64,000 bases of DNA from Bacteroides salyersiae WAL 10018 = DSM 18765 = JCM 12988. GTDB lineage: Bacteria; Bacteroidota; Bacteroidia; Bacteroidales; Bacteroidaceae. A program made the position numbers and the translations under genes. This document shows, in pieces, positions 1-64,000 of the stretch. The first letter of the stretch is position 1. Every line of letters begins with the position of its first letter. The DNA lies in the NCBI RefSeq assembly GCF_000381365.1, contig NZ_KB905466.1:1819207-1883206 (forward strand). The letters run 5' to 3'. The notes under the pieces were generated by a model. It saw nothing but the letters and a program-made list of their open reading frames with translations, was not told where the DNA came from and made no database searches.

Positions 1-1292
1 AAAGTAGAATACAAAATAGCACGGTCTTCACAATCGCATGCCGGATAAAAGAAGTTTTCATCCAAAAAGAAAGGCTTTTCATAACCGAACTGATCTCCAT
101 CAGTCTGATACTCAAAACCGGTCTGAACAAATTCTATCAGAATATTGGCAGCCTCCTGTTGAGATTTTCCCTTAATAGCTTCTTGCAAAGGAGGATAAAG
201 AGTCGCTTTCAACTCTTCACTCATCGGAGTGTGATAATAAACCGACACGTCGCATTGCGGATAACTCTTATAAAACTCCATCAGGTTCTTGTTCACTACT
301 GTTTCCACTTTAACCGAACCGGATTCAGGAGATACGGATTCTGTGTGCTCAGCCATATCGAACTTCGGAACAGCGTCGATGGAAAGGGAAACATAGTTCT
401 TCGCATTGGGAAAATCTTGTTTATAGGTATAAACTCCCATCGGCCCGTTTGTCTTCTCGGCATCAAATACATAATATTTCGTACCGTCTAATAATATATA
501 AGGTATGCCATACAACACACCGGCCGGTGCTACCATCAATTTCAGCTTCTCATTGATCTTCGAAAGACGGACTTTATATCCCGATTTGTTCAAAATAAAC
601 ATCTGCAAAAAAGCAATATCATCTTTTTGCTGCTCACCGTAAAGCTGCTCACCTATTTTCTTGGTAAACAATAAATAAGCCCAGTCGCTCATTTTCTTCT
701 CTTCACGCAAAGTCATGCAATCCTTTATCAACTGCTCATGGTCTGCTTTGCAAAGCTGGCTCCATGCATCAGCGACGTCCGCTTCACGATTGCCGGCCAA
801 TGCCAGGTTTTCTATGGCATCGGTCGCTATTTCAAAAGCAGAGCCATAATAATTGACAGGAGTACGGTGTATCGGACGCCCTGTAACAGGCACCACCGGA
901 ACATCTATTTTCACAGACAGATAAGGCTGTCCCGGTACATATATCCCCGGAACCGGTTTGTCTGTAACAGCCGACAAAGAAGGTTTACCAATATCAACCG
1001 GTTTAATCTCCACGGGAGCCTGAGGCCGTTTTCCATCAAAAACAGGTTGTTTTTCCGGTTCCGGACGCACCGGAGCTTTCAAAGGATCAAACGCTTCAAA
1101 CTTAACCCATGTTTCTCTGAGAAAAGTTTCAAAATCCGCATCGGCCTTATTCTTAAAGTCGTTAAACTCTTTCTGCTGCTGTTTCTGAAAATCATCGAAT
1201 TCCTTCTCAAAATCCACTTCCTGAGCTTCCATTACAGTAGCAGAGAGGAGCCCTCCAAATACGAAAAGAAAAAAACACCTTATCTTGTTCAT
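1..1292 (-). CDS. Exported transglutaminase-like protein, C-terminus cut by window edge
   Basis: The reading frame is open from ATG at 1292 to the left edge, so only about 430 N-terminal residues are visible. It starts with a signal peptide ending near MEAQ, followed by a charged, glutamine-rich helical stretch (about 25-60) and a proline-rich linker. Close to the edge is CDCEDRAIL, which resembles the catalytic-Cys region of transglutaminase-like cysteine peptidases (DCED). The matching His and Asp would lie outside the window. It is the last visible gene of a three-gene exported operon, 7 bp after the DUF4384 gene. The role is unknown; a periplasmic or surface peptidase or transamidase is the best guess. 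Confidence 0.7.
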   Translation of the reverse strand, partial: MNKIRCFFLFVFGGLLSATVMEAQEVDFEKEFDDFQKQQQKEFNDFKNKADADFETFLRETWVKFEAFDPLKAPVRPEPEKQPVFDGKRPQAPVEIKPVDIGKPSLSAVTDKPVPGIYVPGQPYLSVKIDVPVVPVTGRPIHRTPVNYYGSAFEIATDAIENLALAGNREADVADAWSQLCKADHEQLIKDCMTLREEKKMSDWAYLLFTKKIGEQLYGEQQKDDIAFLQMFILNKSGYKVRLSKINEKLKLMVAPAGVLYGIPYILLDGTKYYVFDAEKTNGPMGVYTYKQDFPNAKNYVSLSIDAVPKFDMAEHTESVSPESGSVKVETVVNKNLMEFYKSYPQCDVSVYYHTPMSEELKATLYPPLQEAIKGKSQQEAANILIEFVQTGFEYQTDGDQFGYEKPFFLDENFFYPACDCEDRAILYST

Positions 1293-1299
1293 CTGTCTA

Positions 1300-2100
1300 T
1301 CATTTTATCAATACCATCTCATAAAAAGCACAACGCTGATTGGCAGGCATCGAATAAACCCATTTCAATACACTCTGATAAGTAACCGCCTCCGTAAAAG
1401 GGACATTACTTTTCGTTGCAACCATCATAATATTGATTTTTTCATTGCCTTTGCCCGAATGTTTTTCCATAAGATAATCTACCGCATTACTAAAAGGAAC
1501 CTTATATTCATGCCCGGCTTTCAACAGATTATTCGGTTCGTACGCATTGGGATAAAGCAACGCTCCACCCGTGCTGTCAAACCAGAAAAACTTCAGATAA
1601 GAGTCAGTTCCATGTACAGTCAACCGGCATGTAAACACATCCCCTTCTTTATACAGAGTCTCCACGCCTTTCACTTCAAGCGCATACGAACGATCCGGTT
1701 TATCGTCTTTTTGTACAGTGGCATCGATCGTTACTACTTTATAGAGGCTACGGCTATCCACATCCCACAATTCTTCTACTTTTTTATTGGTCACATTGAC
1801 CATTCCTCCGATAGCAAGCACACTCATCTGTGAATATGCTTCATGGAATTCCGCCCCGTCATTTTGAGTGATCTGGCCAAAAACCGACCAGACACTCTCC
1901 ATAACGCCCGCTTTTTGCAAGGCAGCTTTCTTCGCTTCCATGAAAGCACGTTCTTCGGCTTGCTTCAGAGTTATCTCATCACTAACCTGCCATCGTCCCT
2001 GAACACCTTTCACCTTTACAGTATTCTGTGCACAAAGAGTTCCGACAGGTATCAACAACAAAAAAGCTGTTATAAACCCCAGTAGCCTGATTATTTTCAT
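1300..2100 (-). CDS. Exported DUF4384-domain protein
   Basis: 266 residues with a clear signal peptide (hydrophobic 4-22, cleavage near LCAQ). The first half (about 30-130) is an alpha/beta region rich in AEERAFMEAKKAAL-type helix, as in LPP20/flagellar-assembly-T-like folds. The second half (about 145-225) matches the DUF4384 pattern, with a GTDSYLKFFWFDSTGG core and LLYPNAYEPNN (in DUF4384 proteins this segment reads as fluid-phase protein, pole and asparagine motif). DUF4384 occurs in secreted proteins of many phyla, and its biochemical role is not established. The gene lies between the LPP20-like and transglutaminase-like genes on the same strand with short gaps (27 and 7 bp), so the three are probably co-transcribed and act together in the envelope. 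Confidence 0.65.
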   Translation of the reverse strand: MKIIRLLGFITAFLLLIPVGTLCAQNTVKVKGVQGRWQVSDEITLKQAEERAFMEAKKAALQKAGVMESVWSVFGQITQNDGAEFHEAYSQMSVLAIGGMVNVTNKKVEELWDVDSRSLYKVVTIDATVQKDDKPDRSYALEVKGVETLYKEGDVFTCRLTVHGTDSYLKFFWFDSTGGALLYPNAYEPNNLLKAGHEYKVPFSNAVDYLMEKHSGKGNEKINIMMVATKSNVPFTEAVTYQSVLKWVYSMPANQRCAFYEMVLIK

Positions 2101-2127
2101 TCAGTTTTCTAATTTTATAATTTGTCT

Positions 2128-2811
2128 TTAGTAACCGAGCTTATCCAGCTCCTTAGCCAAATCTTCCGATTTTTTCGCCAATTCTGCACGTACGGCACTG
2201 ATAGCCGCCTTATTGGCCGCTTCCATACTGTATCCTAATGTCACCATCACTTCCACATTCTTGTTGTCCAATGTTCTGTACACTTCGACCAATGGCACTA
2301 CACGACCCAATGTAGCAGAAATCACACTTTTGCTGGCACCGACCACACTCGAAAGACTGGCAGCTTCCTCCTGTCCCATATCATCGTTTGCCACTTTTGC
2401 TTCTATCAATTGAGATACTTTAGTCTGGATCTGTCCGGCCAGATCTATTTTGGCAGCATTCGTAGCCTGTAAAACTGCAGAAGACTGATTCCCCCCGATT
2501 GCTCTTGAAGAGGCAACATACCAGAACGGGGTTCCGTCCGGAGTCATCTCCGCCTGCTTCTGCCATGCGTTTTCAATCTGCTTGTCCAAAGGTAACTTAC
2601 CGACCGGAGTTTTAAAGCCTTCCTTAGTCAATTTTTTAGCCTCTTTCCGTGCTTCCTTAATCGCTTTCTTCTGTAAATCCTTATTCAAAACTTTTTCCTG
2701 TTTTGCAATTTCTTTGTAATCTTCCTTGGTTGCTTTTTCCTGTGCAAATGAATTCACTGAAACCATCATAGCCAAAGCAGCAAAAACGCTGACTAATAAA
2801 CTCTTTTTCAT
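2128..2811 (-). CDS. Exported LPP20-like, lysine-rich helical protein
   Basis: 227 residues beginning MKKSLLVSVFAALAMMVSVN, a typical signal peptide ending at SFAQ. Residues about 25-75 are a Lys/Glu-rich coiled coil. Residues about 85-210 carry an alpha/beta region with a helix of the type ATNAAKIDLAGQIQTKV and a strand VEVMVTLGYS, the pattern of LPP20/curli-assembly-like domains. There is no lipobox cysteine, so it should be soluble in the periplasm rather than a lipoprotein. It is the first gene of the operon with the DUF4384 and transglutaminase-like genes, behind a -7 box at 2869-2876. Function unknown. Confidence 0.65.
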   Translation of the reverse strand: MKKSLLVSVFAALAMMVSVNSFAQEKATKEDYKEIAKQEKVLNKDLQKKAIKEARKEAKKLTKEGFKTPVGKLPLDKQIENAWQKQAEMTPDGTPFWYVASSRAIGGNQSSAVLQATNAAKIDLAGQIQTKVSQLIEAKVANDDMGQEEAASLSSVVGASKSVISATLGRVVPLVEVYRTLDNKNVEVMVTLGYSMEAANKAAISAVRAELAKKSEDLAKELDKLGY

Positions 2812-2868
2812 ATTCGTCTTGTTTTTTAATTATTAATGTTCATACTTGAATTATGCGTTGTATTTATG

Positions 2869-2876
2869 CAAAAATA
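2869..2876 (-). promoter_or_regulatory. Bacteroides-type -7 box for the LPP20-like operon
   Basis: Read on the minus strand this is TATTTTTG, matching the TAnnTTTG consensus, about 55 bp before the ATG at 2811. No convincing -33 TTTG was found at the usual distance. Confidence 0.45.
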
Positions 2877-2982
2877 AATATATTTCCCTTTCTTTTTCTT
2901 TTTTCTCCTGTTTTTTTTCACAAAAAGAGCGGTAAAAGAAAATTCTTCACGGAAAGCAGTGACAACTCTATCAGTAATTTCA

Positions 2983-2990
2983 TAACTTTG
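2983..2990 (+). promoter_or_regulatory. Bacteroides-type -7 box for lrgAB
   Basis: TAACTTTG matches TAnnTTTG and lies 30 bp before the lrgA start, a normal leader length for this group. No clear -33 element. Confidence 0.5.
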
Positions 2991-3020
2991 CCGCGTTTTC
3001 AAATTCAATAGGTAAAAAAT

Positions 3021-3359
3021 ATGATACGTCAGTGTGCCATTTTATTTGGCTGTTTGGCTTTGGGTGAATTGATTGTTTTTCTTACAGGGATCAAGCTCCC
3101 GTCCAGCATCATAGGAATGTTGCTGCTCACCCTCTTTCTGAAATTAGGTTGGATTAAATTGCAATGGGTGCAAGGCATGTCCGACTTTCTGGTTGCCAAT
3201 CTCGGTTTCTTCTTTATCCCGCCGGGAGTGGCGCTCATGCTTTATTTTGACATTATTGCGGCACAATTCTGGCCGATAGTGATTGCAACCCTTATCAGTA
3301 CCATCCTTGTGCTTATCGTTACCGGATGGGTTCATCAATTAGCACGGAAAATCAAATGA
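3021..3359 (+). CDS. lrgA: CidA/LrgA family membrane protein
   Basis: 112 residues, almost wholly hydrophobic, with about four membrane segments and a short basic C-terminus. The motifs LPSSIIGMLLL and FFIPPGVALM are the ones conserved in the CidA/LrgA (holin-like) family. These proteins pair with LrgB in the inner membrane. In Gram-positive bacteria they modulate murein hydrolase activity, and some related pairs move pyruvate or glycolate. The stop codon overlaps the lrgB start as ATGA (3356-3359), so the two are translationally coupled. Which of the known roles applies here cannot be told from sequence. Confidence 0.88.
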   Translation: MIRQCAILFGCLALGELIVFLTGIKLPSSIIGMLLLTLFLKLGWIKLQWVQGMSDFLVANLGFFFIPPGVALMLYFDIIAAQFWPIVIATLISTILVLIVTGWVHQLARKIK

Positions 3360-4051
3360 GTTATTTAGAAAATGAGTTTTTCTTGTTGGCGATTACCTTC
3401 GGGATTTATTTCTTCGCCAAATTACTGCAAAAGAAAACCGGATTTCTTTTGCTAAATCCTATTTTATTGACCATTGCCGTCCTGATCGTCTTTCTGAAAA
3501 TGACGCATATCAGTTATGAAACATATAATAAAGGCGGGCATCTGATCGAGTTTTGGTTGAAACCGGCAGTTGTGGCGTTAGGAGTCCCGTTATACCTTCA
3601 ATTGGAAACAATCAAAAAGCAGTTGTTACCTATCTTGCTGTCGCAACTGGCCGGTTGCTTTATCGGTGTTGTTTCCGTGGTATTGATAGCCAAATTAATG
3701 GGAGCATCTCAAGAGGTTATTCTGTCATTAGCTCCTAAATCGGTTACCACACCTATTGCCATGGAAGTAACTAAAACATTAGGAGGCATTCCCTCACTGA
3801 CAGCCGCCGTAGTAGTTTGCGTAGGGTTGCTCGGTGCTATCCTCGGATTCAAGACAATGAAACTGATGCATGTAGGCAGCCCGATAGCCCAAGGTCTCTC
3901 CATGGGAACGGCCGCTCATGCAGTAGGAACTTCCACTGCTATGGATATCAGCAGTAAATACGGAGCATATGCCAGTTTGGGGTTAACTCTCAACGGCATA
4001 TTTACCGCATTGTTAACACCGACTATTCTCCGATTATTGGGTATGTTATAA
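3356..4051 (+). CDS. lrgB: LrgB/CidB family membrane protein
   Basis: 231 residues from the ATG that overlaps the lrgA stop. An upstream in-frame ATG at 3326 lies inside lrgA and is unlikely. The protein has seven or so membrane helices and the family motifs KPAVVALGVPLY, APKSVTTPIAME and GTAAHAVGTS. It is the partner of LrgA in a two-component export or transport system of the inner membrane. Length and motif set are complete. The next gene starts 56 bp downstream behind its own -7 box, so lrgAB is probably a bicistronic unit. Confidence 0.9.
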   Translation: MSYLENEFFLLAITFGIYFFAKLLQKKTGFLLLNPILLTIAVLIVFLKMTHISYETYNKGGHLIEFWLKPAVVALGVPLYLQLETIKKQLLPILLSQLAGCFIGVVSVVLIAKLMGASQEVILSLAPKSVTTPIAMEVTKTLGGIPSLTAAVVVCVGLLGAILGFKTMKLMHVGSPIAQGLSMGTAAHAVGTSTAMDISSKYGAYASLGLTLNGIFTALLTPTILRLLGML

Positions 4052-4062
4052 CAAAAATGACT

Positions 4063-4070
4063 TATATTTG
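4063..4070 (+). promoter_or_regulatory. -7 box before the DUF2156 gene
   Basis: TATATTTG fits TAnnTTTG and lies 37 bp before the ATG at 4108, in the gap after lrgB. Confidence 0.5.
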
Positions 4071-4107
4071 TTATATAATTATACACTAAAAAAGAAAACG
4101 ACTTTAT

Positions 4108-5025
4108 ATGATAGATTTCAAAGATATCACACTTCAAGATAAAGATACCATCACGGGATATACAATGAACAGTTGTCGCCGCAATTGCGACCTTTCTTTC
4201 TCCAACCTCTGTAGTTGGAGATTCCTGTATCATACCAAATTTGCGATCGTCAACGATTGGCTGGTTTTTAAATTCTGGGCCGGTGAAAAGCTGGCGTATA
4301 TGATGCCCGTAGGACAAGGAGACTTAAAAAAAGTGTTGGAAGCGCTTATTGAAAATGCCCGGCAGGAAGGGCAACCATTCTGCATGCTCGGTGTCTGTTC
4401 GTGTATGAGGGAAGAACTCGAAAACATCATGCCCGGACAATTCACATTTACAGCAGACAGAGACTATGCCGACTACATCTATCTCCGCACGGATCTCGCC
4501 ACCCTGAAAGGGAAGAAATTTCAAGCAAAGCGAAACCATATCAATAAATTCCGTAACACATACGGTAATTACGAATATACCCCTATCACCCCCGATCGCA
4601 TTCAGGAATGCCTTGATCTGGAAGCCGAATGGTGCAAAGTAAACAACTGCGACCAACAGGAAGGAACCGGTAATGAGCGCCGTGCCTTGATTTATGCATT
4701 GCACAATTTCGAAGCATTAGGACTGACAGGTGGAATTTTACATGTAGACGGTACAATTGTTGCTTTCACTTTCGGCATGCCGATCAACAAAGAGACTTTC
4801 GGCGTACATGTAGAAAAAGCCGACACAAATATCGACGGCGCTTATGCGATGATTAATTATGAATTTGCCAACCACATCCCGGAACAGTACATTTACATCA
4901 ACCGAGAAGAAGATTTGGGAATTGAAGGATTACGCAAAGCCAAGTTATCTTATCAACCCGTAACTATTCTCGAAAAGTACATGGCGTGCCTGAAAGAGCA
5001 ACCACAAAATATGATTAAATGGTAG
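4108..5025 (+). CDS. DUF2156 (LPG-synthase-like) acyltransferase-fold protein
   Basis: 305 residues, no signal peptide or membrane segment. The whole length matches the DUF2156 fold, two tandem GNAT-like halves as in the catalytic domain of lysyl-phosphatidylglycerol synthases. Recognisable parts are the N-terminal NCDLSFSNLCSWRF, the central KGKKFQAKRNHINKF (the usual K..RN.I..F motif) and the C-terminal YINREEDLGIEGLRKAK. Since the flippase part of MprF is absent, it is probably a soluble aminoacyl or acyl transferase. It is followed after 72 bp by a GNAT protein on the same strand, which suggests a joint role. The substrate is not known. Confidence 0.8.
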   Translation: MIDFKDITLQDKDTITGYTMNSCRRNCDLSFSNLCSWRFLYHTKFAIVNDWLVFKFWAGEKLAYMMPVGQGDLKKVLEALIENARQEGQPFCMLGVCSCMREELENIMPGQFTFTADRDYADYIYLRTDLATLKGKKFQAKRNHINKFRNTYGNYEYTPITPDRIQECLDLEAEWCKVNNCDQQEGTGNERRALIYALHNFEALGLTGGILHVDGTIVAFTFGMPINKETFGVHVEKADTNIDGAYAMINYEFANHIPEQYIYINREEDLGIEGLRKAKLSYQPVTILEKYMACLKEQPQNMIKW

Positions 5026-5097
5026 AACAAACATCCATTTGACTCCTGCATAAAAAAATTCAAGTACACATCAAACACCCAAAGACATAAAAGGAAA

Positions 5098-6108
5098 ATG
5101 ATAAAGGAAAAAGTAAAGGCATTATGGAAACTTTGCTTTGAAGATAGCGAAGCGTTCATAGAAATGTATTTCCGGCTGCGTTACAACAATGAAGTAAACA
5201 TCGCCATAGAAAGCGGTGATGAGGTTATTTCCGCACTTCAGATGCTTCCCTATCCTATGACTTTTTGTGGCAAACAGATCCAGACATCATATATCTCCGG
5301 CGCCTGTACCCACCCCGACTACCGGGGTAAGGGTGTAATGAAGGAACTATTATCACAGGCTTTAACGAAGATGCTGCACAACAATGTTATCTTAAGTACA
5401 TTGATCCCGGCCGAACCCTGGTTATTCGATTATTATGCCCATATGGGATATGCACCGGTATTTTGCTATTCAGAAAACGATATTCCAGATCAAGATCGTT
5501 CTTCCACCGGTGTCTCCGTAAAGAGATTGACCGATGAACAGGAAGAGGTATATCAATACCTCAATCAAAAGATGAAAGAACGCCCCTGCTGTATCCAACA
5601 CACTCAAACGGACTTTAAAGTTATTCTTGCCGATCTCGAAATAAGTAGAGGGAAAATGTATATAGCCATTTATGAAAAAAAGATAAGCGGAGTAGCAATT
5701 GTGTACCAACAAGAAAACAGATTACAAATAAGTGAATTGTTCGCAGAAAACAAAGAAATAGAAAAAGCTTTGCTCTACCATATCCAACAGGACAAAAAAA
5801 ACGGTAAAGTCACACTCCTCACTCCTCCCGCGGTAAATGGCAAACCGTTCGTTTTGGGCATGGCACGTATCGTTGACGCGAAAACATTTCTCCAGATCTA
5901 TGCGGCTTCCTATCCCAATATAGAAATGAACATTGAGCTCACAGACAAAGTATTGACGACAAACAACGGTTACTACTATCTCTGCAAGGGAAAATGCATG
6001 TTCAGTAAAGAACGCCTACCGGGAAGTCACTCACAATTGACCATTGGAGAATTATGCGAAAAAATTCTCCTCCCATTGAAGCCTTATATGAGTTTAATGC
6101 TCAATTAA
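5098..6108 (+). CDS. GNAT family N-acetyltransferase (Eis-like)
   Basis: 336 residues. The N-terminal half is a GNAT domain with the acetyl-CoA loop in THPDYRGKGVMKELL (about residues 72-86; R-G-K-G in place of Q/RxxGxG/A). The rest continues as a second GNAT-like half and a C-terminal SCP2-like region, the layout of the Eis/acetyltransf_9 group. These enzymes transfer acetyl groups from acetyl-CoA to amines, peptides or aminoglycosides. The substrate cannot be predicted here. It lies downstream of the DUF2156 gene and may share its promoter. Its 3' end faces tldE across a strong hairpin at 6123-6178. Confidence 0.75.
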   Translation: MIKEKVKALWKLCFEDSEAFIEMYFRLRYNNEVNIAIESGDEVISALQMLPYPMTFCGKQIQTSYISGACTHPDYRGKGVMKELLSQALTKMLHNNVILSTLIPAEPWLFDYYAHMGYAPVFCYSENDIPDQDRSSTGVSVKRLTDEQEEVYQYLNQKMKERPCCIQHTQTDFKVILADLEISRGKMYIAIYEKKISGVAIVYQQENRLQISELFAENKEIEKALLYHIQQDKKNGKVTLLTPPAVNGKPFVLGMARIVDAKTFLQIYAASYPNIEMNIELTDKVLTTNNGYYYLCKGKCMFSKERLPGSHSQLTIGELCEKILLPLKPYMSLMLN

Positions 6109-6122
6109 AATACGTCATACAA

Positions 6123-6178
6123 AAACATCCTGTATATCCACTCCGAACAAGAATCCGGAAAACAGACATACAGGATGT
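6123..6178. terminator. Convergent hairpin, probable bidirectional terminator
   Basis: AACATCCTGTAT at 6123-6134 pairs perfectly with ATACAGGATGTT at 6167-6178, between the convergent ends of the GNAT and tldE genes. No U-run follows on either strand, so termination is inferred from position and stem strength. Confidence 0.5.
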
Positions 6179-6213
6179 TGTGGCATTCCAAAGAAAAAAC
6201 TATATAAGATTAA

Positions 6214-7533
6214 TCAGAGTCCGCTAAAATCCACTCCCTCAAATACCAATGACGGTATGCGCCAGGAAGAGGAAAGACGGGGATCATTTCCCGTTTCTAC
6301 CAAAGAAGACCAGAGAGCCAGCATATTACCGGTCACATTCATTTCGGAAACCGGTTGAGTCAATTTTCCATTTTCAATGAGGAAACCCTCGATACCATAA
6401 GAGAAGTCTCCCGTAGAACTGTTGCAATTACCACCGTTAAAACCGGTGATCAGAATGCCTTTATCCACTTCTGCAACTAACCCGTCCAAATCGTTTTTGC
6501 CTGTTTGCAATACCAGAATAGACGGAGAATTTACCGTAGAAGCTGTTCCCATCTTCTTCGCATTATAAGTATCGATGAAATAAGTATTCAATATACCATT
6601 CTTAAAAACAGCCCGACGTTCAGTCGCAACTCCTTCACTGTCGAAATAACGGGCACCGGATGCCTGTACCAGATGAGGTTCATCCATCAAGGTCATTTTA
6701 TCGGCAACCACTTTTTCATTCAGTTTATTCAGCAAGAAAGAATTTCTCTGCTGCAGGGCAGAACCATATAGCGCGCTTATCAACGGACCCAACAATTGAC
6801 CGGCATTCAATGGGTCTACTACCATCGTATACTTACCGGACTTAACCTTCTTTTGTCCCACTTTACGCAAAGCACGTTCCAAAGCTTTACGCCCGATATC
6901 CCCCTTAACCAGCTTATCAAAATAAAGCGAAGACTCATACCAACCGGCAGAAGGACGTGCCTCTCCTTCTCCTTTTATTGCCACTTCGGCAGAAAGGGAA
7001 TACCAACTACTCTTTGTTTCCCCTTCAAAGCCATTGCTGGTAAGTCTGTAACCAAAATTCTCTCCATCACTATAGGAAGAACCGACGGAAATAATACGTT
7101 CATCCCGTCCCAGTGCTTCCTCGGCAACAGCTTTAGCCAACGCAATCTTATCATCCGGCTGAATAGAAGAGAATTTAGGATCCAGAAGTTTCAAATCCGG
7201 TTTTCCCCCTTTATAATAGCGGGAAGCATCCGGCAATACACGAGCCTCGTCTTTTGCTAAATAACGCGTAGATTCGATACCGTTCGTTATAAATGTTTCC
7301 AGTTCTTTCTTGTCCAGACGATTGGTAGAATAAGTTCCATAGCGTCCGTCTACATATAAGAAGATAGTCAATCCGTTCTCTGAGGCTTGCTGCAAACGAT
7401 CCATTTTGGCGTCGCGCAGTTCAAAAGAAGTGTTAGAACCGGAATAAAGGTTCACTTTTGCTTCCTGGCAACCGTTCTTTAAGGCATAATCCATTGCCCA
7501 TTGAGCCAGTTTTTTATTGTTGTCTGATATCAT
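6214..7533 (-). CDS. TldE/PmbA-type metalloprotease subunit
   Basis: 439 residues, full length for the PmbA/TldE group. It lacks the HExxxH zinc motif, which belongs to the TldD partner encoded upstream on the same strand. Typical parts are the N-terminal helical region with SGSNTSFELRDAKMDRLQ, the central GRKALERALRKVGQKKVKSG, and the C-terminal NCNSSTGDFSYGIEGFLIENG. In E. coli the TldD-TldE heterodimer degrades unfolded peptides and matures microcin B17 in the cytoplasm. No signal peptide is visible here although the partner has one. The start at 7533 lies just after a repeat tract at 7537-7568. Confidence 0.9.
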   Translation of the reverse strand: MISDNNKKLAQWAMDYALKNGCQEAKVNLYSGSNTSFELRDAKMDRLQQASENGLTIFLYVDGRYGTYSTNRLDKKELETFITNGIESTRYLAKDEARVLPDASRYYKGGKPDLKLLDPKFSSIQPDDKIALAKAVAEEALGRDERIISVGSSYSDGENFGYRLTSNGFEGETKSSWYSLSAEVAIKGEGEARPSAGWYESSLYFDKLVKGDIGRKALERALRKVGQKKVKSGKYTMVVDPLNAGQLLGPLISALYGSALQQRNSFLLNKLNEKVVADKMTLMDEPHLVQASGARYFDSEGVATERRAVFKNGILNTYFIDTYNAKKMGTASTVNSPSILVLQTGKNDLDGLVAEVDKGILITGFNGGNCNSSTGDFSYGIEGFLIENGKLTQPVSEMNVTGNMLALWSSLVETGNDPRLSSSWRIPSLVFEGVDFSGL

Positions 7534-7536
7534 AAG

Positions 7537-7584
7537 AGTTGAAAGTTGAGAGTTGAAAGTTGAAAGTTAGACAGAACTTCTGTC
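7537..7584. repeat. GTTGAAAGTTGAGA-type short tandem repeat with palindromic tail
   Basis: 7537-7568 is built of AGTTGAAAGT/AGTTGAGAGT steps, followed by the perfect palindrome GACAGAA-C-TTCTGTC (7570-7584). It fills half of the gap between tldD and tldE, just before the tldE start. The same AGTTGAAAGT word recurs at 63535-63640. Confidence 0.75.
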
Positions 7585-7622
7585 CGATGCTTCGACTTAC
7601 AACTTTTGTTTCTTTTTATGTT

Positions 7623-9164
7623 TTAGTTTTCTCCTCCAACGGTCAGTTTACTAACCAATGCCGAAGGCATTCCACAGGTTACGGGACAAGACTGTCCGTC
7701 TTTGCCACAAGTCCAGGTACCATTATCAATCTTATCATTATCAGCCACCATTGTGATGTCTGCCAATGCTTTCGGACCGTTACCGATAATGTTAATATCC
7801 TTAATAGGTTGTGTCAGCTTTCCGTTTTCAATCAGATATCCCGATTTTACAAAGAAAGTAAAGTCACCCGCACCGATTTGCACCTGTCCGTTTGTAAACT
7901 GATCGACGAAGATTCCCTGTTTCACAGAAGCAATAATATCCTCTTCTTTCATATTTCCCGGTTCCATATACGTAGCACGCATACGCGGAATAGGTACATT
8001 ACGGAATGTTTCCCGACGTCCGTTACCGGTAGGTGCAATGCCATAATGCCTGGCACTGATACGGTCGTGCATATAGCTTGTCAAAACCCCTTCCTTCACC
8101 AGATAGGTTTTCTGCCCGTCCACTCCCTCGTCATCGAAGTTTACAGAACCGCGATTAAACGGAATCGTACCGTCATCAATTACAGAGATGTGCTCATTGC
8201 ATACTTTCTTATTCAACTGATCAGAGAAAATAGAAACATTTTTACGATTAAAATCAGCTTCAAATGCATGCCCGATAGCCTCATGCAACAAAATACCGGA
8301 ACCGCCTGCCCCCATTACCACAGGCATCTCACCCCCTTTAGGTTTTATAGCCTTAAATAAAATGGCAGTATTATCCACCGCTTCACGTGCCAGTATTTCT
8401 ACCAGATCATCCGAAAGGAATTCAAAACCTTTGCGATAAGCACGGGCGGCATAACTATTTTCCATTCTACCATTCTCTTCCATAATACAAACAGCACCCA
8501 GTGTCACCATCGGACGATAATCATAATACATCACCCCTTCACTATTACAGAAAAGAATATGAGAGGTCGTATCACTTTGGTTCGCCATTACTTTGGACAC
8601 CCGTTTATCCAATGAGAATATCTTATCATTCAGTTTCTGCAAATAAGGCATCTTATCTTTCAAACTGACTTCTTCCCAAGAAGTAGTTACGGAATAATAA
8701 TTTTTCTTCAAAGTCTTTGCCTTCAAGCCTACCGGCCCCGCCTTTTTGTTTCCGGAAGCAATCCGGGCCGCCGTACGTGCGGCATTCAACATATCATCGA
8801 GCGTCACATTTTCCACATAAGCATATCCGCTCTGGTCACCGGCAAGAACACGAACTCCCATACCGAAATCGATATACGAATTACAGCTGTTCACCGCTCC
8901 ATCTTTCAATCCGATAACATTAGTAAAGGTATGTTCAAAGAAAAGATCGGCATAGTCTCCTCCCTTTTCAAGAGCGGCAGCCAATACCTTTCTCATATTT
9001 TCTTCACTCACTCCAAAATGGTTCATAGCCGATAAAAGAGCAGCTTTCTGATCGCCTCCCCCCATGGCTCCTTTTGCCGACGAAGGCATGGCAAGCACCG
9101 AACCGGCTGCCAGTGAGCCGAGTAATGCCATTCCTCCTGTTCTCAAGAAATTTCGTCTGTCCAT
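7623..9164 (-). CDS. TldD-type zinc metalloprotease with twin-arginine leader
   Basis: 513 residues. The zinc-binding HExxxH motif is intact as HEAIGH at residues 294-299. The C-terminal region has the usual GAGDFTFFVKSGYLIENGK and GNGPKALADITM segments. The N-terminus (MDRRNFLRTGGMALLGSLAAG) looks like a twin-arginine signal, with R-R-x-F-L followed by a hydrophobic stretch and an Ala-rich cleavage region. That would place the catalytic subunit outside the cytoplasm, unlike E. coli TldD. The gene sits 13 bp after cdaA and is followed by tldE, so a folP-cdaA-tldD-tldE transcript is likely. Confidence 0.9.
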   Translation of the reverse strand: MDRRNFLRTGGMALLGSLAAGSVLAMPSSAKGAMGGGDQKAALLSAMNHFGVSEENMRKVLAAALEKGGDYADLFFEHTFTNVIGLKDGAVNSCNSYIDFGMGVRVLAGDQSGYAYVENVTLDDMLNAARTAARIASGNKKAGPVGLKAKTLKKNYYSVTTSWEEVSLKDKMPYLQKLNDKIFSLDKRVSKVMANQSDTTSHILFCNSEGVMYYDYRPMVTLGAVCIMEENGRMENSYAARAYRKGFEFLSDDLVEILAREAVDNTAILFKAIKPKGGEMPVVMGAGGSGILLHEAIGHAFEADFNRKNVSIFSDQLNKKVCNEHISVIDDGTIPFNRGSVNFDDEGVDGQKTYLVKEGVLTSYMHDRISARHYGIAPTGNGRRETFRNVPIPRMRATYMEPGNMKEEDIIASVKQGIFVDQFTNGQVQIGAGDFTFFVKSGYLIENGKLTQPIKDINIIGNGPKALADITMVADNDKIDNGTWTCGKDGQSCPVTCGMPSALVSKLTVGGEN

Positions 9165-9177
9165 ATGTTTTTATTAA

Positions 9178-9978
9178 TCAAGATTTTTTAGTCAACAAGC
9201 TTTCCAATTCTTCGGCATTGAGGCGAAGATAAAATTGGCCGCGATAAGCCACAGAAATAGCGCCGGTTTCTTCAGACACAATAATGGCATGTGCATCCGA
9301 CTCCTGAGAAATTCCCATCGCAGCCCGATGGCGCAGTCCCAATTCCTTGGGAATATCCAAATTGTGCGAAACAGGCAATATACAACCTGCCGCTTTTATA
9401 CGCTTTTTACTGATTACCATTGCCCCATCATGCAACGGGCTGTTTTTAAAAAAGATATTCTCTATCAAGCGCTGGTTTACATTGGCATTTATCAATTCAC
9501 CAGTGCGGACAATATTATCCAAAGGCACATTATGTTCAATCACAATCAAAGCACCTACCTTCTGTTTTCCCATACTGATACATGCCATTACCACAGGCAT
9601 AATATCTTCATGTTCCAAAGATTCTTTCTTATTTCCGGTGAAGAAACGGGCCAGAGCGCTGACATGCTGATGTGAACCCAATGTAAACAAGAAACGCCGT
9701 ATTTCATCCTGAAACAATACAATCAAGGCCAACACACCCACATTCATCAATGTATTGAAAATAGAACCCAAAAGCTTCATTTCCAATACCTGAGTCACCA
9801 CCAGCCATATCAAAATAAAAACCAGAATACCAGTAAAAACTTTGATAGAACCGGAAGCCTTCATCAACTTATAGACGTAATACAGCAGGAAAGCAACCAA
9901 CAGAATATCAATGAAATCTTTTATACCGAATTCAAAAAACATCCCCGCAGCCATAGCTATTATTTGATATTCTCCCAT
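9178..9978 (-). CDS. cdaA: Diadenylate cyclase (c-di-AMP synthase), CdaA type
   Basis: 266 residues. Three N-terminal membrane helices (about 20-90) precede a DisA_N cyclase domain with both signature motifs, DGA at 184-186 and RHRAA at 216-220. The enzyme joins two ATP molecules into cyclic di-AMP at the inner face of the membrane; this messenger commonly controls potassium, osmotic and cell-wall balance. The start could also be the Met at residue 9 or 13, since the first residues are weakly conserved. It lies 8 bp downstream of folP and 13 bp upstream of tldD on the same strand, a compact operon. Confidence 0.93.
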   Translation of the reverse strand: MGEYQIIAMAAGMFFEFGIKDFIDILLVAFLLYYVYKLMKASGSIKVFTGILVFILIWLVVTQVLEMKLLGSIFNTLMNVGVLALIVLFQDEIRRFLFTLGSHQHVSALARFFTGNKKESLEHEDIMPVVMACISMGKQKVGALIVIEHNVPLDNIVRTGELINANVNQRLIENIFFKNSPLHDGAMVISKKRIKAAGCILPVSHNLDIPKELGLRHRAAMGISQESDAHAIIVSEETGAISVAYRGQFYLRLNAEELESLLTKKS

Positions 9979-9986
9979 AAACGCAT

Positions 9987-10841
9987 TCAGAATTTATAAC
10001 CGACTATTTTCTCTACCATCTTTACAGCCTCCACAGCTTCGCGCACATCATGCACCCGGATAATATCAGCCCCTTTCATCAAGGCTATCGTATCCAATAC
10101 GGTAGTCCCATTCAACGCTTCCTGAGGAGTACTTCCAAACAGACGATAGATCATTGACTTTCTGGATATCCCAACCAATAAAGGCAGTTCGAACACTTTA
10201 AACTCCTCGAGATGTGCCATCAGTTCATAATTATGCTCCAATGTTTTCCCAAATCCGAAACCGGGGTCAAGAACAATGTCTTTCACTCCCAAATCACGCA
10301 ATTGCTGTATTTTCTTTGCAAAATACATAAATATCTCTTTCAGAAGATTATCGTAATGTGGCTCCGTCTGCATGCTCTGTGGGGTGCCTTGCATATGCAT
10401 CATGATGTAGGGTACCCCCAGACGGGCTACGGTTTCAAACATTTCCGAATCCATTTCACCGGCAGCAATATCATTAATAATGGCAACGCCATACTCTTTC
10501 ACACACCACTCTGCCACATCAGCCCGGAAAGTATCTACCGAAATGATGGCATCCGGATGATTTCGTTTCAGAACCTCCAAGCCCATCCGTAAACGATGCA
10601 TTTCCTCTTTCGAAGAGATATTCTCCGCATTCGGCCGGGAAGAGTAAGCACCAATATCGATTATAGAAGCACCTTCGCTCAATATTTGTTGCGCACGCTG
10701 CGCAATATCCGCTTCAGTCTGCATCCGGCTGCCGGCATAAAAAGAGTCTGGAGTAACATTCAGAATTCCCATCACTTGAGGGACAGAGAGATCGAGCAAC
10801 TGCCCGTTAACATTCAAATATCTATGTACTAATGAGTTCAT
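9987..10841 (-). CDS. folP: Dihydropteroate synthase
   Basis: 284 residues from the ATG at 10841. The longer frame back to 10943 runs through the promoter and overlaps the divergent promoter region, so it was rejected. Motifs follow the TIM-barrel enzyme: MGILNVTPDSF near the start, DIGAYSSRP, IINDIAAGEMD, PYIMMHMQGTPQSM, DIVLDPGFGFGKT, LLVGISRKSM and IIRVHDVREAVEA at the end. The enzyme condenses p-aminobenzoate with dihydropterin pyrophosphate in folate synthesis and is the sulfonamide target. It is first in the folP-cdaA-tldD-tldE run. Confidence 0.95.
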   Translation of the reverse strand: MNSLVHRYLNVNGQLLDLSVPQVMGILNVTPDSFYAGSRMQTEADIAQRAQQILSEGASIIDIGAYSSRPNAENISSKEEMHRLRMGLEVLKRNHPDAIISVDTFRADVAEWCVKEYGVAIINDIAAGEMDSEMFETVARLGVPYIMMHMQGTPQSMQTEPHYDNLLKEIFMYFAKKIQQLRDLGVKDIVLDPGFGFGKTLEHNYELMAHLEEFKVFELPLLVGISRKSMIYRLFGSTPQEALNGTTVLDTIALMKGADIIRVHDVREAVEAVKMVEKIVGYKF

Positions 10842-10870
10842 TAATCTCTTTGTTTCTGTTAGATTTATTG

Positions 10871-10878
10871 CAAATGTA
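10871..10878 (-). promoter_or_regulatory. -7 box for the folP operon
   Basis: Minus-strand TACATTTG, 30 bp before the folP start. It confirms the shorter folP start, because the longer reading frame would span it. Confidence 0.5.
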
Positions 10879-10922
10879 GAGAAAAAAAGCAAGTTACCAT
10901 GCATCATTGCAAGAAATAAACG

Positions 10923-10930
10923 TATATTTG
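10923..10930 (+). promoter_or_regulatory. -7 box for the histidine kinase gene
   Basis: TATATTTG, 32 bp before the ATG at 10963, divergent from the folP -7 box 45 bp away. Confidence 0.5.
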
Positions 10931-10962
10931 CACACACCCCCAACTAAATAAAGACTATTGAG

Positions 10963-12978
10963 ATGAAAGATCTTCCATATATAACAATAGGCAGATTTTC
11001 TGTACTATTCATTATACTGCTGCTAAGTACTACCACAATCGCCCAGAACAGGGAAATGAAAGAGTACAACGTAGATAGTACACTTTATGTATACTACCAG
11101 CAATGTAAGGCAAATATCCAATCACCGATCGTTTTGCCCATGTCCGATACCTTGTTTACGATGGCCCAAACCAAATCCGACCCAAGGATGCAAGCCGTTG
11201 CACTCTCTACAAAGCTCGATTATTATTACTTCAAAGGACAGGAAGACAGTATTATTGCATGGGTAGAGCGCGTAAAAAAATTCGCACAAGAGACAGAGCA
11301 ATCCAAATATTATTATTTCGCCTGGGGAAAACGATTAATTCTATTTTATATCAAAAACGGAAAATTCAATACAGCTCTTTATGAAGCTCAAAATATGCTG
11401 AGAGAAGCACAGCAAGAAGATAATAAAGAAGGTATTGCCTATTGTTATGATTGTATCGGTGATATATACATTCTGAAAAGACTCAGACAGCAAGCAATCG
11501 ACGCCAAACTAAAGGCTATCGAAATAATAGAAACATACCATTTGAACGCCTATAATCTACATAGTAAATACATGTCGGTAGCTAAGTTGTACAATGACAT
11601 GCTACAACCGCAAAAAGCTAACGACATAATAAAAAAAGCGGAAAAGCTCGTACATAACAACAACCAGGCATTCGAACAAAAATTACAGTATGTAGCCTAC
11701 TATTTAAGGGTTAACCAATTGGAAAAAGCTCAAAAAGCCCTTGAAGAAGCGGAAGAACTCTTTAAGCATGACAAAACACTAATCAACAGGCAAAAGAATT
11801 TAATAATTTCCCGAGAAAGTTATTACAAACAAACCAAACAGTATCAAAAAGCACTGCAAGCTTTAGAAGAACAGGAAAAACTTGCGGCCGAGATGGGAGA
11901 AACACAACTGGGTCTGGAAGTTAAAATGAGAAAAGGGCAAACCTATTATTGGATGAGACAAAAGGATCTGGCAGCCGATTATCTGTATGACTATATCAAT
12001 CTGGCAGACTCAATAAATAATATAAACGAGCAGGCGGCCATTACTGAATTTTCTTCACTTCTAAATTTTGAAAAGATTAAAATCGAAAAAAAAGAACTGG
12101 AGCTAAAAGCGAAAGAAGCCGAATTAAAACACAACCGCAGCTTCATCCTACTATTGGTGAGTACTCTTTTCATCGTGTTTATTCTGTTCTATAGAGAATT
12201 CTACTTGAACAAAAAATTGAAACACTCCAAAAAGTTGCTTCTTATCAAAAACCAAGAGTTGACAGAATCAGAAAACAATCTGCGCAAAGCACGGGATAAG
12301 GCAGAAAAAGCCAGCAATATGAAAACCTCGTTCATCCGCAACATGACACATGAAATACGAACTCCGCTCAACTCTATCGTAGGGTTCTCCCAAGTTATTT
12401 CCAGCCAGTTCAAGAAGGACGATGAAACACATGAGTTTGCCAATCTGATAGAAAAAAACAGTGACAAACTATTAAAATTGATAGATGATGTATTAGAACT
12501 ATCAGATTTAGAATCGAGCGAAGACATGGAGCTTGAAAGCACCAATATTCATATTTGTTGTGAACAAGCTCTTTCCAAAATCCAACCTTATATATCAAAG
12601 GATGTCAGCCTTGAATTCCATCCGGGGAACAGCGAACTCTTTATCCATACGAATAAAGAAGCCGTATCCAAAATACTCTTCAATTTACTACATAACGCCG
12701 CCAAATTCACAGAGAAAGGAAAGATCACACTTGCGTACTCTTTATCGGAAGCAAAAGATCAGATTTCCATCAGCGTTACGGATACAGGCATAGGCATACC
12801 TGCCGATAAACAAGAAATAATATTCGAGCGCTTCACTAAAGTGAGCAATTTCTCACAAGGGTGCGGACTCGGACTCGCACTCAGCAAGCTATTAGCCCAA
12901 AAGTTAGGGGGAAATCTCGTAATAGACAAAACAAACAAAACAGGAAGCCGTTTCGTTTTAACTCTTCCCGTGCAATAA
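10963..12978 (+). CDS. TPR-containing sensor histidine kinase, orphan
   Basis: 671 residues. A signal peptide (to about 27) leads to a periplasmic all-helical region of TPR-like repeats (about 80-350), a coiled coil (365-390), one membrane helix (393-412) and a second cytoplasmic coiled coil. The kinase core follows: HisKA with the phospho-accepting His463 in MTHEIRTPLNS, the N box NLLHNAAKF (about 574-582), G1 DTGIGIP (607-613) and G2 GCGLGLALSK. There is no receiver domain, and no response regulator lies next to it, so its partner must be encoded elsewhere. Its own promoter and flanking metabolic genes give no hint of the signal. Confidence 0.9.
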   Translation: MKDLPYITIGRFSVLFIILLLSTTTIAQNREMKEYNVDSTLYVYYQQCKANIQSPIVLPMSDTLFTMAQTKSDPRMQAVALSTKLDYYYFKGQEDSIIAWVERVKKFAQETEQSKYYYFAWGKRLILFYIKNGKFNTALYEAQNMLREAQQEDNKEGIAYCYDCIGDIYILKRLRQQAIDAKLKAIEIIETYHLNAYNLHSKYMSVAKLYNDMLQPQKANDIIKKAEKLVHNNNQAFEQKLQYVAYYLRVNQLEKAQKALEEAEELFKHDKTLINRQKNLIISRESYYKQTKQYQKALQALEEQEKLAAEMGETQLGLEVKMRKGQTYYWMRQKDLAADYLYDYINLADSINNINEQAAITEFSSLLNFEKIKIEKKELELKAKEAELKHNRSFILLLVSTLFIVFILFYREFYLNKKLKHSKKLLLIKNQELTESENNLRKARDKAEKASNMKTSFIRNMTHEIRTPLNSIVGFSQVISSQFKKDDETHEFANLIEKNSDKLLKLIDDVLELSDLESSEDMELESTNIHICCEQALSKIQPYISKDVSLEFHPGNSELFIHTNKEAVSKILFNLLHNAAKFTEKGKITLAYSLSEAKDQISISVTDTGIGIPADKQEIIFERFTKVSNFSQGCGLGLALSKLLAQKLGGNLVIDKTNKTGSRFVLTLPVQ

Positions 12979-13108
12979 TATTATTTTCAAGTTTATCGAA
13001 TGACATTAAATATAAAATTCCTGGTGATATGGATTATAATCCAACGATAAAAAGCCCGATCTGTTTTATTTCTTCATCAACTTCATATCATAATCAAAGT
13101 TTTTTGTG

Positions 13109-13116
13109 TAAGTTTG
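13109..13116 (+). promoter_or_regulatory. -7 box for murF
   Basis: TAAGTTTG, 24 bp before the murF ATG at 13141. Confidence 0.45.
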
Positions 13117-13140
13117 CCCGCGTCTTTCAATTATAAAAAC

Positions 13141-14439
13141 ATGGAAATTTCTACCCTTTATCAAATATTTCTAAACTGTGGTACAGTAACCACCGACAGT
13201 AGAAACTGTCCGAAAGGTTCTTTATTCATTGCGCTCAAAGGTGACTCATTTAATGGCAATGCTTTCGCTGCACAAGCCTTAAATGATGGCTGTGCATATG
13301 CAGTCATTGACGAAACAGGCCATAATCCAAAAGATGACGAACGTTATATTCTGGTGGACAACTGTTTGGAAACGTTACAACAGCTTGCTAATTATCACCG
13401 TCGCCAATTGGGCACACGCATCATAGGAATTACCGGAACGAATGGTAAAACAACCACCAAAGAATTAATATCCGCAGTATTGTCACAATCCTATCATGTA
13501 CTTTATACCTTGGGAAACCTGAATAACCACATCGGGGTTCCCACCACTTTGCTACGCTTAAAGGCAGAACACGATCTGGCGGTCATCGAAATGGGTGCCA
13601 ACCACCCGGGAGAAATTAAATTCTTATCTAATATTGCGGAACCGGATTACGGTATCATTACCAATGTAGGTAAAGCCCATCTGGAAGGATTCGGCTCATT
13701 TGAGGGGGTTATAAAAACGAAAGGAGAACTTTATGACTTCTTGCGTAAAAAAGAAAATTCCACTATCTTCATTCATCACGATAATCCCCATCTCATGAAT
13801 ATAGCTTCCGGGCTTAACAAGATTTTTTATGGAAGCGAAGAAAACCTCTATATTAATGGCCGTGTGACCGGAAACTCTCCTTATCTCACTTTTGAATGGA
13901 AAGCAGGAAAAGACGGTGAGAAACATGAAGTGCAAACACAGCTTATCGGAGAATACAACTTTCCCAATGCATTAGCCGCCATTACCATCGGGACATTCTT
14001 TGGAGTAGAAGCGGATAAAATCAATGAAGCACTTTCTAATTATACCCCTCAAAACAATCGTTCGCAACTTAAGAAGACAGCCGATAATACGCTGATTATC
14101 GATGCCTATAATGCAAATCCAACAAGCATGATGGCCGCATTGGAGAACTTCAACCGGATGAAAGTCAAACACAAAATGCTCATATTAGGAGACATGCGTG
14201 AGTTAGGTGCAGAAAGCGCAGCAGAACATCAAAAAATAGTAGATTTCATCAAAGAATGCGAATTTGAAAAAGTAATATTGGTCGGCAATCAGTTTACGGC
14301 AGCCCGCCATTCTTATCAAACATATGCCAATACCCAAGAACTTATACAAGCACTACAGAATAACACACCCAAAGACCATACTATCCTGATAAAAGGTTCC
14401 AATGGAATAAGACTGAGTTCAATAGTAGATTATCTGTAA
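13141..14439 (+). CDS. murF: UDP-MurNAc-tripeptide--D-alanyl-D-alanine ligase
   Basis: 432 residues from the ATG at 13141; the longer frame from 13114 would run through the -7 box. The Mur-ligase ATP loop is GTNGKTTT at 99-106. Other family parts are TLGNLNNHIGVP, VIEMGANHPGEI, the central-domain NVGKAHLEGFGS, and the C-terminal IDAYNANPTSM and LGDMRELG. The enzyme adds D-Ala-D-Ala to the muropeptide precursor in the cytoplasm, the last cytosolic step of stem-peptide assembly. Unlike most bacteria, the gene stands alone here, away from the mra cluster. Full length. Confidence 0.95.
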   Translation: MEISTLYQIFLNCGTVTTDSRNCPKGSLFIALKGDSFNGNAFAAQALNDGCAYAVIDETGHNPKDDERYILVDNCLETLQQLANYHRRQLGTRIIGITGTNGKTTTKELISAVLSQSYHVLYTLGNLNNHIGVPTTLLRLKAEHDLAVIEMGANHPGEIKFLSNIAEPDYGIITNVGKAHLEGFGSFEGVIKTKGELYDFLRKKENSTIFIHHDNPHLMNIASGLNKIFYGSEENLYINGRVTGNSPYLTFEWKAGKDGEKHEVQTQLIGEYNFPNALAAITIGTFFGVEADKINEALSNYTPQNNRSQLKKTADNTLIIDAYNANPTSMMAALENFNRMKVKHKMLILGDMRELGAESAAEHQKIVDFIKECEFEKVILVGNQFTAARHSYQTYANTQELIQALQNNTPKDHTILIKGSNGIRLSSIVDYL

Positions 14440-14461
14440 TCTACTATTGAATCTTTATCGA

Positions 14462-14851
14462 TTACCGCTTCAGTATACGGGGGCGCACTACATAATAAGC
14501 CACCAGACTTGCCAAGACCGCCCCTGTAGCATTCGCAGCAAAATCCAGCCAATCTCCACCACGGTAAGTGGTACAATACTCCTGCAATAGCTCTACACAT
14601 CCGCTAAACAGCACCGGACAGAAAAACGCCCCTATCCATGCATGCCACATCGGAGCCGGTACTTTTCTATGAGTACGTAAAAACTCGAGCCATAGCATAC
14701 CGGACATTCCAAAATACATACAAAGATGAACAATCTTATCAATGTTCGGTATCTTGCTCAGTTCAGTTGAAGGCGGTTTAAAAAACGATAAATAGATAAC
14801 CGTCAGAATAATTATTATAGAAACAGGATATTTCTTAATATAGTAAAGCAT
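14462..14851 (-). CDS. VanZ-like membrane protein
   Basis: 129 residues with four hydrophobic segments. The VanZ-family features are the first-loop KIPNIDKIVHLCMYFGMSGM and the helix-3 end CVELLQEYCTTYRGGDWLDFAANATGA. VanZ-like proteins are small inner-membrane proteins; VanZ itself gives low teicoplanin resistance by an unknown route. It is convergent with murF, 22 bp apart, and divergent from the NSS transporter. No resistance genes are nearby, so a general envelope role is more likely than antibiotic resistance. Confidence 0.8.
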   Translation of the reverse strand: MLYYIKKYPVSIIIILTVIYLSFFKPPSTELSKIPNIDKIVHLCMYFGMSGMLWLEFLRTHRKVPAPMWHAWIGAFFCPVLFSGCVELLQEYCTTYRGGDWLDFAANATGAVLASLVAYYVVRPRILKR

Positions 14852-14876
14852 ATCTAAATAAATTACAGATGAGTGG

Positions 14877-14884
14877 CAAATATA
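14877..14884 (-). promoter_or_regulatory. -7 box for the vanZ-like gene
   Basis: Minus-strand TATATTTG, 26 bp before the start at 14851, back-to-back with the + strand box at 14897-14904. Confidence 0.5.
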
Positions 14885-14896
14885 AGGAACATTTTC

Positions 14897-14904
14897 TATA
14901 TTTG
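14897..14904 (+). promoter_or_regulatory. -7 box for the NSS transporter gene
   Basis: TATATTTG, 48 bp before the ATG at 14953. Together with the minus-strand box it forms a compact divergent promoter. Confidence 0.5.
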
Positions 14905-14952
14905 CATGTTTTAGATAAAAAACATATCGAATTGTAAGATAAAAAAGCTTTT

Positions 14953-16320
14953 ATGACGAAAAATGACAGGGCGAATTTTGGTAGTAAGTTAGGTGTAATA
15001 CTTGCCTCTGCAGGCTCAGCCGTAGGATTAGGTAACATCTGGAGATTTCCATATGAAACCGGCAATCATGGCGGCGCCGCCTTTATCATTATTTATCTGG
15101 GATGTATCCTTTTATTGGGTATGCCTATCATGGTATCCGAATTCCTTATCGGCCGGCATTCACGTGCCAATACGGCAAGAGCTTATCAGAAGTTAGCTCC
15201 GGGCACTCATTGGCGTTGGGTGGGCCGGATGGGTGTACTGGCGGGATTTCTTATTCTCAGTTACTATTCGGTAGTAGCCGGCTGGACACTTGAATACATT
15301 ATCGAAGCGGTAACCAATCGTTTTGCAGGAAAAACGCCCGATGAGTTCATTTCTTCTTTCCAAGCTTTTTCAAGTAGCCCTTGGCGACCGATACTGTGGT
15401 TGACCCTATTTCTATTAGGAACTCATTTCATCATAGTGAAAGGCGTCGAGAAAGGAATTGAAAAATCATCTAAAATAATGATGCCCCTACTATTTATCAT
15501 TATTCTTATTCTGGTAGTATGTTCGGTTTCTTTGCCGGGTGCAAACAAAGGGATCGAGTTTCTGCTAAAACCGGATTTCAGCAAAGTAAACGGGAATGTA
15601 TTCCTAAGCGCCATGGGGCAAGCTTTCTTCTCCCTTAGTCTGGGCATGGGGTGTCTCTGTACTTATGCTTCCTATTTCAACAAAGAGACCAATCTGACAA
15701 AAACAGCTTTCAGTGTAGGAATCATCGATACGCTGGTGGCAATCCTGGCCGGCTTTATTATTTTCCCAGCAGCTTTTTCTGTAGGCATACAGCCTGATGC
15801 CGGGCCAAGTCTCATCTTTATTACTCTGCCCAATGTGTTCCAACAGGCATTTAGCGGCATCCCGATATTAGCATATATCTTTTCAGTGATGTTTTATGTA
15901 TTGCTCGCCGTAGCAGCACTTACATCGACCATTTCCATGCACGAGGTAGTTACCGCTTATTTGCATGAAGAGTTTAAATTCACGAGAAAACGTGCAGCAC
16001 AACTGGTTACAGGCGGATGTATTTTCTTAGGTATATTTTGCTCGCTCTCACTCGGAGTGACTAAAAACATCACCGTATTCGGATTGGGTATGTTCGACTT
16101 ATTCGACTTTGTCACTGCCAAAATCATGTTGCCTCTCGGCGGGTTATGCGTTTCCATATTCACCGGATGGTATCTCGACAAGAAAATCGTATGGAGCGAG
16201 ATAACCAATAACGGTTCGCTCAAAATACCGGTTTATAAACTTATCATTTTTATATTGAAATATATTGCACCTATAGCAATTTCCTGTATCTTTATCAACG
16301 AACTGGGATTGCTTAAATAA
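14953..16320 (+). CDS. Neurotransmitter:sodium symporter family transporter
   Basis: 455 residues with about 11-12 membrane helices. The NSS/LeuT hallmark in helix 1 is intact (ASAGSAVGLGNIWRFPYETG), followed by the NHGGAAFIIIYLGC segment. Helix 6 has MGQAFFSLSLGMGCLCTYASYF, close to the unwound substrate-binding region of bacterial members. These carriers use the sodium gradient to import amino acids or related amines; the actual substrate cannot be read from sequence. The next gene starts 1 bp after the stop, so the two are co-transcribed. Confidence 0.92.
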   Translation: MTKNDRANFGSKLGVILASAGSAVGLGNIWRFPYETGNHGGAAFIIIYLGCILLLGMPIMVSEFLIGRHSRANTARAYQKLAPGTHWRWVGRMGVLAGFLILSYYSVVAGWTLEYIIEAVTNRFAGKTPDEFISSFQAFSSSPWRPILWLTLFLLGTHFIIVKGVEKGIEKSSKIMMPLLFIIILILVVCSVSLPGANKGIEFLLKPDFSKVNGNVFLSAMGQAFFSLSLGMGCLCTYASYFNKETNLTKTAFSVGIIDTLVAILAGFIIFPAAFSVGIQPDAGPSLIFITLPNVFQQAFSGIPILAYIFSVMFYVLLAVAALTSTISMHEVVTAYLHEEFKFTRKRAAQLVTGGCIFLGIFCSLSLGVTKNITVFGLGMFDLFDFVTAKIMLPLGGLCVSIFTGWYLDKKIVWSEITNNGSLKIPVYKLIIFILKYIAPIAISCIFINELGLLK

Positions 16321-16321
16321 C

Positions 16322-17230
16322 ATGTGGAAAGATTTCTTTTATTTTTCTCGTACCGAACGGCAAGGTATTTTAATACTTACCATACTGATCACTTTAGTTT
16401 GTACCATCTCGTGGTTCATGCCGGCGAGGGACACCGAAATAAAAGACAATCCGGAATCCGAAAAAGAATATGAAACGTTCATTACATCCATAAAAAAACG
16501 GGAGCACTCCCCCAAAAGTGACAATGCTGATCACTTTTCCCAAAAGCATAAAATCGTATTGGCTTCTTTCGATCCCAACACTGCCGATTCCAGTACATTT
16601 CTAAGTCTCGGACTCCCTTCATGGATGGCCGGCAATATCCTCCGTTACCGGGCAAAAGGAGGGAATTTCCGTAAGCCGGAAGATCTTCGCAAAATATACG
16701 GACTGACAGAAAAACAGTATAAGACTCTTTTACCTTATATTTCTATATCTACAGCAGAAAAACATAGAGTCAAGGATACCATCCGGTTATTAACCCACAA
16801 AAAAGCACAGGATTCTCTGCAATATTACAAATACCCGACAGGAACCGTAATCGATTTAAATCAATCCGATACCATCGAATTTAAAAAGATACCCGGTATA
16901 GGCAGTGCTATCGCCCGTATGATCGTAGGATACAGAAAACAGTTGGGAGGCTTCTATAAAGTAGAACAGTTACAGGATATACATTTGCCCGTGGACAAGC
17001 TATGCACTTGGTTCTCTGTAGAGGAAGGAGGCACTCTCCGGATGAACCTCAACAAAACCGGGATAGAACGTCTGAAAGCCCACCCTTATATCAACTTTTA
17101 CCAGGCAAAAGCCATCGTCGAGTATCGCAGGAAGAAAGGAAAAATACAAAATCTGGATCAGCTGAAGCTCTATGAAGAATTCTCCGAAAAAGATCTGGAA
17201 CGAATATCGCCTTATGTCTGTTTTGAATAA
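16322..17230 (+). CDS. Membrane-anchored helix-hairpin-helix protein (ComEA-like repeats)
   Basis: 302 residues. One N-terminal membrane helix (about 15-35) is followed by a polar linker and three helix-hairpin-helix units. The units start at FDPNTADSSTFLSLGLP, IDLNQSDTIEFKKIPGIG (the best-conserved, with PGIGSAIARMI) and MNLNKTGIERLKAHPYI. Such repeats bind DNA without sequence preference in ComEA. A cell-surface or periplasmic DNA-binding role is plausible, but it has not been tied to uptake in this group. It follows the NSS transporter by 1 bp. Confidence 0.8.
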   Translation: MWKDFFYFSRTERQGILILTILITLVCTISWFMPARDTEIKDNPESEKEYETFITSIKKREHSPKSDNADHFSQKHKIVLASFDPNTADSSTFLSLGLPSWMAGNILRYRAKGGNFRKPEDLRKIYGLTEKQYKTLLPYISISTAEKHRVKDTIRLLTHKKAQDSLQYYKYPTGTVIDLNQSDTIEFKKIPGIGSAIARMIVGYRKQLGGFYKVEQLQDIHLPVDKLCTWFSVEEGGTLRMNLNKTGIERLKAHPYINFYQAKAIVEYRRKKGKIQNLDQLKLYEEFSEKDLERISPYVCFE

Positions 17231-17235
17231 AAAAA

Positions 17236-17269
17236 GATGCATCCTTATCACACTAGATAAGAATGCATC
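17236..17269 (-). terminator. Hairpin terminator for the antiporter-tcdA-lolD operon
   Basis: GATGCATCCTTATC (17236-17249) pairs with GATAAGAATGCATC (17256-17269) with one mismatch and a 6-nt loop. On the minus strand the stem runs straight into TTTTTT (17235-17230), the pattern of an intrinsic terminator. The stem may also end the convergent NSS-HHH transcript. The rest of 17270-17409 shows nothing I can name. Confidence 0.6.
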
Positions 17270-17409
17270 ACACACAAACAAAACAAACACTCTACGTACC
17301 ATCTTCACAGACTTCTGTAGAGAAGCGATATAAAGATACGGCTAATTAGTTAATAATGAACTATACATTAGCCGTTTGGTATCTTTTTTTCAGAATTTCG
17401 TTCAACTTA

Positions 17410-18066
17410 TTAACAGTTATTAATTATTCCATCTATTATATGGACTGTCCGATCGGTTATCCGAGCCAAACTCTCATCGTGTGTCACAATAACAAATGTC
17501 TGCCCTAACTGGTCACGAAGTTTAAAAAACAATTGGTGCAACTCCTCTTTATTATGTGTATCCAAACTACCGGAAGGTTCATCCGCCAATATCACTGCCG
17601 GATTATTGATAAGGGCACGGGACACGGCCACCCGTTGTTTTTCTCCACCGGAGAGTTCATTCGGTTTATGTGAAGCCCGCTCTGCAAGTCCCATAAAGCT
17701 CAATATCTCCAATGCACGAGCAGTAGCTTCCTTGGATGAAGTGCCGGCAATCAAAGCTGGAATCATTACATTTTCCAACGCAGTAAACTCCGGAAGTAAT
17801 TGATGAAATTGAAAAACGAAACCGACGTGCTTGTTTCTAAAGGCAGAAAGTTCTTTTTCTTTCATTTTACTGACTTTGGTTCCATCTATATAGACATTAC
17901 CGTTATCCGGTTCATCGAGCGTACCCATAATTTGCAACAAGGTAGTTTTACCAGCTCCACTCGGCCCGACAATGCTGACAACCTCCCCTTTATTTATTTC
18001 CAAATCAATACCTTTCAAGACTTGCAATGATCCGAAATTCTTTGTGATTCCCTCTAATCTTATCAT
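17410..18066 (-). CDS. lolD: LolD-type ABC transporter ATP-binding protein
   Basis: 218 residues from the ATG at 18066. The longer frame reads into a microsatellite and gives a repetitive His-Trp leader, so it was rejected. Walker A GPSGAGKT (34-41), signature LSGGEKQR (138-145), Walker B VILADEP (158-164) and switch His196 are all present. The LolD/MacB subgroup signs are the short length and [20 protein letters not shown]. It would power release of lipoproteins from the inner membrane with LolC/E-type permeases, which are not encoded nearby. Upstream lies the hairpin element at 18085-18254, so translation or mRNA stability may be affected by it. Confidence 0.85.
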
Positions 18067-18084
18067 AAGAATAATGTAATTAAT

Positions 18085-18254
18085 AATAATGTGCCAATGA
18101 ATAATATGCCAATGTGCCAATATGCCAATGTGCCAATGTGCCAATGTGCCAATGTGCCAATGTGCCAATTACCATGCGGCATGTTTGCCATAGCGCAGCC
18201 AATTGGCACATTGGCACATTGGCATATTGGCACATTATTCATTGGCACATTATT
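18085..18254. repeat. Inverted-repeat element with GTGCCAAT microsatellite arms
   Basis: The left arm has eight adjoining 8-bp RTGCCAAT units (18106-18169) plus one isolated unit at 18091. The right arm (18202-18248) has the complementary ATTGGCAY unit five times, four of them adjoining. Both ends carry the same AATAATGTGCCAATGAATAAT word in inverted orientation. The non-repeated core is at 18170-18200 and contains CATGCGGCATG and TAGCGCAGCC. The element starts next to the tcdA stop codon and ends about 18 bp before lolD. No transposase is present. Confidence 0.85.
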
Positions 18255-18965
18255 CTACAATCGTTTTATAACATATTCTGCTAAATAACAGCCAAATACA
18301 GCAGGCATATAGCTCACTGTACCACACGTAGACTTCTTATTCATTTCATCATCAGTCAATAATACAGCTTTCGGATCGGCTTGCTCCGTACTGAATACTA
18401 CCGGTACTTTCCGTTTTACCCCCATCTTCTGTAAACGCTTGCGCACGGCCTTACTCAATCCGCAATGGTATGTATCCCAAAGATCGGCGAAACGAACTTG
18501 GGTTATATCGCTCTTCGCACCGGCTCCCATGCTTGACACTATTTTAATACGTCTTTGCAAAGCATGATAGATAAGATAACATTTCGGACTTAAAGTATCT
18601 ATTGCATCAACAATAAAATCATATTCATCAGCGTCCAGCAAATCCGGAATATTCTCATCCTTCAAAAAGACAGGTAATACCTTCAACTCCAGATCCGGAT
18701 TGATATCCTTAAATCTCGCTTCCAAAACATCAGCCTTAAACATTCCCAAGGTAGAATGCATCGCAGGCAACTGCCGGTTTAAATTGGTAATTTGCACCGT
18801 ATCTGCATCGACAATGGTCATCCGTCCCACACCGGCACGGCAAATCATTTCGGCAGCATAGGCGCCGACTCCGCCCAAACCGACCACAAGTACGTGAGCA
18901 GATTGTAAACGAGCCATTTTATCTTCACCCAACAAAAGCTCCGTTCTTTGTTTCCAATTTATCAT
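18255..18965 (-). CDS. tcdA: tRNA threonylcarbamoyladenosine dehydratase (TcdA/CsdL)
   Basis: 236 residues from the ATG at 18965, which overlaps the antiporter stop as TAATG; an in-frame ATG at 18983 is possible but less likely. It is an E1-like (ThiF/MoeB) fold: nucleotide loop GLGGVG at 29-34, DADTVQITNLNRQ, and the TcdA-type FIVDAIDTLSPK and SSMGAGAKSD. The enzyme uses ATP to cyclise t6A at position 37 of ANN-decoding tRNAs. The last residues lie against the inverted-repeat element. Full length. Confidence 0.9.
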   Translation of the reverse strand: MINWKQRTELLLGEDKMARLQSAHVLVVGLGGVGAYAAEMICRAGVGRMTIVDADTVQITNLNRQLPAMHSTLGMFKADVLEARFKDINPDLELKVLPVFLKDENIPDLLDADEYDFIVDAIDTLSPKCYLIYHALQRRIKIVSSMGAGAKSDITQVRFADLWDTYHCGLSKAVRKRLQKMGVKRKVPVVFSTEQADPKAVLLTDDEMNKKSTCGTVSYMPAVFGCYLAEYVIKRL

Positions 18966-21097
18966 TAACTCTTCTTTAACCATTTATAGAACCATTTACC
19001 CACTTTCTCATAATGCTGCGACTCATTGCTTCCACGCGGATTGGAAAAAGAGAGTGCCTCCTGAGGTTCACCCAACTGATCCGGGTATAAAATAATAAGA
19101 CTATTATTGGAGAAATATTTTCCAAGTTGTGCCGGCAGTTTCTCGAAAGCCGTATCATAAGAGATTGAACCACGCCGTGCGCTGATTATAACCAGCAGAT
19201 GATCGTAGTTCACTTGTCCTGTGAGCAATAACAAATCGTCCCAATCATCCAAATGAGAAAAGTCGGTCATCGTCAACCCATATTTATTCTTTACCAACTG
19301 CTGTAAATATCCCAAGGTCTGTTCGTTCGCAAAAAAATGTGCCCGGCACCCTAAAATACTTGCCATACGGCAGAAGTGACCGACCCATTTCTGAAAGCCG
19401 GCCTCATACTCCGCTTTAGGGGGAACAGCTATGATAATACGTCGCAAAGTATTTACCGGCATGAGGAATTTCGCTATCATTACCTCCCGATGCAAACCTT
19501 TCAATAAGCTGTCTGCCAGATTTCCAAAAAAAGAATCTACAATGTTAACCTTACGGTGCAATCCGATAATCACATCTGTCACCTCATATTCCTTGGCAGT
19601 ATGAATAATACCGGAAGCAATATTCAAATCATACCTGCTAATCTGCGTCAAAGAAACATCTGCCGACGCCGCTATCATGGCCGCGCGTTCCAGATTCCTC
19701 TTCCCTCTCGACTCCAACTGCTCGGAACTACTGTTATCATTGATAACATTCAGTGCCATCAGGTTGTTCCTTTGTTTAGAATCACGAATGACCAGAGACA
19801 GATTTATCAATTCTTCGATTGTTTCCGGATTTGCCACCGGTATCAAAATCTTCTCCGGAATATTTTTCTTATCCTCCGCATCCAGTTGTGCTTCATTCAT
19901 TGCCAATTTACGCGCCGCTCTTTCCGTTGCAAACGAACTGATGATACAAGTGAACAAAATCAGGACTATCGTACCGTTCAGCACATCTTCATTCAACAAT
20001 CGCTCTCCACTGGGAAGAATAATATTATACCCCACCAATACGGCTGCCAAAGTTGCGGCCGCCTGGGCATTACTTAGACCGAACATCAGTTCACGTTCGA
20101 TCGCTTTCATCTTGTATATTTTTTGGGTAAGCCACGAAGCGATCCACTTGCTGGCCAAAGCTACCGTAGTCATCACCACAGCCACCTTTAACGCATCTCC
20201 GTGTCCGAAAAGTATCTTAATATCGATCAACATTCCCACCCCGATCAAGAAATAAGGAATAAACAAAGCATTCCCTACAAACTCAAGGTGATTCATCAAC
20301 GGTGAGACATGCGGTATGAGACGGTTCAAGACCAATCCGGCAAGGAACGCCCCCAAAATGCCTTCCATCCCGACAAATTCCATCAATCCTGCTCCAAGAA
20401 ATACCATGGCAAGAACGAAAATAAACTGCATCACGTTGTCGTCATATTTACGGAAGAACCAACGACCAATACGCGGAAAGAAGAAAATGATCAGGAAACC
20501 TAAGAAAATGACTTTCACCACCAGCCACAGCCAGAACATCTCCGAAGACTCTCCCTTAAACAGGCCGCCGATTACAGCCAGTACCAGCAGGGTCAGGGTA
20601 TCCGTTACCGCCGTACCTCCCACTGCAATGCTGACACTGCGATGGCGTGACACTCCATACCGGATCACGATGGGATAAGCAACCAGCGTATGAGAAGCGT
20701 ACATACTGGCCAGCAGAACCGACGTGATAAAACCATATTTCAATACGGTCATATTGGTAATGAACCCCAATGCCATAGGAATGACAAAAGCCAATAATCC
20801 CAACACCACAGCTTTCCCCCGGTTTTTCTTGAAGTCGCCCATGTTCATTTCCAGCCCGGCAAGAAACATGATATAGTAGAGTCCGACTTTACCAAACAGT
20901 TCAAAACTACTGTCACGTGCCAAAATATTGAACCCATGCTCTCCAATCACCACTCCAGCCAGAATCATACCGATAATATGAGGAATGCGGAGCCGTCCCA
21001 ACACCATAGGAGCAAACAAGATAATAAGAAGTACAAGGAGAAATATCCATGTAGGATCTGTTATAGGTAGGTTAAAATCAAAATCAAGCCACTCCAT
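18965..21097 (-). CDS. CPA2-type cation:proton antiporter with cytoplasmic USP-like domain
   Basis: 710 residues. The first 400 hold about 12 membrane helices of the monovalent cation:proton antiporter-2 family, with [20 protein letters not shown], the paired SHTLVAYPI and [14 protein letters not shown] helices, and [12 protein letters not shown]. Residues about 430-690 are soluble and resemble tandem universal-stress-protein folds ([19 protein letters not shown] and a DVIIGLHRK segment). It probably exchanges sodium or potassium for protons at the inner membrane, with the tail sensing nucleotide or pH. It is coupled to tcdA by a stop/start overlap. Confidence 0.9.
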
Positions 21098-21164
21098 ATA
21101 TCCAAGTTTTTACGTTTTCTCTGCAAAATAACAAAAAAGTTATCAATTATATGCCAGAATGTTA

Positions 21165-21172
21165 TAATTTTG
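21165..21172 (+). promoter_or_regulatory. -7 box for asd
   Basis: TAATTTTG, 68 bp before the asd ATG at 21241, which rules out the longer frame starting at 21151. Confidence 0.45.
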
Positions 21173-21240
21173 CAGCCAATTATTTACTATTCGGAAGAAT
21201 AGAAAAGAAAATCAATATTCAATTAAAACAAAAGAAAAAG

Positions 21241-22251
21241 ATGAAAGTAGCTATTGTTGGCGTAAGCGGAGCCGTAGGACAAGAGTTCCTGCGCGTGCTC
21301 GATGAGAGAAATTTTCCGTTGGACGAGTTAGTTTTGTTCGGCTCTAAACGCAGTGCCGGAAGCCAATATACCTTCCGCGGTAAACAGATCGAGGTCAAAC
21401 TCTTACAACACAACGATGACTTTAAAGGGGTAGATATTGCTTTCACATCCGCTGGTGCAGGTACATCTAAGGAATTTGCAGAAACCATCACCAAATATGG
21501 TGCTGTGATGATTGATAATTCCAGCGCTTTCCGTATGGACAACGACGTACCTTTGGTGGTGCCCGAAGTGAATGCAGCCGATGCCAAGGACCGCCCGCGC
21601 GGTATCATCGCTAACCCCAACTGTACAACTATCCAAATGGTAGTTGCATTGAAAGCCATCGAACAACTTTCACATATAAAAACCGTGCATGTATCTACTT
21701 ATCAGGCAGCCAGCGGGGCAGGTGCAGCAGCAATGGACGAACTTTACGAGCAATACCGCCAGGTACTCGCAAACGAACCCGTCACGGTAGAAAAGTTTGC
21801 ATATCAATTGGCTTTCAATCTGATTCCTCAAATTGATGTATTCACCGAAAACGGATATACCAAGGAAGAGATGAAAATGTACAATGAAACCCGTAAAATC
21901 ATGCACTCGGACATCAAGGTCAGTGCTACCTGTGTACGTGTCCCGGCATTGAGAGCACACTCCGAAAGCATCTGGGTGGAAACCGAACGTCCTATCTCGG
22001 TGGAAGAAGCCCGCGAAGCCTTTGCCAAAGGCGACGGTCTCGTTCTTCAGGACAATCCCGCCGAAAAAGATTACCCGATGCCGCTGTTCCTTGCCGGTAA
22101 GGATCCTGTATACGTAGGCCGCATCCGCAAAGACTTGACAAATGATTGCGGACTGACTTTCTGGATTGTGGGCGACCAAATAAAGAAAGGCGCCGCACTG
22201 AATGCCGTACAGATTGCAGAATATCTGATTAAAGAAAAAAATGTAGGATAA
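21241..22251 (+). CDS. asd: Aspartate-semialdehyde dehydrogenase
   Basis: 336 residues from the ATG at 21241. The NADP-binding loop is GVSGAVG (7-13), the catalytic Cys is C128 in NPNCTTIQM, and the active-site His is H240 in [11 protein letters not shown]. It reduces aspartyl phosphate to the semialdehyde, the branch point to lysine, threonine, methionine and diaminopimelate. DAP links it to cell-wall supply, but it stands alone here with its own promoter. Full length for the family. The gene ends before a GC-rich hairpin at 22281-22316. Confidence 0.95.
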
Positions 22252-22280
22252 AAACACCGTCTAAAGGTATTATGAAAGAA

Positions 22281-22316
22281 AAGACGCCCGATCATTGATT
22301 GTTCGGACGCCTTTTT
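22281..22316 (+). terminator. Probable terminator after asd
   Basis: AAGACGCCCGATCA and TGTTCGGACGCCTT form an imperfect stem, followed directly by a T-run (22312-22316). Confidence 0.5.
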
Positions 22317-22354
22317 CACATTCACATATATTCACCTAACACCCATGACAAGTA

Positions 22355-22500
22355 AAGTGACCTACAGTTTCACCTATTGAAACGAAAAGTTTCTTTCGGA
22401 GGAACCATTCGTTTCATACGGATGAAACGATTGGTTCCATACAGTGGAAACCGTTAGTTTCAATAAAGAGAAACCGTTCGTTTCAATAATATGAAACAGA
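22355..22500. repeat. 23-bp-pitch array of GAAAC-N5-GTTTC palindromes
   Basis: GAAAC-like words start at 22401 (GGAAC), 22424, 22447, 22470 and 22493, exactly 23 bp apart. GTTTC-like words start at 22411, 22434 (GTTCC), 22457 and 22480, also 23 bp apart. Two further units to the left (22357, 22379) are one base out of register. Units are separated by 8 variable bases. One pair of units forms a 17-bp stem (22401-22417 with 22422-22438, one mismatch). The array lies between the convergent ends of asd and the NAGPA operon. Confidence 0.85.
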
Positions 22501-22520
22501 CTCGATGTACCTCTTCCGAT

Positions 22521-24989
22521 CTATTTTCTCACCATTAGCTTGTGTGTATCCCTCCTGCCATCTATCAATACAGACAAGAAGTATACCCCACTGTCCAATG
22601 AATGAAGGGGTACATTATATGTATATTTTCCGGCAAGCAAACGATTCGTAAGATGGCTCATAAGATTTCGCCCATCGGCTGTCCACAATGAAATAGAAGC
22701 CGTTCCCGCTTTTAATAAAGAATAATGTAAAATCGCCTCTCCACCAGAATAATTCAACCACGAAACAGCATCATCGACAAGAGTTTCAGAAACCCCTACC
22801 CCTTGAGATAACGGATAATGGGCCGTAAGGTCTTTAAAAGAGATTCTTGTATCGGTAAAGGTCATCCCCGGCTTAAGATAAAACTTCATACCGGTCAGGG
22901 TCAACGGATATTCTATAAGGTCTAATGGGATTCCGTTATCCATAAAAGATATGGAATACACAGAGTCAATCCCCCAGGCAGGTTCCAACCTCACCTTTTC
23001 AAAACTTACTTTTGTGTTCGAAGCAAAATCCAAGTAAAGTTCTTTAACCAGATCGTCTTTCACAAACATCCGAAAAGAAATAGAATCGGGCAAGCTATAA
23101 AAAGTCACAGGTTTGGTAAATTCAATATATGCCGAACGGCCGGTTTTAACATCAAATACCATATTGACCCCATTATCCCATCCTACCGGTAACCCGTAAT
23201 TTTCAAACCTCAGATTAGAGAATGTACCAGTCGTTTTCATCGGCCATGACGCCATATCTGCAAAAGTCTCCTGTATCCTGTCTTCATCGGCGATTTCAAC
23301 TTTTACCTTCACACACACACTCAAATCCTCCAAAGTACCTTGCAACTCTGTTTCACCATTGGCCACTCCTTTTATTATTCCGGCTTCTACCCGGCAGCAA
23401 TCCGGATTCGAAGAAGTCCAGATAAAAGCACTTGGGTCCAACTGATAAACCTTATTTCCCGATGTTGCATCAATCCTTATCGGAAATTCGCGATGACCGT
23501 CTATCAATAGACTTTGAGGATATGCCTGTACATCCGAAACCGGAGATACAAAAACATTCAGAATGGCTTCTTTCCCATCTTTTGATGCGATAATACGCCC
23601 TCCTGTAGTATTTAAAGCAGCATGAAATACCCCATCTGCATCCACGTATCCCATATCTTCCGGTATACACCGGTAAGTAAATCCCTGTCCGCCTTTCTCC
23701 AAAACTTTACCATATTCATTAAAAGATAAAAGAGTCAACGGATTCAATGACACAGCCGTTGTATACAGGTTAGGAACTACAAAAGAGTAAGAAGCAACGG
23801 TCTCTGATTCCGGTTCAGTAGATACGACCAATAAAGCATCGGCTACCGGACGAATTTCTCCTCCACGCATCGGATAATTCAACATTTCATGATCAACTGC
23901 TATCGTTGCAGAACCGCCACTGTCAAAGTTGACAACATTCCAGGAGCCATGAACTAACATCCAATTTGCAATGTCAATACAATTCACTCCAGGACTTTCT
24001 TTTGTCCCGCCTTCCACAGTCACGATATACACCGTTTTTCCATCTTGAGACATGCCTGCCATTACCCGCGCAGAAACTTCGAACTCACGGCCATTCTCAA
24101 AATCATTGTATTCCCCATCGTGTAATTTCCCTTCGTAGGCAATGCTCGGATAACCATGAAAACCGGCAACAATATCCTTCAAAGGTTCACCGAATTTTCC
24201 TTTTACAAACTTCTGGAAAACAGCTATAACATCTCCTGCCTTAATTTTATTTTCAAAGCTTTGCACACTTTCATTTCTGGCATAGATTACATATTCGGTA
24301 GCCGATGTCTGTATCGGTGTATCAGAGACCTCCTGAACCTCGCATCGGATGTCATTACCGTTCACCGTCCAGGTATCCAACGGTTTTATCTTAATATACA
24401 AACCGGGGTCTGTCAGTATCCTGGAATTCATACGATTGAATAGAATACAATTACCTACCAGAGCCGTAGCACTCGAGTTATAATAATCTATATTTACTTC
24501 ACTACCATCCTTCAAAAGAATTTTCGAGATCAAAGACGGATAAAACACAGCAGCAGTCTTTTCTTGTGAGATTGCAAAAATAGAGCGTCCGCTTCCGGAA
24601 GCAAAGGGTATCTCGCCATTGCTAATATTAACACCGATACACACCCCGGATTCATACACAAAGAAATCATGGTTGAATGCCGCACAAACGCGATGTCCCG
24701 GGTATGTATTGCTTCTTGACATACTCATCACGGTTTCCCGAGAGACATCGGGTACTTTATTGTGTGATTGCACTTGTTCTATTTGCGTATAAGGATTAGT
24801 AAGATCAATAGTAGTAACCCACATTAACACAGGCTTATCCCGATAAGCAATCTTTGTGTATTGTACACCGGCTCCCAACGTATAATGTTCCAATGTATCC
24901 GGAGTTCCCCATAAAGGTTCCTGAGCTCTCAAAGTCGTAGCAGAAATCAACAATGCCACATACAACAAAAATATATTCTTCATTTCCAT
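22521..24989 (-). CDS. Diverged NAGPA/DUF2233 phosphodiester glycosidase-like protein
   Basis: 822 residues, signal peptide to about 22 (the Met at residue 3 is an equal start candidate). The N-terminal 400 residues are a NAGPA (phosphodiester glycosidase) domain, the family of the human mannose-6-phosphate uncovering enzyme, which hydrolyses GlcNAc-alpha-1-phosphodiesters. Its motifs are altered compared with the three tandem paralogues: FNHDFF for N(G/A)DF(F/Y), ARVMAG for PRT-x-x-G, and DSGGS for DGGGSS. Ig-like domains (about 430-580), a beta-jelly-roll (about 590-740) and a C-terminal sorting-like domain (about 765-822) follow. It is the last gene of the operon, and activity may be reduced or shifted. 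Confidence 0.8.
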   Translation of the reverse strand: MEMKNIFLLYVALLISATTLRAQEPLWGTPDTLEHYTLGAGVQYTKIAYRDKPVLMWVTTIDLTNPYTQIEQVQSHNKVPDVSRETVMSMSRSNTYPGHRVCAAFNHDFFVYESGVCIGVNISNGEIPFASGSGRSIFAISQEKTAAVFYPSLISKILLKDGSEVNIDYYNSSATALVGNCILFNRMNSRILTDPGLYIKIKPLDTWTVNGNDIRCEVQEVSDTPIQTSATEYVIYARNESVQSFENKIKAGDVIAVFQKFVKGKFGEPLKDIVAGFHGYPSIAYEGKLHDGEYNDFENGREFEVSARVMAGMSQDGKTVYIVTVEGGTKESPGVNCIDIANWMLVHGSWNVVNFDSGGSATIAVDHEMLNYPMRGGEIRPVADALLVVSTEPESETVASYSFVVPNLYTTAVSLNPLTLLSFNEYGKVLEKGGQGFTYRCIPEDMGYVDADGVFHAALNTTGGRIIASKDGKEAILNVFVSPVSDVQAYPQSLLIDGHREFPIRIDATSGNKVYQLDPSAFIWTSSNPDCCRVEAGIIKGVANGETELQGTLEDLSVCVKVKVEIADEDRIQETFADMASWPMKTTGTFSNLRFENYGLPVGWDNGVNMVFDVKTGRSAYIEFTKPVTFYSLPDSISFRMFVKDDLVKELYLDFASNTKVSFEKVRLEPAWGIDSVYSISFMDNGIPLDLIEYPLTLTGMKFYLKPGMTFTDTRISFKDLTAHYPLSQGVGVSETLVDDAVSWLNYSGGEAILHYSLLKAGTASISLWTADGRNLMSHLTNRLLAGKYTYNVPLHSLDSGVYFLSVLIDGRRDTHKLMVRK

Positions 24990-25007
24990 CCTATAATTAT
25001 AGATGAA

Positions 25008-25039
25008 GTGACGGCCGGCATACGCCTGCCGGTCGTCAC
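25008..25039. other. Intra-operon hairpin between amidase and last NAGPA gene
   Basis: GTGACGGCCGGCA (25008-25020) pairs with TGCCGGTCGTCAC (25027-25039), 13 bp with one mismatch. No T-run follows on the minus strand, so partial termination, RNA processing or 3'-end protection are all possible. Confidence 0.65.
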
Positions 25040-25052
25040 CATAAAATCAACA

Positions 25053-27551
25053 TCAATTTCCCACGAATATCTTTTGTGAAACAGTTCCCCCTGAGCTAAA
25101 CCCGGCTTCCATTATACAAATGCCCTTTGGCAATCCGCCAAGACTCATTCGAGACGTATCCACATACCGCAGTAACTTGCCCGATAAAGAATACAATTTC
25201 ATACATACGATTTCTTCACTATTCGCCACGACTTCATTGGTCTCGGCAATATAACTGAAAGAGAAAGTCGAAACCGTTTCAGACGTTATCGATGTCAATG
25301 TATTGTCGTAAACCAAGACATTATCTATATAAATAGTTCCGGTATTCGTCAAAGGCCGTTCTTTCTGCCTAATTTTCAAACCTGTAAATGTGTATGTCTT
25401 CCCCGCAGGCAAAGCATCTAAAGAGACCTCCACAAAACTCCAATCGCAGAAGGTGAGATCGGTCAGTTTGAGTTCCTGCACATCTCCGTCGGCAGAAGAT
25501 AATTGTAGCCAAACTTCATTTCCCGTCAAATCACCCAAAATATGCATACCGATTGCCCGGGTTGCATCGACTGGGAATCCGGCCGTTGTCTGATAAGCAA
25601 CCACCCCATTTGCCTCGTCGGCCGCAAAGGTATATTTCAGCAGACAAGAAGCCGCCCCGAACAGCACTTTGGACGTATTCCGGGAGGTACTTGCAGAAGC
25701 CACTTCCACACTATTTTCCGAAGAGTAGGTAAAGGCACCCGTAGCCTCCATGTCCATTCCCACAGTTCGGTCCGTAACTCTTATATCTACCGCCTTAAAC
25801 GTATAATCCATCGGTTCTACAATATCGATACCGTTCACATCTACCATATTGCGATCGATAACGACCCTATACGTTTCATTCTCAATCAATCCGCCCGAAA
25901 GCGTAAATGCCAAAGAACCGTAAGGAGCACTAACCGAATTTACCTTAATAGAACGAGGAACCTTAGATATCTCTTCTCCTTTAGAATCATAGATTTTAAC
26001 AGCATCTCTTGCCAAAGTAGAATTCAACTTATTATCAAATCTGAATTCAAAAGGTGCACTCGTACCATAATTGACATATTCCATTCCAGGAGTCGGGTAA
26101 CAGCCTAAAAGTTCCAGTTGATTGCGATTATTGGTGAAGAACTGAAAACTAAAGTCATTTTCCATCGACAGTTCGCCCGGATGTTTCAGACTTTTATCCA
26201 GTTTAACCGTATACAACGTCGAAATCTCATAAGGTTTATCCGGAGAAAAAATCATCCGATGCTGACTATCTTCAAACACAATGGAACCTTTCACCTCGGG
26301 AGTAATTGAAAATGCCGCTATGGCCGACTCTACATCCACATCCCAATTAAACTCAAATATGATTTTCGTATTACACTCCACCACTTCGTCTTCCCCGACC
26401 TGCGGAGAATAGTTGATCACCTCCGGGGGAGTCAAACGTTGCATATCCAGGCGTGCGTCCAAATAAGATGTCTCACCTGCCTTCACCTCCAGTTCATACG
26501 TCTTATCAAAATACTGATCAGCCGCCACATTTACCGTATATTTTCCGGGAGCCAGTTGCTTAAACACAAATACTCCATTATCTATATCATCTGTTGTATA
26601 CGTCAGGTTTCCCGGATTCACGGTAACGACAGCATTGTTCAACGCCAACAGTTCATCTTTCGAATTTCTGATCTTGACATGACTTCCCATATCTTTATTC
26701 CTACTATCATGTACACTTCCTGCAATATTTCCCGTCGGAATGGTACCGGCATTAAATATTTCACAAAAAGACTTGTAGAAATGCCATGCTTCCAGCCACT
26801 TATATTCCATATTCATCAGGCGGCGGGTCTCAGGAATATAATCATGCATCGAGCCCTCTGATATACATCCGGGTACAGTCAACCCTCTCAACACACCGTA
26901 TCCATTACTCCACCCCATAACGGTACGCCCAAATGTTTTATCGCCACGGACCGTATATTCGGATGCCCAACTATTCACCTCGTTTTCATAAAGATTCTTT
27001 GCAATCACCGTACTGATTTCTCTACTACGGTCCGAAAAAGGAGTGGCAGTAGGATATACATGAGTATCCCCAGGATCTACACCTGCGTATAGTTGTAATA
27101 CATAATTCGTGACCCCGGCATTACTATGAATCGACAGCATATAATCCGCTTCGGCTTCGTTAGCCATCCGGACAATCTGTGTCAATGGAGTGTCGTCCGT
27201 ATAGATAATAATCGGGTCCCCATCCTCATCCGTTACAATGTTGCCGGCCTCATCCGTCTTATAAACGGTGGGGTTATTTGACAAACGAGACATCACCACA
27301 GTAGCTCCCGCATTTTCAAGAAGCTCACGCAACTGTATTCCTTTATCAAAGTTACTCTGAGACTCCCAAAAACCATTCTGATCGCCCGGTTTGAATTTTC
27401 CAAATGGTATATTCCGGTCATCACTGTCAAATCCTCCATGCCCGGGGTTTACCAATATTGTTACTCCGGACAAATCTTGGGAATAGCCCTTATTTGCATT
27501 CAACAGAAAGAGAGCTATAATTAGATAACATATATGTTTCATAATACTCAT
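25053..27551 (-). CDS. Secreted zinc N-acetylmuramoyl-L-alanine amidase, multidomain
   Basis: 832 residues; the ATG at 27542 (Met4) is an alternative start directly at the signal peptide. The Amidase_3 domain (about 28-265) has all ligands: His in NPGHGGFD, Glu in FWESQ, His in SIHSNAG and the catalytic Glu in ISEGSMHD. It should cut the bond between MurNAc and L-Ala. Then come a carboxypeptidase-regulatory-like domain (about 270-375), two SbsA-type Ig-like domains (about 380-600), a jelly-roll module (about 605-750) and a C-terminal sorting-like domain. It begins 1 bp after the PD40 gene, a module repeated at 50827-55641. Confidence 0.88.
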   Translation of the reverse strand: MSIMKHICYLIIALFLLNANKGYSQDLSGVTILVNPGHGGFDSDDRNIPFGKFKPGDQNGFWESQSNFDKGIQLRELLENAGATVVMSRLSNNPTVYKTDEAGNIVTDEDGDPIIIYTDDTPLTQIVRMANEAEADYMLSIHSNAGVTNYVLQLYAGVDPGDTHVYPTATPFSDRSREISTVIAKNLYENEVNSWASEYTVRGDKTFGRTVMGWSNGYGVLRGLTVPGCISEGSMHDYIPETRRLMNMEYKWLEAWHFYKSFCEIFNAGTIPTGNIAGSVHDSRNKDMGSHVKIRNSKDELLALNNAVVTVNPGNLTYTTDDIDNGVFVFKQLAPGKYTVNVAADQYFDKTYELEVKAGETSYLDARLDMQRLTPPEVINYSPQVGEDEVVECNTKIIFEFNWDVDVESAIAAFSITPEVKGSIVFEDSQHRMIFSPDKPYEISTLYTVKLDKSLKHPGELSMENDFSFQFFTNNRNQLELLGCYPTPGMEYVNYGTSAPFEFRFDNKLNSTLARDAVKIYDSKGEEISKVPRSIKVNSVSAPYGSLAFTLSGGLIENETYRVVIDRNMVDVNGIDIVEPMDYTFKAVDIRVTDRTVGMDMEATGAFTYSSENSVEVASASTSRNTSKVLFGAASCLLKYTFAADEANGVVAYQTTAGFPVDATRAIGMHILGDLTGNEVWLQLSSADGDVQELKLTDLTFCDWSFVEVSLDALPAGKTYTFTGLKIRQKERPLTNTGTIYIDNVLVYDNTLTSITSETVSTFSFSYIAETNEVVANSEEIVCMKLYSLSGKLLRYVDTSRMSLGGLPKGICIMEAGFSSGGTVSQKIFVGN

Positions 27552-27552
27552 A

Positions 27553-28407
27553 TTACTTTTCCAATTCTAATACAATTATATCACCCTCCAACGTGTTATA
27601 GGCTATTCTTCCACTCGACCTATTCACAGCAGGATACATCGCTTTCTCCGTAGATGGTACCAGTATCTGCCGTTGCTTGCCATCAGCAGAAACCATCACA
27701 ACAGAAGATGAAGTTATATAATCTCCATTATCCTTATCTACCATTCCAACGATTCGATCCCTATCATACCATACCGGTGCATTCAGATATCCGATCTCTG
27801 CAAGTACTTTTCCTTTTAAATCACACACATACGTTCCTTTACCTACGGCAGTAAAGAGTATTCTGTTTCCATCCGGAGACAAACTCCCCCACAAATATCT
27901 ATCCGTTTTTTCCAACGGATGTAATACGTTTTTCAATCCATTCGTTTCAACGATCAGGCATAGTTTATCCGTATAAGCCGTCAGTGTATTGCCCATCGGG
28001 CTTCCTAAACGCTGCGCCGACAACGGACGCGCAGTCGCTGCATCTGCACAACGCACATTTTTTTCTTCTTTCCGCTGATAACACATCCATGTGTTCTGCT
28101 GACGCATATTCACTTTCTCCGTGGCCCGATAGTAAACTTGTTCGCCATTCCGGTCAAAGGCCGGATTATATCCTGCACCGTCCACTTCGGTTATCACATC
28201 AGAGGTTTTACTCTTCAGGTCGTACAAGAATAGTCCCTTATAATTTTCGGAGGTATACAACAATTCCTTCCCGTCATTACTAAAAACAGGATAAAAGCCC
28301 GGTGTCTCTTTATTTATTTTATAACTCCGCTCTACCTTTACTAATTGGGCTTGAGCAAGAAAGACATTACAGGCCAGTAATATCCACAAACAATAATTTT
28401 TCTTCAT
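27553..28407 (-). CDS. Periplasmic PD40/TolB-like propeller protein
   Basis: 284 residues with signal peptide (cleavage near LAQAQ) and no lipobox. It contains PD40 (WD40-like) blades, each with a pattern such as GFYPVFSNDGKELLYTS, GAGYNPAFDRNGEQVYYR and LWGSLSPDGNRILFTA, giving about five or six blades. TolB-like propellers bind peptides, lipoproteins or peptidoglycan partners. Its stop is 1 bp from the amidase start, and a clear paralogue (50827-51753) stands in the same place before another amidase, so it probably assists the amidase as a binding or targeting subunit. Confidence 0.8.
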   Translation of the reverse strand: MKKNYCLWILLACNVFLAQAQLVKVERSYKINKETPGFYPVFSNDGKELLYTSENYKGLFLYDLKSKTSDVITEVDGAGYNPAFDRNGEQVYYRATEKVNMRQQNTWMCYQRKEEKNVRCADAATARPLSAQRLGSPMGNTLTAYTDKLCLIVETNGLKNVLHPLEKTDRYLWGSLSPDGNRILFTAVGKGTYVCDLKGKVLAEIGYLNAPVWYDRDRIVGMVDKDNGDYITSSSVVMVSADGKQRQILVPSTEKAMYPAVNRSSGRIAYNTLEGDIIVLELEK

Positions 28408-28423
28408 AAACCTATTTTTTAGA

Positions 28424-30916
28424 TTAACGTTTCATGCATTTGAAAACAGCCGTTTCAGTCCCTTTATAAACTTTCAACAGATACATTCCCCTTTCGAGGC
28501 CACCATCATTCAATTTAAACTCACCTGTCTGACAAATACCCAGATTTTCCATTCTAAGCTTTCTTCCGGCAATCGAATAGATTTCATAGATTACCGGAAC
28601 ACCCTCATCCATAGCCAAATATAGATAAACACCGTCTGTACCATTCCATATTTTCATTTCATTGCTACCGGCTTCATCAGGCATCAACCCGACTCCCTGA
28701 TCATCATAAATCAAAGTAAACTCTTTCAATTCAAATGTATATTCGGTACCCACACTATGTCCGGAAGCGTTCAGAGTAAATTTCAACGAATTAAATTGGA
28801 GAGGCCAGATAGCCATATCATTAGGATCCGTCACTATATCAGACACAGGCAAATAGATTTCATTATCCTCATTCGCCTTTATATCCGAGAATTCTTTAAT
28901 GACAGCATAAGACTGATTATTCGGCAGGAGATCCAGTACGATTTTATTTAAAGGCAGTTCGTGAGGATTAAATACAATCTTCAATGCCTTAGGCAAACTA
29001 TACAGGTTTATCTTCTTCGTCAATTGAAAATACGGAGAACGGGTTGTTGCATAGGTATAATTTATGTTCAGTCTATCATTTCCGCTCATCGAAATACCTT
29101 TCAAATTGGAAGTCAACTTCAACAAAGGATCGGTAAAGTCAATTGCCGGTAACGAACCTGCCTGTGGTATCTCGACATTCACCTTTAAAGAACCTTGAAA
29201 ATCATTCATCGTACCGACTACTGTAGAAGTACCATTTGCAACTGCAGTCAATATGCCTTTCTCTATTTTACATACATTTTCATCGGCTACCACCCAATTC
29301 AAAGCATTATGATCAATCAATACCTTATTTCCCTCCAGTGTGGTTTGTACTTCGATCGGATAGGCTGTTCTTGCATCCAGAAGTACCGAATCCAGACGAA
29401 TAGCCAAATCTGCAGCTTCTTTTACCGTGACTTCTTGAGCAACCTCCAAGTCACCGTAATGAGCTGTCAGAATACCGGAAGAAGCCGTTCCCGAAACAAC
29501 AAAATTACCGGCATCATCAATATGCCCAAGTTCCGGAGAACAGGAGAATGTCACTTCCTCCAGATTTTCCTCCAAAAGGCGGTCATACCGGTTATATCCC
29601 ATCACGACGGGTTTTATAATTCCATGTCTGGGCAACTCGAATTTATAATCCAAAAAACGTAAACGCTCAATCTCCGGAGATTCCTGAGACAAATCTACCA
29701 CCAACCAGCCATTGCCTACGGCGCGTTCTTTTCCATCCGAAGGGCGATTGGCTACTTTGTTGTTTACTATTATTTCTGAAGAACCTCCTCCATCGAGTCC
29801 TATGGCATCTGCCGCACCCCAATGTTTCAAGATATCACATACCTCTGTTGTGGTCAAGCCTCTGGAAGTGGAAGTTTTCCCATCTGCCACCAAAAGATAT
29901 ACCCAGCGTTTATCTTTAGATGCTCCTACGGCCGTACGCGGATATGGAACAGCATTGTAACTTTCAGTCGTATTACGTTCGGTCAATACACCATCATACA
30001 TCAATGCCGTATTTCCTCCTATCATTTGTTCTATTTCCGGGTACGTACCAAAGTTCACACAACGTATTCCCATATGAATGGAAATTTCCTGCCCTTCAGT
30101 CAAATTACGCAAAAAGGCCCTGGACTTTTCACTTGTTCCCGAGAGCACGCACTCATCGGCGGCAATCGGATTGCCCCCTTTGTTTTCAAGCCTCCGCCCG
30201 ACTATACATTGAACAGGACTATTTACTTTCCATTTTTCCCCTGCGGCCAATTTCAAGTATACTTCCGTACGTTCTACCCCATACATCTCACTGAAGTTTT
30301 CATCCTGTCTGGTTCTCTCTCCTGCATAACGATTGAAGAAAGTCAAATCACAAGCATCACAATCGGCACGGGGGATGTTGACGTGCTGGAATTTATAAAC
30401 TCCGGCATCCCCGGCATTCACTGTCCCCTCAAATTCCATATGGTCGAATACCGGAATATTATCGGCATCTATCGTAGCAAATCCCCACCAAGCATCCCGT
30501 GGTTCACGTTGTATCTCCCCATCTCTGATACTCCCCCCACGAGGAGCTCCTAATGGAAATTCCTTATGATCCGTTACGTTAAAGAAATCACCATTGATTC
30601 CACAATAAGCCTTATGCCCTTCATACGTCAGACGCTCACAGGCACGAGTCACCAATTCCGTCCCCGGTATGCTGTCATTAGCCAAAAATGTTTCGATTTT
30701 ATTGTATGGATTTTGCATATCCAATTTCAAGATATAGGCATAAACCGGCATATCCGGAATATAAAGGGAGGTATAGACTGCTCCGGGGCCCACGACTTTA
30801 TGTTCAAGGGTATCCACGTAATACGGTTTATCGGTAATCGTTATATATCCTCCGGCATAAACCCACTGTGCGCCGCAAAGCAACAGTAATCCCCCTAATA
30901 TTTTTTTCATCTTCAT
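28424..30916 (-). CDS. NAGPA/DUF2233 phosphodiester glycosidase (tandem copy 3)
   Basis: 830 residues from the ATG at 30916; the longer frame overlaps the upstream gene, and Met at 30910 is also possible. After the signal peptide comes a NAGPA domain (about 20-400) with NGDFF, PRTAVG, VADGK and DGGGSS intact and RAVGNGW at its end. Ig-like domains, a jelly-roll CBM-like module (SPYFQL onward, about 620-770) and a C-terminal sorting-like tail follow. The family hydrolyses GlcNAc-1-phosphodiester bonds; an exported enzyme with a binding module suggests a polymeric phosphate-linked glycan. It lies 25 bp after the preceding paralogue. Confidence 0.87.
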   Translation of the reverse strand: MKMKKILGGLLLLCGAQWVYAGGYITITDKPYYVDTLEHKVVGPGAVYTSLYIPDMPVYAYILKLDMQNPYNKIETFLANDSIPGTELVTRACERLTYEGHKAYCGINGDFFNVTDHKEFPLGAPRGGSIRDGEIQREPRDAWWGFATIDADNIPVFDHMEFEGTVNAGDAGVYKFQHVNIPRADCDACDLTFFNRYAGERTRQDENFSEMYGVERTEVYLKLAAGEKWKVNSPVQCIVGRRLENKGGNPIAADECVLSGTSEKSRAFLRNLTEGQEISIHMGIRCVNFGTYPEIEQMIGGNTALMYDGVLTERNTTESYNAVPYPRTAVGASKDKRWVYLLVADGKTSTSRGLTTTEVCDILKHWGAADAIGLDGGGSSEIIVNNKVANRPSDGKERAVGNGWLVVDLSQESPEIERLRFLDYKFELPRHGIIKPVVMGYNRYDRLLEENLEEVTFSCSPELGHIDDAGNFVVSGTASSGILTAHYGDLEVAQEVTVKEAADLAIRLDSVLLDARTAYPIEVQTTLEGNKVLIDHNALNWVVADENVCKIEKGILTAVANGTSTVVGTMNDFQGSLKVNVEIPQAGSLPAIDFTDPLLKLTSNLKGISMSGNDRLNINYTYATTRSPYFQLTKKINLYSLPKALKIVFNPHELPLNKIVLDLLPNNQSYAVIKEFSDIKANEDNEIYLPVSDIVTDPNDMAIWPLQFNSLKFTLNASGHSVGTEYTFELKEFTLIYDDQGVGLMPDEAGSNEMKIWNGTDGVYLYLAMDEGVPVIYEIYSIAGRKLRMENLGICQTGEFKLNDGGLERGMYLLKVYKGTETAVFKCMKR

Positions 30917-30941
30917 ACTATTAATGTTTAATATCTCTTTA

Positions 30942-33386
30942 TTAATGATGAATAATAAGTTTGATAGTCTCTGTTTCACCATCCACTGTGATTTTCACCA
31001 AATAAGTACCATTATCCAGCCCGTTTGTCGGCAAAGCAAGATTTCTTCCATCGCATATTCCATAATTCCTGTAAGCAACCTGCCTCCCGGAAGTCGTATA
31101 GATTCTTAAATTTACACTCGACCGCCGATCCGTCTGTATATTTAAGAACGCCTCCCCTTTGGCCGGATTCGGATATACGGAAAAACGTTCCGCCTTTTCC
31201 TGCCGATCGAAGCCTACCGTCATATAATCATATACCATCATCATCTCTTTAATCTGTATCTTATTGGGCCCAACCGGATTATCAGATGTAAAAGCAAACC
31301 TCATTGAACGGAAATGTATAGGATATCCGGCCAAATCATCCACATCCGATAAAATATCAGAAATTTGTATACTGATCTCTTTATCTTCATTCTTGGGTAT
31401 TTCCTCAAATTCATAAGGAGTATAAACCGACTTATCATTTGAACGCAGAGACAAAACGACCTTGTTTAAACCGGCATTTCCAGCATTTAATACCAATCGG
31501 ATGGAAGTAGGCAGACTATATAGGCAAAAATCATTCGTCAACTCTATATATGGAGACCGGCCGGTACTATAAGTATACTCAACTCCATCCGGCACCAGTA
31601 CTATATTCTTCAGATTCGAAGTACTTTTAACCATCCATGAAGGTGTGCCCAACACAGGCATAGCCAATGTAGATTCAACCGGAATTTCAACCTTTACTTT
31701 CAATGTACATGAAAAATCGCCCAACGAACCATGAATATAAGTTACACCGTTTGACAGTCCTTTCAGTACCCCATTCGAAACCGAACACACAGAGGGAGCA
31801 TCAATCTCCCATTGCAATAATTCCGAAGCAATCTGCTGTGTTTTACCTTCCACCTGAGCTAACAATTCGATGTGATACTCTGACTGATGATTCAGCAAAA
31901 CAGAATCCAACCGCAATTTATAAACAGATTCGACCAAAGAAACCGGTACCGAAGTTTTCACTCCATTGTATTCCGCCGTCAATGTTCCGGTTCCGGCAAC
32001 CTCTGACCCTACAAAATTTCCTTCGTCGGTAATGTGACCGATCTCCGGACTACAGGAAAACGAAACACCTCGCAAATCCTTATCCAAGAGATCGCCATAT
32101 TTATTGTAAGCATAAACAACAGGCTTCAAAAAGCCACATGTCGGTAATGCATAAGATACCGGTGCAAAAGCCAATGAAGCAACTTCCCGATCAGCAGGAG
32201 CATTTGAGACAACCAACATGCCATTACCGACAGGACGCACAGCACCATCCGAAGGAGAGTTCTTGACTTCTCCGTTTACAATCATGACAGAAGACCCACC
32301 TCCATCCATATTGACCGCATTCCAAGCACCGATACCTTTGAATATATCACCAAACTCAAAAAGTGTAACTCCCCTTGAAATACTTTGCCGCCCGTCTACT
32401 TCGACTAAATGAACTTTCGTACTGTCTTTGGAGAATCCAATCCCGGTACGGGGATTGGCCGATTCATCACCTTCATAACGTTCTCCGTCTCTTAATAGAA
32501 TATGGTCGCTCCCTCCCATCAACTCCTTAAAGTCGGATAAATCCCCCGGGTTATTTCTCAAATCAGTCTTAAGATTTATAACCAGTTCGTCGCCCGTTCG
32601 CAAAGTTTTCAAGAAATCAGAAGAAACCCCTCGCCCATGCAACACGGCCTTTCCTTCCGGAATCAGACTGAAACCTTTATTTTCCGTAACTTCTTCCACA
32701 ATACAAGTTATCTCCTTGTTCGCAGAAAAGAAAAAAGTTTCTCCCTTCCGGGGAGTTATAACGACTTTCGTACCCTCTTTTATCCCGCTGGTATGTGTTC
32801 CATAAGCATTGGTGTAGAGTGTAAGCAAATCCGTCACTTCCGGCTCCCATTCCAAACGCTGCATATTGACCGTGTGTAACCGGGTCGTCTGATTTTTACT
32901 CTTCACTGTTCCCGAAAAATCAATCCGATCGATATAAGGACGGTTATCTTTATCCAGAACAAAAGCAGCCCGGCCCACAGGATTAGTTATACATTCATTA
33001 GCCGTAAATTGCCCGCTACGTGGTATACCGATCTCTACCGGATCAATAAAAAAATAGAAATCACCATTGGTCGCCGCAAAAACGCTATGTCCTTCGGTCG
33101 ATTTACGTAAAGCCATACTGGTAGGGCGTTCGGTTGCCACAGCACTGTCTCCGCCCAGGCATGTCTCCAACATTACATTCGGATTCTTCAAATCAATCTC
33201 GAGTACATGAATTTTTAAGGGAAATTCCGGTAAATCAACATAAACATACTCCGTACCGGGCCCTACCCGATGTTTATAAATTAATGTGTCGATACGATAA
33301 GGCTTATCGTTTATCGTTATGTACTCCTGGGCAATCAGGCAAGGGCCTAAAAGTAATAAAAACAATATAAGTAGTATATTCTTCAT
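30942..33386 (-). CDS. NAGPA/DUF2233 phosphodiester glycosidase (tandem copy 2)
   Basis: 814 residues, signal peptide to about 19. The NAGPA domain (about 20-390) keeps NGDFY, PRTGIG, EVDGR and DGGGSS and ends at RPVGNGMLVV. Ig-like domains with AEYNGVKTSVPVS and CSVSNGVLKGLSNG follow, then a jelly-roll with SPYIELTN and a C-terminal sorting-like domain with SVYPNPAKGEAFL. It is more similar to the copy at 33460 than to the others, as shown by the GRSPYIEL and GNA-(G/I)-(L/S)-K-V-V segments shared in the jelly-roll. A perfect 13-bp hairpin lies directly upstream. Confidence 0.87.
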   Translation of the reverse strand: MKNILLILFLLLLGPCLIAQEYITINDKPYRIDTLIYKHRVGPGTEYVYVDLPEFPLKIHVLEIDLKNPNVMLETCLGGDSAVATERPTSMALRKSTEGHSVFAATNGDFYFFIDPVEIGIPRSGQFTANECITNPVGRAAFVLDKDNRPYIDRIDFSGTVKSKNQTTRLHTVNMQRLEWEPEVTDLLTLYTNAYGTHTSGIKEGTKVVITPRKGETFFFSANKEITCIVEEVTENKGFSLIPEGKAVLHGRGVSSDFLKTLRTGDELVINLKTDLRNNPGDLSDFKELMGGSDHILLRDGERYEGDESANPRTGIGFSKDSTKVHLVEVDGRQSISRGVTLFEFGDIFKGIGAWNAVNMDGGGSSVMIVNGEVKNSPSDGAVRPVGNGMLVVSNAPADREVASLAFAPVSYALPTCGFLKPVVYAYNKYGDLLDKDLRGVSFSCSPEIGHITDEGNFVGSEVAGTGTLTAEYNGVKTSVPVSLVESVYKLRLDSVLLNHQSEYHIELLAQVEGKTQQIASELLQWEIDAPSVCSVSNGVLKGLSNGVTYIHGSLGDFSCTLKVKVEIPVESTLAMPVLGTPSWMVKSTSNLKNIVLVPDGVEYTYSTGRSPYIELTNDFCLYSLPTSIRLVLNAGNAGLNKVVLSLRSNDKSVYTPYEFEEIPKNEDKEISIQISDILSDVDDLAGYPIHFRSMRFAFTSDNPVGPNKIQIKEMMMVYDYMTVGFDRQEKAERFSVYPNPAKGEAFLNIQTDRRSSVNLRIYTTSGRQVAYRNYGICDGRNLALPTNGLDNGTYLVKITVDGETETIKLIIHH

Positions 33387-33418
33387 TCCAATTATACTTA
33401 TCGGTTAAAACAAGGTGA

Positions 33419-33452
33419 TTTCTCCCATTTTACCACAATAAAATGGGAGAAA
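33419..33452. other. Intra-operon hairpin between NAGPA copies 1 and 2
   Basis: TTTCTCCCATTTT (33419-33431) and AAAATGGGAGAAA (33440-33452) form a perfect 13-bp stem with an 8-nt loop. It sits in the 73-bp gap and lacks a following T-run on the minus strand. Confidence 0.65.
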
Positions 33453-33459
33453 AAGAAAC

Positions 33460-35898
33460 TCATCTTACAATCAATTTCAGAGTTTCACACTCACCGTTAT
33501 CCATACAAACTTTTACCAAATAGAATCCTGATGCCAAATTAGCAACCGGAATTTCCAACACACCTCCTTTTATATTATCAGCAGGAACAACATTTTGCAG
33601 TTGTCCTTCCGAATTAAATACTGAAACATCCGTTATACTCAACTCGTCCGTTTTCAATGCCACATAAGCCCGCCCATCGACAACCGGATTAGGATAGACC
33701 ACTAACGAAGAGAGTAACTTTAAAGAAGAAACACCTACAGATACCTGCTCATAAACCAACTCCATATTTTTAATCTGAATCACATTCTCCCCGATCGGAT
33801 TTCCAGATGCGACAAACGGAAATTTTATAGAATTAAAATGTACAGGGAATAATGCATGCTCTACTGTCTCTTTCGAAAACCATTCTTTCATTGACAATAA
33901 AATCTCCGTATCTGCATTCTTAGACAACTCATTGTTATATTCATAGATAGAACTGGAGGTTGCCAAATTCTCCTTACCGGAAACAACTACTTTCGAAATA
34001 GCAGCATTCCCCGGATTAATAACGAAACGAATCGCCTCGGGCAGGCTATAAAACTCAAAAGCATTTATCAATTCGATATAAGGAGAACGTCCCGAAGAGT
34101 ATGTATACTTTATACCATTATCAAGCAATTGGATATCCTTTATATTTGAGCTTGATTTTACGCTCCAGGAATCTTCTTTCAAAGGTAAAAGTGTAGCTGT
34201 ATGCGCCTCAGGAATCTGAACTCGTACTTTCAAACTACATTTCAGATCATCCAAAGTGCCGTGAATCAACGTTTCACCGTTTGAAAGGCCGTTGAGCACT
34301 CCGTTATCTACCGTACAAATAGCAGGATCATCTGCCGTCCATGTCAATGCATAAGGAGCTAAAGGATATTTCTTATCGCCGATAAATGCATTCAGTTCAA
34401 TCGGATAACCGGCAAAACCGTCAACGATTACAGAATCCAGTCGAAGTGCGATCGATTCCTCTTTCAAATATTTAATACGTATAAATGTTTCCAATTGATT
34501 CCACTTCACCTTTATCAATCCATTCTGGCTACCATCGGCAAAGAAAGTCCCGTCATCTTTTATAGTCCCCACTTCCGAATCGCACTCATAAATTACATTC
34601 TCCACATTCAGATCGATCAACGTACCATATTTATTATAGCCATAGATAACCGGAGTAAATGAACCGTATTTAGGTAGTGCTACCACCTGCTCAAAAGGTA
34701 ATATCTCCGCAACCTGATTATCGGTTTCTGCAAGGTTAACAGCAAAGATTCCATTCGAAACAGCACGTTCGCGACTATCGCTCGGCTGGTTCATCAAACC
34801 GAATTTTTCTACATAAAGGCCACTCGACCCACCACCGTCCAGATTTAAGGCAGTAGCAGCACCGGCACTCTTCATTATATCTGCCAGATGCTTGGTAGTC
34901 ACTCCGCTCGAAATGGAAGAACGGCCGTCTACTACACAAAAATAAATTTTATTACCATCAGCCGAATAACCGACAGACGTACGCGGATGACGTTCCGCCC
35001 AATCATTTTCCTGCACAATACCATCTTTCAAAATAATCCGGTCGCCTCCCACCATAGCCGTAATCTGGGAAGCCCTTCCTCCCGTCTTATCCACACCGAT
35101 AAAAAGAGTGATTTCATCACCTTCTGATAAAGTTCTCAATGGTTCGGCGGCAGTACCGTGCCCGGACAAGACAGCATGTTGCGGCAAAATATACATATTG
35201 CCTTTACCCTCAACAACACTCACCACTTTTGCTTTCAAAGTTTTATTAATGCCCCATTCCGTACCCGGTTGTAATTCCACCAGTACCTCCACGCCATATG
35301 CATTAGTATGTGTATAGTTTCCGTTTAATGTATTATATAGTATTAACTGATTTTCTTTTCTACCTGTATTCATCCCGTTTATCGGATAATCTTTTCCATC
35401 TATCGAACAAACACTGTTAGTAAAAAGCATGTTATCGATCAAAACTTCTTTTCCGGAAAAAGCCAGATGCGGAGTCTGTGCCGGAGTCCGTCCCATTTGT
35501 CCTTCAACAATACTCCCATGAACCGGATAACCGATGTCTCCGGATGTTGCAAAAAAATCCGCATTTGTCCCTCCAAAATAGACTTTTCCCTCCTTGCTCT
35601 TTCGTTGGGCCATCGAGGTTATCCCTTCACAAGTTATCAAAGAGTCTTTTCCATGTACAGCTTCAAAAGTTATGTAGGGATTCGTCGCATCTACCTCCAG
35701 AAAAAAAGTCCGGAGTCTGACACTGGAAGTATAATAATGCAGAGCAGTATAATAAGAGCCGGGACCTACCTTAAAGTGGCTCAAAGTATCAACTTGATAT
35801 TCTGTCCCTCCAATCATGATAGTAGTCTGAGCACGACCGGCATTATCATAATTCAGAAATAGAAAGAAAAATAATAGCAGTACTGATAGTTTTTTCAT
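33460..35898 (-). CDS. NAGPA/DUF2233 phosphodiester glycosidase (tandem copy 1)
   Basis: 812 residues from the ATG at 35898; the longer frame begins with TTG and adds five poorly supported residues. NAGPA domain about 30-400 with NADFF, PRTSVG, VVDGRSS and DGGGSS. As in the neighbours, Ig-like domains, a jelly-roll with SPYIELIN and a C-terminal sorting-like domain (VYPNPVVDGRAY) follow. It is the first of the three tandem copies in transcription order. The 147-bp gap before it holds two small hairpins (GAGCTG/CAGCTC at its ends near 35939-35998, and 36011-36030). Confidence 0.87.
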   Translation of the reverse strand: MKKLSVLLLFFFLFLNYDNAGRAQTTIMIGGTEYQVDTLSHFKVGPGSYYTALHYYTSSVRLRTFFLEVDATNPYITFEAVHGKDSLITCEGITSMAQRKSKEGKVYFGGTNADFFATSGDIGYPVHGSIVEGQMGRTPAQTPHLAFSGKEVLIDNMLFTNSVCSIDGKDYPINGMNTGRKENQLILYNTLNGNYTHTNAYGVEVLVELQPGTEWGINKTLKAKVVSVVEGKGNMYILPQHAVLSGHGTAAEPLRTLSEGDEITLFIGVDKTGGRASQITAMVGGDRIILKDGIVQENDWAERHPRTSVGYSADGNKIYFCVVDGRSSISSGVTTKHLADIMKSAGAATALNLDGGGSSGLYVEKFGLMNQPSDSRERAVSNGIFAVNLAETDNQVAEILPFEQVVALPKYGSFTPVIYGYNKYGTLIDLNVENVIYECDSEVGTIKDDGTFFADGSQNGLIKVKWNQLETFIRIKYLKEESIALRLDSVIVDGFAGYPIELNAFIGDKKYPLAPYALTWTADDPAICTVDNGVLNGLSNGETLIHGTLDDLKCSLKVRVQIPEAHTATLLPLKEDSWSVKSSSNIKDIQLLDNGIKYTYSSGRSPYIELINAFEFYSLPEAIRFVINPGNAAISKVVVSGKENLATSSSIYEYNNELSKNADTEILLSMKEWFSKETVEHALFPVHFNSIKFPFVASGNPIGENVIQIKNMELVYEQVSVGVSSLKLLSSLVVYPNPVVDGRAYVALKTDELSITDVSVFNSEGQLQNVVPADNIKGGVLEIPVANLASGFYLVKVCMDNGECETLKLIVR

Positions 35899-36010
35899 AA
35901 TTTTATTTTTCAAGCTAAAAGAAAAAGAGATAAAAAAAGAGCTGCATCAAGTAATTACATACCTGTCTTCAACAGTATATTTTTACAGATACAGCTCAAT
36001 GTTTCAAAGG

Positions 36011-36030
36011 ATCTCATTGGGGGATGAGAT
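36011..36030. other. Small intra-operon hairpin before the NAGPA genes
   Basis: ATCTCAT (36011-36017) pairs with ATGAGAT (36024-36030), closed by a G-rich 6-nt loop. It sits just after the stop of the propeller-like gene. Confidence 0.5.
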
Positions 36031-36045
36031 GCTACGAAGGGTCAT

Positions 36046-37500
36046 TTATTCAACAACAACCTTGGTATTCAAGACATTTCCGGCATTCTCAGCCTTCACG
36101 ATATAAAGTCCCGGAAGAACTTTAACAAAGGTAGTATTTGCCTTTTCTACAATCTTCCGTCCTAACAGATCATACACCTCGATATCCGCATTTTCAGTCA
36201 GTACAATCTCTCCCTTGGTTGAAGTCACCCGCAAAGTAGGCACTTTATTGCCTTGCAAACCGACCGGTACACGATCCGGGTGAAGCTTATCCAATACTGA
36301 AGCCAGACCAAAATCATAAGCTACCGCACCGCCACGATTACAATAAATCACAATACGTGCAATACCGGCGGCTTCATCTACTATCACGCGAGGAAGAACC
36401 GTACGTTCAGGATTTGAAATATTACCCATACCCTGTGCCGGCAGATTATAAACCAATTTCATAGATGAAAATTCCATTGCATCATTCAAAGACACCAGAC
36501 GCAATCCTGTCTGAATAGCATCCAATTGGTTAGAAATGCTATAAACAGCATAATTGACTCCACCCAATGAGAACTCCGCTACACCATTATTTCCGGCACT
36601 CATCGGCTGGATAGCATTTCTGGTTGCCTCGTCTGCGATACTGGCAAAACTATCGGCAATAGTACCATCCATATTATAAAGAGTGGCAAAAGAAGAAAAA
36701 GCATCCATATAAAACAGATCTTCATTAACCGGACAAACACGTGTTCCGTAACTATTGGAAACAGCACTGGACGGATAGTAGGCCGTAATAAAAATCTGAT
36801 CCGATTCATCCTGTGGCTGAAGTACACCGCCGACATAACGCCATCTCAAAACCGTCTTACCATATAATTCATCACCATTGGATGTTGCAGAGAGAAGGTA
36901 TCCATCGCCATTTACCACATCGCCGTATACCCCGAAATAGTCAAAACGTCCCTCAAGTCCTTCAACTGTAGCACTCAATATATTCTTCACACTACCGTCT
37001 TCCAGATTTACAGCCCAACATTCGGCCGGAGACACGCCAATATTCGTACTCATTCTCCACAGCAACACATTACCGGCAGCATCCACCTGAATGTCATTGG
37101 CCTCATTATCACGAAGGATCGGATCCCCCTTATCGTCATTGCCATGATTCCAGATATCATCACTCACCTTTACTACTTTCTCCTTCTCACCGGTCAATGC
37201 ACTATACACAATAATTTCGATTGTCGAACTGACAAGTTTATCATCCACCTTTACGTCAGTTCTGTTAGGAATCAACATTTTTGTTCCATCGGCAGTAATA
37301 GCCATTCCACGAGAGTTTGCACCAATCGTTCCATAACTTTGATTACCCATGGCGGTATACCATCCCCACAAAGGGTAAATACCATATTCCTCAACATTCG
37401 GATACAAACTAAGATCTTCCTGACCCACTTTCGGGCCATCTTGAGCATTCACTGTAATAGCTCCTAACATAAAAGCAGCTCCAAGTAATAACTTTTTCAT
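36046..37500 (-). CDS. Secreted propeller-like protein with C-terminal sorting-like domain
   Basis: 484 residues. The signal peptide ends near TVNAQ. I do not recognise a named family with certainty. The body (about 30-400) has repeated strand patterns such as SRGMAITADGTKMLIPNRTD and GRFDYFGVYGDVV-type blades typical of beta-propellers. Residues about 415-484 match the type A sorting-like domain (IEVYDLLGRKIVEK, LPGLYIVKAENAG). It probably binds a ligand on the surface or in the periplasm. Its place between the GHL10 and NAGPA genes ties it to the same substrate. Confidence 0.6.
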   Translation of the reverse strand: MKKLLLGAAFMLGAITVNAQDGPKVGQEDLSLYPNVEEYGIYPLWGWYTAMGNQSYGTIGANSRGMAITADGTKMLIPNRTDVKVDDKLVSSTIEIIVYSALTGEKEKVVKVSDDIWNHGNDDKGDPILRDNEANDIQVDAAGNVLLWRMSTNIGVSPAECWAVNLEDGSVKNILSATVEGLEGRFDYFGVYGDVVNGDGYLLSATSNGDELYGKTVLRWRYVGGVLQPQDESDQIFITAYYPSSAVSNSYGTRVCPVNEDLFYMDAFSSFATLYNMDGTIADSFASIADEATRNAIQPMSAGNNGVAEFSLGGVNYAVYSISNQLDAIQTGLRLVSLNDAMEFSSMKLVYNLPAQGMGNISNPERTVLPRVIVDEAAGIARIVIYCNRGGAVAYDFGLASVLDKLHPDRVPVGLQGNKVPTLRVTSTKGEIVLTENADIEVYDLLGRKIVEKANTTFVKVLPGLYIVKAENAGNVLNTKVVVE

Positions 37501-37552
37501 AATACCATTTTTTTTAATTAAACATTAAGTGAAAATATTCCAGTTCCAAGAA

Positions 37553-40381
37553 TTAATTCAATAATTTCAAGGTCCATAATTGTCCGTTCAGAACAACTCT
37601 CAATAGATAAATACCTTTGGGAAAATCACCCAAATTCAAGGCGATTTCTGTTTGTTCGTCAACAGACCGATTAAGGCAATAGGTTCTTCGTTCATTTCCC
37701 ACAACGTCAAAGAGAGAAACAGAAAGAGTATTTTCGCCGGTTACAACATTTACTTTCAATAACTGATGGACACCGCTTCCCAGAACCAATACCTCTTGAA
37801 CTGCCTGTTCCGTAATAACCGATGTAGTACCCAACCAATTAAATTTAACTACCGGCGACCAATCCGTCTGACCGTCTTTATAATTCGCTCTTACTTTCAC
37901 ATAATAGGTTCCGGTAGCCAGATTTCCATAATCTACTTCATATTTAAAAGCAGCAGAACTTCTGGAGGTAGTTCCGCGAATCGGGAAACCCGGATCTTTA
38001 GACAAATGTGCCTGAAAACCGGTAGCATAAATATTCTCGGCCCACTTTATCAAAACCGTATTCCCCGACAAATCTCCTTCGTCTACCGGCGAAACAATTA
38101 CAGGTACATCAGGATAAACCATTTTCGTGGTGAAGCTCACAGCGCGGGTTTCCACCTCCTTTTCATTCAATATGGCTTTTACTTTCACATAGTAGGTGGC
38201 CATTGGTAATAAAACTCCTTCCGGAACAGCCGCCGTCCCCCTATCAATCAATTCCTCCGAATAAAGTATCACTTTATCATCAAAAGTATATTCGGAAGCT
38301 ACCAAAACGATGTACTTCGTATGAGTGCTATCAAAAGTTCTCCACTCGATCACAGGAGCCACCTCTGTATCTACACTTCCCATTTCCGGAGAAGTAACGG
38401 CAAACATGACTGGAATAAAAGGTTTACTTGAGGATACCGCATCCTTATATCCCGCCTTATGAGTAACCACCCGCCAATAGTAAGTTTTGCCTGATTCGAA
38501 ATCTGGTATCAGATTCGTAGACAGTTCATTTCCATCTATATTTTTACGACTATGTATGATTGTGAAATTTTCATCTTCAGCTATTTCCAGCGTATACCAA
38601 TCGGCAGCAACAGCTTCCCATGTGAAATCAAACGGAGTCATAACCGACTTACCATCCACCGGATAAGTAAGAGTAGCGGGAATTCCATCTTCCTGTTCTT
38701 CCTTATTCATAACCACAGGTGTATATTCATTTCCGTATCTATCAAAAACCGCTACGGCAAATGTTACCGAACTCATATCCACTGATTCAGGAATTACAAA
38801 GGAATTCGTATACGAAGTTCCCAATAAATAACGTGAAGATTTAAATACATCCGGTTCCGAAATTTTATCTGTTGGAATGCCATATATCGTATAGCGCACA
38901 TTTTCATTCGATGAAACCCAATGAAGTACCCCCCTGTTTAAAGTAATCGAAGAAACAGGAGTCACTTCCGGAGCCACCTTCCAATCAATGGCTGGTACCA
39001 AGGCTTTTTCCGCATACCAATATTTCTGTAAATAAGGAATCACTCCCTGTACGTTTATGATATACTGGGTAGAATAAAAAGCACTTCCCGGCGCCCCGTC
39101 ATTCGAACTCTTCCGGTTACAATCAATTTGCAATCCCAGTTCCTCGGGAGAAATGGAGGCACGGGTTTTCACAGAAAGCTTTTGGTTTTGATTCCAAATC
39201 ATACTCTCTATATTTGAAAGTCCTGTGGGCATTTCCGCATCATCGCCATCCTCTAAAAGAGACCGTGTATAAGAAGAAGGTTGAATACCACTTACACTAT
39301 GACTGCTATAAAAATGTCTTTTAAAGCTAAATGCCAAATCAGACCACCACGGACAAAGTACTCTATAGTCTTGTTTCGGATAAGTAGTAGGCCAATACAA
39401 TTGCGGAGATATATAATCTACCGTACCTTCCTTCAGCCATGCCACCGGATCACAATATATTTCATCGTACATATTTCCACCGCTTATTCCCGGAGGTAAC
39501 ACAATACCTTCTTTTTTAGCAGCTTCCGAATCGGTAGTCCATATGCCGAACGGAGAGATCCCAAAAGTAACATAAGGTTTGGTTTCCTGAATCATATGAT
39601 ATACCGAAGCCACCATCTTTGCAATATTTTCTCTTCGCCAATCGGCTAAAGATTGGTTTTCCGGTTTATATTTTTCTTGGGAATCCAAATCCAAATCTTC
39701 GGGTGTCCCGCCATAAGCATAGAAATAATCATCAAAAACAATCCCGTCCACATCATAATTAGAAACCACCTCCTTCACAATATCTGTAATACGCTGACGA
39801 ACTTCCGGTACAGCAGGATCCATAATTGCATTATATACCCATTTCCCATCCGAATTCAGATAGGGAGGATATGTCAATATCCAGTCAGGGTTCGTCTTTC
39901 TATAATCTCCCGCTTCTCCGTCCCAATAAGTAGAAGCAGTAGAAAAGCGATAAGGATTCATCCAGGCATGTACCTCAATACCACGTTTGTGCCCCTCTTC
40001 TATGACAAACTCCAACGGGTCATATCCCGGATCCATACCACGGGTTGCCACCAAATCTGAAGACCACGGTTCATAAGACGACTTATACATGGCATCGCAT
40101 CTCCCTCTTATCTGAAAAAAGACGGTATTGATATTGGCAGACTCTAACTTATCCAGCATATCAGTCATCAGTTTTTTCTGTGCATCAATCTGGGCTTTAT
40201 CACCAGTTTTTGTTATTCTTATCGTAGTAGCAGGAGTGGTAGAAAAATCTTTCGGCCAATCCAAAGACCAGACTGTAGCCAACCAAGTGGCACGCATTTC
40301 CCTTTTAGGAGCCTGCGCACTTATCGCCGTAACAAAGCAACAGAAAAATAATATTGAGTATAGATATTTCATATATATCAT
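37553..40381 (-). CDS. GHL10-type (PF02638) glycoside hydrolase-like protein
   Basis: 942 residues; Met4 at 40372 is an alternative start. After the signal peptide, about 27-430 is a TIM-barrel of the GHL10/DUF187 family: MRATWLATVWSLDWP at the start, GIEVHAWMNPYR, the acidic YDVDGIVFDDYFY and FGISPFGIW. E. coli DigH (YddW), of this family, cuts peptidoglycan glycan strands stripped of stem peptides. About 460-850 are Ig/FN3-like domains (TYYWRVVTHKAG, TYYVKVRANYKDG), then a sorting-like tail. It is exported and encoded with amidases that would generate denuded strands. Substrate is inferred from family and context. Confidence 0.82.
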   Translation of the reverse strand: MIYMKYLYSILFFCCFVTAISAQAPKREMRATWLATVWSLDWPKDFSTTPATTIRITKTGDKAQIDAQKKLMTDMLDKLESANINTVFFQIRGRCDAMYKSSYEPWSSDLVATRGMDPGYDPLEFVIEEGHKRGIEVHAWMNPYRFSTASTYWDGEAGDYRKTNPDWILTYPPYLNSDGKWVYNAIMDPAVPEVRQRITDIVKEVVSNYDVDGIVFDDYFYAYGGTPEDLDLDSQEKYKPENQSLADWRRENIAKMVASVYHMIQETKPYVTFGISPFGIWTTDSEAAKKEGIVLPPGISGGNMYDEIYCDPVAWLKEGTVDYISPQLYWPTTYPKQDYRVLCPWWSDLAFSFKRHFYSSHSVSGIQPSSYTRSLLEDGDDAEMPTGLSNIESMIWNQNQKLSVKTRASISPEELGLQIDCNRKSSNDGAPGSAFYSTQYIINVQGVIPYLQKYWYAEKALVPAIDWKVAPEVTPVSSITLNRGVLHWVSSNENVRYTIYGIPTDKISEPDVFKSSRYLLGTSYTNSFVIPESVDMSSVTFAVAVFDRYGNEYTPVVMNKEEQEDGIPATLTYPVDGKSVMTPFDFTWEAVAADWYTLEIAEDENFTIIHSRKNIDGNELSTNLIPDFESGKTYYWRVVTHKAGYKDAVSSSKPFIPVMFAVTSPEMGSVDTEVAPVIEWRTFDSTHTKYIVLVASEYTFDDKVILYSEELIDRGTAAVPEGVLLPMATYYVKVKAILNEKEVETRAVSFTTKMVYPDVPVIVSPVDEGDLSGNTVLIKWAENIYATGFQAHLSKDPGFPIRGTTSRSSAAFKYEVDYGNLATGTYYVKVRANYKDGQTDWSPVVKFNWLGTTSVITEQAVQEVLVLGSGVHQLLKVNVVTGENTLSVSLFDVVGNERRTYCLNRSVDEQTEIALNLGDFPKGIYLLRVVLNGQLWTLKLLN

Positions 40382-40401
40382 TTTAAGTAGTCATTAAAAG
40401 A

Positions 40402-40434
40402 TGCACCGGTTATACTGGTATGATAACCGGTACA
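40402..40434. other. Intra-operon hairpin before the GHL10 gene
   Basis: TGCACCGGTTAT (40402-40413) pairs with ATAACCGGTACA (40423-40434), 12 bp with one mismatch. It lies in the gap between the PKD lipoprotein and the GHL10 gene, with a weak TTTT after it on the minus strand. Confidence 0.6.
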
Positions 40435-40444
40435 CTTTTATTCA

Positions 40445-42103
40445 TTAAAATAATTTTGATTTTTTATTATTGATTGCTACACCATATATTTCAACACCTT
40501 CCAGCACGGTTTCCACTTTGTAGGCAGATGTTTCCGAATCATAAAAACAACGCATCAAACCAGATCTTACAGAGGAAGAAGGATCTGCACGGAATCCAAA
40601 ATAAACAGAGCCGTCTTCCGGATCCAAAACCATCTGACAAATGTCGACATACTCACTGGTGCTACCTTCGCTATCAGAGACAAGCTCCTGTACGAGATAG
40701 TCCTTGATTTTATTTTGTAGTGGAGCTTCCCCCGCCGATTCATTAGGAATATCCGCCATCGGTATAGCATAAATGCCACTGGTTGCCCCTTCACGAACAG
40801 CAAAAAATACCATTTGGCGTTGTTCGTCGATAGCCAATGACTTAATAAATAATCCACCAGCCGTTATTCCACTTGCAGGAATATCAGAACCTCCTATATC
40901 CGAGTCTTTAAAACGGAATATTCCCAAGTTGTTATAGGTTTTAGGCCACCACCAGGTTCCATCGTTTAGTCGTGTGAACGAAGTATTCATAGCTCCCCAA
41001 CCAAATCCCTTATCATAGTATCCTAATGAAGTGTTCTGTACAAAATAAGCATACTTATCATTGGTTATATCCATTTGCAGGTTTCGTTCAGTCAAAGCCA
41101 AACGGCGAATACCTGTATTTCTATCAGAATAATACAACATTTGCTGGCTTTCATTTATATACCCGAAATGTGGGTCATTAAAAGCTGTTCCCTGATTATT
41201 CGTCATCATCGTTTCTACAGTACTGCCATCTCTCGATATTACAGAGATCTTACCATCACCCAAATTTTCATCTACATCATCTATATAGCCGATTTGTTTT
41301 CCCGCATCCAGGACATAAAGCAGCGAATCTGAAAATAAAATATTAAAAGGATGTTGCCCGGATTTCACTCCCAGATCAAACGGATATACTTTTATATTCT
41401 CCGGAACATCTCGTATCAGCTTCAATGCATGTAAATTACCTTTTTTCACCGCATAATAAAGTGTTTTAACCTCCTCGGTATATCCTACAGGAATCTTAAT
41501 CACTCCTTCCTGTAGGGCACGTCCACCCAGTCTCACCTTCAATACGACTTTTTGTGAACCTACATTCAAGAATTTCATTTTACCCGGATTTTCCTTATTG
41601 GAGGTGCTCAAAGGATTCATATTTTCATCAACTGTCCCTTCTGGAAACACCCACTCATATTCCACAGTCTTATTATCCGGATTCGGTAAGTCCACTGAAA
41701 GTTCCACAAAAGTTTTATTAACCTCACATATTCCGTCTATCTCACCCATCGATACTGTCGGAAATATATCGCTGATAAAAATTTTGTTCACCCTTTTCCC
41801 ACCATTTTCAACGGTGAGAGATACATTATAATTTCCCGCCACTTCGTATTTATGGATTGGATTTTCTTCATTGGAAACAGGAGTGCCATCACCAAAATCC
41901 CAAGTACAGGCGCCTTTTACAACCGACGTGTTTGTAAACTGAATCTGAGATCCTACCAAATAATCAATTTTATAATCACCGATAACCTCGTACTTAAAGT
42001 TCACATCGTCACTCGGAAATGTTTCAATATCCGGATCATTCTCTACACAAGCATAACATATAAATGAAAATGCCAATATCAATATATATTTAAGATGTCT
42101 CAT
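40445..42103 (-). CDS. Surface PKD-domain lipoprotein, SusE/F position
   Basis: 552 residues. The lipoprotein signal ends at Cys19 and is followed by VENDPD, an acidic stretch of the type that sends Bacteroides lipoproteins to the cell surface. Residues about 30-115 form a PKD domain (CTWDFGDGTPVSNEENPIHKY), followed by a second PKD-like domain (about 120-205) and a propeller-like region (about 215-552). Placed three genes after susC, it is probably a surface glycan-binding protein of the uptake system. The ligand is unknown. Confidence 0.75.
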   Translation of the reverse strand: MRHLKYILILAFSFICYACVENDPDIETFPSDDVNFKYEVIGDYKIDYLVGSQIQFTNTSVVKGACTWDFGDGTPVSNEENPIHKYEVAGNYNVSLTVENGGKRVNKIFISDIFPTVSMGEIDGICEVNKTFVELSVDLPNPDNKTVEYEWVFPEGTVDENMNPLSTSNKENPGKMKFLNVGSQKVVLKVRLGGRALQEGVIKIPVGYTEEVKTLYYAVKKGNLHALKLIRDVPENIKVYPFDLGVKSGQHPFNILFSDSLLYVLDAGKQIGYIDDVDENLGDGKISVISRDGSTVETMMTNNQGTAFNDPHFGYINESQQMLYYSDRNTGIRRLALTERNLQMDITNDKYAYFVQNTSLGYYDKGFGWGAMNTSFTRLNDGTWWWPKTYNNLGIFRFKDSDIGGSDIPASGITAGGLFIKSLAIDEQRQMVFFAVREGATSGIYAIPMADIPNESAGEAPLQNKIKDYLVQELVSDSEGSTSEYVDICQMVLDPEDGSVYFGFRADPSSSVRSGLMRCFYDSETSAYKVETVLEGVEIYGVAINNKKSKLF

Positions 42104-42116
42104 AGCTCAATCAATA

Positions 42117-42962
42117 TTAAATAAGGTCTATTTCTTTTTTTTCTGAAACTCCTATATTACCAGCCTTATCAAAAACCTTATAAGCCGCATTCAGTTTATA
42201 CGCTTTCAGATACTCCAATTTATAAATCATGTTACTCTTATCAAAAGTCAGTTCCTCAAAAGGTATTGCAAAATACTTCCCCTTTACATACTCTTTGGAA
42301 TCATCTTTTATAAAATATTCCATCTGCTGACTATTTTCATCAAAAACCGAATCTGTACAGTTTCTAAACTCATCGGTAGTCATGACTTCTAAATCCACCA
42401 TCAACTTTCTGAAATCAGAATATTTTTCTTGCTTTTCCAATTCAACATACAAATCACGCTGAAATACAGTTGCAAAAGTATCCGGAAACAACGTGGCATA
42501 TTTTTCGGCATCGAACTCCGTTATTTCCGACCATTCTATCGGCTTCAAAGTGTTACTGGAAGGAAAAGAGGCCGTAGTCACATAGGCCCTTTTATCCGAA
42601 TTCCAGAACTCTTCTTTAAACTCATAAGAAGCGATCTTTTGGAATTCACGAATCAAAGAAGTCACATCCACACTTTTGGTATACGTGAATGTCACACTCG
42701 GACAAGTTGCTTCAAGGGTTATATGTTCATTAACATCATACCATACCTCCATATGATCAATATCAATGTTTTCACTACTGTAAAATTGCGCTGTAAAGGC
42801 TACATTACTACCCGCAGATACCGTACTTGAAGGGATTTCCCAATAAGTAGTCGGGGTCACATGACCTATACTTGCCCAATCATCTACCGGATCATTCTTC
42901 TCACAGCTACAAATAACCATAGCCAAAAGAGGAAGTAATATCAATATTTCTTTCGTCTTCAT
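42117..42962 (-). CDS. Surface lipoprotein of unknown family
   Basis: 281 residues with a lipoprotein signal (ICSC, then EKNDPVDD, an acidic surface-export signal). I recognise no named domain. The N-terminal part (about 30-130) reads as beta-sandwich (VAFTAQFYSSENIDIDHMEVWYD), the middle is helical and acidic, and the end returns to strands (AAYKVFDKAGNIGVSEK), as in Ig-like domains. It lies between susD and the PKD lipoprotein with gaps of 27 and 13 bp, so it is likely a SusE-like accessory of the same outer-membrane complex. Confidence 0.65.
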   Translation of the reverse strand: MKTKEILILLPLLAMVICSCEKNDPVDDWASIGHVTPTTYWEIPSSTVSAGSNVAFTAQFYSSENIDIDHMEVWYDVNEHITLEATCPSVTFTYTKSVDVTSLIREFQKIASYEFKEEFWNSDKRAYVTTASFPSSNTLKPIEWSEITEFDAEKYATLFPDTFATVFQRDLYVELEKQEKYSDFRKLMVDLEVMTTDEFRNCTDSVFDENSQQMEYFIKDDSKEYVKGKYFAIPFEELTFDKSNMIYKLEYLKAYKLNAAYKVFDKAGNIGVSEKKEIDLI

Positions 42963-42989
42963 TTCTGTATAATTTTATTATCCCAATTT

Positions 42990-44651
42990 CTATTTATGAC
43001 TCCCGTTATTAATAGCCCAAATCATAGGTTTCTTCAACCACTCCGGATTTTTATAAGCACCTAAACGCTCCAGTTCTGCTCTATTATACTTTTCTTCTGT
43101 TTCCGGATCATAATTCAAACGCTGTATCCAGACATCAGCCAAAGTCCCATCCGGATTATAATCAATACACCAATACGGTTCATACAAATTATAGGGACGT
43201 TTAAGAGTCGGATAAATAGTAATGCCATCGTAAGTAATGCCATTCTTGTCATTGCTATAATTGTAGCGACGCATATCCGTCCAGATTTCCGGTTGTAAAT
43301 ACATACATACATATTTCTGACGCATAATATGTCCGATATTGAAATCCGTCTCCGGTAAATAAGCTACATCTTTCAGATAATTTCCTGTATACTTAGGATT
43401 ACAATTAAAACGTTCGAAACTTTTTTCCACAGCTTTTACAGTCCATTCTCTGGAACCTGTTTTATCACCCTTCCAATACAACGCTTCTGCTTTTATCAAC
43501 ATCAATTCTTCCGTTAAAAATAAAGGTATATATCCGTCATTTTTGGTATAAGGATTTACTGTTTCATCAGTGGTATTCAATGGAGAAGCACAGTATAAAT
43601 CCGGATAATGACTTTCTTTTGCAGAAGCATCCATACCTATATTGCATTCCAGATAGCGAAACGCCGTTCTTCCGTCAGCTCCTTTCCGAGGTTTCATCAA
43701 AGCCTCCATACGCGGATCTTTCGCATATCCGGTTCTGGGATTTACCGAAGCAAAAATTCCGAACATATCGTCCATCAAATACTTCGAAGGAATGGTTTTA
43801 TCCAAATCATTCGAACGACTTTCCCAACCGCCAATCTTGGGTTTTGCAGGTCCCCATGGAGAATTTGCCTCTCCGACTCCTCCATCAAACTTATAAATCG
43901 GTTCTTCCCAATCTTCCGTTAAAGCAGCGTCTACAGCAGCAATAATTTTTTCACAAGCAGCCTGATTATTATCCCAATTAGGCAATTTACGAAGTAAAAT
44001 ACGCGCTTTTAATGCATATGTAAATTGTCTCCATTTCTTCAAATCACCCGAATAAATACGGTCCATCTGTCGGGTTATCGCAATATTGGCCGGATTCCCC
44101 GTAACAGCAGCATTGTTGTATTGGGCCAATAAATCGTCCACCTCTGTTAACATCCACTGATAAATAAATTCCTGCGTATCATACTTTGAAGCAGTTGCCT
44201 GATAGGCTTCCGTCAATGGCATATCACCAAAGGCATCTGTAGTCAGTTGAGTAGACATTAAACGAATGGTACGCCCTATCAAAGGAAAATTCGTATACCC
44301 TGCTTCTTCGGCAGAAGCAATCATTTCGTTAAAATTCACACCTATATCATAATAATGTCTGCGCCATTGAGGATGACGATTCATAGAAAGAAACTCCCAT
44401 CCACCTTTATATGCCGTTGAGTTGACCTGGCTCCTGCCACCCGTGGTAAATGCCTGAGCCAAATACATATTATATTCTGCATGATCGTAGTTTGTCTGAG
44501 CAGCATAAAAAGTCAAAACAGGCAATATTAAATCGGCAGAGACACCAGACACCGTATCGTCACTCCTATTAACATCCAAGTAATCATCACAAGATGTGAA
44601 TAAGATAGAAGTACACAAAAATGCATATATCAAATTACTAATTTTTTTCAT
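42990..44651 (-). CDS. SusD/RagB family surface lipoprotein (SusD-like_2)
   Basis: 553 residues, lipobox at Cys21 followed by DDYLDVN, the usual SusD start with acidic surface signal. TPR-like helices and motifs of the SusD-like_2 subgroup are present: AQAFTTGGRSQVNSTAYKGG, TDAFGDMPLTEAY, GDLKKWRQFTYALKARILLR and the C-terminal YPTLKRPYNLYEP. SusD proteins cap the SusC barrel and capture oligosaccharide or peptide ligands at the surface. The gene starts 14 bp after susC, so it is the paired subunit. Confidence 0.92.
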   Translation of the reverse strand: MKKISNLIYAFLCTSILFTSCDDYLDVNRSDDTVSGVSADLILPVLTFYAAQTNYDHAEYNMYLAQAFTTGGRSQVNSTAYKGGWEFLSMNRHPQWRRHYYDIGVNFNEMIASAEEAGYTNFPLIGRTIRLMSTQLTTDAFGDMPLTEAYQATASKYDTQEFIYQWMLTEVDDLLAQYNNAAVTGNPANIAITRQMDRIYSGDLKKWRQFTYALKARILLRKLPNWDNNQAACEKIIAAVDAALTEDWEEPIYKFDGGVGEANSPWGPAKPKIGGWESRSNDLDKTIPSKYLMDDMFGIFASVNPRTGYAKDPRMEALMKPRKGADGRTAFRYLECNIGMDASAKESHYPDLYCASPLNTTDETVNPYTKNDGYIPLFLTEELMLIKAEALYWKGDKTGSREWTVKAVEKSFERFNCNPKYTGNYLKDVAYLPETDFNIGHIMRQKYVCMYLQPEIWTDMRRYNYSNDKNGITYDGITIYPTLKRPYNLYEPYWCIDYNPDGTLADVWIQRLNYDPETEEKYNRAELERLGAYKNPEWLKKPMIWAINNGSHK

Positions 44652-44665
44652 AATTCCTATACAGT

Positions 44666-47600
44666 TTAAAAAGTTGCATTTATTGAGAAGTTAAAACTGC
44701 GGGTACTAGGCACAGCAAAATTATCAATACCCATACGACCCGTTCCACCACTTTTTCCCGCACTAATCTGAGGATCACATCCAGTATATTTAGTCATCAA
44801 GAAAAGGTTTCTGCCTGTTATAGAGAAACGCAATCCTTTTATTGCCGTATTTCTTAATAAAGGAGTAAAATCATATCCCAATGTCACATAACTCAAACGC
44901 AGATACGAACCGTCTTCAATAAAATTGGAACTTACTGCATAGAAATATGTATTCATTGTTGTCTGATCCAAAATAATAGGTTTGGTATTCTTTATGTAAG
45001 TACCATCCGACTGTTGGACAACCCCATTGACCACAACTTCTCGATTACGGTATTTTTCTGCGAAAGAGCTTTGCCCACTTGATAACAACGAGCGGGAGGT
45101 TACATTTACCACATCCCCTCCTTTACGACTATCCAAAAGGAAAGAAAGAGTAAAGTTTTTCCAACTGATATTGGAAGAAAGCCCCAACAAAAAATCCGGT
45201 TCGCGATCCCCAATAAGATTGCCTTTTACCGGGCTAATTATCGGATACCCGTCTGCCGTACAAACAACCTGGCCGTCAGGACTACGCATATAATCTTTTC
45301 CGGATATAGCTGTTGTAGAACCGTTTAAATAAGCAGTCGGAAATATATCGCCATATTGAGTTCCTTGTATTTCCACAATATCATCCGGTAGATTAGTAAC
45401 TTTACCACGATTAAAACCAAAATTCAGATTCGCATACCATTGAAAATCACGGTTTCGCATTATTTCCTGGTTCCACTGGAGTTCTACCCCCTTATTTTGA
45501 ATAGCCCCCTCATTACGTGTCTGCAAGATATTTCCTTGTGTCGGAGAAACCCGCACTGTCACAATCTGATTATCTACCTTTGTCTGATAATAAGCTAAAT
45601 CAAATTTTGTCTTATCATTAAAAAAGCGTAAGTCCAGACCCACCTCCCAAGAACTGGCTAATTCAGGATCTAACCATTGTGCACGGCTTTTTGTCGGATC
45701 CACTCCGAACCCTTGATCCGGAAAAGAACCTTTAATAACAAATCTTTTATCAAAAGCATAAGGATTAGTGTCCTTACCGACTTGAGCCCAGTTTCCACGC
45801 AATTTTCCATAAGTAAAAAACTCATTGGAGATATGAAATAGTTCAGAGAAAATAACACCGGCAGTTACTGACGGATAAAAATAAGATTTTTCACTTAATG
45901 TCGAAGAATAATCATTTCTGGCAGTCCCACTGATATGTGCTATCCCTTTATAATCTAAACGGATTTCTCCAAAATACCCCAAATTACGCTTCAACGAATG
46001 ATACAGCGTAGTATTTTTACCAATTTCTAACGGATCAAGATTAGATATACTTTCAAATCCAGAAACGATAAACCCGTCTCCCCCCGTCGCTAATTCAACA
46101 GATTTCCTTTCTTTCAATTCATAACCAGCCAGAAAATTAAGATTAAAATCTTTCGATAAATCCCATCTATATGTAGCCAAAGCTTGTACAGTTAATAATT
46201 GGCTACGGCTTTGAGAATAATCATACTCTCCAAAATAGGACAAAGGCACATTTTCTGAGTTTTCAAAATCTGTTTTTTTGAAACGGGCCGCTGTTTGAGA
46301 TTCAGAGCTTGAATGGTTTTCATCAAAACTTACCCTACCACTCAATTCCAATCCTTTTATCGGAGTCCAGTTCACACTTCCCATCAATATATTACGCGTA
46401 GCATTACTTTCTCCATTATCTCTATACCGGCTCCATAACGGGCTTAATGCCACCGCCTGCTTTTCCGTATCAGTCAAACCTTCCATCGGATACAGCCATC
46501 TCGGAGTTCCATTTGGATTTTGATAAATACGAATATCATCATTAATCGGCCAATTATATACAGTAGACAATACATCTCCTGCTCCTCTCGATTTAGTTTT
46601 CATGATATTAGCCGACATATTAACCTTTAGATTTTTAGATATTTCATATGTACCTTTCAATAAAAAATTCATCCTGTCCTGATAATCATTCGGTACTACC
46701 CCTTCTGCCATTGAATAACTGGCAGAGGCATAAGCTGAAAACTTATCAGTTCCTCCGGAAACACTTACATCATATTTATGAGTAAGTCCTGTCTGAAAGA
46801 AATTCGACACATTATCATATATTTTTTCACCCGGTTGTATCATCGGCCCCCAGCCGCCAGTCGGTGTACCGGCCGACATTATGCCACGTCCACCAGGCAC
46901 ATAGGTTGTCTGTAATTTAGGTAATCGGAAAACATCCTCAAATTGCACGCTGGCATTAGCATTGACAGTAATTTTTCCTTCTTTCCCACTTTTGGTGGTA
47001 ATCATAATAACGCCATTGGCTGCTTCCTGCCCATACAAAGCCGATGCAGCAGAACCTTTCAGCACTGTCATGTTCTCAATATCGGCCGGATTGATCTGTG
47101 ATGCAACTCCTGCTCCAGAAACAGCTACACCATCAATAATCAATAATGGTTCATTAGACTGTCCGGCATTAATTGATGAAATACCACGAATCGTTATCTG
47201 CGAAGAAGCATTTGGAGAACCTCCTGAAGTGCTAACGCTCAAACCGGAAATCTTACCCTGCAAAGTATTTACAAAATTAGTATTAGCTCCTCCCATTATT
47301 TCCTCAGAATCCAAACTTTGCACAGCATAATTAAGTTTTTTCTTTTCAGCCTTAACCCCCATCGCCGTAACAACAACCTCATCCACCATTATTGAAGATG
47401 GTTTCATCACAACATTTACCACAGACTGTTTGCCAATTTTTACCTCATGTGTCTCCATACCTACATATGAAAATACTAAAGTTGAATTGTCAGGCGCTTT
47501 AATAGAATATTTTCCATCAATATCGGTAATTGTACCCAGGTTAGCATCTCCTTTCACCACTACAGAAGCCCCAATTACAGGCATCCCGTCCTCTGAAGAA

Positions 47601-47683
47601 GTCACTACCCCTGTAATCGTGTGCTGTGAATATGTAACCACAGCCGAAAAGAGAAAGAGTAGAACTAATAACTGTTTTTTCAT
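44666..47683 (-). CDS. SusC/RagA family TonB-dependent outer-membrane transporter
   Basis: 1005 residues from the ATG at 47683 (an in-frame ATG at 47707 gives an extra charged leader before the signal peptide). Signal peptide to about 21, carboxypeptidase-regulatory-like domain (about 23-105), EVVVTAMG TonB-contact region, plug (about 115-235, with GKISGLSVS and ITIRGISSINAGQ) and a long beta-barrel ending in Phe. There is no STN domain for sigma/anti-sigma signalling. It imports large ligands with SusD. The upstream leader is about 440 nt and structured. Confidence 0.93.
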   Translation of the reverse strand: MKKQLLVLLFLFSAVVTYSQHTITGVVTSSEDGMPVIGASVVVKGDANLGTITDIDGKYSIKAPDNSTLVFSYVGMETHEVKIGKQSVVNVVMKPSSIMVDEVVVTAMGVKAEKKKLNYAVQSLDSEEIMGGANTNFVNTLQGKISGLSVSTSGGSPNASSQITIRGISSINAGQSNEPLLIIDGVAVSGAGVASQINPADIENMTVLKGSAASALYGQEAANGVIMITTKSGKEGKITVNANASVQFEDVFRLPKLQTTYVPGGRGIMSAGTPTGGWGPMIQPGEKIYDNVSNFFQTGLTHKYDVSVSGGTDKFSAYASASYSMAEGVVPNDYQDRMNFLLKGTYEISKNLKVNMSANIMKTKSRGAGDVLSTVYNWPINDDIRIYQNPNGTPRWLYPMEGLTDTEKQAVALSPLWSRYRDNGESNATRNILMGSVNWTPIKGLELSGRVSFDENHSSSESQTAARFKKTDFENSENVPLSYFGEYDYSQSRSQLLTVQALATYRWDLSKDFNLNFLAGYELKERKSVELATGGDGFIVSGFESISNLDPLEIGKNTTLYHSLKRNLGYFGEIRLDYKGIAHISGTARNDYSSTLSEKSYFYPSVTAGVIFSELFHISNEFFTYGKLRGNWAQVGKDTNPYAFDKRFVIKGSFPDQGFGVDPTKSRAQWLDPELASSWEVGLDLRFFNDKTKFDLAYYQTKVDNQIVTVRVSPTQGNILQTRNEGAIQNKGVELQWNQEIMRNRDFQWYANLNFGFNRGKVTNLPDDIVEIQGTQYGDIFPTAYLNGSTTAISGKDYMRSPDGQVVCTADGYPIISPVKGNLIGDREPDFLLGLSSNISWKNFTLSFLLDSRKGGDVVNVTSRSLLSSGQSSFAEKYRNREVVVNGVVQQSDGTYIKNTKPIILDQTTMNTYFYAVSSNFIEDGSYLRLSYVTLGYDFTPLLRNTAIKGLRFSITGRNLFLMTKYTGCDPQISAGKSGGTGRMGIDNFAVPSTRSFNFSINATF

Positions 47684-47703
47684 AATATAATTAATTAATA
47701 ATT

Positions 47704-47847
47704 TCATCTATGTCTATTCAATGTAACCAGATAAAATAAGCATCGGAAATAATTTCCCCCGCCCAGGTCGATGAGAGAGATATCCCTTTCATCATTTTCA
47801 GAAAGAGATATTTTTACTACTTCTTTATATCTGTCTTTATCTACCAT
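47704..47847 (-). CDS. Candidate 47-residue leader ORF before susC
   Basis: A minus-strand ORF from ATG 47847 to TGA 47704-47706 encodes a polar peptide starting MVDKDRYKEVVKISLSENDE and containing IDLGGGNYF. It has no clear ribosome site and no family I recognise. It could be an unnamed small protein, a remnant of a larger gene, or chance. Confidence 0.2.
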   Translation of the reverse strand: MVDKDRYKEVVKISLSENDERDISLIDLGGGNYFRCLFYLVTLNRHR

Positions 47848-47987
47848 AAAAGACTACGATTTAATAAGTTCTTAATTTACCGATTCCTCTAAACAAGGAT
47901 TATAATAGAGAACGCCAATTAAGTATTATCTCTAAGGTTATTTATTATCAGACAGAGACCTTTTTTCATAAACTCCTCATTTCACTA

Positions 47988-48077
47988 TTACCTCCATTTT
48001 CCAAGTTCTATCAGAACTTTGCTTTTTATCTATTAGCCAGGAATTGGTCAACATAGTTGGCTATTAATTGGAGGTAA
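47988..48077 (-). promoter_or_regulatory. Structured susC leader element, nested stems
   Basis: TTACCTCCA (minus-strand 48077-48069) pairs with TGGAGGTAA (47996-47988) to close a domain. Inside it lie TAGCCA/TGGCTA (48034-48039 with 48058-48063) and the perfect hairpin AAGTTCT-gat-AGAACTT (48003-48019). Together these form a multi-branch fold some 45 nt after the inferred transcription start. The closing stem buries a GGAGG ribosome-site-like sequence lying 10 nt before an ATG of a very short ORF. It may be a riboswitch-like or protein-binding leader. Confidence 0.45.
48001..48018. repeat. 18-bp word shared with 49717-49734, inverted
   Basis: CCAAGTTCTATCAGAACT is the exact reverse complement of the 18 bases at 49717-49734. 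Both contain the inverted repeat AGTTCT/AGAACT around a 3-bp centre. It lies inside the susC leader. Confidence 0.8.
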
Positions 48078-48127
48078 GTTTTCATCAAACAAAGGCTTAA
48101 AAGAACTCTTTTGAAATAACTTCAAAG

Positions 48128-48135
48128 CAAAGATA
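48128..48135 (-). promoter_or_regulatory. -7 box for the susC operon
   Basis: Minus-strand TATCTTTG, about 445 bp before the susC start, which implies a long 5' leader. The -33 region has no good TTTG. Confidence 0.45.
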
Positions 48136-48293
48136 AGAATTATTTTAATATCAGGAACATAAATTTGGTTTTATTTAGATTTATATCTATTAATTCACAC
48201 GATCATTGATCTCCTTGTTACATTTTGATGAATAGTAGTTTTAGGTTAACATATTTATAAAGTTATAAATTAAATTTTTATCCATTTATCTCT

Positions 48294-49142
48294 TTATGGT
48301 TCTTCAATATTCATAGAATGAAATTCTATTAATCCGTCCATTGGCGTTTCTTCTATAATATCTAATTCTACTCCAAAGTCTCTGGCTACTTCTCTTAGAA
48401 TTTCGGAATAGCTGTAGGCAACTGAACCGATAAAACGAATAGGATAATTTTTATAGTCATATTGACATACGCTACGGATGAAAAAGTTCTTTAGGTTATT
48501 CACTAATAACTCATAGACATATTCATTATCTAAATAGTCTGCAAGAAAATAGGAAATAGTAGCTAAAAAACGATTGGGAAATGGTAAATTATAAACTGAT
48601 TCCATGGCATCATTAGCTGTAATACGGAATTTTTCATAAAAGTCGGTCGTAATATCTTTAGGGGCTAACCCTTTCAATACATCAGAAAGAAATAGTTTGC
48701 CTAAAACAGCTCCGCTTCCTTCATCACCTAAAATATAACCAGCAGCCTTTACATTTTTAACAATGATTTTGCCGTCATAAAAACAAGAGTTAGAACCTGT
48801 TCCCAAAATGCAAGCAATTCCGGCATCACATTTAAACAATCCGCGTGCCGCCGCCAATAAATCGCTTTCAACTTGGATAGGGGTTTTAAATTGCGCTACC
48901 AATGAAGCACCCAAAACATTCTTTTTTTCATAAGAGGTACATCCTGCACCATAATAATAAACTTGTTCCAACTTTCTTTTGAAGAAAGATTCAGGAAGGC
49001 CGAGTCTAACGCTCCTGCTTATTTCTCTTCTGGTCTGAAAAAAAGGATTCAAACCCTCTGTGAAAACCCTCTGTACGAGACGATTATCTTCAACCAGAGC
49101 CCACTCCGTTCTTGTAGAACCACTTTCCGCGATAAGTTTCAT
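48294..49142 (-). CDS. BadF/BadG-type sugar kinase (GlcNAc or MurNAc kinase-like)
   Basis: 282 residues from the ATG at 49142; the longer start at 49172 overlaps the -7 box. It is an ASKHA-fold ATPase: first phosphate loop ESGSTRTEW (6-14), second LGTGSNS (113-119) and GDEGSGAVLGK (139-149). Bacteroidetes members of this family act as amino-sugar kinases; MurK of Tannerella forsythia phosphorylates MurNAc. It has its own promoter and points toward susC, so it is likely the cytosolic kinase for the sugars gained by this locus. GlcNAc and MurNAc specificity cannot be told apart here. Confidence 0.82.
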   Translation of the reverse strand: MKLIAESGSTRTEWALVEDNRLVQRVFTEGLNPFFQTRREISRSVRLGLPESFFKRKLEQVYYYGAGCTSYEKKNVLGASLVAQFKTPIQVESDLLAAARGLFKCDAGIACILGTGSNSCFYDGKIIVKNVKAAGYILGDEGSGAVLGKLFLSDVLKGLAPKDITTDFYEKFRITANDAMESVYNLPFPNRFLATISYFLADYLDNEYVYELLVNNLKNFFIRSVCQYDYKNYPIRFIGSVAYSYSEILREVARDFGVELDIIEETPMDGLIEFHSMNIEEP

Positions 49143-49169
49143 TTCCTGTTCTTTTTTTTGATTTGGATA

Positions 49170-49177
49170 CAAATATA
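49170..49177 (-). promoter_or_regulatory. -7 box for the sugar kinase gene
   Basis: Minus-strand TATATTTG, 28 bp before the ATG at 49142, which sets the shorter start. Confidence 0.5.
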
Positions 49178-49716
49178 TAATTTTTTTTGCAACACCCCTT
49201 GTTCTTCCGAAAGAAAATGTCTGTAAAGTCTCTTAAGGCCTTTTAGCTATTCTTGAAAGAAGCTATATATCATTTGGATTTCCTCCATAAGAATGAGGTG
49301 TATCCATGAAAAAATGTGTCTACTGTTATTTCAGATAATCTCTTTCCTAAAGTTTTTTATACTATACCGTCAGAGTAGCCAACCAGAATCGCACCTATCA
49401 TTACTTATGTATTCTTTGTTTTATATCACAATACATTATTATAAATAATATATAAACAAGATACTTATAATGAGTATGTTATTGCGTGTTATGAAAATAT
49501 TTGCAAAGACGAGGTTGATCGATTGGATATAACCTCACGTTCTGGTGTAAACATTAAATATACATATATTATTCTGATAAAGATTGAAAAATAGCGCTGT
49601 GCAATTTTATAATATTCAATCGGTATTCTTGACATATAAAACAAGTTGAGAACTGTTAATCAGGTATATTTTTACAACAATAGTATTCAGTTGATTCAAA
49701 AATAAAAGAAGTCTTT

Positions 49717-49734
49717 AGTTCTGATAGAACTTGG
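49717..49734. repeat. 18-bp palindromic word, second copy
   Basis: AGTTCTGATAGAACTTGG, identical to the minus-strand sequence at 48018-48001. It lies 1.1 kb before the PD40-amidase pair. Confidence 0.8.
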
Positions 49735-50345
49735 TAAACAGTCAATATCATTTCTTTTTGATAACACAAAGAATTGCAACACAAACAAAAGACTATTTTA
49801 TAAAAACAGCAAAAAATATAAAAAAGAAATCACTCTATTTAACAAAAGCTAAATTAAAGTAATTGACATAGATAATTTAAAGATATAAGCAGAATAATCA
49901 TGCTATACACCCTTCAAAAGTCTTTAATCATTTTCTGCAAATCACATACTACATTCACATATAACACATTAAGTTCATAAACAAATAATGATAGCAGAAA
50001 ACAGTTATTAATCCCACCATTTCAACAAAGAAAAATTTATCAAAAACTATAATATCAATTACAGAGGAAATTTTTGGTAAAATATAAAAAACAGAAAATA
50101 ATTTTCGATTAAGCAATCAAAATATATCACCATTACAACAATACAGACTAATTTATTTTTTATTTACATAATATTTAAACGGATTTCTTAATAGAAACAC
50201 AGAAGGACAATAAATAAATGTAAATATTTAAAAACAAACAAATCACTACAAACAAAAAGGTATGCACGCAGCATTAGGTAATTATAGCATACAGAAAATA
50301 GGAGATGTAACAAATTGATAATCAGCACGCAGATATCATCACTAT

Positions 50346-50428
50346 TTTCCTCGTAGACAAACCGCCCGTTCCTCGTAGACAAACCATCCATTCCTCTACG
50401 ATGAACGGGCGGTTTGTCTACGAGGAAA
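50346..50428. repeat. 22-bp-pitch element with perfect 26-bp inverted ends
   Basis: Arms 50346-50371 and 50403-50428 are perfect reverse complements (26 bp each). CCTC words start at 50349, 50371 and 50393, 22 bp apart; the first two continue identically as CCTCGTAGACAAACC and the third is in CTACGA form. GC content is far above the surroundings. It can form a long hairpin but lacks a T-run. Confidence 0.85.
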
Positions 50429-50826
50429 GCACTTATTATTTATAATAATACACAATAAACAGAGAGAGGAAAACAATACCTTCATACTACATGTAAACTT
50501 ATTGAAACAAAAACGAGAATCAGAAAAAGAGCAAAAACAACGTTTTTTACAAAGTTTCAAAAAATCATTTTTCAATACAAAATAAGTAAAAAAGAATCAT
50601 AATATGCTAAAAACATTCACTAATAGTATAAAACACGTTAATTAAATTCCTAAAAATTTGTTTCTAATAATAAATTAATAAATATTTGAGAAGTAAGATG
50701 AGTAAAAGTAGCCTAAACATCCTTTGAAATAAACGGATGTATCTATTCCTCAACACCTATTTCGTCAAAAAGCATTAAGCTTAATATATAAAATACCATT
50801 TATTAACCTTTTAATTCTTTTAGATC

Positions 50827-51753
50827 ATGAGAAAGTTTTTTCTATTGTTGCTACTTTACTTAGTCCAACAAGTTCATGCACAAGAAATCAGTGTAGTATC
50901 CGTGAAACAATTACCGAAATCAAGCATCGGTAAAAGCTATCATCCCAAATTCAGCCCTAATGGAGAATACCTACTTCTAACCTCTGATAATTATTCAGGG
51001 CTTAAAAAATTTGATTTGAAAAATGAGCAAGTATCCATTATCACCGAAGCTCCCAATGCAGGATACAACGTACAAATAAGTGCGGACGGGAATAACATTA
51101 TCTATCGAGAGCAGTCATTCAACAAGCGAAACATGAGGGAGACCGCCCTGAAGAAGATAGACTTAACTAACAAAAAGGAAAACCAACTTATCTCTCCTAC
51201 CCGAGACCTTCAATTACATAAGACCATAAATGGGAACCTTGTATATGTAAAAAACAATAAGTTATCAACCAAAAGAATATATGGAGAAAAAATAAAAACA
51301 GTACCGGATATTGTCAATATCGAAAATCGGCAATTGGTCTTATATCGGAACGGTGAACGTAAAGAGATCTCTCCCAACGGAAAAAACTGTAGCTATCTAT
51401 GGCCTTCCATCTCGCCCGATGGAACAAAGTTATTATATAAAGTTGCCGGCAAAGGTACATTCATCTCCAATATCGACGGCAGCAGCCCGATTCGAATAGC
51501 TAATTTAAACGCCCCTGTCTGGCTCGGGAATGAATGGATTATAGGGATGAATGATAAAGATAACGGAGAACGAATCCTCTCTTCATCCATTGAAGCCGTT
51601 TCGATAGACGGACAAAAACATCAAACCCTCAGCGATCCTTCCACGATAGCCATGTTTCCGGCTGTCTCAACCGACAACTCATCTATCGCTTTCAATAGTG
51701 ACAACGGAGATATTTACCTCATGAAAATCAATATCAAACAAAAAGCCAAATAA
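50827..51753 (+). CDS. Periplasmic PD40/TolB-like propeller protein, paralogue
   Basis: 308 residues, signal peptide ending near VHAQ, no lipobox. Blades follow PD40 patterns: SYHPKFSPNGEYLLLTSDNY, AGYNVQISADGNNIIYRE, LWPSISPDGTKLLYKV and MFPAVSTDNSSIAFNS. It is clearly paralogous to the protein at 27553-28407, sharing for example NAPVW and MxDKDNG segments near the same places. Its stop is 3 bp from the start of an amidase, as in the first pair. Probably a targeting or regulatory partner of that amidase. Confidence 0.8.
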   Translation: MRKFFLLLLLYLVQQVHAQEISVVSVKQLPKSSIGKSYHPKFSPNGEYLLLTSDNYSGLKKFDLKNEQVSIITEAPNAGYNVQISADGNNIIYREQSFNKRNMRETALKKIDLTNKKENQLISPTRDLQLHKTINGNLVYVKNNKLSTKRIYGEKIKTVPDIVNIENRQLVLYRNGERKEISPNGKNCSYLWPSISPDGTKLLYKVAGKGTFISNIDGSSPIRIANLNAPVWLGNEWIIGMNDKDNGERILSSSIEAVSIDGQKHQTLSDPSTIAMFPAVSTDNSSIAFNSDNGDIYLMKINIKQKAK

Positions 51754-51756
51754 GAT

Positions 51757-54700
51757 ATGAAAACACTAAAGTCAATTATAATAGCCTGCTTATACATAAT
51801 AATATGTACAGATGTAACTGCGAAAGATCTTACAGGGGTGAGAATCTATATCAATCCGGGACACGGAGGTTTCGATGCAGCCAACGACCGAAACGTAGTA
51901 ACCATCCCTTATGCCGCCAATGATATAAACGGTTTTTGGGAATCTTCTTGCAGCCTGACAAAAGGATTAGCTCTCAGAGATATGCTGGAGGCTCACGGAG
52001 CAACCGTCATGATGTCACGTACAGAAAACAGAGATGAAGACGACCGGAATCTGACCGAGATTGCAGAAGAAGCCTCAGCAAACAGCATGGATGCATTTTT
52101 ATCCATTCACAGCAATGCTGTAGGCGTAAACCAGGGCACTAATTACCTCTTGTTACTGTATCGCGGAACCGACGACGAACCGGATCCGGCATTAAGCAAA
52201 CCAATGGCACAGGCGTGTTGGTCCAGGATGTATGACAACCCGCTCACCAACTGGACATATTATAGTACAACTAATATGAATGTACGTGGCGACTACTCGT
52301 TCTATGGCTACCATTTAGGCGTATTAAGAAACAATACCGTACCGGGCTTTCTTTCAGAAGGAGAATTTCACGACTACCTGCCGGAAACGCACCGACTGCT
52401 CAATGAAGATTATCGCAAATTAGAATCTGCACGTTTTTTCCGTTATTTCTGTGACTATTTTGAAGCAGATCAAGCATCAAAAGGAATACTTGCCGGTCTC
52501 GTAAAGAGTTCAAACGAACGTATCAATAATCCACTATATCTTTATAAAACAGGCACAAATGACCAATGGCTTCCCGTGAATAAAGCTAAAGTAGAACTAT
52601 TCGACAACAACGGTACACTCATCGACTCTTACGTAACCGACGAGTGTTACAACGGGTTTTATAGTTTCTTTGACTTAGAGCCAGGAAAATACAAACTAAA
52701 AATAACAGCAGAAAACTATGCAGCAGCAGATATAGAAACTGAAGTAAAAGCCGGAGAGACTACATCTTTAATAACGCAAATTGAAAACAAAAACGTAGTC
52801 ACCGAAAAAGAAGTGCCAGCAGATTATCCGGAGCCGGATCAAGAAGCAGGAACCGTAGCCATGCCTTTCTACAAAACTCAGGAAATTTCAAAAAATACCT
52901 TCGAATGGCTTCAAGACAAAAATATCCGAAAAAGCCTGTTACACAACAAGAAGCTATATATCCTTACCACTGAACCCAAAATCTATATAGCCGATCCAAA
53001 TACCGGTGATTTGATTTCCGAGCTAAAACTTACCGGCATCGAAGGAGGGATTCTACCAATAAGCGATATCGCATTTTCTGCCGACGGATACCTGATGGCT
53101 TGTAATAAAAACATCGTTACTCTACCGGCAGACGGAGAGAAGTTTAAAGTTTACACATGGAATGACGACGAGTCAGATCCCATACTCTTCTTCGAAACCA
53201 CTCAGCAAGGAAACTTCTCAGCCTCTACCATTGGAGAAACCTTTGCCATCAGCGGTCCACGTTGGAAATGTAACATATACACGCCGGCCATCACCACAGG
53301 CACCTCAAAACAAATCCGTATAGTAGGCTATCAGATAGACGAGGAACTGCCGAACATAATTGGTTATAAATACATGATGGATACCACCAAATACACAGAA
53401 GCTCTTTGGGGAGAAACGTTCACTTTCACGATCTCGCCTCTCGGAACAGACCGTCTCATCATAGATAGTGAAAAATTAATGCCAACAGAATTCGGATTTG
53501 ACTGGACGGCTGCCGACCGTAGTCCTTTAACCGAACACGGCGCAATAAACGAAGGAATCCTTTCCCCTCAAGCCAAAGGTGCTAATTTCTTCCAATATGC
53601 ACGGCATTCTTTCATGATATCACCCGATTGTAGTGCCGACCACAGCCACGTAAGTGCGATTCTATTTGACATAACCGATGGGCTGGACAAGGCTGTTAAA
53701 ATATCAGAAAAGATGCCAGATGACGGTTTAAGTGAAAATGCCGTACCCTACATGATGGCAGCAGGAATTGTTAACGGATACGATATCGATCTTTATCTTT
53801 ATGCACAAAACGCAGGCATAGCCCGTTATCAAACTATCACCACCACCGCTACGGCCAACATCTATGCTTCCGGACTTCAATTGGAAAGCACCGGACAAGA
53901 ATATAAATTCAGTTTCATCCTTAACGAAAATGCGAATGAAGTATTTATTGAATTTGTCAGTGGCGAAAAGATATTAAAATCATATAGCGCAGGTACTCTA
54001 TCCAAAGGTAACCATACGGTTTCAATGACAAAAGCGGAAATTCCTGCCGGCAAAGATATGCATTGGCAGATTAAAGCGACCGCCGAAAGTGTTGCCCGTC
54101 CGGTAAAAATGACTGGAGATGAAGAAACTCTTAAATTCTATAATGCATATGGAGTTGCCATAGACAACAATCCGGAAAGCCCTTACTTCGGCCGTATATA
54201 CGTGGCAAGTAGTAAAGGAGGCACTTCAGCCGGGCGAACCACCGACCAAGGTATCTACATAATGGATCCGTTGTTCGGAGACATCACAAATCAATCCAAC
54301 AAAGCTTATGACGGCGGAATAACCTGGAGTAGCAGCAATAGCCCGTTCCGTCTGGCCATAGCACCGGATGGCAGGGTATTTATGTGCGATTTCAGTGACG
54401 GTAATTCCGGTATCTATGTTATGGATCCGTCTAAGCCGAATGAAAAATTCATCAGCCTGTTCGAAGGGCTTACCAGAGATACGAACGGACTTGCCAGCAA
54501 TACAAACAACGAACCCGTACACGGCTCTTCCTCCTCTTGCTACGTGACGGGAAGCGGCGAAAACACAATATTATATACTTTTGATGAAGATTATAAGGTG
54601 GATGGTAAAGCAGGAAATATACTACAATACAACATTGGAACAACTACCCACTGGACAGAAGCACCCAGCATCGCATTCAACAATGCGGCTACCGGCGGAT

Positions 54701-55641
54701 ATCAAGCTAATATGAATTCAACGATTCTCCCCGACGGACGCGGTGGTTGGTGGATCTCTCAATACCGGGCAGCCGATGAAGCAGCCGTTCCTTCTCTGAT
54801 CCACTATAACGGCACCCAAGTAGATTTTGTATCTGGTAAAACAGATCCTACGATCATCGAGAATTCCCGGAATGGCGGTATGGCTATCAGCCTTGACGGA
54901 ACCCGCATCGCCATGGGATGCAACAACGAAATAAAAATACTGGGTATCAGTTATAACGAAGAAGGAATACCTTCCATCAAACGCCTCCACTCCATAAAAC
55001 CAGGAATCGGAGCTAACTCCAATAGCCTGGCATTCGACTGGGGAGGCAATGTATATCTAATCTCCAATTCCGGAGAACGCTTGGGAATGTGGGCCTTACC
55101 TAAAGCAGACAACACTTCTGTCACACCCGCACCATCTTCTCAAACCATCTCTAAAGAGATAGGTACCGTTGTAAATCTCGAAGCTACCGCCGCACCCGAA
55201 GGTATATCCTTATCATGGGAAGAGCCCGAAGGTTCTGTAGGAACTCCGGAATACAATATATACCGTGGTTCAGAATTAATAACCACAGTAACCGGAACCA
55301 CTTACACAGACGAAATCTCGGAAGATGGTGAATACTCATACAGTGTAACTGCCGTATATGGAACTTACGAAACAGAAAAAGCAACCGTTTCTATCAAAAT
55401 AACCGGAATAGAAGAATCGACGATGGCCACTTCCATCTATCCTAATCCGACAGACGGACCGGTAAACATCGAATCAGAAGAAACCATTCATTCTATCCAG
55501 GTATTCGACATAAACGGGCGAACCATTCTGAATATGAACAATTTGAATACAAATAAAGAAACAATCAACCTTTACGAACAGTCCGGCGGAGTTTATATCA
55601 TCAAAATAAACGGCATGACTTACCGAATCATTCGTAAATAA
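51757..55641 (+). CDS. Large secreted zinc N-acetylmuramoyl-L-alanine amidase
   Basis: 1294 residues. After the signal peptide, an Amidase_3 domain (about 27-245) has all ligands: His in NPGHGGFD, Glu in FWESS, His in SIHSNAV and the catalytic Glu in LSEGEFHD. A carboxypeptidase-regulatory-like domain follows (about 250-350). The long middle (about 370-1130) looks like propeller repeats (VAIDNNPESPYFGRIYVAS, MAISLDGTRIAMG). Then an FN3 domain (about 1150-1220) and a sorting-like tail (SIYPNPTDGPVNIES). It should strip stem peptides from peptidoglycan; the middle may bind substrate. Larger than its paralogue at 25053. Confidence 0.87.
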   Translation: MKTLKSIIIACLYIIICTDVTAKDLTGVRIYINPGHGGFDAANDRNVVTIPYAANDINGFWESSCSLTKGLALRDMLEAHGATVMMSRTENRDEDDRNLTEIAEEASANSMDAFLSIHSNAVGVNQGTNYLLLLYRGTDDEPDPALSKPMAQACWSRMYDNPLTNWTYYSTTNMNVRGDYSFYGYHLGVLRNNTVPGFLSEGEFHDYLPETHRLLNEDYRKLESARFFRYFCDYFEADQASKGILAGLVKSSNERINNPLYLYKTGTNDQWLPVNKAKVELFDNNGTLIDSYVTDECYNGFYSFFDLEPGKYKLKITAENYAAADIETEVKAGETTSLITQIENKNVVTEKEVPADYPEPDQEAGTVAMPFYKTQEISKNTFEWLQDKNIRKSLLHNKKLYILTTEPKIYIADPNTGDLISELKLTGIEGGILPISDIAFSADGYLMACNKNIVTLPADGEKFKVYTWNDDESDPILFFETTQQGNFSASTIGETFAISGPRWKCNIYTPAITTGTSKQIRIVGYQIDEELPNIIGYKYMMDTTKYTEALWGETFTFTISPLGTDRLIIDSEKLMPTEFGFDWTAADRSPLTEHGAINEGILSPQAKGANFFQYARHSFMISPDCSADHSHVSAILFDITDGLDKAVKISEKMPDDGLSENAVPYMMAAGIVNGYDIDLYLYAQNAGIARYQTITTTATANIYASGLQLESTGQEYKFSFILNENANEVFIEFVSGEKILKSYSAGTLSKGNHTVSMTKAEIPAGKDMHWQIKATAESVARPVKMTGDEETLKFYNAYGVAIDNNPESPYFGRIYVASSKGGTSAGRTTDQGIYIMDPLFGDITNQSNKAYDGGITWSSSNSPFRLAIAPDGRVFMCDFSDGNSGIYVMDPSKPNEKFISLFEGLTRDTNGLASNTNNEPVHGSSSSCYVTGSGENTILYTFDEDYKVDGKAGNILQYNIGTTTHWTEAPSIAFNNAATGGYQANMNSTILPDGRGGWWISQYRAADEAAVPSLIHYNGTQVDFVSGKTDPTIIENSRNGGMAISLDGTRIAMGCNNEIKILGISYNEEGIPSIKRLHSIKPGIGANSNSLAFDWGGNVYLISNSGERLGMWALPKADNTSVTPAPSSQTISKEIGTVVNLEATAAPEGISLSWEEPEGSVGTPEYNIYRGSELITTVTGTTYTDEISEDGEYSYSVTAVYGTYETEKATVSIKITGIEESTMATSIYPNPTDGPVNIESEETIHSIQVFDINGRTILNMNNLNTNKETINLYEQSGGVYIIKINGMTYRIIRK

Positions 55642-55684
55642 AAGCATGCGAAACCGATAAACGAGTCATTGCAAATTAATAATA

Positions 55685-55731
55685 AGCTGACAAGAGACCA
55701 TAAAGAAAATATTACCGGTCCCTTGTCAGCT
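55685..55731 (+). terminator. Hairpin after the large amidase gene
   Basis: AGCTGACAAGAGACC (55685-55699) pairs with GGTCCCTTGTCAGCT (55717-55731), 15 bp with one mismatch. No T-run follows, so terminator function is inferred from position. Confidence 0.5.
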
Positions 55732-55793
55732 CACAAAACAAAGTATCGAACAATGGAGTACACAGCTATTTTCCTATTGCCATCAGGTGAAGT

Positions 55794-55878
55794 ATAAGTA
55801 TATACTTTACATATACAAAAGTGTATACTCTTACATCATAAAAGTATATACTCTTGGCACACAAAAGTACATACTCTT
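55794..55878. repeat. 23-bp-pitch array of AAAAGTRYATACTCTT units
   Basis: The 16-bp unit starts at 55817, 55840 and 55863, exactly 23 bp apart with 7-bp spacers. A degenerate copy (ATAAGTATATACTTTA) stands at 55794 in the same register. The word is near-palindromic. Confidence 0.85.
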
Positions 55879-56062
55879 ATAATCACCTATTAATCAAATG
55901 AATATAGAAGTAAAATAGGACATTCAAGTCCCATGTATTCAGCCGGATATATATTTACACCTGTTTACCACACACCTTTAAACGTGTAAATACAAGTTTG
56001 CAAATTATTGATTATAATTCTAAAAATAAAAAAATATATGTTTCTAATATTAAATCATATAT

Positions 56063-56070
56063 TATCTTTG
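56063..56070 (+). promoter_or_regulatory. -7 box for the namZ operon
   Basis: TATCTTTG, 33 bp before the ATG at 56103. TTTC at 56041-56044 could be a weak -33 element at 18-bp spacing. Confidence 0.5.
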
Positions 56071-56102
56071 CAGATAAAGAACTTCCCCTTATATAATACA
56101 TT

Positions 56103-57167
56103 ATGAAAAAAATTCTACTTATAGTCATTTTAACATGCATCACTTTCTATTGTCAGGCAAATCAGAACCGGGTGATTGTAGGTGCAGAGCAAACAAACGT
56201 TTATCTCCCCTTATTGAAAAATAAGCGAATAGCTATTTTTTCCAATCATACCGGTATGATCGGAAATAAGCACTTACTGGACGTGTTGTTGGAGAATAAG
56301 ATAAATGTAGTAGCCATATTCTCTCCCGAACACGGGTTTCGTGGTAACGCAGATGCCGGAGAACACGTTTCAAGCTCGGTGGATTCGAAAACCGGCGTGC
56401 CCATCCTCTCGTTATACGATGGTAAATTAGGTAGGCCCAGTGAAGAATCGATGCGGAAATTCGACCTGCTGATAGTCGACATACAAGATGTAGGATTAAG
56501 ATTTTATACCTACTATGCATCCATGGTCCGCTTGATGGATGCATGTGCAGAGTATAACCGCAAAATGTTGATACTGGATCGTCCTAATCCGAACGGTCAC
56601 TATGTAGACGGCCCCATCTTAGACATGAAATACAAATCAAGCGTCGGATGGCTTCCCATTCCGATAGTACACGGCATGACATTAGGAGAACTGGCATTAA
56701 TGGTTAATGGCGAACGGTGGTTGCCGGCTTCACGCATTTGTGATATAACAGTCATAAAATGCAAGAACTATACACACCAGACAATGTATGAATTGCCGAT
56801 CCCTCCCTCCCCTAACCTGCCGAATATGAAAGCTGTGTACCTTTATCCTTCTACCTGCTACTTCGAGGCAACTCCCGTCAGTCTGGGTAGGGGGACACGG
56901 CTTCCTTTTCAAATATACGGACACCCTAATATGTTAGGATATGATTACACCTTCACACCACAAAGTATACCGGGTGCAAAAAATCCTCCCCAACTCAACA
57001 GAATTTGCCACGGTGTGAATTTAAGTGAACTGAGCAATGAAGAAATATGGAAAAAAGGAGTAGATTTGAGTTATCTTATCGATGCCTACCGGAATCTGAA
57101 TATGGACGATTACTTTTTCCGGCCGTTTTTCGAGCTGTTGACAGGTAGAGATTATGTACGAAAATGA
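56103..57167 (+). CDS. NamZ-like (DUF1343) exo-beta-N-acetylmuramidase, frameshifted end
   Basis: 354 residues with a signal peptide to about 20. DUF1343 motifs run in order: RIAIFSNHTGMIG, FSPEHGFRG, PILSLYDGKLGRPS, VDIQDVGLRFYTY, LILDRPNPNGH and the C-terminal FRPFFELLTGRDYVRK. DUF1343 proteins (B. subtilis NamZ/YbbC) release MurNAc from non-reducing ends of peptidoglycan glycan. The frame stops at TGA after the A-run at 57161-57164, while the usual last 34 residues continue in the -1 frame. One A appears to be missing, or a -1 slip restores the protein. It leads an operon with the symporter. Confidence 0.85.
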   Translation: MKKILLIVILTCITFYCQANQNRVIVGAEQTNVYLPLLKNKRIAIFSNHTGMIGNKHLLDVLLENKINVVAIFSPEHGFRGNADAGEHVSSSVDSKTGVPILSLYDGKLGRPSEESMRKFDLLIVDIQDVGLRFYTYYASMVRLMDACAEYNRKMLILDRPNPNGHYVDGPILDMKYKSSVGWLPIPIVHGMTLGELALMVNGERWLPASRICDITVIKCKNYTHQTMYELPIPPSPNLPNMKAVYLYPSTCYFEATPVSLGRGTRLPFQIYGHPNMLGYDYTFTPQSIPGAKNPPQLNRICHGVNLSELSNEEIWKKGVDLSYLIDAYRNLNMDDYFFRPFFELLTGRDYVRK

Positions 57168-57268
57168 TAAAACAAGGTAAAAATGCGGATGAGATCAAAG
57201 CGATGTGGAAAGAAGATGTAGAGAAATTCAAGATACAACGCAAGCCTTACCTTATATATGAAGAATGA
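57164..57268 (+). CDS. Displaced C-terminal fragment of the NamZ-like protein
   Basis: Thirty-four residues starting MIKQGKNADEIKAMWKEDVE and ending YLIYEE, the normal DUF1343 C-terminus. Its ATG overlaps the upstream TGA as ATGA, so it could be made by re-initiation, by -1 frameshifting on the A-run, or simply result from a one-base deletion or a sequencing error. Confidence 0.6.
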   Translation: MIKQGKNADEIKAMWKEDVEKFKIQRKPYLIYEE

Positions 57269-57319
57269 CCGGTTCTTTCCTGTTGATGAATTACAAATTA
57301 TTAAATTATAAATGACCGC

Positions 57320-58768
57320 ATGACTCCAGTTTCTATTTTAATCACAATCGTGGCGTATTTCATTATCCTGTTTACGGTTTCATACATCGCAGGCAGAAAG
57401 GCCGATAATGAAGGTTTTTTCGTTGGGAACCGTAAATCGGCCTGGTATGTAGTGGCTTTTGCCATGATCGGCTCCAGTATATCCGGAGTGACATTCGTTT
57501 CCGTTCCGGGTATGGTAGCGGCAAGCGGATTCTCCTATTTGCAGATGGTACTCGGTTTCGTCGCAGGGCAAATCATTATCGCCTTTGTTTTGATACCGCT
57601 TTTCTACCGGATGAATTTAGTATCCATTTATGAGTATCTGGAGAACCGGTTCGGTCTGTCTTCTTACAAGACCGGTGCATGGTTCTTTTTCATCTCAAAA
57701 ATGTTAGGAGCAGCCGTGCGGTTATTCCTTGTTTGCCTTACACTACAACTGTTGGTATTCGAGCCTTTCCACCTGCCGTTTATTCTTAATGTCATCATTA
57801 CCGTAGCTCTTGTCTGGCTATACACTTTCCGTGGCGGTGTAAAATCACTGATATGGACCGATTCCCTGAAAACGTTCTGTCTGGTAGTATCCGTAGTTCT
57901 ATGTATCTATTATATCGCTTCCGATCTTAAGTTAGGTTTCGGAAGTATGATAGCCACCATCTCCGAGAATGATTTTTCCCGCATGTTCTTTTTCGATGAT
58001 GTGAATGATAAGCGCTACTTCTTCAAGCAATTCCTGGCGGGAGTGTTCACAATGATCGCTATGACCGGACTGGATCAGGACATGATGCAACGCAATTTAA
58101 GCTGTAAAAATTTTAAGGATTCACAGAAGAATATGATTACCAGCGGTATTTCCCAATTCTTCGTCATCCTGTTATTTCTCATGTTAGGAGTGTTATTATA
58201 CACATTTACCGCACAACACGGAATTGAAAACCCCGAGAAAAGCGACGAATTATTCCCGATGATAGCTACCGGTGATTATTTCCCGGCCATAGTGGGCGTA
58301 CTGTTTATTATCGGACTGATTTCATCTGCTTATTCGGCAGCCGGTTCGGCTCTGACCGCCTTGACAACTTCTTTTACAGTAGACATATTAGGAGCAAAAA
58401 ACAAAGCAGAAAATGAATTGGTAAAGATACGCAAACGTGTACATATCGGCATGGCCATCATCATGGGCATTGTCATCTTCGTGTTCAATCAATTGAATAA
58501 CACCAGCGTAATCGATGCTGTCTACATCTTGGCCAGTTACACCTACGGACCTATTTTAGGACTTTTTGCTTTTGGCATTTTCACAAAAAAACAGGTACGC
58601 GATAAATATATCCCCATAGTAGCCATTGTTTCTCCCATCCTCTGCTTTATCCTGCAAGAAAATTCGGAGAAGTGGTTTAACGGATATCAGTTCAGTTATG
58701 AGTTACTGATATTCAATGCATTGTTCACTTTTATAGGTCTTTGCCTGCTTATTAAAAAGAAAAAATAA
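57320..58768 (+). CDS. Sodium:solute symporter (SSS family)
   Basis: 482 residues with about 13 membrane helices. SSS-family segments include DNEGFFVGNRKSAWYVVAFAM at the start, SVPGMVAASGFSYLQM, TGLDQDMMQRNLSCKN and SSAYSAAGSALTALTTSF. SSS carriers bring in sugars, sialic acid or similar solutes with sodium. In Tannerella forsythia the inner-membrane MurNAc carrier MurT is an SSS-type protein. Its position directly after a MurNAc-releasing enzyme suggests the same job here, though no etherase (MurQ) gene is visible in the window. The substrate is inferred from context. Confidence 0.88.
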   Translation: MTPVSILITIVAYFIILFTVSYIAGRKADNEGFFVGNRKSAWYVVAFAMIGSSISGVTFVSVPGMVAASGFSYLQMVLGFVAGQIIIAFVLIPLFYRMNLVSIYEYLENRFGLSSYKTGAWFFFISKMLGAAVRLFLVCLTLQLLVFEPFHLPFILNVIITVALVWLYTFRGGVKSLIWTDSLKTFCLVVSVVLCIYYIASDLKLGFGSMIATISENDFSRMFFFDDVNDKRYFFKQFLAGVFTMIAMTGLDQDMMQRNLSCKNFKDSQKNMITSGISQFFVILLFLMLGVLLYTFTAQHGIENPEKSDELFPMIATGDYFPAIVGVLFIIGLISSAYSAAGSALTALTTSFTVDILGAKNKAENELVKIRKRVHIGMAIIMGIVIFVFNQLNNTSVIDAVYILASYTYGPILGLFAFGIFTKKQVRDKYIPIVAIVSPILCFILQENSEKWFNGYQFSYELLIFNALFTFIGLCLLIKKKK

Positions 58769-58800
58769 TTTTTTAATCAGATAATCAAGTATTACGCCGT

Positions 58801-60669
58801 ATGAATAAGAAAATATATACCGGTATTCTATTTTTGTTCGCTGTATTAACCGGCATCCGGGCGCAGATCGGGGAGCACTTTCGTTTTGCTCTCCTGACAG
58901 ACATTCATGTCACCCAAAAAGGAACCGCCTTTGACGATCTCCAAAACTCCATTCACCAAGTGAACAGAACGCAAGATATCGACTTCGTACTGGTAACGGG
59001 TGACATCACAGAAGAGGGTGACCGTGCTTCCATGCAAAGAGTGAAAGCAGCTCTCGGCCAATTAAAAGTCAAATATTATATCATTCCCGGAAATCATGAA
59101 ACAAAATGGAGCGAAAGCGGAGTGACGGATTTCGGGCATATTTTTGGCGGAGAACGTTTCAAATTCGAACATAAAGGCTTTCTCTTTTTAGGATTCAATT
59201 CCGGACCATTAATGCGTATGGCCGATGGTCATGTCGTTCCGCAAGACATCACCTGGCTTAAGAAAGAATTGAAAGAGGCCGGAAAAGAGAAACCCGTATT
59301 TCTGGTCACTCACTATCCGATGCTAAAAGGCGATGTGGATAATTGGTACGACGTAACAGACGCTGTGCGCCCTTATAACATCCGCGCTTTTCTGGGCGGG
59401 CATTACCATCTCAACAAATTCTTCTCATACGATGGTATTCCCGGAATCATCAACCGTTCCAATCTGCGTGGAAAAGAAGCAATTGGTGGGTACAACATTT
59501 ATGAAATCACCCCGGATTCCCTTCTTGTCTATGAACAGAAAATTGGTAAGGAGCCTCAAAAGTGGTGCTCGCTCTCATTAGTCCACTCATATTATGACAA
59601 AAAAGGAGCAACAGACAAATATCCCGATTACTCCGTAAACAAAGAGTATCCGCAAGTAAAAGAAAAATGGTTAGTACAAACCGGTATCGGTATTTATTGC
59701 TCACCGGCAATAGCCGATAAGCAAGTTTTTGTAGGTGATGATATGGGCTTTCTGACCTCCTATAGCCTTCAAAAAGGGAAAAAACAATGGAGTTTCCATT
59801 CCGGCAACCGTATAGTAGGAACACCGGCGGTAGCCGACGGCATAGTCGTATTCGGCTCAGCCGATAAGAAGATTTACGCGTTGAACGCAAACAATGGAGA
59901 ATTACGCTGGGAAGTAGAAGCCCAAGAACCAGTCCTGGGTGCTGTGACCATTGATAACGGAATAGTTTATATAGGGGCCAGCGATCATACATTCCGCGCT
60001 ATCGATCTCTATACCGGAAAAATCAAATGGACATACACAGGTGTAAAAGGTTATATAGAAACCCGCCCTCTGATTGAAGAAGACAAGGTGATTTTTGGAG
60101 CATGGGATAACACACTCTACGCCCTCAACAAGAATACCGGAGAAGAACTGTGGAAATGGACAGGCGGATTAACCCGTATGCATTTCTCTCCTGCAACAGT
60201 ATGGCCGGTAGCCGCTAATGGCAAAGTATTCATTACTGACCCGCAACGTGCCATGACTGCCATCGATTTGGCAACAGGAGAGACCATATGGCGTACTTAC
60301 CAGTCTACCGTACGCGAAACAATCGGATTGTCTGCCGATAAAAAACGGGTATACAGTAAGACAATGAATGACAGCATCGTCTGCTACTCTACCCTAGGAG
60401 ACAAGCCACACCAGTTATGGAGCTCCAATGTCGGCTTTGGTTATGAGCATGCTCCTTCCATGCAAGTCGAAAAAGACGGAGTAATGTTCGGCAGTACGAA
60501 AGGAGGGCTTATCTTTGCACTGGAGCCATTAACAGGCAAAGTTCTATGGAAGTACAAAATCGGTAACTCTCTGATTAATACCGTCGTCCCTATCAATCGC
60601 CATCAGGTATTATTCACGGCTACCAGTGGAGAAACCGGACTGTTAGAGTGGAAAGAACCAAAAGAATAA
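58801..60669 (+). CDS. Secreted metallophosphoesterase-PQQ propeller fusion
   Basis: 622 residues, signal peptide ending near IRAQ. Residues about 25-260 are a calcineurin-like phosphoesterase with DIH (34-36), GD (67-68), GNHE (97-100), THYP and GHYH, so the two-metal site is complete. Residues about 280-620 are PQQ-like (YWTD-type) propeller blades with repeated VFGSADKKIYALNANNGELRW and IYIGASDHTFRAIDL patterns. The phosphatase would act outside the cytoplasm, and the propeller may bind substrate or a partner. It follows the symporter by 32 bp. The target is unknown. Confidence 0.85.
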   Translation: MNKKIYTGILFLFAVLTGIRAQIGEHFRFALLTDIHVTQKGTAFDDLQNSIHQVNRTQDIDFVLVTGDITEEGDRASMQRVKAALGQLKVKYYIIPGNHETKWSESGVTDFGHIFGGERFKFEHKGFLFLGFNSGPLMRMADGHVVPQDITWLKKELKEAGKEKPVFLVTHYPMLKGDVDNWYDVTDAVRPYNIRAFLGGHYHLNKFFSYDGIPGIINRSNLRGKEAIGGYNIYEITPDSLLVYEQKIGKEPQKWCSLSLVHSYYDKKGATDKYPDYSVNKEYPQVKEKWLVQTGIGIYCSPAIADKQVFVGDDMGFLTSYSLQKGKKQWSFHSGNRIVGTPAVADGIVVFGSADKKIYALNANNGELRWEVEAQEPVLGAVTIDNGIVYIGASDHTFRAIDLYTGKIKWTYTGVKGYIETRPLIEEDKVIFGAWDNTLYALNKNTGEELWKWTGGLTRMHFSPATVWPVAANGKVFITDPQRAMTAIDLATGETIWRTYQSTVRETIGLSADKKRVYSKTMNDSIVCYSTLGDKPHQLWSSNVGFGYEHAPSMQVEKDGVMFGSTKGGLIFALEPLTGKVLWKYKIGNSLINTVVPINRHQVLFTATSGETGLLEWKEPKE

Positions 60670-60697
60670 GAAAAATAAAAATATATAAAACTGAAAT

Positions 60698-62164
60698 ATG
60701 AAAACTACAATTAATTGCTTCATCCCTTTTGCAGATGCAGCACAGGCCGAAAAGACAATACAGGGTTTGAAATCGTCAAACCTGGTAAAAGATATATATT
60801 TGTTAGTAACGGAAGACACGGAAGTTCCTCTCCAGGGATGCCGGATTCTGCACGTGCCGGCACTCAATTCCACTGCAACCATGCGCATAATAGCTGCCCA
60901 CTCCGATGCCGACTACACACTGTTTTATACTAAGTACACTACACTAAAACTGGGCATGTTTGCCCTCGAACGCATGACCCGCATTGCAGAAGACAGTGTT
61001 GCCGGCATGGTATACGCCGACCATTACCAAGTATCAGAAGGGATTCAAAAAAATGCTCCTGTAATAGATTACCAGTTTGGCAGTCTTCGCGATGATTTCA
61101 ACTTCGGATCGGTTTTGCTATACAAGGCAAGTGCCCTGCAAGAAGCCGTCACCCGAATGAAAACCGACTATCAATTTGCCGGCCTGTATGACCTGCGGCT
61201 TAAACTCTCGCAAAAGGAATCGCTGGTTCACATCAACGAGTATCTCTATTCGGAAATAGAAAACGATACCCGAAAAAGCGGTGAAAAAATATTCGATTAT
61301 GTAGACCCCAAAAATCGAGGAGTACAAATAGAGATGGAACAAGCTTGCACAGAACATCTGAAAGAGATAGGCGGCTATCTGGCTCCTACCTTCAAAAAGA
61401 TCGAATTCGATGCCACCGATTTTGAATATGAAGCTTCTGTCATTATTCCGGTACGCAATCGCATCCGTACCATCAAGGATGCCATCCGTTCGGTATTAAA
61501 CCAAAAAACGGATTTCAAATTCAACCTCATCGTCATCGACAACCACTCTACTGACGGTACAACAGATGCGATCCGTGAATTTGCATCCGACGACCGTCTC
61601 ATTCACATCCTGCCCGAACGCAATGACTTAGGTATTGGCGGGTGTTGGAATCTCGGAGTGCATCATGATAAATGTGGAAAATTCGCCGTACAATTGGATA
61701 GTGACGATGTATACAAGGACGAAAACACCCTAAAAACAATGGTTAATGCGTTCTATGAACAAAACTGTGCAATGGTGGTAGGTACCTATATGATGACGGA
61801 TTTCCACATGAATATGATTGCTCCGGGCATCATCGACCATAAAGAATGGACTCCCGAAAACGGACGCAACAATGCCCTGCGTATCAATGGGCTGGGTGCT
61901 CCACGTGCTTTTTACACACCGGTATTACGAGAAATCAAAGTCCCCAACACCAGCTATGGAGAAGATTATGCTCTCGGACTCAATTTCTCCCGCCGGTACC
62001 AGATAGGCCGTGTTTACGAGGTAGTATATTTATGCCGCCGTTGGGACGATAATTCCGACGCTTCATTGGACATTATAAAAATGAACGGACACAACCTGTA
62101 TAAAGACCGTATCCGCACTTGGGAATTACAGGCCCGCATTGCCATGAACCGTCATCAAATGTAA
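60698..62164 (+). CDS. Family 2 glycosyltransferase with N-terminal extension
   Basis: 488 residues, no signal peptide. Residues about 1-245 form an extra domain with its own GT-A-like look (LVKDIYLLVTEDTE, DADYTLFYTKYTTLKLGM). Residues about 246-400 are a canonical GT2 core: ASVIIPVRNRIRTIKDAI, LIVIDNHSTDGTTDAI, NLGIGGCWNLG-like LGIGGCWNLG and the metal-binding LDSDD. It probably transfers a sugar from a nucleotide donor in the cytoplasm. It is encoded between the phosphoesterase and DUF4922 genes with short gaps. The product is unknown. Confidence 0.82.
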   Translation: MKTTINCFIPFADAAQAEKTIQGLKSSNLVKDIYLLVTEDTEVPLQGCRILHVPALNSTATMRIIAAHSDADYTLFYTKYTTLKLGMFALERMTRIAEDSVAGMVYADHYQVSEGIQKNAPVIDYQFGSLRDDFNFGSVLLYKASALQEAVTRMKTDYQFAGLYDLRLKLSQKESLVHINEYLYSEIENDTRKSGEKIFDYVDPKNRGVQIEMEQACTEHLKEIGGYLAPTFKKIEFDATDFEYEASVIIPVRNRIRTIKDAIRSVLNQKTDFKFNLIVIDNHSTDGTTDAIREFASDDRLIHILPERNDLGIGGCWNLGVHHDKCGKFAVQLDSDDVYKDENTLKTMVNAFYEQNCAMVVGTYMMTDFHMNMIAPGIIDHKEWTPENGRNNALRINGLGAPRAFYTPVLREIKVPNTSYGEDYALGLNFSRRYQIGRVYEVVYLCRRWDDNSDASLDIIKMNGHNLYKDRIRTWELQARIAMNRHQM

Positions 62165-62172
62165 GGACAAAG

Positions 62173-63111
62173 ATGGATACAAAACAGAAAATAGAACGGT
62201 TGCTAACCGACCAGCTTTCTGCATGGGAGTTGGCCGGAAACAATTATGCAGCATTAACCCGGATTAAAGTCAAAGACCTAAATGTAAACGGGATGCACTA
62301 TAAAGTACAATTTAATCCTGCACGCATTGTCTCTTCGGCAGCCAAAGTAGATGCCCAATCCATACAAGAACGGAAATGTTTTCTTTGCCCCGCCAACCTC
62401 CCTGCCATGCAGAGAGGGATTCCATTCAAAGATAATTATCAGATACTGATTAACCCGTTTCCGATTTTCCCGAAGCACCTTACTGTTCCGGCTTTAGAAC
62501 ACGTGGACCAACGTATAAAAAAACGTTTTGGAGACATGCTCGATCTGGCGGCTATTGCCGAAGATTACATCGTTTTTTATAACGGTCCGAAATGTGGTGC
62601 TTCCGCTCCCGACCATGCTCATTTTCAAGCTGGCAATAAAGGTTTTCTCCCTCTTGAACAAGAATGGAGGAATAAGAAAGCCGGAAAGATTGTCACCTAC
62701 AGGACAGCGTCTCTTTCTTATCTGGATGATGCTCCACGAACCACTCTGGTTATAGAAACCGGAAACCGGGAAGACGCCATCGCACTATTCAACCTTGTAT
62801 ACAACGCAATGGAACTCAAACCGGGAGAAGACGAACCCATGATGAACATTCTTGCATGGACAGAAAACAGCCAATGGATTGTTTGCATTTTTCCACGCGC
62901 CAAGCACCGCCCGTCCTGCTATGCGGCAGCAGGAGACGCCAATATCCTCATCAGTCCGGCATCCGTAGATATGGGAGGCGTATTCATCACCCCGCAGGAA
63001 AAAGACTTTGAAAAGCTAACGGCAACAGACATTATGTCTATACTCGGAGAAGTCTGTCTGGACACAGATGAGTTTCGTAAACTAAGACAACGCATAAAAG
63101 AACAATTATGA
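62173..63111 (+). CDS. DUF4922, GalT/HIT-like nucleotidyl transferase-type protein
   Basis: 312 residues from the ATG at 62173, 8 bp after the glycosyltransferase stop (the longer frame from 62119 overlaps it). CxxC at C69/C72 may bind zinc. The HxHxQ motif of GalT and Ap4A phosphorylases is present as H148-A-H150-F-Q152 after CGASAPD. DUF4922 has no assigned reaction, but such folds move a nucleotide to or from a sugar phosphate. The stop overlaps the SpoIID start as ATGA, so the two are translationally coupled. A role in sugar-1-phosphate handling is a guess. Confidence 0.8.
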   Translation: MDTKQKIERLLTDQLSAWELAGNNYAALTRIKVKDLNVNGMHYKVQFNPARIVSSAAKVDAQSIQERKCFLCPANLPAMQRGIPFKDNYQILINPFPIFPKHLTVPALEHVDQRIKKRFGDMLDLAAIAEDYIVFYNGPKCGASAPDHAHFQAGNKGFLPLEQEWRNKKAGKIVTYRTASLSYLDDAPRTTLVIETGNREDAIALFNLVYNAMELKPGEDEPMMNILAWTENSQWIVCIFPRAKHRPSCYAAAGDANILISPASVDMGGVFITPQEKDFEKLTATDIMSILGEVCLDTDEFRKLRQRIKEQL

Positions 63112-64000
63112 GAGAGCCCAAAGTACATGTCGGCATCCTGTCCGAAACAAAAATAGAATTTATTTTTCCGGATACTTATCGTGTCAACGAAGAAGAAGTA
63201 TCCGGAAAACAACTTGTCCTTTTTGATAATGGTAAGATTCTCTGGAAAAACAACCGTTACGATGAATTGCTGTTTGAATCCTTGCGGGAAGAGACTGACT
63301 CTTTCGAATTATTAGATGTAACGATCGGCATCAATTTCCATTGGGAACGCAAGGAGAACCAACGTTTTCACGGAGCACTGAAATTTATTGTAGAAGATGA
63401 AAAGATAACCGGTATCAATGTCATCCATGTAGAAGATTATTTAACCAGTGTCATCTCTTCGGAAATGAGCGCAACCGCTTCTTTGGAACTGCTGAAAGCC
63501 CATGCAGTCATTTCGCGCAGTTGGTTACTTTATCAGTTGAAAGTTGAAAGTGGAAAGTGGAAAGTTGCTATGCAGCATAATAACGCAGCCAACTCTCAAC
63601 TAAATAAGGACTCTCAACTTTCAACTTTCAACTTTCAACTAATAAAGTGGTACGACCGGGAAGACCATATGCACTTTGACGTATGCGCCGATGATCATTG
63701 TCAACGCTACCAAGGAATCACCCGGGCAAGCACTGAAATGGTAGAGCAAGCCATCCAAGCTACCCGGGGACAGGTATTAACATCCGAAAATAAAATCTGC
63801 GATGCGCGCTTCTCTAAATGTTGCGGAGGGGCCTTCGAAGAATTTCAATACTGCTGGGAAGACGTAAAACACCCCTATCTTGTCAAACAACGAGACAGTA
63901 AAAAAGCGACCTTCCTACCCGATCTACGTATCCATTCAGAAGCAGAGAAGTGGATACGGACCTCTCCTGATGCATTCTGTAATACGAAAGAAAAGAGAAT
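63108..64000 (+). CDS. SpoIID/LytB-domain protein, truncated by window, repeat read through in frame
   Basis: 297 residues visible from the ATG overlapping the DUF4922 stop; the end lies outside the window. SpoIID features are EDYLTSVISSEMSATASLELLKAHAVISRSWL, then HFDVCADDHCQRYQGI and FSKCCGGAFEEFQYCWED. Bacillus SpoIID cleaves denuded peptidoglycan glycan. No signal peptide is visible, which is odd for a wall enzyme. Between SWLLYQ and KWYDREDH about 35 residues are encoded by an inverted low-complexity element (63535-63640) that keeps the frame open. Confidence 0.85.
   Translation, partial: MREPKVHVGILSETKIEFIFPDTYRVNEEEVSGKQLVLFDNGKILWKNNRYDELLFESLREETDSFELLDVTIGINFHWERKENQRFHGALKFIVEDEKITGINVIHVEDYLTSVISSEMSATASLELLKAHAVISRSWLLYQLKVESGKWKVAMQHNNAANSQLNKDSQLSTFNFQLIKWYDREDHMHFDVCADDHCQRYQGITRASTEMVEQAIQATRGQVLTSENKICDARFSKCCGGAFEEFQYCWEDVKHPYLVKQRDSKKATFLPDLRIHSEAEKWIRTSPDAFCNTKEKR
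63535..63640. repeat. GTTGAAA-type inverted repeat inside the SpoIID gene
   Basis: The left arm (63535-63567) repeats AGTTGAAAGT/AGTGGAAAGT. The right arm (63591-63640) repeats its complement, ACTTTCAACT. The core at 63568-63590 reads CTATGCAGCATAATAACGCAGCC in two blocks and resembles the core of the element at 18170-18200 (both have TAxCGCAGCC). The whole element is translated without a stop. Confidence 0.85.

Follow-up and report, generated by a model that had tools for sequence, protein, structure and literature searches.

A predicted peptidoglycan utilization locus beside MurNAc-recycling genes in Bacteroides salyersiae

The locus lies in a window of 64,000 nt, the whole stretch analysed, from Bacteroides salyersiae WAL 10018 = DSM 18765 = JCM 12988 (GCF_000381365.1, NZ_KB905466.1, positions 1,819,207-1,883,206 of the forward strand), in which genes were identified by Pfam and NCBIfam profile scans of the open reading frames (Table 1). 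All the genes named in a first-pass annotation were present at the positions it gave, but its single 42-kb locus was not upheld; one operon is ruled out by strand changes and gaps, which divide the region into three units. Operon A runs on the minus strand from 47707 to 22521 and comprises SusC, SusD, two lipoproteins, GHL10, a propeller protein, four NAGPA genes, a PD40 gene and a zinc amidase. Operon B (50827-55641) consists of a PD40 protein and a second amidase, and operon C, which begins at 56103, makes up the first half of an operon for MurNAc recycling known from Tannerella. The functional unit continues for ~11 kb past position 64000, in a stretch called here L009. Four of the genome's five NAGPA genes fall within the window and the operon A set recurs, complete or largely so, in 12 further genomes, so the grouping of the genes is more than chance.

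Table 1. Features of the locus, with positions in the window and the supporting matches or observations
Feature	Position	Strand	Evidence
SusC, TonB-dependent outer-membrane importer, first gene of operon A	44666..47707	-	TIGR04056 660 bits
SusD-like_2 surface lipoprotein	42990..44651	-	PF12771 100 bits
u42117 lipoprotein, conserved operon A member	42117..42962	-	relatives adjoin PKD gene in operon A loci read
PKD surface lipoprotein, predicted glycan binder, operon A marker gene	40445..42103	-	PF00801 48.6 bits
GHL10 glycosidase, borderline T9SS tail	37553..40381	-	PF02638 221.6 bits
u36046, T9SS-tailed, predicted beta-propeller	36046..37500	-	TIGR04183 33.3 bits
NAGPA1 phosphodiester glycosidase, T9SS tail	33460..35913	-	PF09992 108.5 bits, PF18962 33.2
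NAGPA2 phosphodiester glycosidase, T9SS tail	30942..33386	-	PF09992 101, PF18962 43.5
NAGPA3 phosphodiester glycosidase	28424..30982	-	PF09992 96.8
PD40a, TolB-like propeller, paired with Ami1	27553..28407	-	PF07676 30.6; TolB propeller 37.5 bits (sub-threshold)
Ami1 zinc amidase (Amidase_3) with Ig-like domains	25053..27551	-	PF01520 45.6 bits
NAGPA4, divergent, altered motifs	22521..24989	-	PF09992 58.7 bits
Palindromic 18-mer, copy 1	48001..48018	-	294 bp upstream of SusC
K1058-type sugar kinase, BadF-like	48294..49172	-	8oqk 461 bits vs MurK 8oqw 249 bits
Palindromic 18-mer, copy 2	49717..49734	+	1,093 bp upstream of operon B
PD40b, TolB-like propeller, operon B	50827..51753	+	PF07676 22.7 bits, cut-off 20.9
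Ami2 zinc amidase with T9SS tail, operon B	51757..55641	+	PF01520 49.5, PF18962 53.5
NamZ1, exo-beta-N-acetylmuramidase-like, first gene of operon C	56103..57167	+	NamZ_N 250.5, NamZ_C 58.1 bits; PDB 4jja 676 bits
SSS sodium/solute symporter	57320..58768	+	PF00474 99.3 bits
Calcineurin-like phosphoesterase (MPP) fused to BamB-like propeller	58801..60669	+	PF00149 62.9, PF13360 131.8
Glycosyltransferase-like (GT) gene of recycling operon	60698..62164	+	PF00535 79.5
DUF4922 / Ap4A-phosphorylase-like gene of recycling operon	62119..63111	+	PF16269 219
SpoIID/LytB gene, cut by window end	63108..63998	+	PF08486 85.3, TIGR02669 103

Operon A contains the SusC/SusD pair (TIGR04056, PF12771) by which Sus-type PULs are recognised and, like them, unites surface lipoproteins and secreted glycan-active enzymes in one operon, but it differs from them in its predicted peptidoglycan substrate, in its amidases and phosphodiester glycosidases and in its linkage to MurNAc salvage. 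Identity to the proteins of six operon A loci outside the genus was 47-58% for SusC and 42-53% for the SusD-like protein, and u42117 matched no Pfam family at E <= 0.001. DigH of E. coli is also a GHL10 protein; compared with it and with Cwp19 of C. difficile, which share the domain, the operon A protein is longer, has a T9SS-like tail and lies within a SusCD operon. Its only PDB match is Cwp19 (245 bits over residues 24-354), a lytic transglycosylase according to the available text of PMC6016235, and it is predicted to cut the glycan strand of peptidoglycan. Pairing of a PD40 gene with an amidase recurs in other operon A loci; the operon B pair was also found on a Paludibacter contig, in a MAG of the Bacteroidales and, in genomes G313 and G746, close to operon A. 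H38, E63, H142 and E232 (Ami1 numbering), which we take to be the zinc ligands and catalytic Glu, were invariant in 10/10 aligned amidases. No stem-peptide peptidase was seen in operon A. The AlphaFold2 model of u36046 had a mean pLDDT of 85.7, and Foldseek returned assorted propellers only (TMq <= 0.41 among the 50 matches listed).

All four NAGPA proteins of the window exceed the PF09992 cut-off of 25 bits. NAGPA1-3 keep the PRT, DGR, DGGGS and PSD motifs (NAGPA3 reads DGK) of the known NAGPA / DUF2233 phosphodiester glycosidases (human uncovering enzyme, 3ohg), with which they share the domain, and the best PDB match of NAGPA1 was 3ohg, the NAGPA entries 6pki/6pkg being weaker. NAGPA4 lacks this motif set, DGGGS having become DSGGS and PRT and DGR being changed; altered motifs were also found in the second NAGPA of genome G138 and in the NAGPA beside the recycling core of G308. 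The operon A proteins differ from known NAGPA in their length (~820 aa), in the T9SS tails of some and in occurring in one to four copies near amidases. The type of bond suggests release of teichoic acid as a candidate activity. It is conceivable, although we would not count on it, that the NAGPA proteins are bacterial uncovering enzymes that would cut the GlcNAc-alpha-1-phosphate-6-MurNAc bond, freeing wall teichoic acids from Gram-positive peptidoglycan and opening the wall to amidase and GHL10, and that the locus is a PUL devoted to intact Gram-positive walls, in Bacteroides that include gut species; the human uncovering enzyme cuts the same kind of bond on lysosomal proteins. Other PULs, in which the core genes of the window were not found, likewise combine NAGPA with GHL10, so the pair is not peptidoglycan-specific and was ruled out as a signature of peptidoglycan use when taken alone.

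T9SS tails scored over the cut-offs (TIGR04183 of NCBIfam, 23 bits; PF18962 of Pfam, 27 bits) in four operon A proteins and in Ami2 of operon B. Both models detected the tail in NAGPA1, NAGPA2 and Ami2, and that of NCBIfam only in u36046 and GHL10, the latter narrowly (TIGR04183 23.5 vs 23; PF18962 24.5 vs 27). NAGPA3 (18.8 bits) and NAGPA4 (22.7 bits, just under) fall below the cut-off of 23, and the Pfam/NCBIfam scans listed no tail for Ami1, PD40a or PD40b, so that the final location of these proteins is uncertain. The T9SS machinery gene SprA/Sov is present in the genome (SprA_N 709.7 bits).

The SpoIID/LytB gene that is cut by the window end encodes 448 aa at full length (L009:315-1661), and is followed just beyond that end by AmpG, a second NamZ (NamZ2), MurK and MurQ (311.7 bits, TIGR00274 cut-off 302), in T. 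forsythia-type order with an FAD/FeS gene inserted. The PGN-recycling operon of T. forsythia (Tanf_08345-08385) is given as xanthan lyase, gtf, gtf, lytB, ampG, ybbC, murT, murK and murQ in the available text of PMC5388701 (Fig. 2 legend); K1058 lies upstream. It shares content and order with operon C and L009 for K1058, GT, DUF4922, SpoIID/LytB, AmpG, NamZ2, DUF5009, MurK and MurQ, although a second gtf stands there in the place of the DUF4922 gene; here NamZ1, the SSS gene, the phosphoesterase and the FAD/FeS gene are additional, and operon B lies between the upstream kinase and NamZ1. Control by GppX is among the defining features of the T. forsythia-type operon, and SusC/SusD, NAGPA and T9SS hydrolases are not mentioned in the available part of its description. 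Relatives carry a Golvesin_C gene, absent here, between SSS and MPP, which matches Amidase_3 weakly (22.2 bits against a cut-off of 27) and by its position may be the xanthan-lyase gene. The first-pass statement that no described PUL with this gene set is known agrees, for operon A, with a literature search (titles, abstract openings) that found no description of its gene set or of a PUL for peptidoglycan, but it does not apply to the stretch from NamZ to SpoIID, which is part of the operon described in the available text of PMC5388701.

Of the earlier assignments within this region, one requires revision and another is in doubt. The BadF-like kinase had been taken for MurK, and this was wrong; it scores below the cut-off for PF01869 (19.3 bits), has 8oqk/8ow7 as its best PDB matches and is closest to Tannerella K1058 (72% identity; 461 bits vs 249 to MurK), an enzyme whose turnover on MurNAc is severely reduced according to the available text of PMC10465942. 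The MurK orthologue lies outside the window (L009:8413-9249; 408 bits to MurK structures, 276 to K1058). The SSS symporter is present, but it is doubtful whether it is MurT. The murT gene of T. forsythia immediately precedes murK (available text of PMC5790795 and PMC5388701), a position held here by a DUF5009/NagX-like gene, with SSS elsewhere, and MurT is called both a member of the sodium symporter superfamily and MFS within one T. forsythia paper (PMC5790795 / PMC5388701, in the part available). Genus relatives including G828, G753, G756 and G816 do have SSS next to the locus, and no relative of it was found in the stretches read from six operon A genomes outside the genus.

A search of other Bacteroidales for the conserved gene set, as had been proposed, found operon A, whole or in part, in 13 genomes (7/295 Bacteroidales and 7/158 genus genomes, its own being counted in both). 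Near full-length orthologues of the PKD marker showed the same counts, the marker being absent from 151 of the 158 genus genomes, and in a class-wide search its own genome was the sole match among the 396 genomes listed. The order SusC-SusD-u42117-PKD, then GHL10, NAGPA, PD40 and amidase, was found in five genomes outside the genus and in genus relatives; NAGPA precedes GHL10 in G104 and G248, the amidase of G248 has diverged (57 bits to Ami2; Ami1 gave no match in tblastn), and in G816 the contig end truncates operon A after GHL10. A MurNAc-recycling core gene was found within 10 kb of operon A in 11/13 genomes, against 1/11 other NAGPA loci (Fisher p = 3e-4; p values overstate here, since 7/13 genomes belong to one genus and are not independent, and 5/11 control loci come from G308). 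Random placement in the first seven genomes gave an estimate of ~4e-8 for at least six being adjacent. Operon A continues on one strand into recycling genes in at least three genomes; in G828, G753 and G762 the run is K1058-MPP-GT-DUF4922-SpoIID-AmpG-NamZ2-FAD-DUF5009-MurK-MurQ. Linkage is looser in G313, with part of the core near operon A, in G104, with only NamZ2 nearby (contig start), and in G308, where operon A is split, SusCD-PKD-GHL10 lying elsewhere and two PD40-amidase pairs and an 818-aa NAGPA flanking the core.

The linkage, the same-strand runs and the rarity of core genes beside other NAGPA loci support coordinated use of peptidoglycan, and with the Cwp19 match of GHL10 they speak for the earlier proposal of wall dismantling coupled to sugar import. 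Operon A and the MurNAc-salvage genes are probably a peptidoglycan utilization locus for feeding on the walls of other bacteria. We infer the substrate, the order of steps and the direction of flux as follows: T9SS-tailed enzymes would exit the cell, NAGPA would cut the sugar-1-phosphodiester bonds that tie secondary polymers, e.g. wall teichoic acids, to MurNAc, and amidases would remove stem peptides; GHL10 would cleave the glycan exposed in this way, oligosaccharides would be captured and taken up by SusC/SusD together with the two lipoproteins, and NamZ, AmpG, MurK and MurQ would convert the imported sugars to GlcNAc-6-phosphate.

It is rather unlikely that the PUL of operon A is instead directed at a different glycan with phosphodiester links (free teichoic acid, capsule, phosphomannan), with the adjacent core giving general amino-sugar use. 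NAGPA is the one enzyme type here whose substrate is not necessarily peptidoglycan, it is paired with GHL10 in the PULs without core genes mentioned above, and in G012 a NAGPA gene lies near a GDPD gene; however, amidase and the Cwp19-like GHL10, both fitting peptidoglycan, recur as members, and the adjacency is specific to MurNAc genes. Turnover of the cell's own peptidoglycan fragments, with amidases and GHL10 aiding cell separation, would accord with the near-universal NamZ (57/61 sampled relatives), as expected of housekeeping, and with the action of DigH and amidases in E. coli cell separation (PMC12288456, available text). This is unlikely, as T9SS tails on several members would put enzymes outside the outer membrane and away from the own sacculus, SusC/SusD import is from outside, operon A is accessory in the genus, and two further GHL10 genes, of a kind recurring in many genus genomes, remain in the genome. 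Of the two sources named in the first-pass annotation, foreign or own wall, the tails and SusCD favour the foreign one. A weapon that lyses competitors, uptake being secondary, might also be suggested by the presence of several predicted wall hydrolases that carry secretion signals, but this is very improbable given that no immunity gene was recognised, that SusCD and the two lipoproteins are recurrent members and that the enzymes fit glycan breakdown. That unrelated operons merely stand side by side is scarcely credible in view of the adjacency, the same-strand runs and the random-placement estimate, even though the place of operon A in the window, between argC and NamZ, is variable and is filled by other SusCD pairs in relatives.

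Peptidoglycan is an abundant glycan where bacteria are dense. A conserved operon in which SusC/SusD import and secreted hydrolases are coupled to the salvage of MurNAc would account for the way in which some Bacteroides gain wall sugars from neighbours; the locus would supply a candidate for the outer-membrane step in muroglycan uptake and be a place to seek teichoic-acid-detaching enzymes. Peptidoglycan use is directly testable because the marker protein occurs in Bacteroides nordii at 77% identity and the whole locus in G753, identified as Bacteroides sedimenti by exact match.

No adjacent regulator (HTCS, ECF sigma, SusR) was found among the scanned ORFs of 22-64 kb, operon A included, and a promoter/terminator scan of 47500-51000 gave 13 promoter-like sites against 19.5 in shuffles. 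Rfam at the gathering threshold returned one sRNA, outside the locus. A palindromic 18-mer occurs twice without mismatch in the 5.3-Mb genome, each time within the window, a weak hint that it may be a candidate shared operator of operons A and B; searches of six genus relatives did not find it even when up to 3 mismatches were allowed.

Three gene clusters bear on cell-wall use in this genome (G000; 5.31 Mb, 6 contigs). The 12 genes of operon A are separated by gaps of -41 to 132 bp, operon B is paralogous to PD40a-Ami1 of operon A (33% and 37% identity), and operon C continues past the end of the window into the adjoining stretch L009.

Features of the window and of its continuation, L009
Feature	Position	Strand	Content
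Operon A	47707 (SusC) to 22521 (NAGPA4)	minus	SusC, SusD-like_2, u42117 (family-less lipoprotein), PKD lipoprotein, GHL10, u36046 (predicted beta-propeller protein), NAGPA1, NAGPA2, NAGPA3, PD40a, Ami1, NAGPA4
Kinase gene	48294-49172	minus	upstream of operon A
Operon B	50827-55641	plus	second PD40-amidase pair (PD40b-Ami2)
Operon C	from 56103, past window end		first genes NamZ1, SSS, phosphoesterase-propeller (MPP), glycosyltransferase (GT), DUF4922, SpoIID
Operon C, continued	L009		AmpG-like MFS, NamZ2, FAD/FeS protein, DUF5009 protein, BadF2, MurQ, beta-lactamase/GDSL
Palindromic 18-mer	48001-48018; 49717-49734		AGTTCTGATAGAACTTGG
Inverted repeat	50335-50439		arms 45 nt, 87% complementary, loop 15 nt
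Bacteroides sRNA BTnc201 (RF04177)	17227-17326	minus	111 bits

The two copies of the palindromic 18-mer, the sole exact ones in the genome, sit upstream of operons A and B, each in the reading direction of its operon; two further copies with 2 mismatches occur elsewhere in the genome and none was found in the six relatives in which it was looked for. The inverted repeat lies within a 1.65-kb non-coding gap ahead of operon B.

Operon C is an already known operon, that of Tannerella forsythia, in which xanthan lyase-gtf-gtf-lytB-ampG-ybbC-murT-murK-murQ form a single transcript (excerpt of PMC5388701) and the kinase K1058 lies upstream (excerpt of PMC10465942). The first-pass annotation, which had put forward a candidate locus for foraging on cell walls, took the BadF kinase at 48294 for MurK. 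This was the wrong gene: the kinase is 72% identical to K1058 and scores 461/460 bits against the K1058 structures in the PDB and 249/248 bits against those of MurK, which rules it out as MurK. BadF2 of L009 scores 408 bits against MurK and 276 bits against K1058, its best PDB match being an uncharacterized protein (1zxo, 420 bits), and MurQ passes its NCBIfam equivalog cut-off; the true MurK and MurQ therefore lie outside the window. Entries coded 8QQ- in the paper and 8oq- in the PDB table were taken as the same, since 8OW7 and 8OW9 agree in both. Several gene assignments were corrected, while the central idea of coordinated peptidoglycan use gained support and became more precise: operon A and the MurNAc-recycling genes probably amount to a Sus-type PUL linked with a recycling operon that was already described. 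No peptidoglycan PUL was found described among the papers listed, judged by title and abstract start, a scope mostly outside subscription papers; SusD was absent from the papers listed by one of the searches.

The distribution of operon A was followed with two of its proteins. NAGPA matches were found in 70 of 295 sampled Bacteroidales, and 20-kb stretches were read at 16 places, two of them with frames of ~470-500 aa and the rest with frames of ~700-1,080 aa, leaving aside a further 16 places with 1,387-1,424-aa frames and many with shorter frames. Operon A was present on five of the stretches read (L098, L099, L108, L109, L110). The PKD lipoprotein matched in 23/295 Bacteroidales at E <= 1e-10, 16 matches being short or partial (E >= 7e-14) and seven near full length (E <= 3e-85; G000, G077, G104, G138, G248, G308 and G313, from six families). 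Within the genus it was found at E <= 1e-30 in 7/158 genomes (G000, G746, G753, G756, G762, G816, G828), or 5/93 of those >= 90% complete and <= 5% contaminated, and in a class sample in one of 396, the own genome. The Bacteroidales and genus samples combined gave 13 carriers. The PKD lipoprotein, the marker of operon A, has 77% identity in Bacteroides nordii, and residues 51-200 of the Bacteroides sedimenti marker protein are present in same-genus G753. Gene order varies, with NAGPA ahead of GHL10 in G104 and G248, where u36046 is also weak (37-40 bits); the G248 amidase is divergent, Ami1 in G746 and GHL10 in G762 are each split into two frames, and operon A of G816 stops at GHL10, the contig end. 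SusC of the window is 47-58% and its SusD 42-53% identical to the counterparts in the six carriers from other genera, against 25-38% over aligned segments for the other SusC genes compared, and this level of sequence conservation suggests one shared substrate.

Eleven of the 13 genomes, G000 among them, have a core gene (one of the MurNAc-recycling set K1058, MPP, GT, DUF4922, SpoIID, AmpG, NamZ2, FAD, DUF5009, MurK and MurQ) no more than 10 kb from operon A. Operon A and core form one same-strand run in G828, G753 and G762; G756 and G816 are laid out as the window without operon B and NamZ1. K1058-Golvesin-MPP-GT-SpoIID-AmpG-NamZ2-FAD-DUF5009-MurQ stand right behind Ami1 in G138, MurQ and MurK adjoin SusC upstream on the same strand in G077, and NamZ2 is ~4 kb off, at a contig start, in G104. 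Near operon A of G313 are FAD, K1058, BlaGDSL and then Ami2-PD40b, with NamZ and MurQ not seen within the 63 kb read. FAD lies at 5 kb in G248, followed by NamZ2, DUF5009, AmpG, SpoIID, DUF4922, GT, Golvesin, MurK and MurQ; an extra GHL10-like gene (212 bits) was observed there between DUF5009 and AmpG (L121, joined coordinates 53377-54885). The contig of G746 begins 312 bp before SusC, so that any core on that side would fall beyond it, and the other flank (g19-g01) is as in the window. G308 is split: SusC-SusD-u42117-PKD-GHL10 are on one contig, with no core genes within the 40 kb read, and the core is on another, surrounded by two PD40-amidase pairs and an 818-aa NAGPA.

Among 11 other NAGPA stretches used as a control (L100-L107, L111-L113; five from G308 and two from G329, with L106 and L113 short at 10.3 and 4.5 kb), a single one had core genes: L105, which is the core of G308. 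Since the genomes share ancestry and the control is mixed, both the resulting Fisher p = 3e-4 and a random-placement estimate of 4e-8 for six of the first seven genomes overstate the linkage; more weight belongs to the same-strand runs.

To follow the slot that separates argC (g19) from NamZ, 48 loci were compared on stretches around NamZ matches in 36 genomes of the genus and 11 of the order; NamZ matches of ~45-50% (e.g. G003, G012, G026, G021) are other loci. Genes g09-g19, K1058 and NamZ-SSS-MPP-GT-DUF4922-SpoIID were found in many of them at ~40-94% identity. Across the genus the slot is near empty, holds K1058 alone or holds varied SusCD pairs, and thus gains and loses SusCD systems. In G022 the spacings between g19, K1058 and NamZ are ~150 and 220 bp; G036 has a different SusC/SusD pair between g19 and K1058, and pairs lie upstream of NamZ in G017, G031, G018, G007, G032 and G034. 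A GHL10 gene is also upstream of NamZ in G032 (218.5 bits) and a short GHL10-like gene in G018 (34.3 bits); no NAGPA or PKD relative was found among the 48 loci.

The amidase H-E-H-E set, taken as the zinc ligands and catalytic Glu, is kept in 10/10 aligned proteins; the G248 protein aligns poorly near the first two sites. GHL10, to whose family E. coli DigH belongs, has Cwp19 as its sole PDB match. Cwp19 is a demonstrated lytic transglycosylase (PMC6016235) and DigH a denuded-glycan hydrolase (PMC12288456). NAGPA1-3 retain the motifs common to the PDB NAGPA entries and 3ohg, with departures in NAGPA4, the second NAGPA of G138 and the NAGPA beside the G308 core. Wall teichoic acids attach to MurNAc O-6 via GlcNAc-1-phosphate. 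NAGPA frees phosphodiester-linked sugars (PMC12419801, citing Das et al. 2013), and is named as a domain of predicted surface or wall-active proteins (excerpts of PMC11188070 and PMC12419801). Given this bond type and that linkage, the NAGPA enzymes may release teichoic acids from the wall, and phosphoesterase 58801 could then take off the phosphate left on MurNAc; among the literature matches listed none links NAGPA to teichoic acid experimentally.

T9SS tails score over both the Pfam and NCBIfam cut-offs in NAGPA1, NAGPA2 and Ami2, over that of NCBIfam alone in u36046 and GHL10, and over neither in NAGPA3, NAGPA4 and Ami1; SprA/Sov is encoded in the genome. Enzymes beyond the outer membrane would reach the cell's own sacculus with difficulty, and we therefore infer that a foreign wall is a better reading of the substrate than the own wall.

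NAGPA and GHL10 genes also occur elsewhere. The fifth NAGPA gene of G000 (571 aa) sits apart, in a locus that also carries SusC, DUF6259 and GH3 genes (L010, G000:C1:2397000-2415000). Further clusters of NAGPA and GHL10-type genes are found in the genus (L049-L050, G021:C1:372000-403000; L051, L052, L053, L054), which include one sialate-esterase (SASA)-NAGPA fusion and one GHL10-metallophosphatase fusion, and within which no match to the window core genes was found. A 1122-aa DUF4988-Glug-NAGPA protein is encoded near a GDPD glycerophosphodiesterase gene in L055 (G012:C34:172000-191900), possibly a teichoic-acid cluster. Two more GHL10 genes, ~8 kb apart at G000:C2:144265-153535 and with like pairs in many genus members, are perhaps housekeeping copies. 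Relatives of NAGPA2 numbered 1574 of 7996 scored candidates; among the 120 matches listed, most have a length of ~820 aa and end in a T9SS tail, and several carry the name Muribaculaceae.
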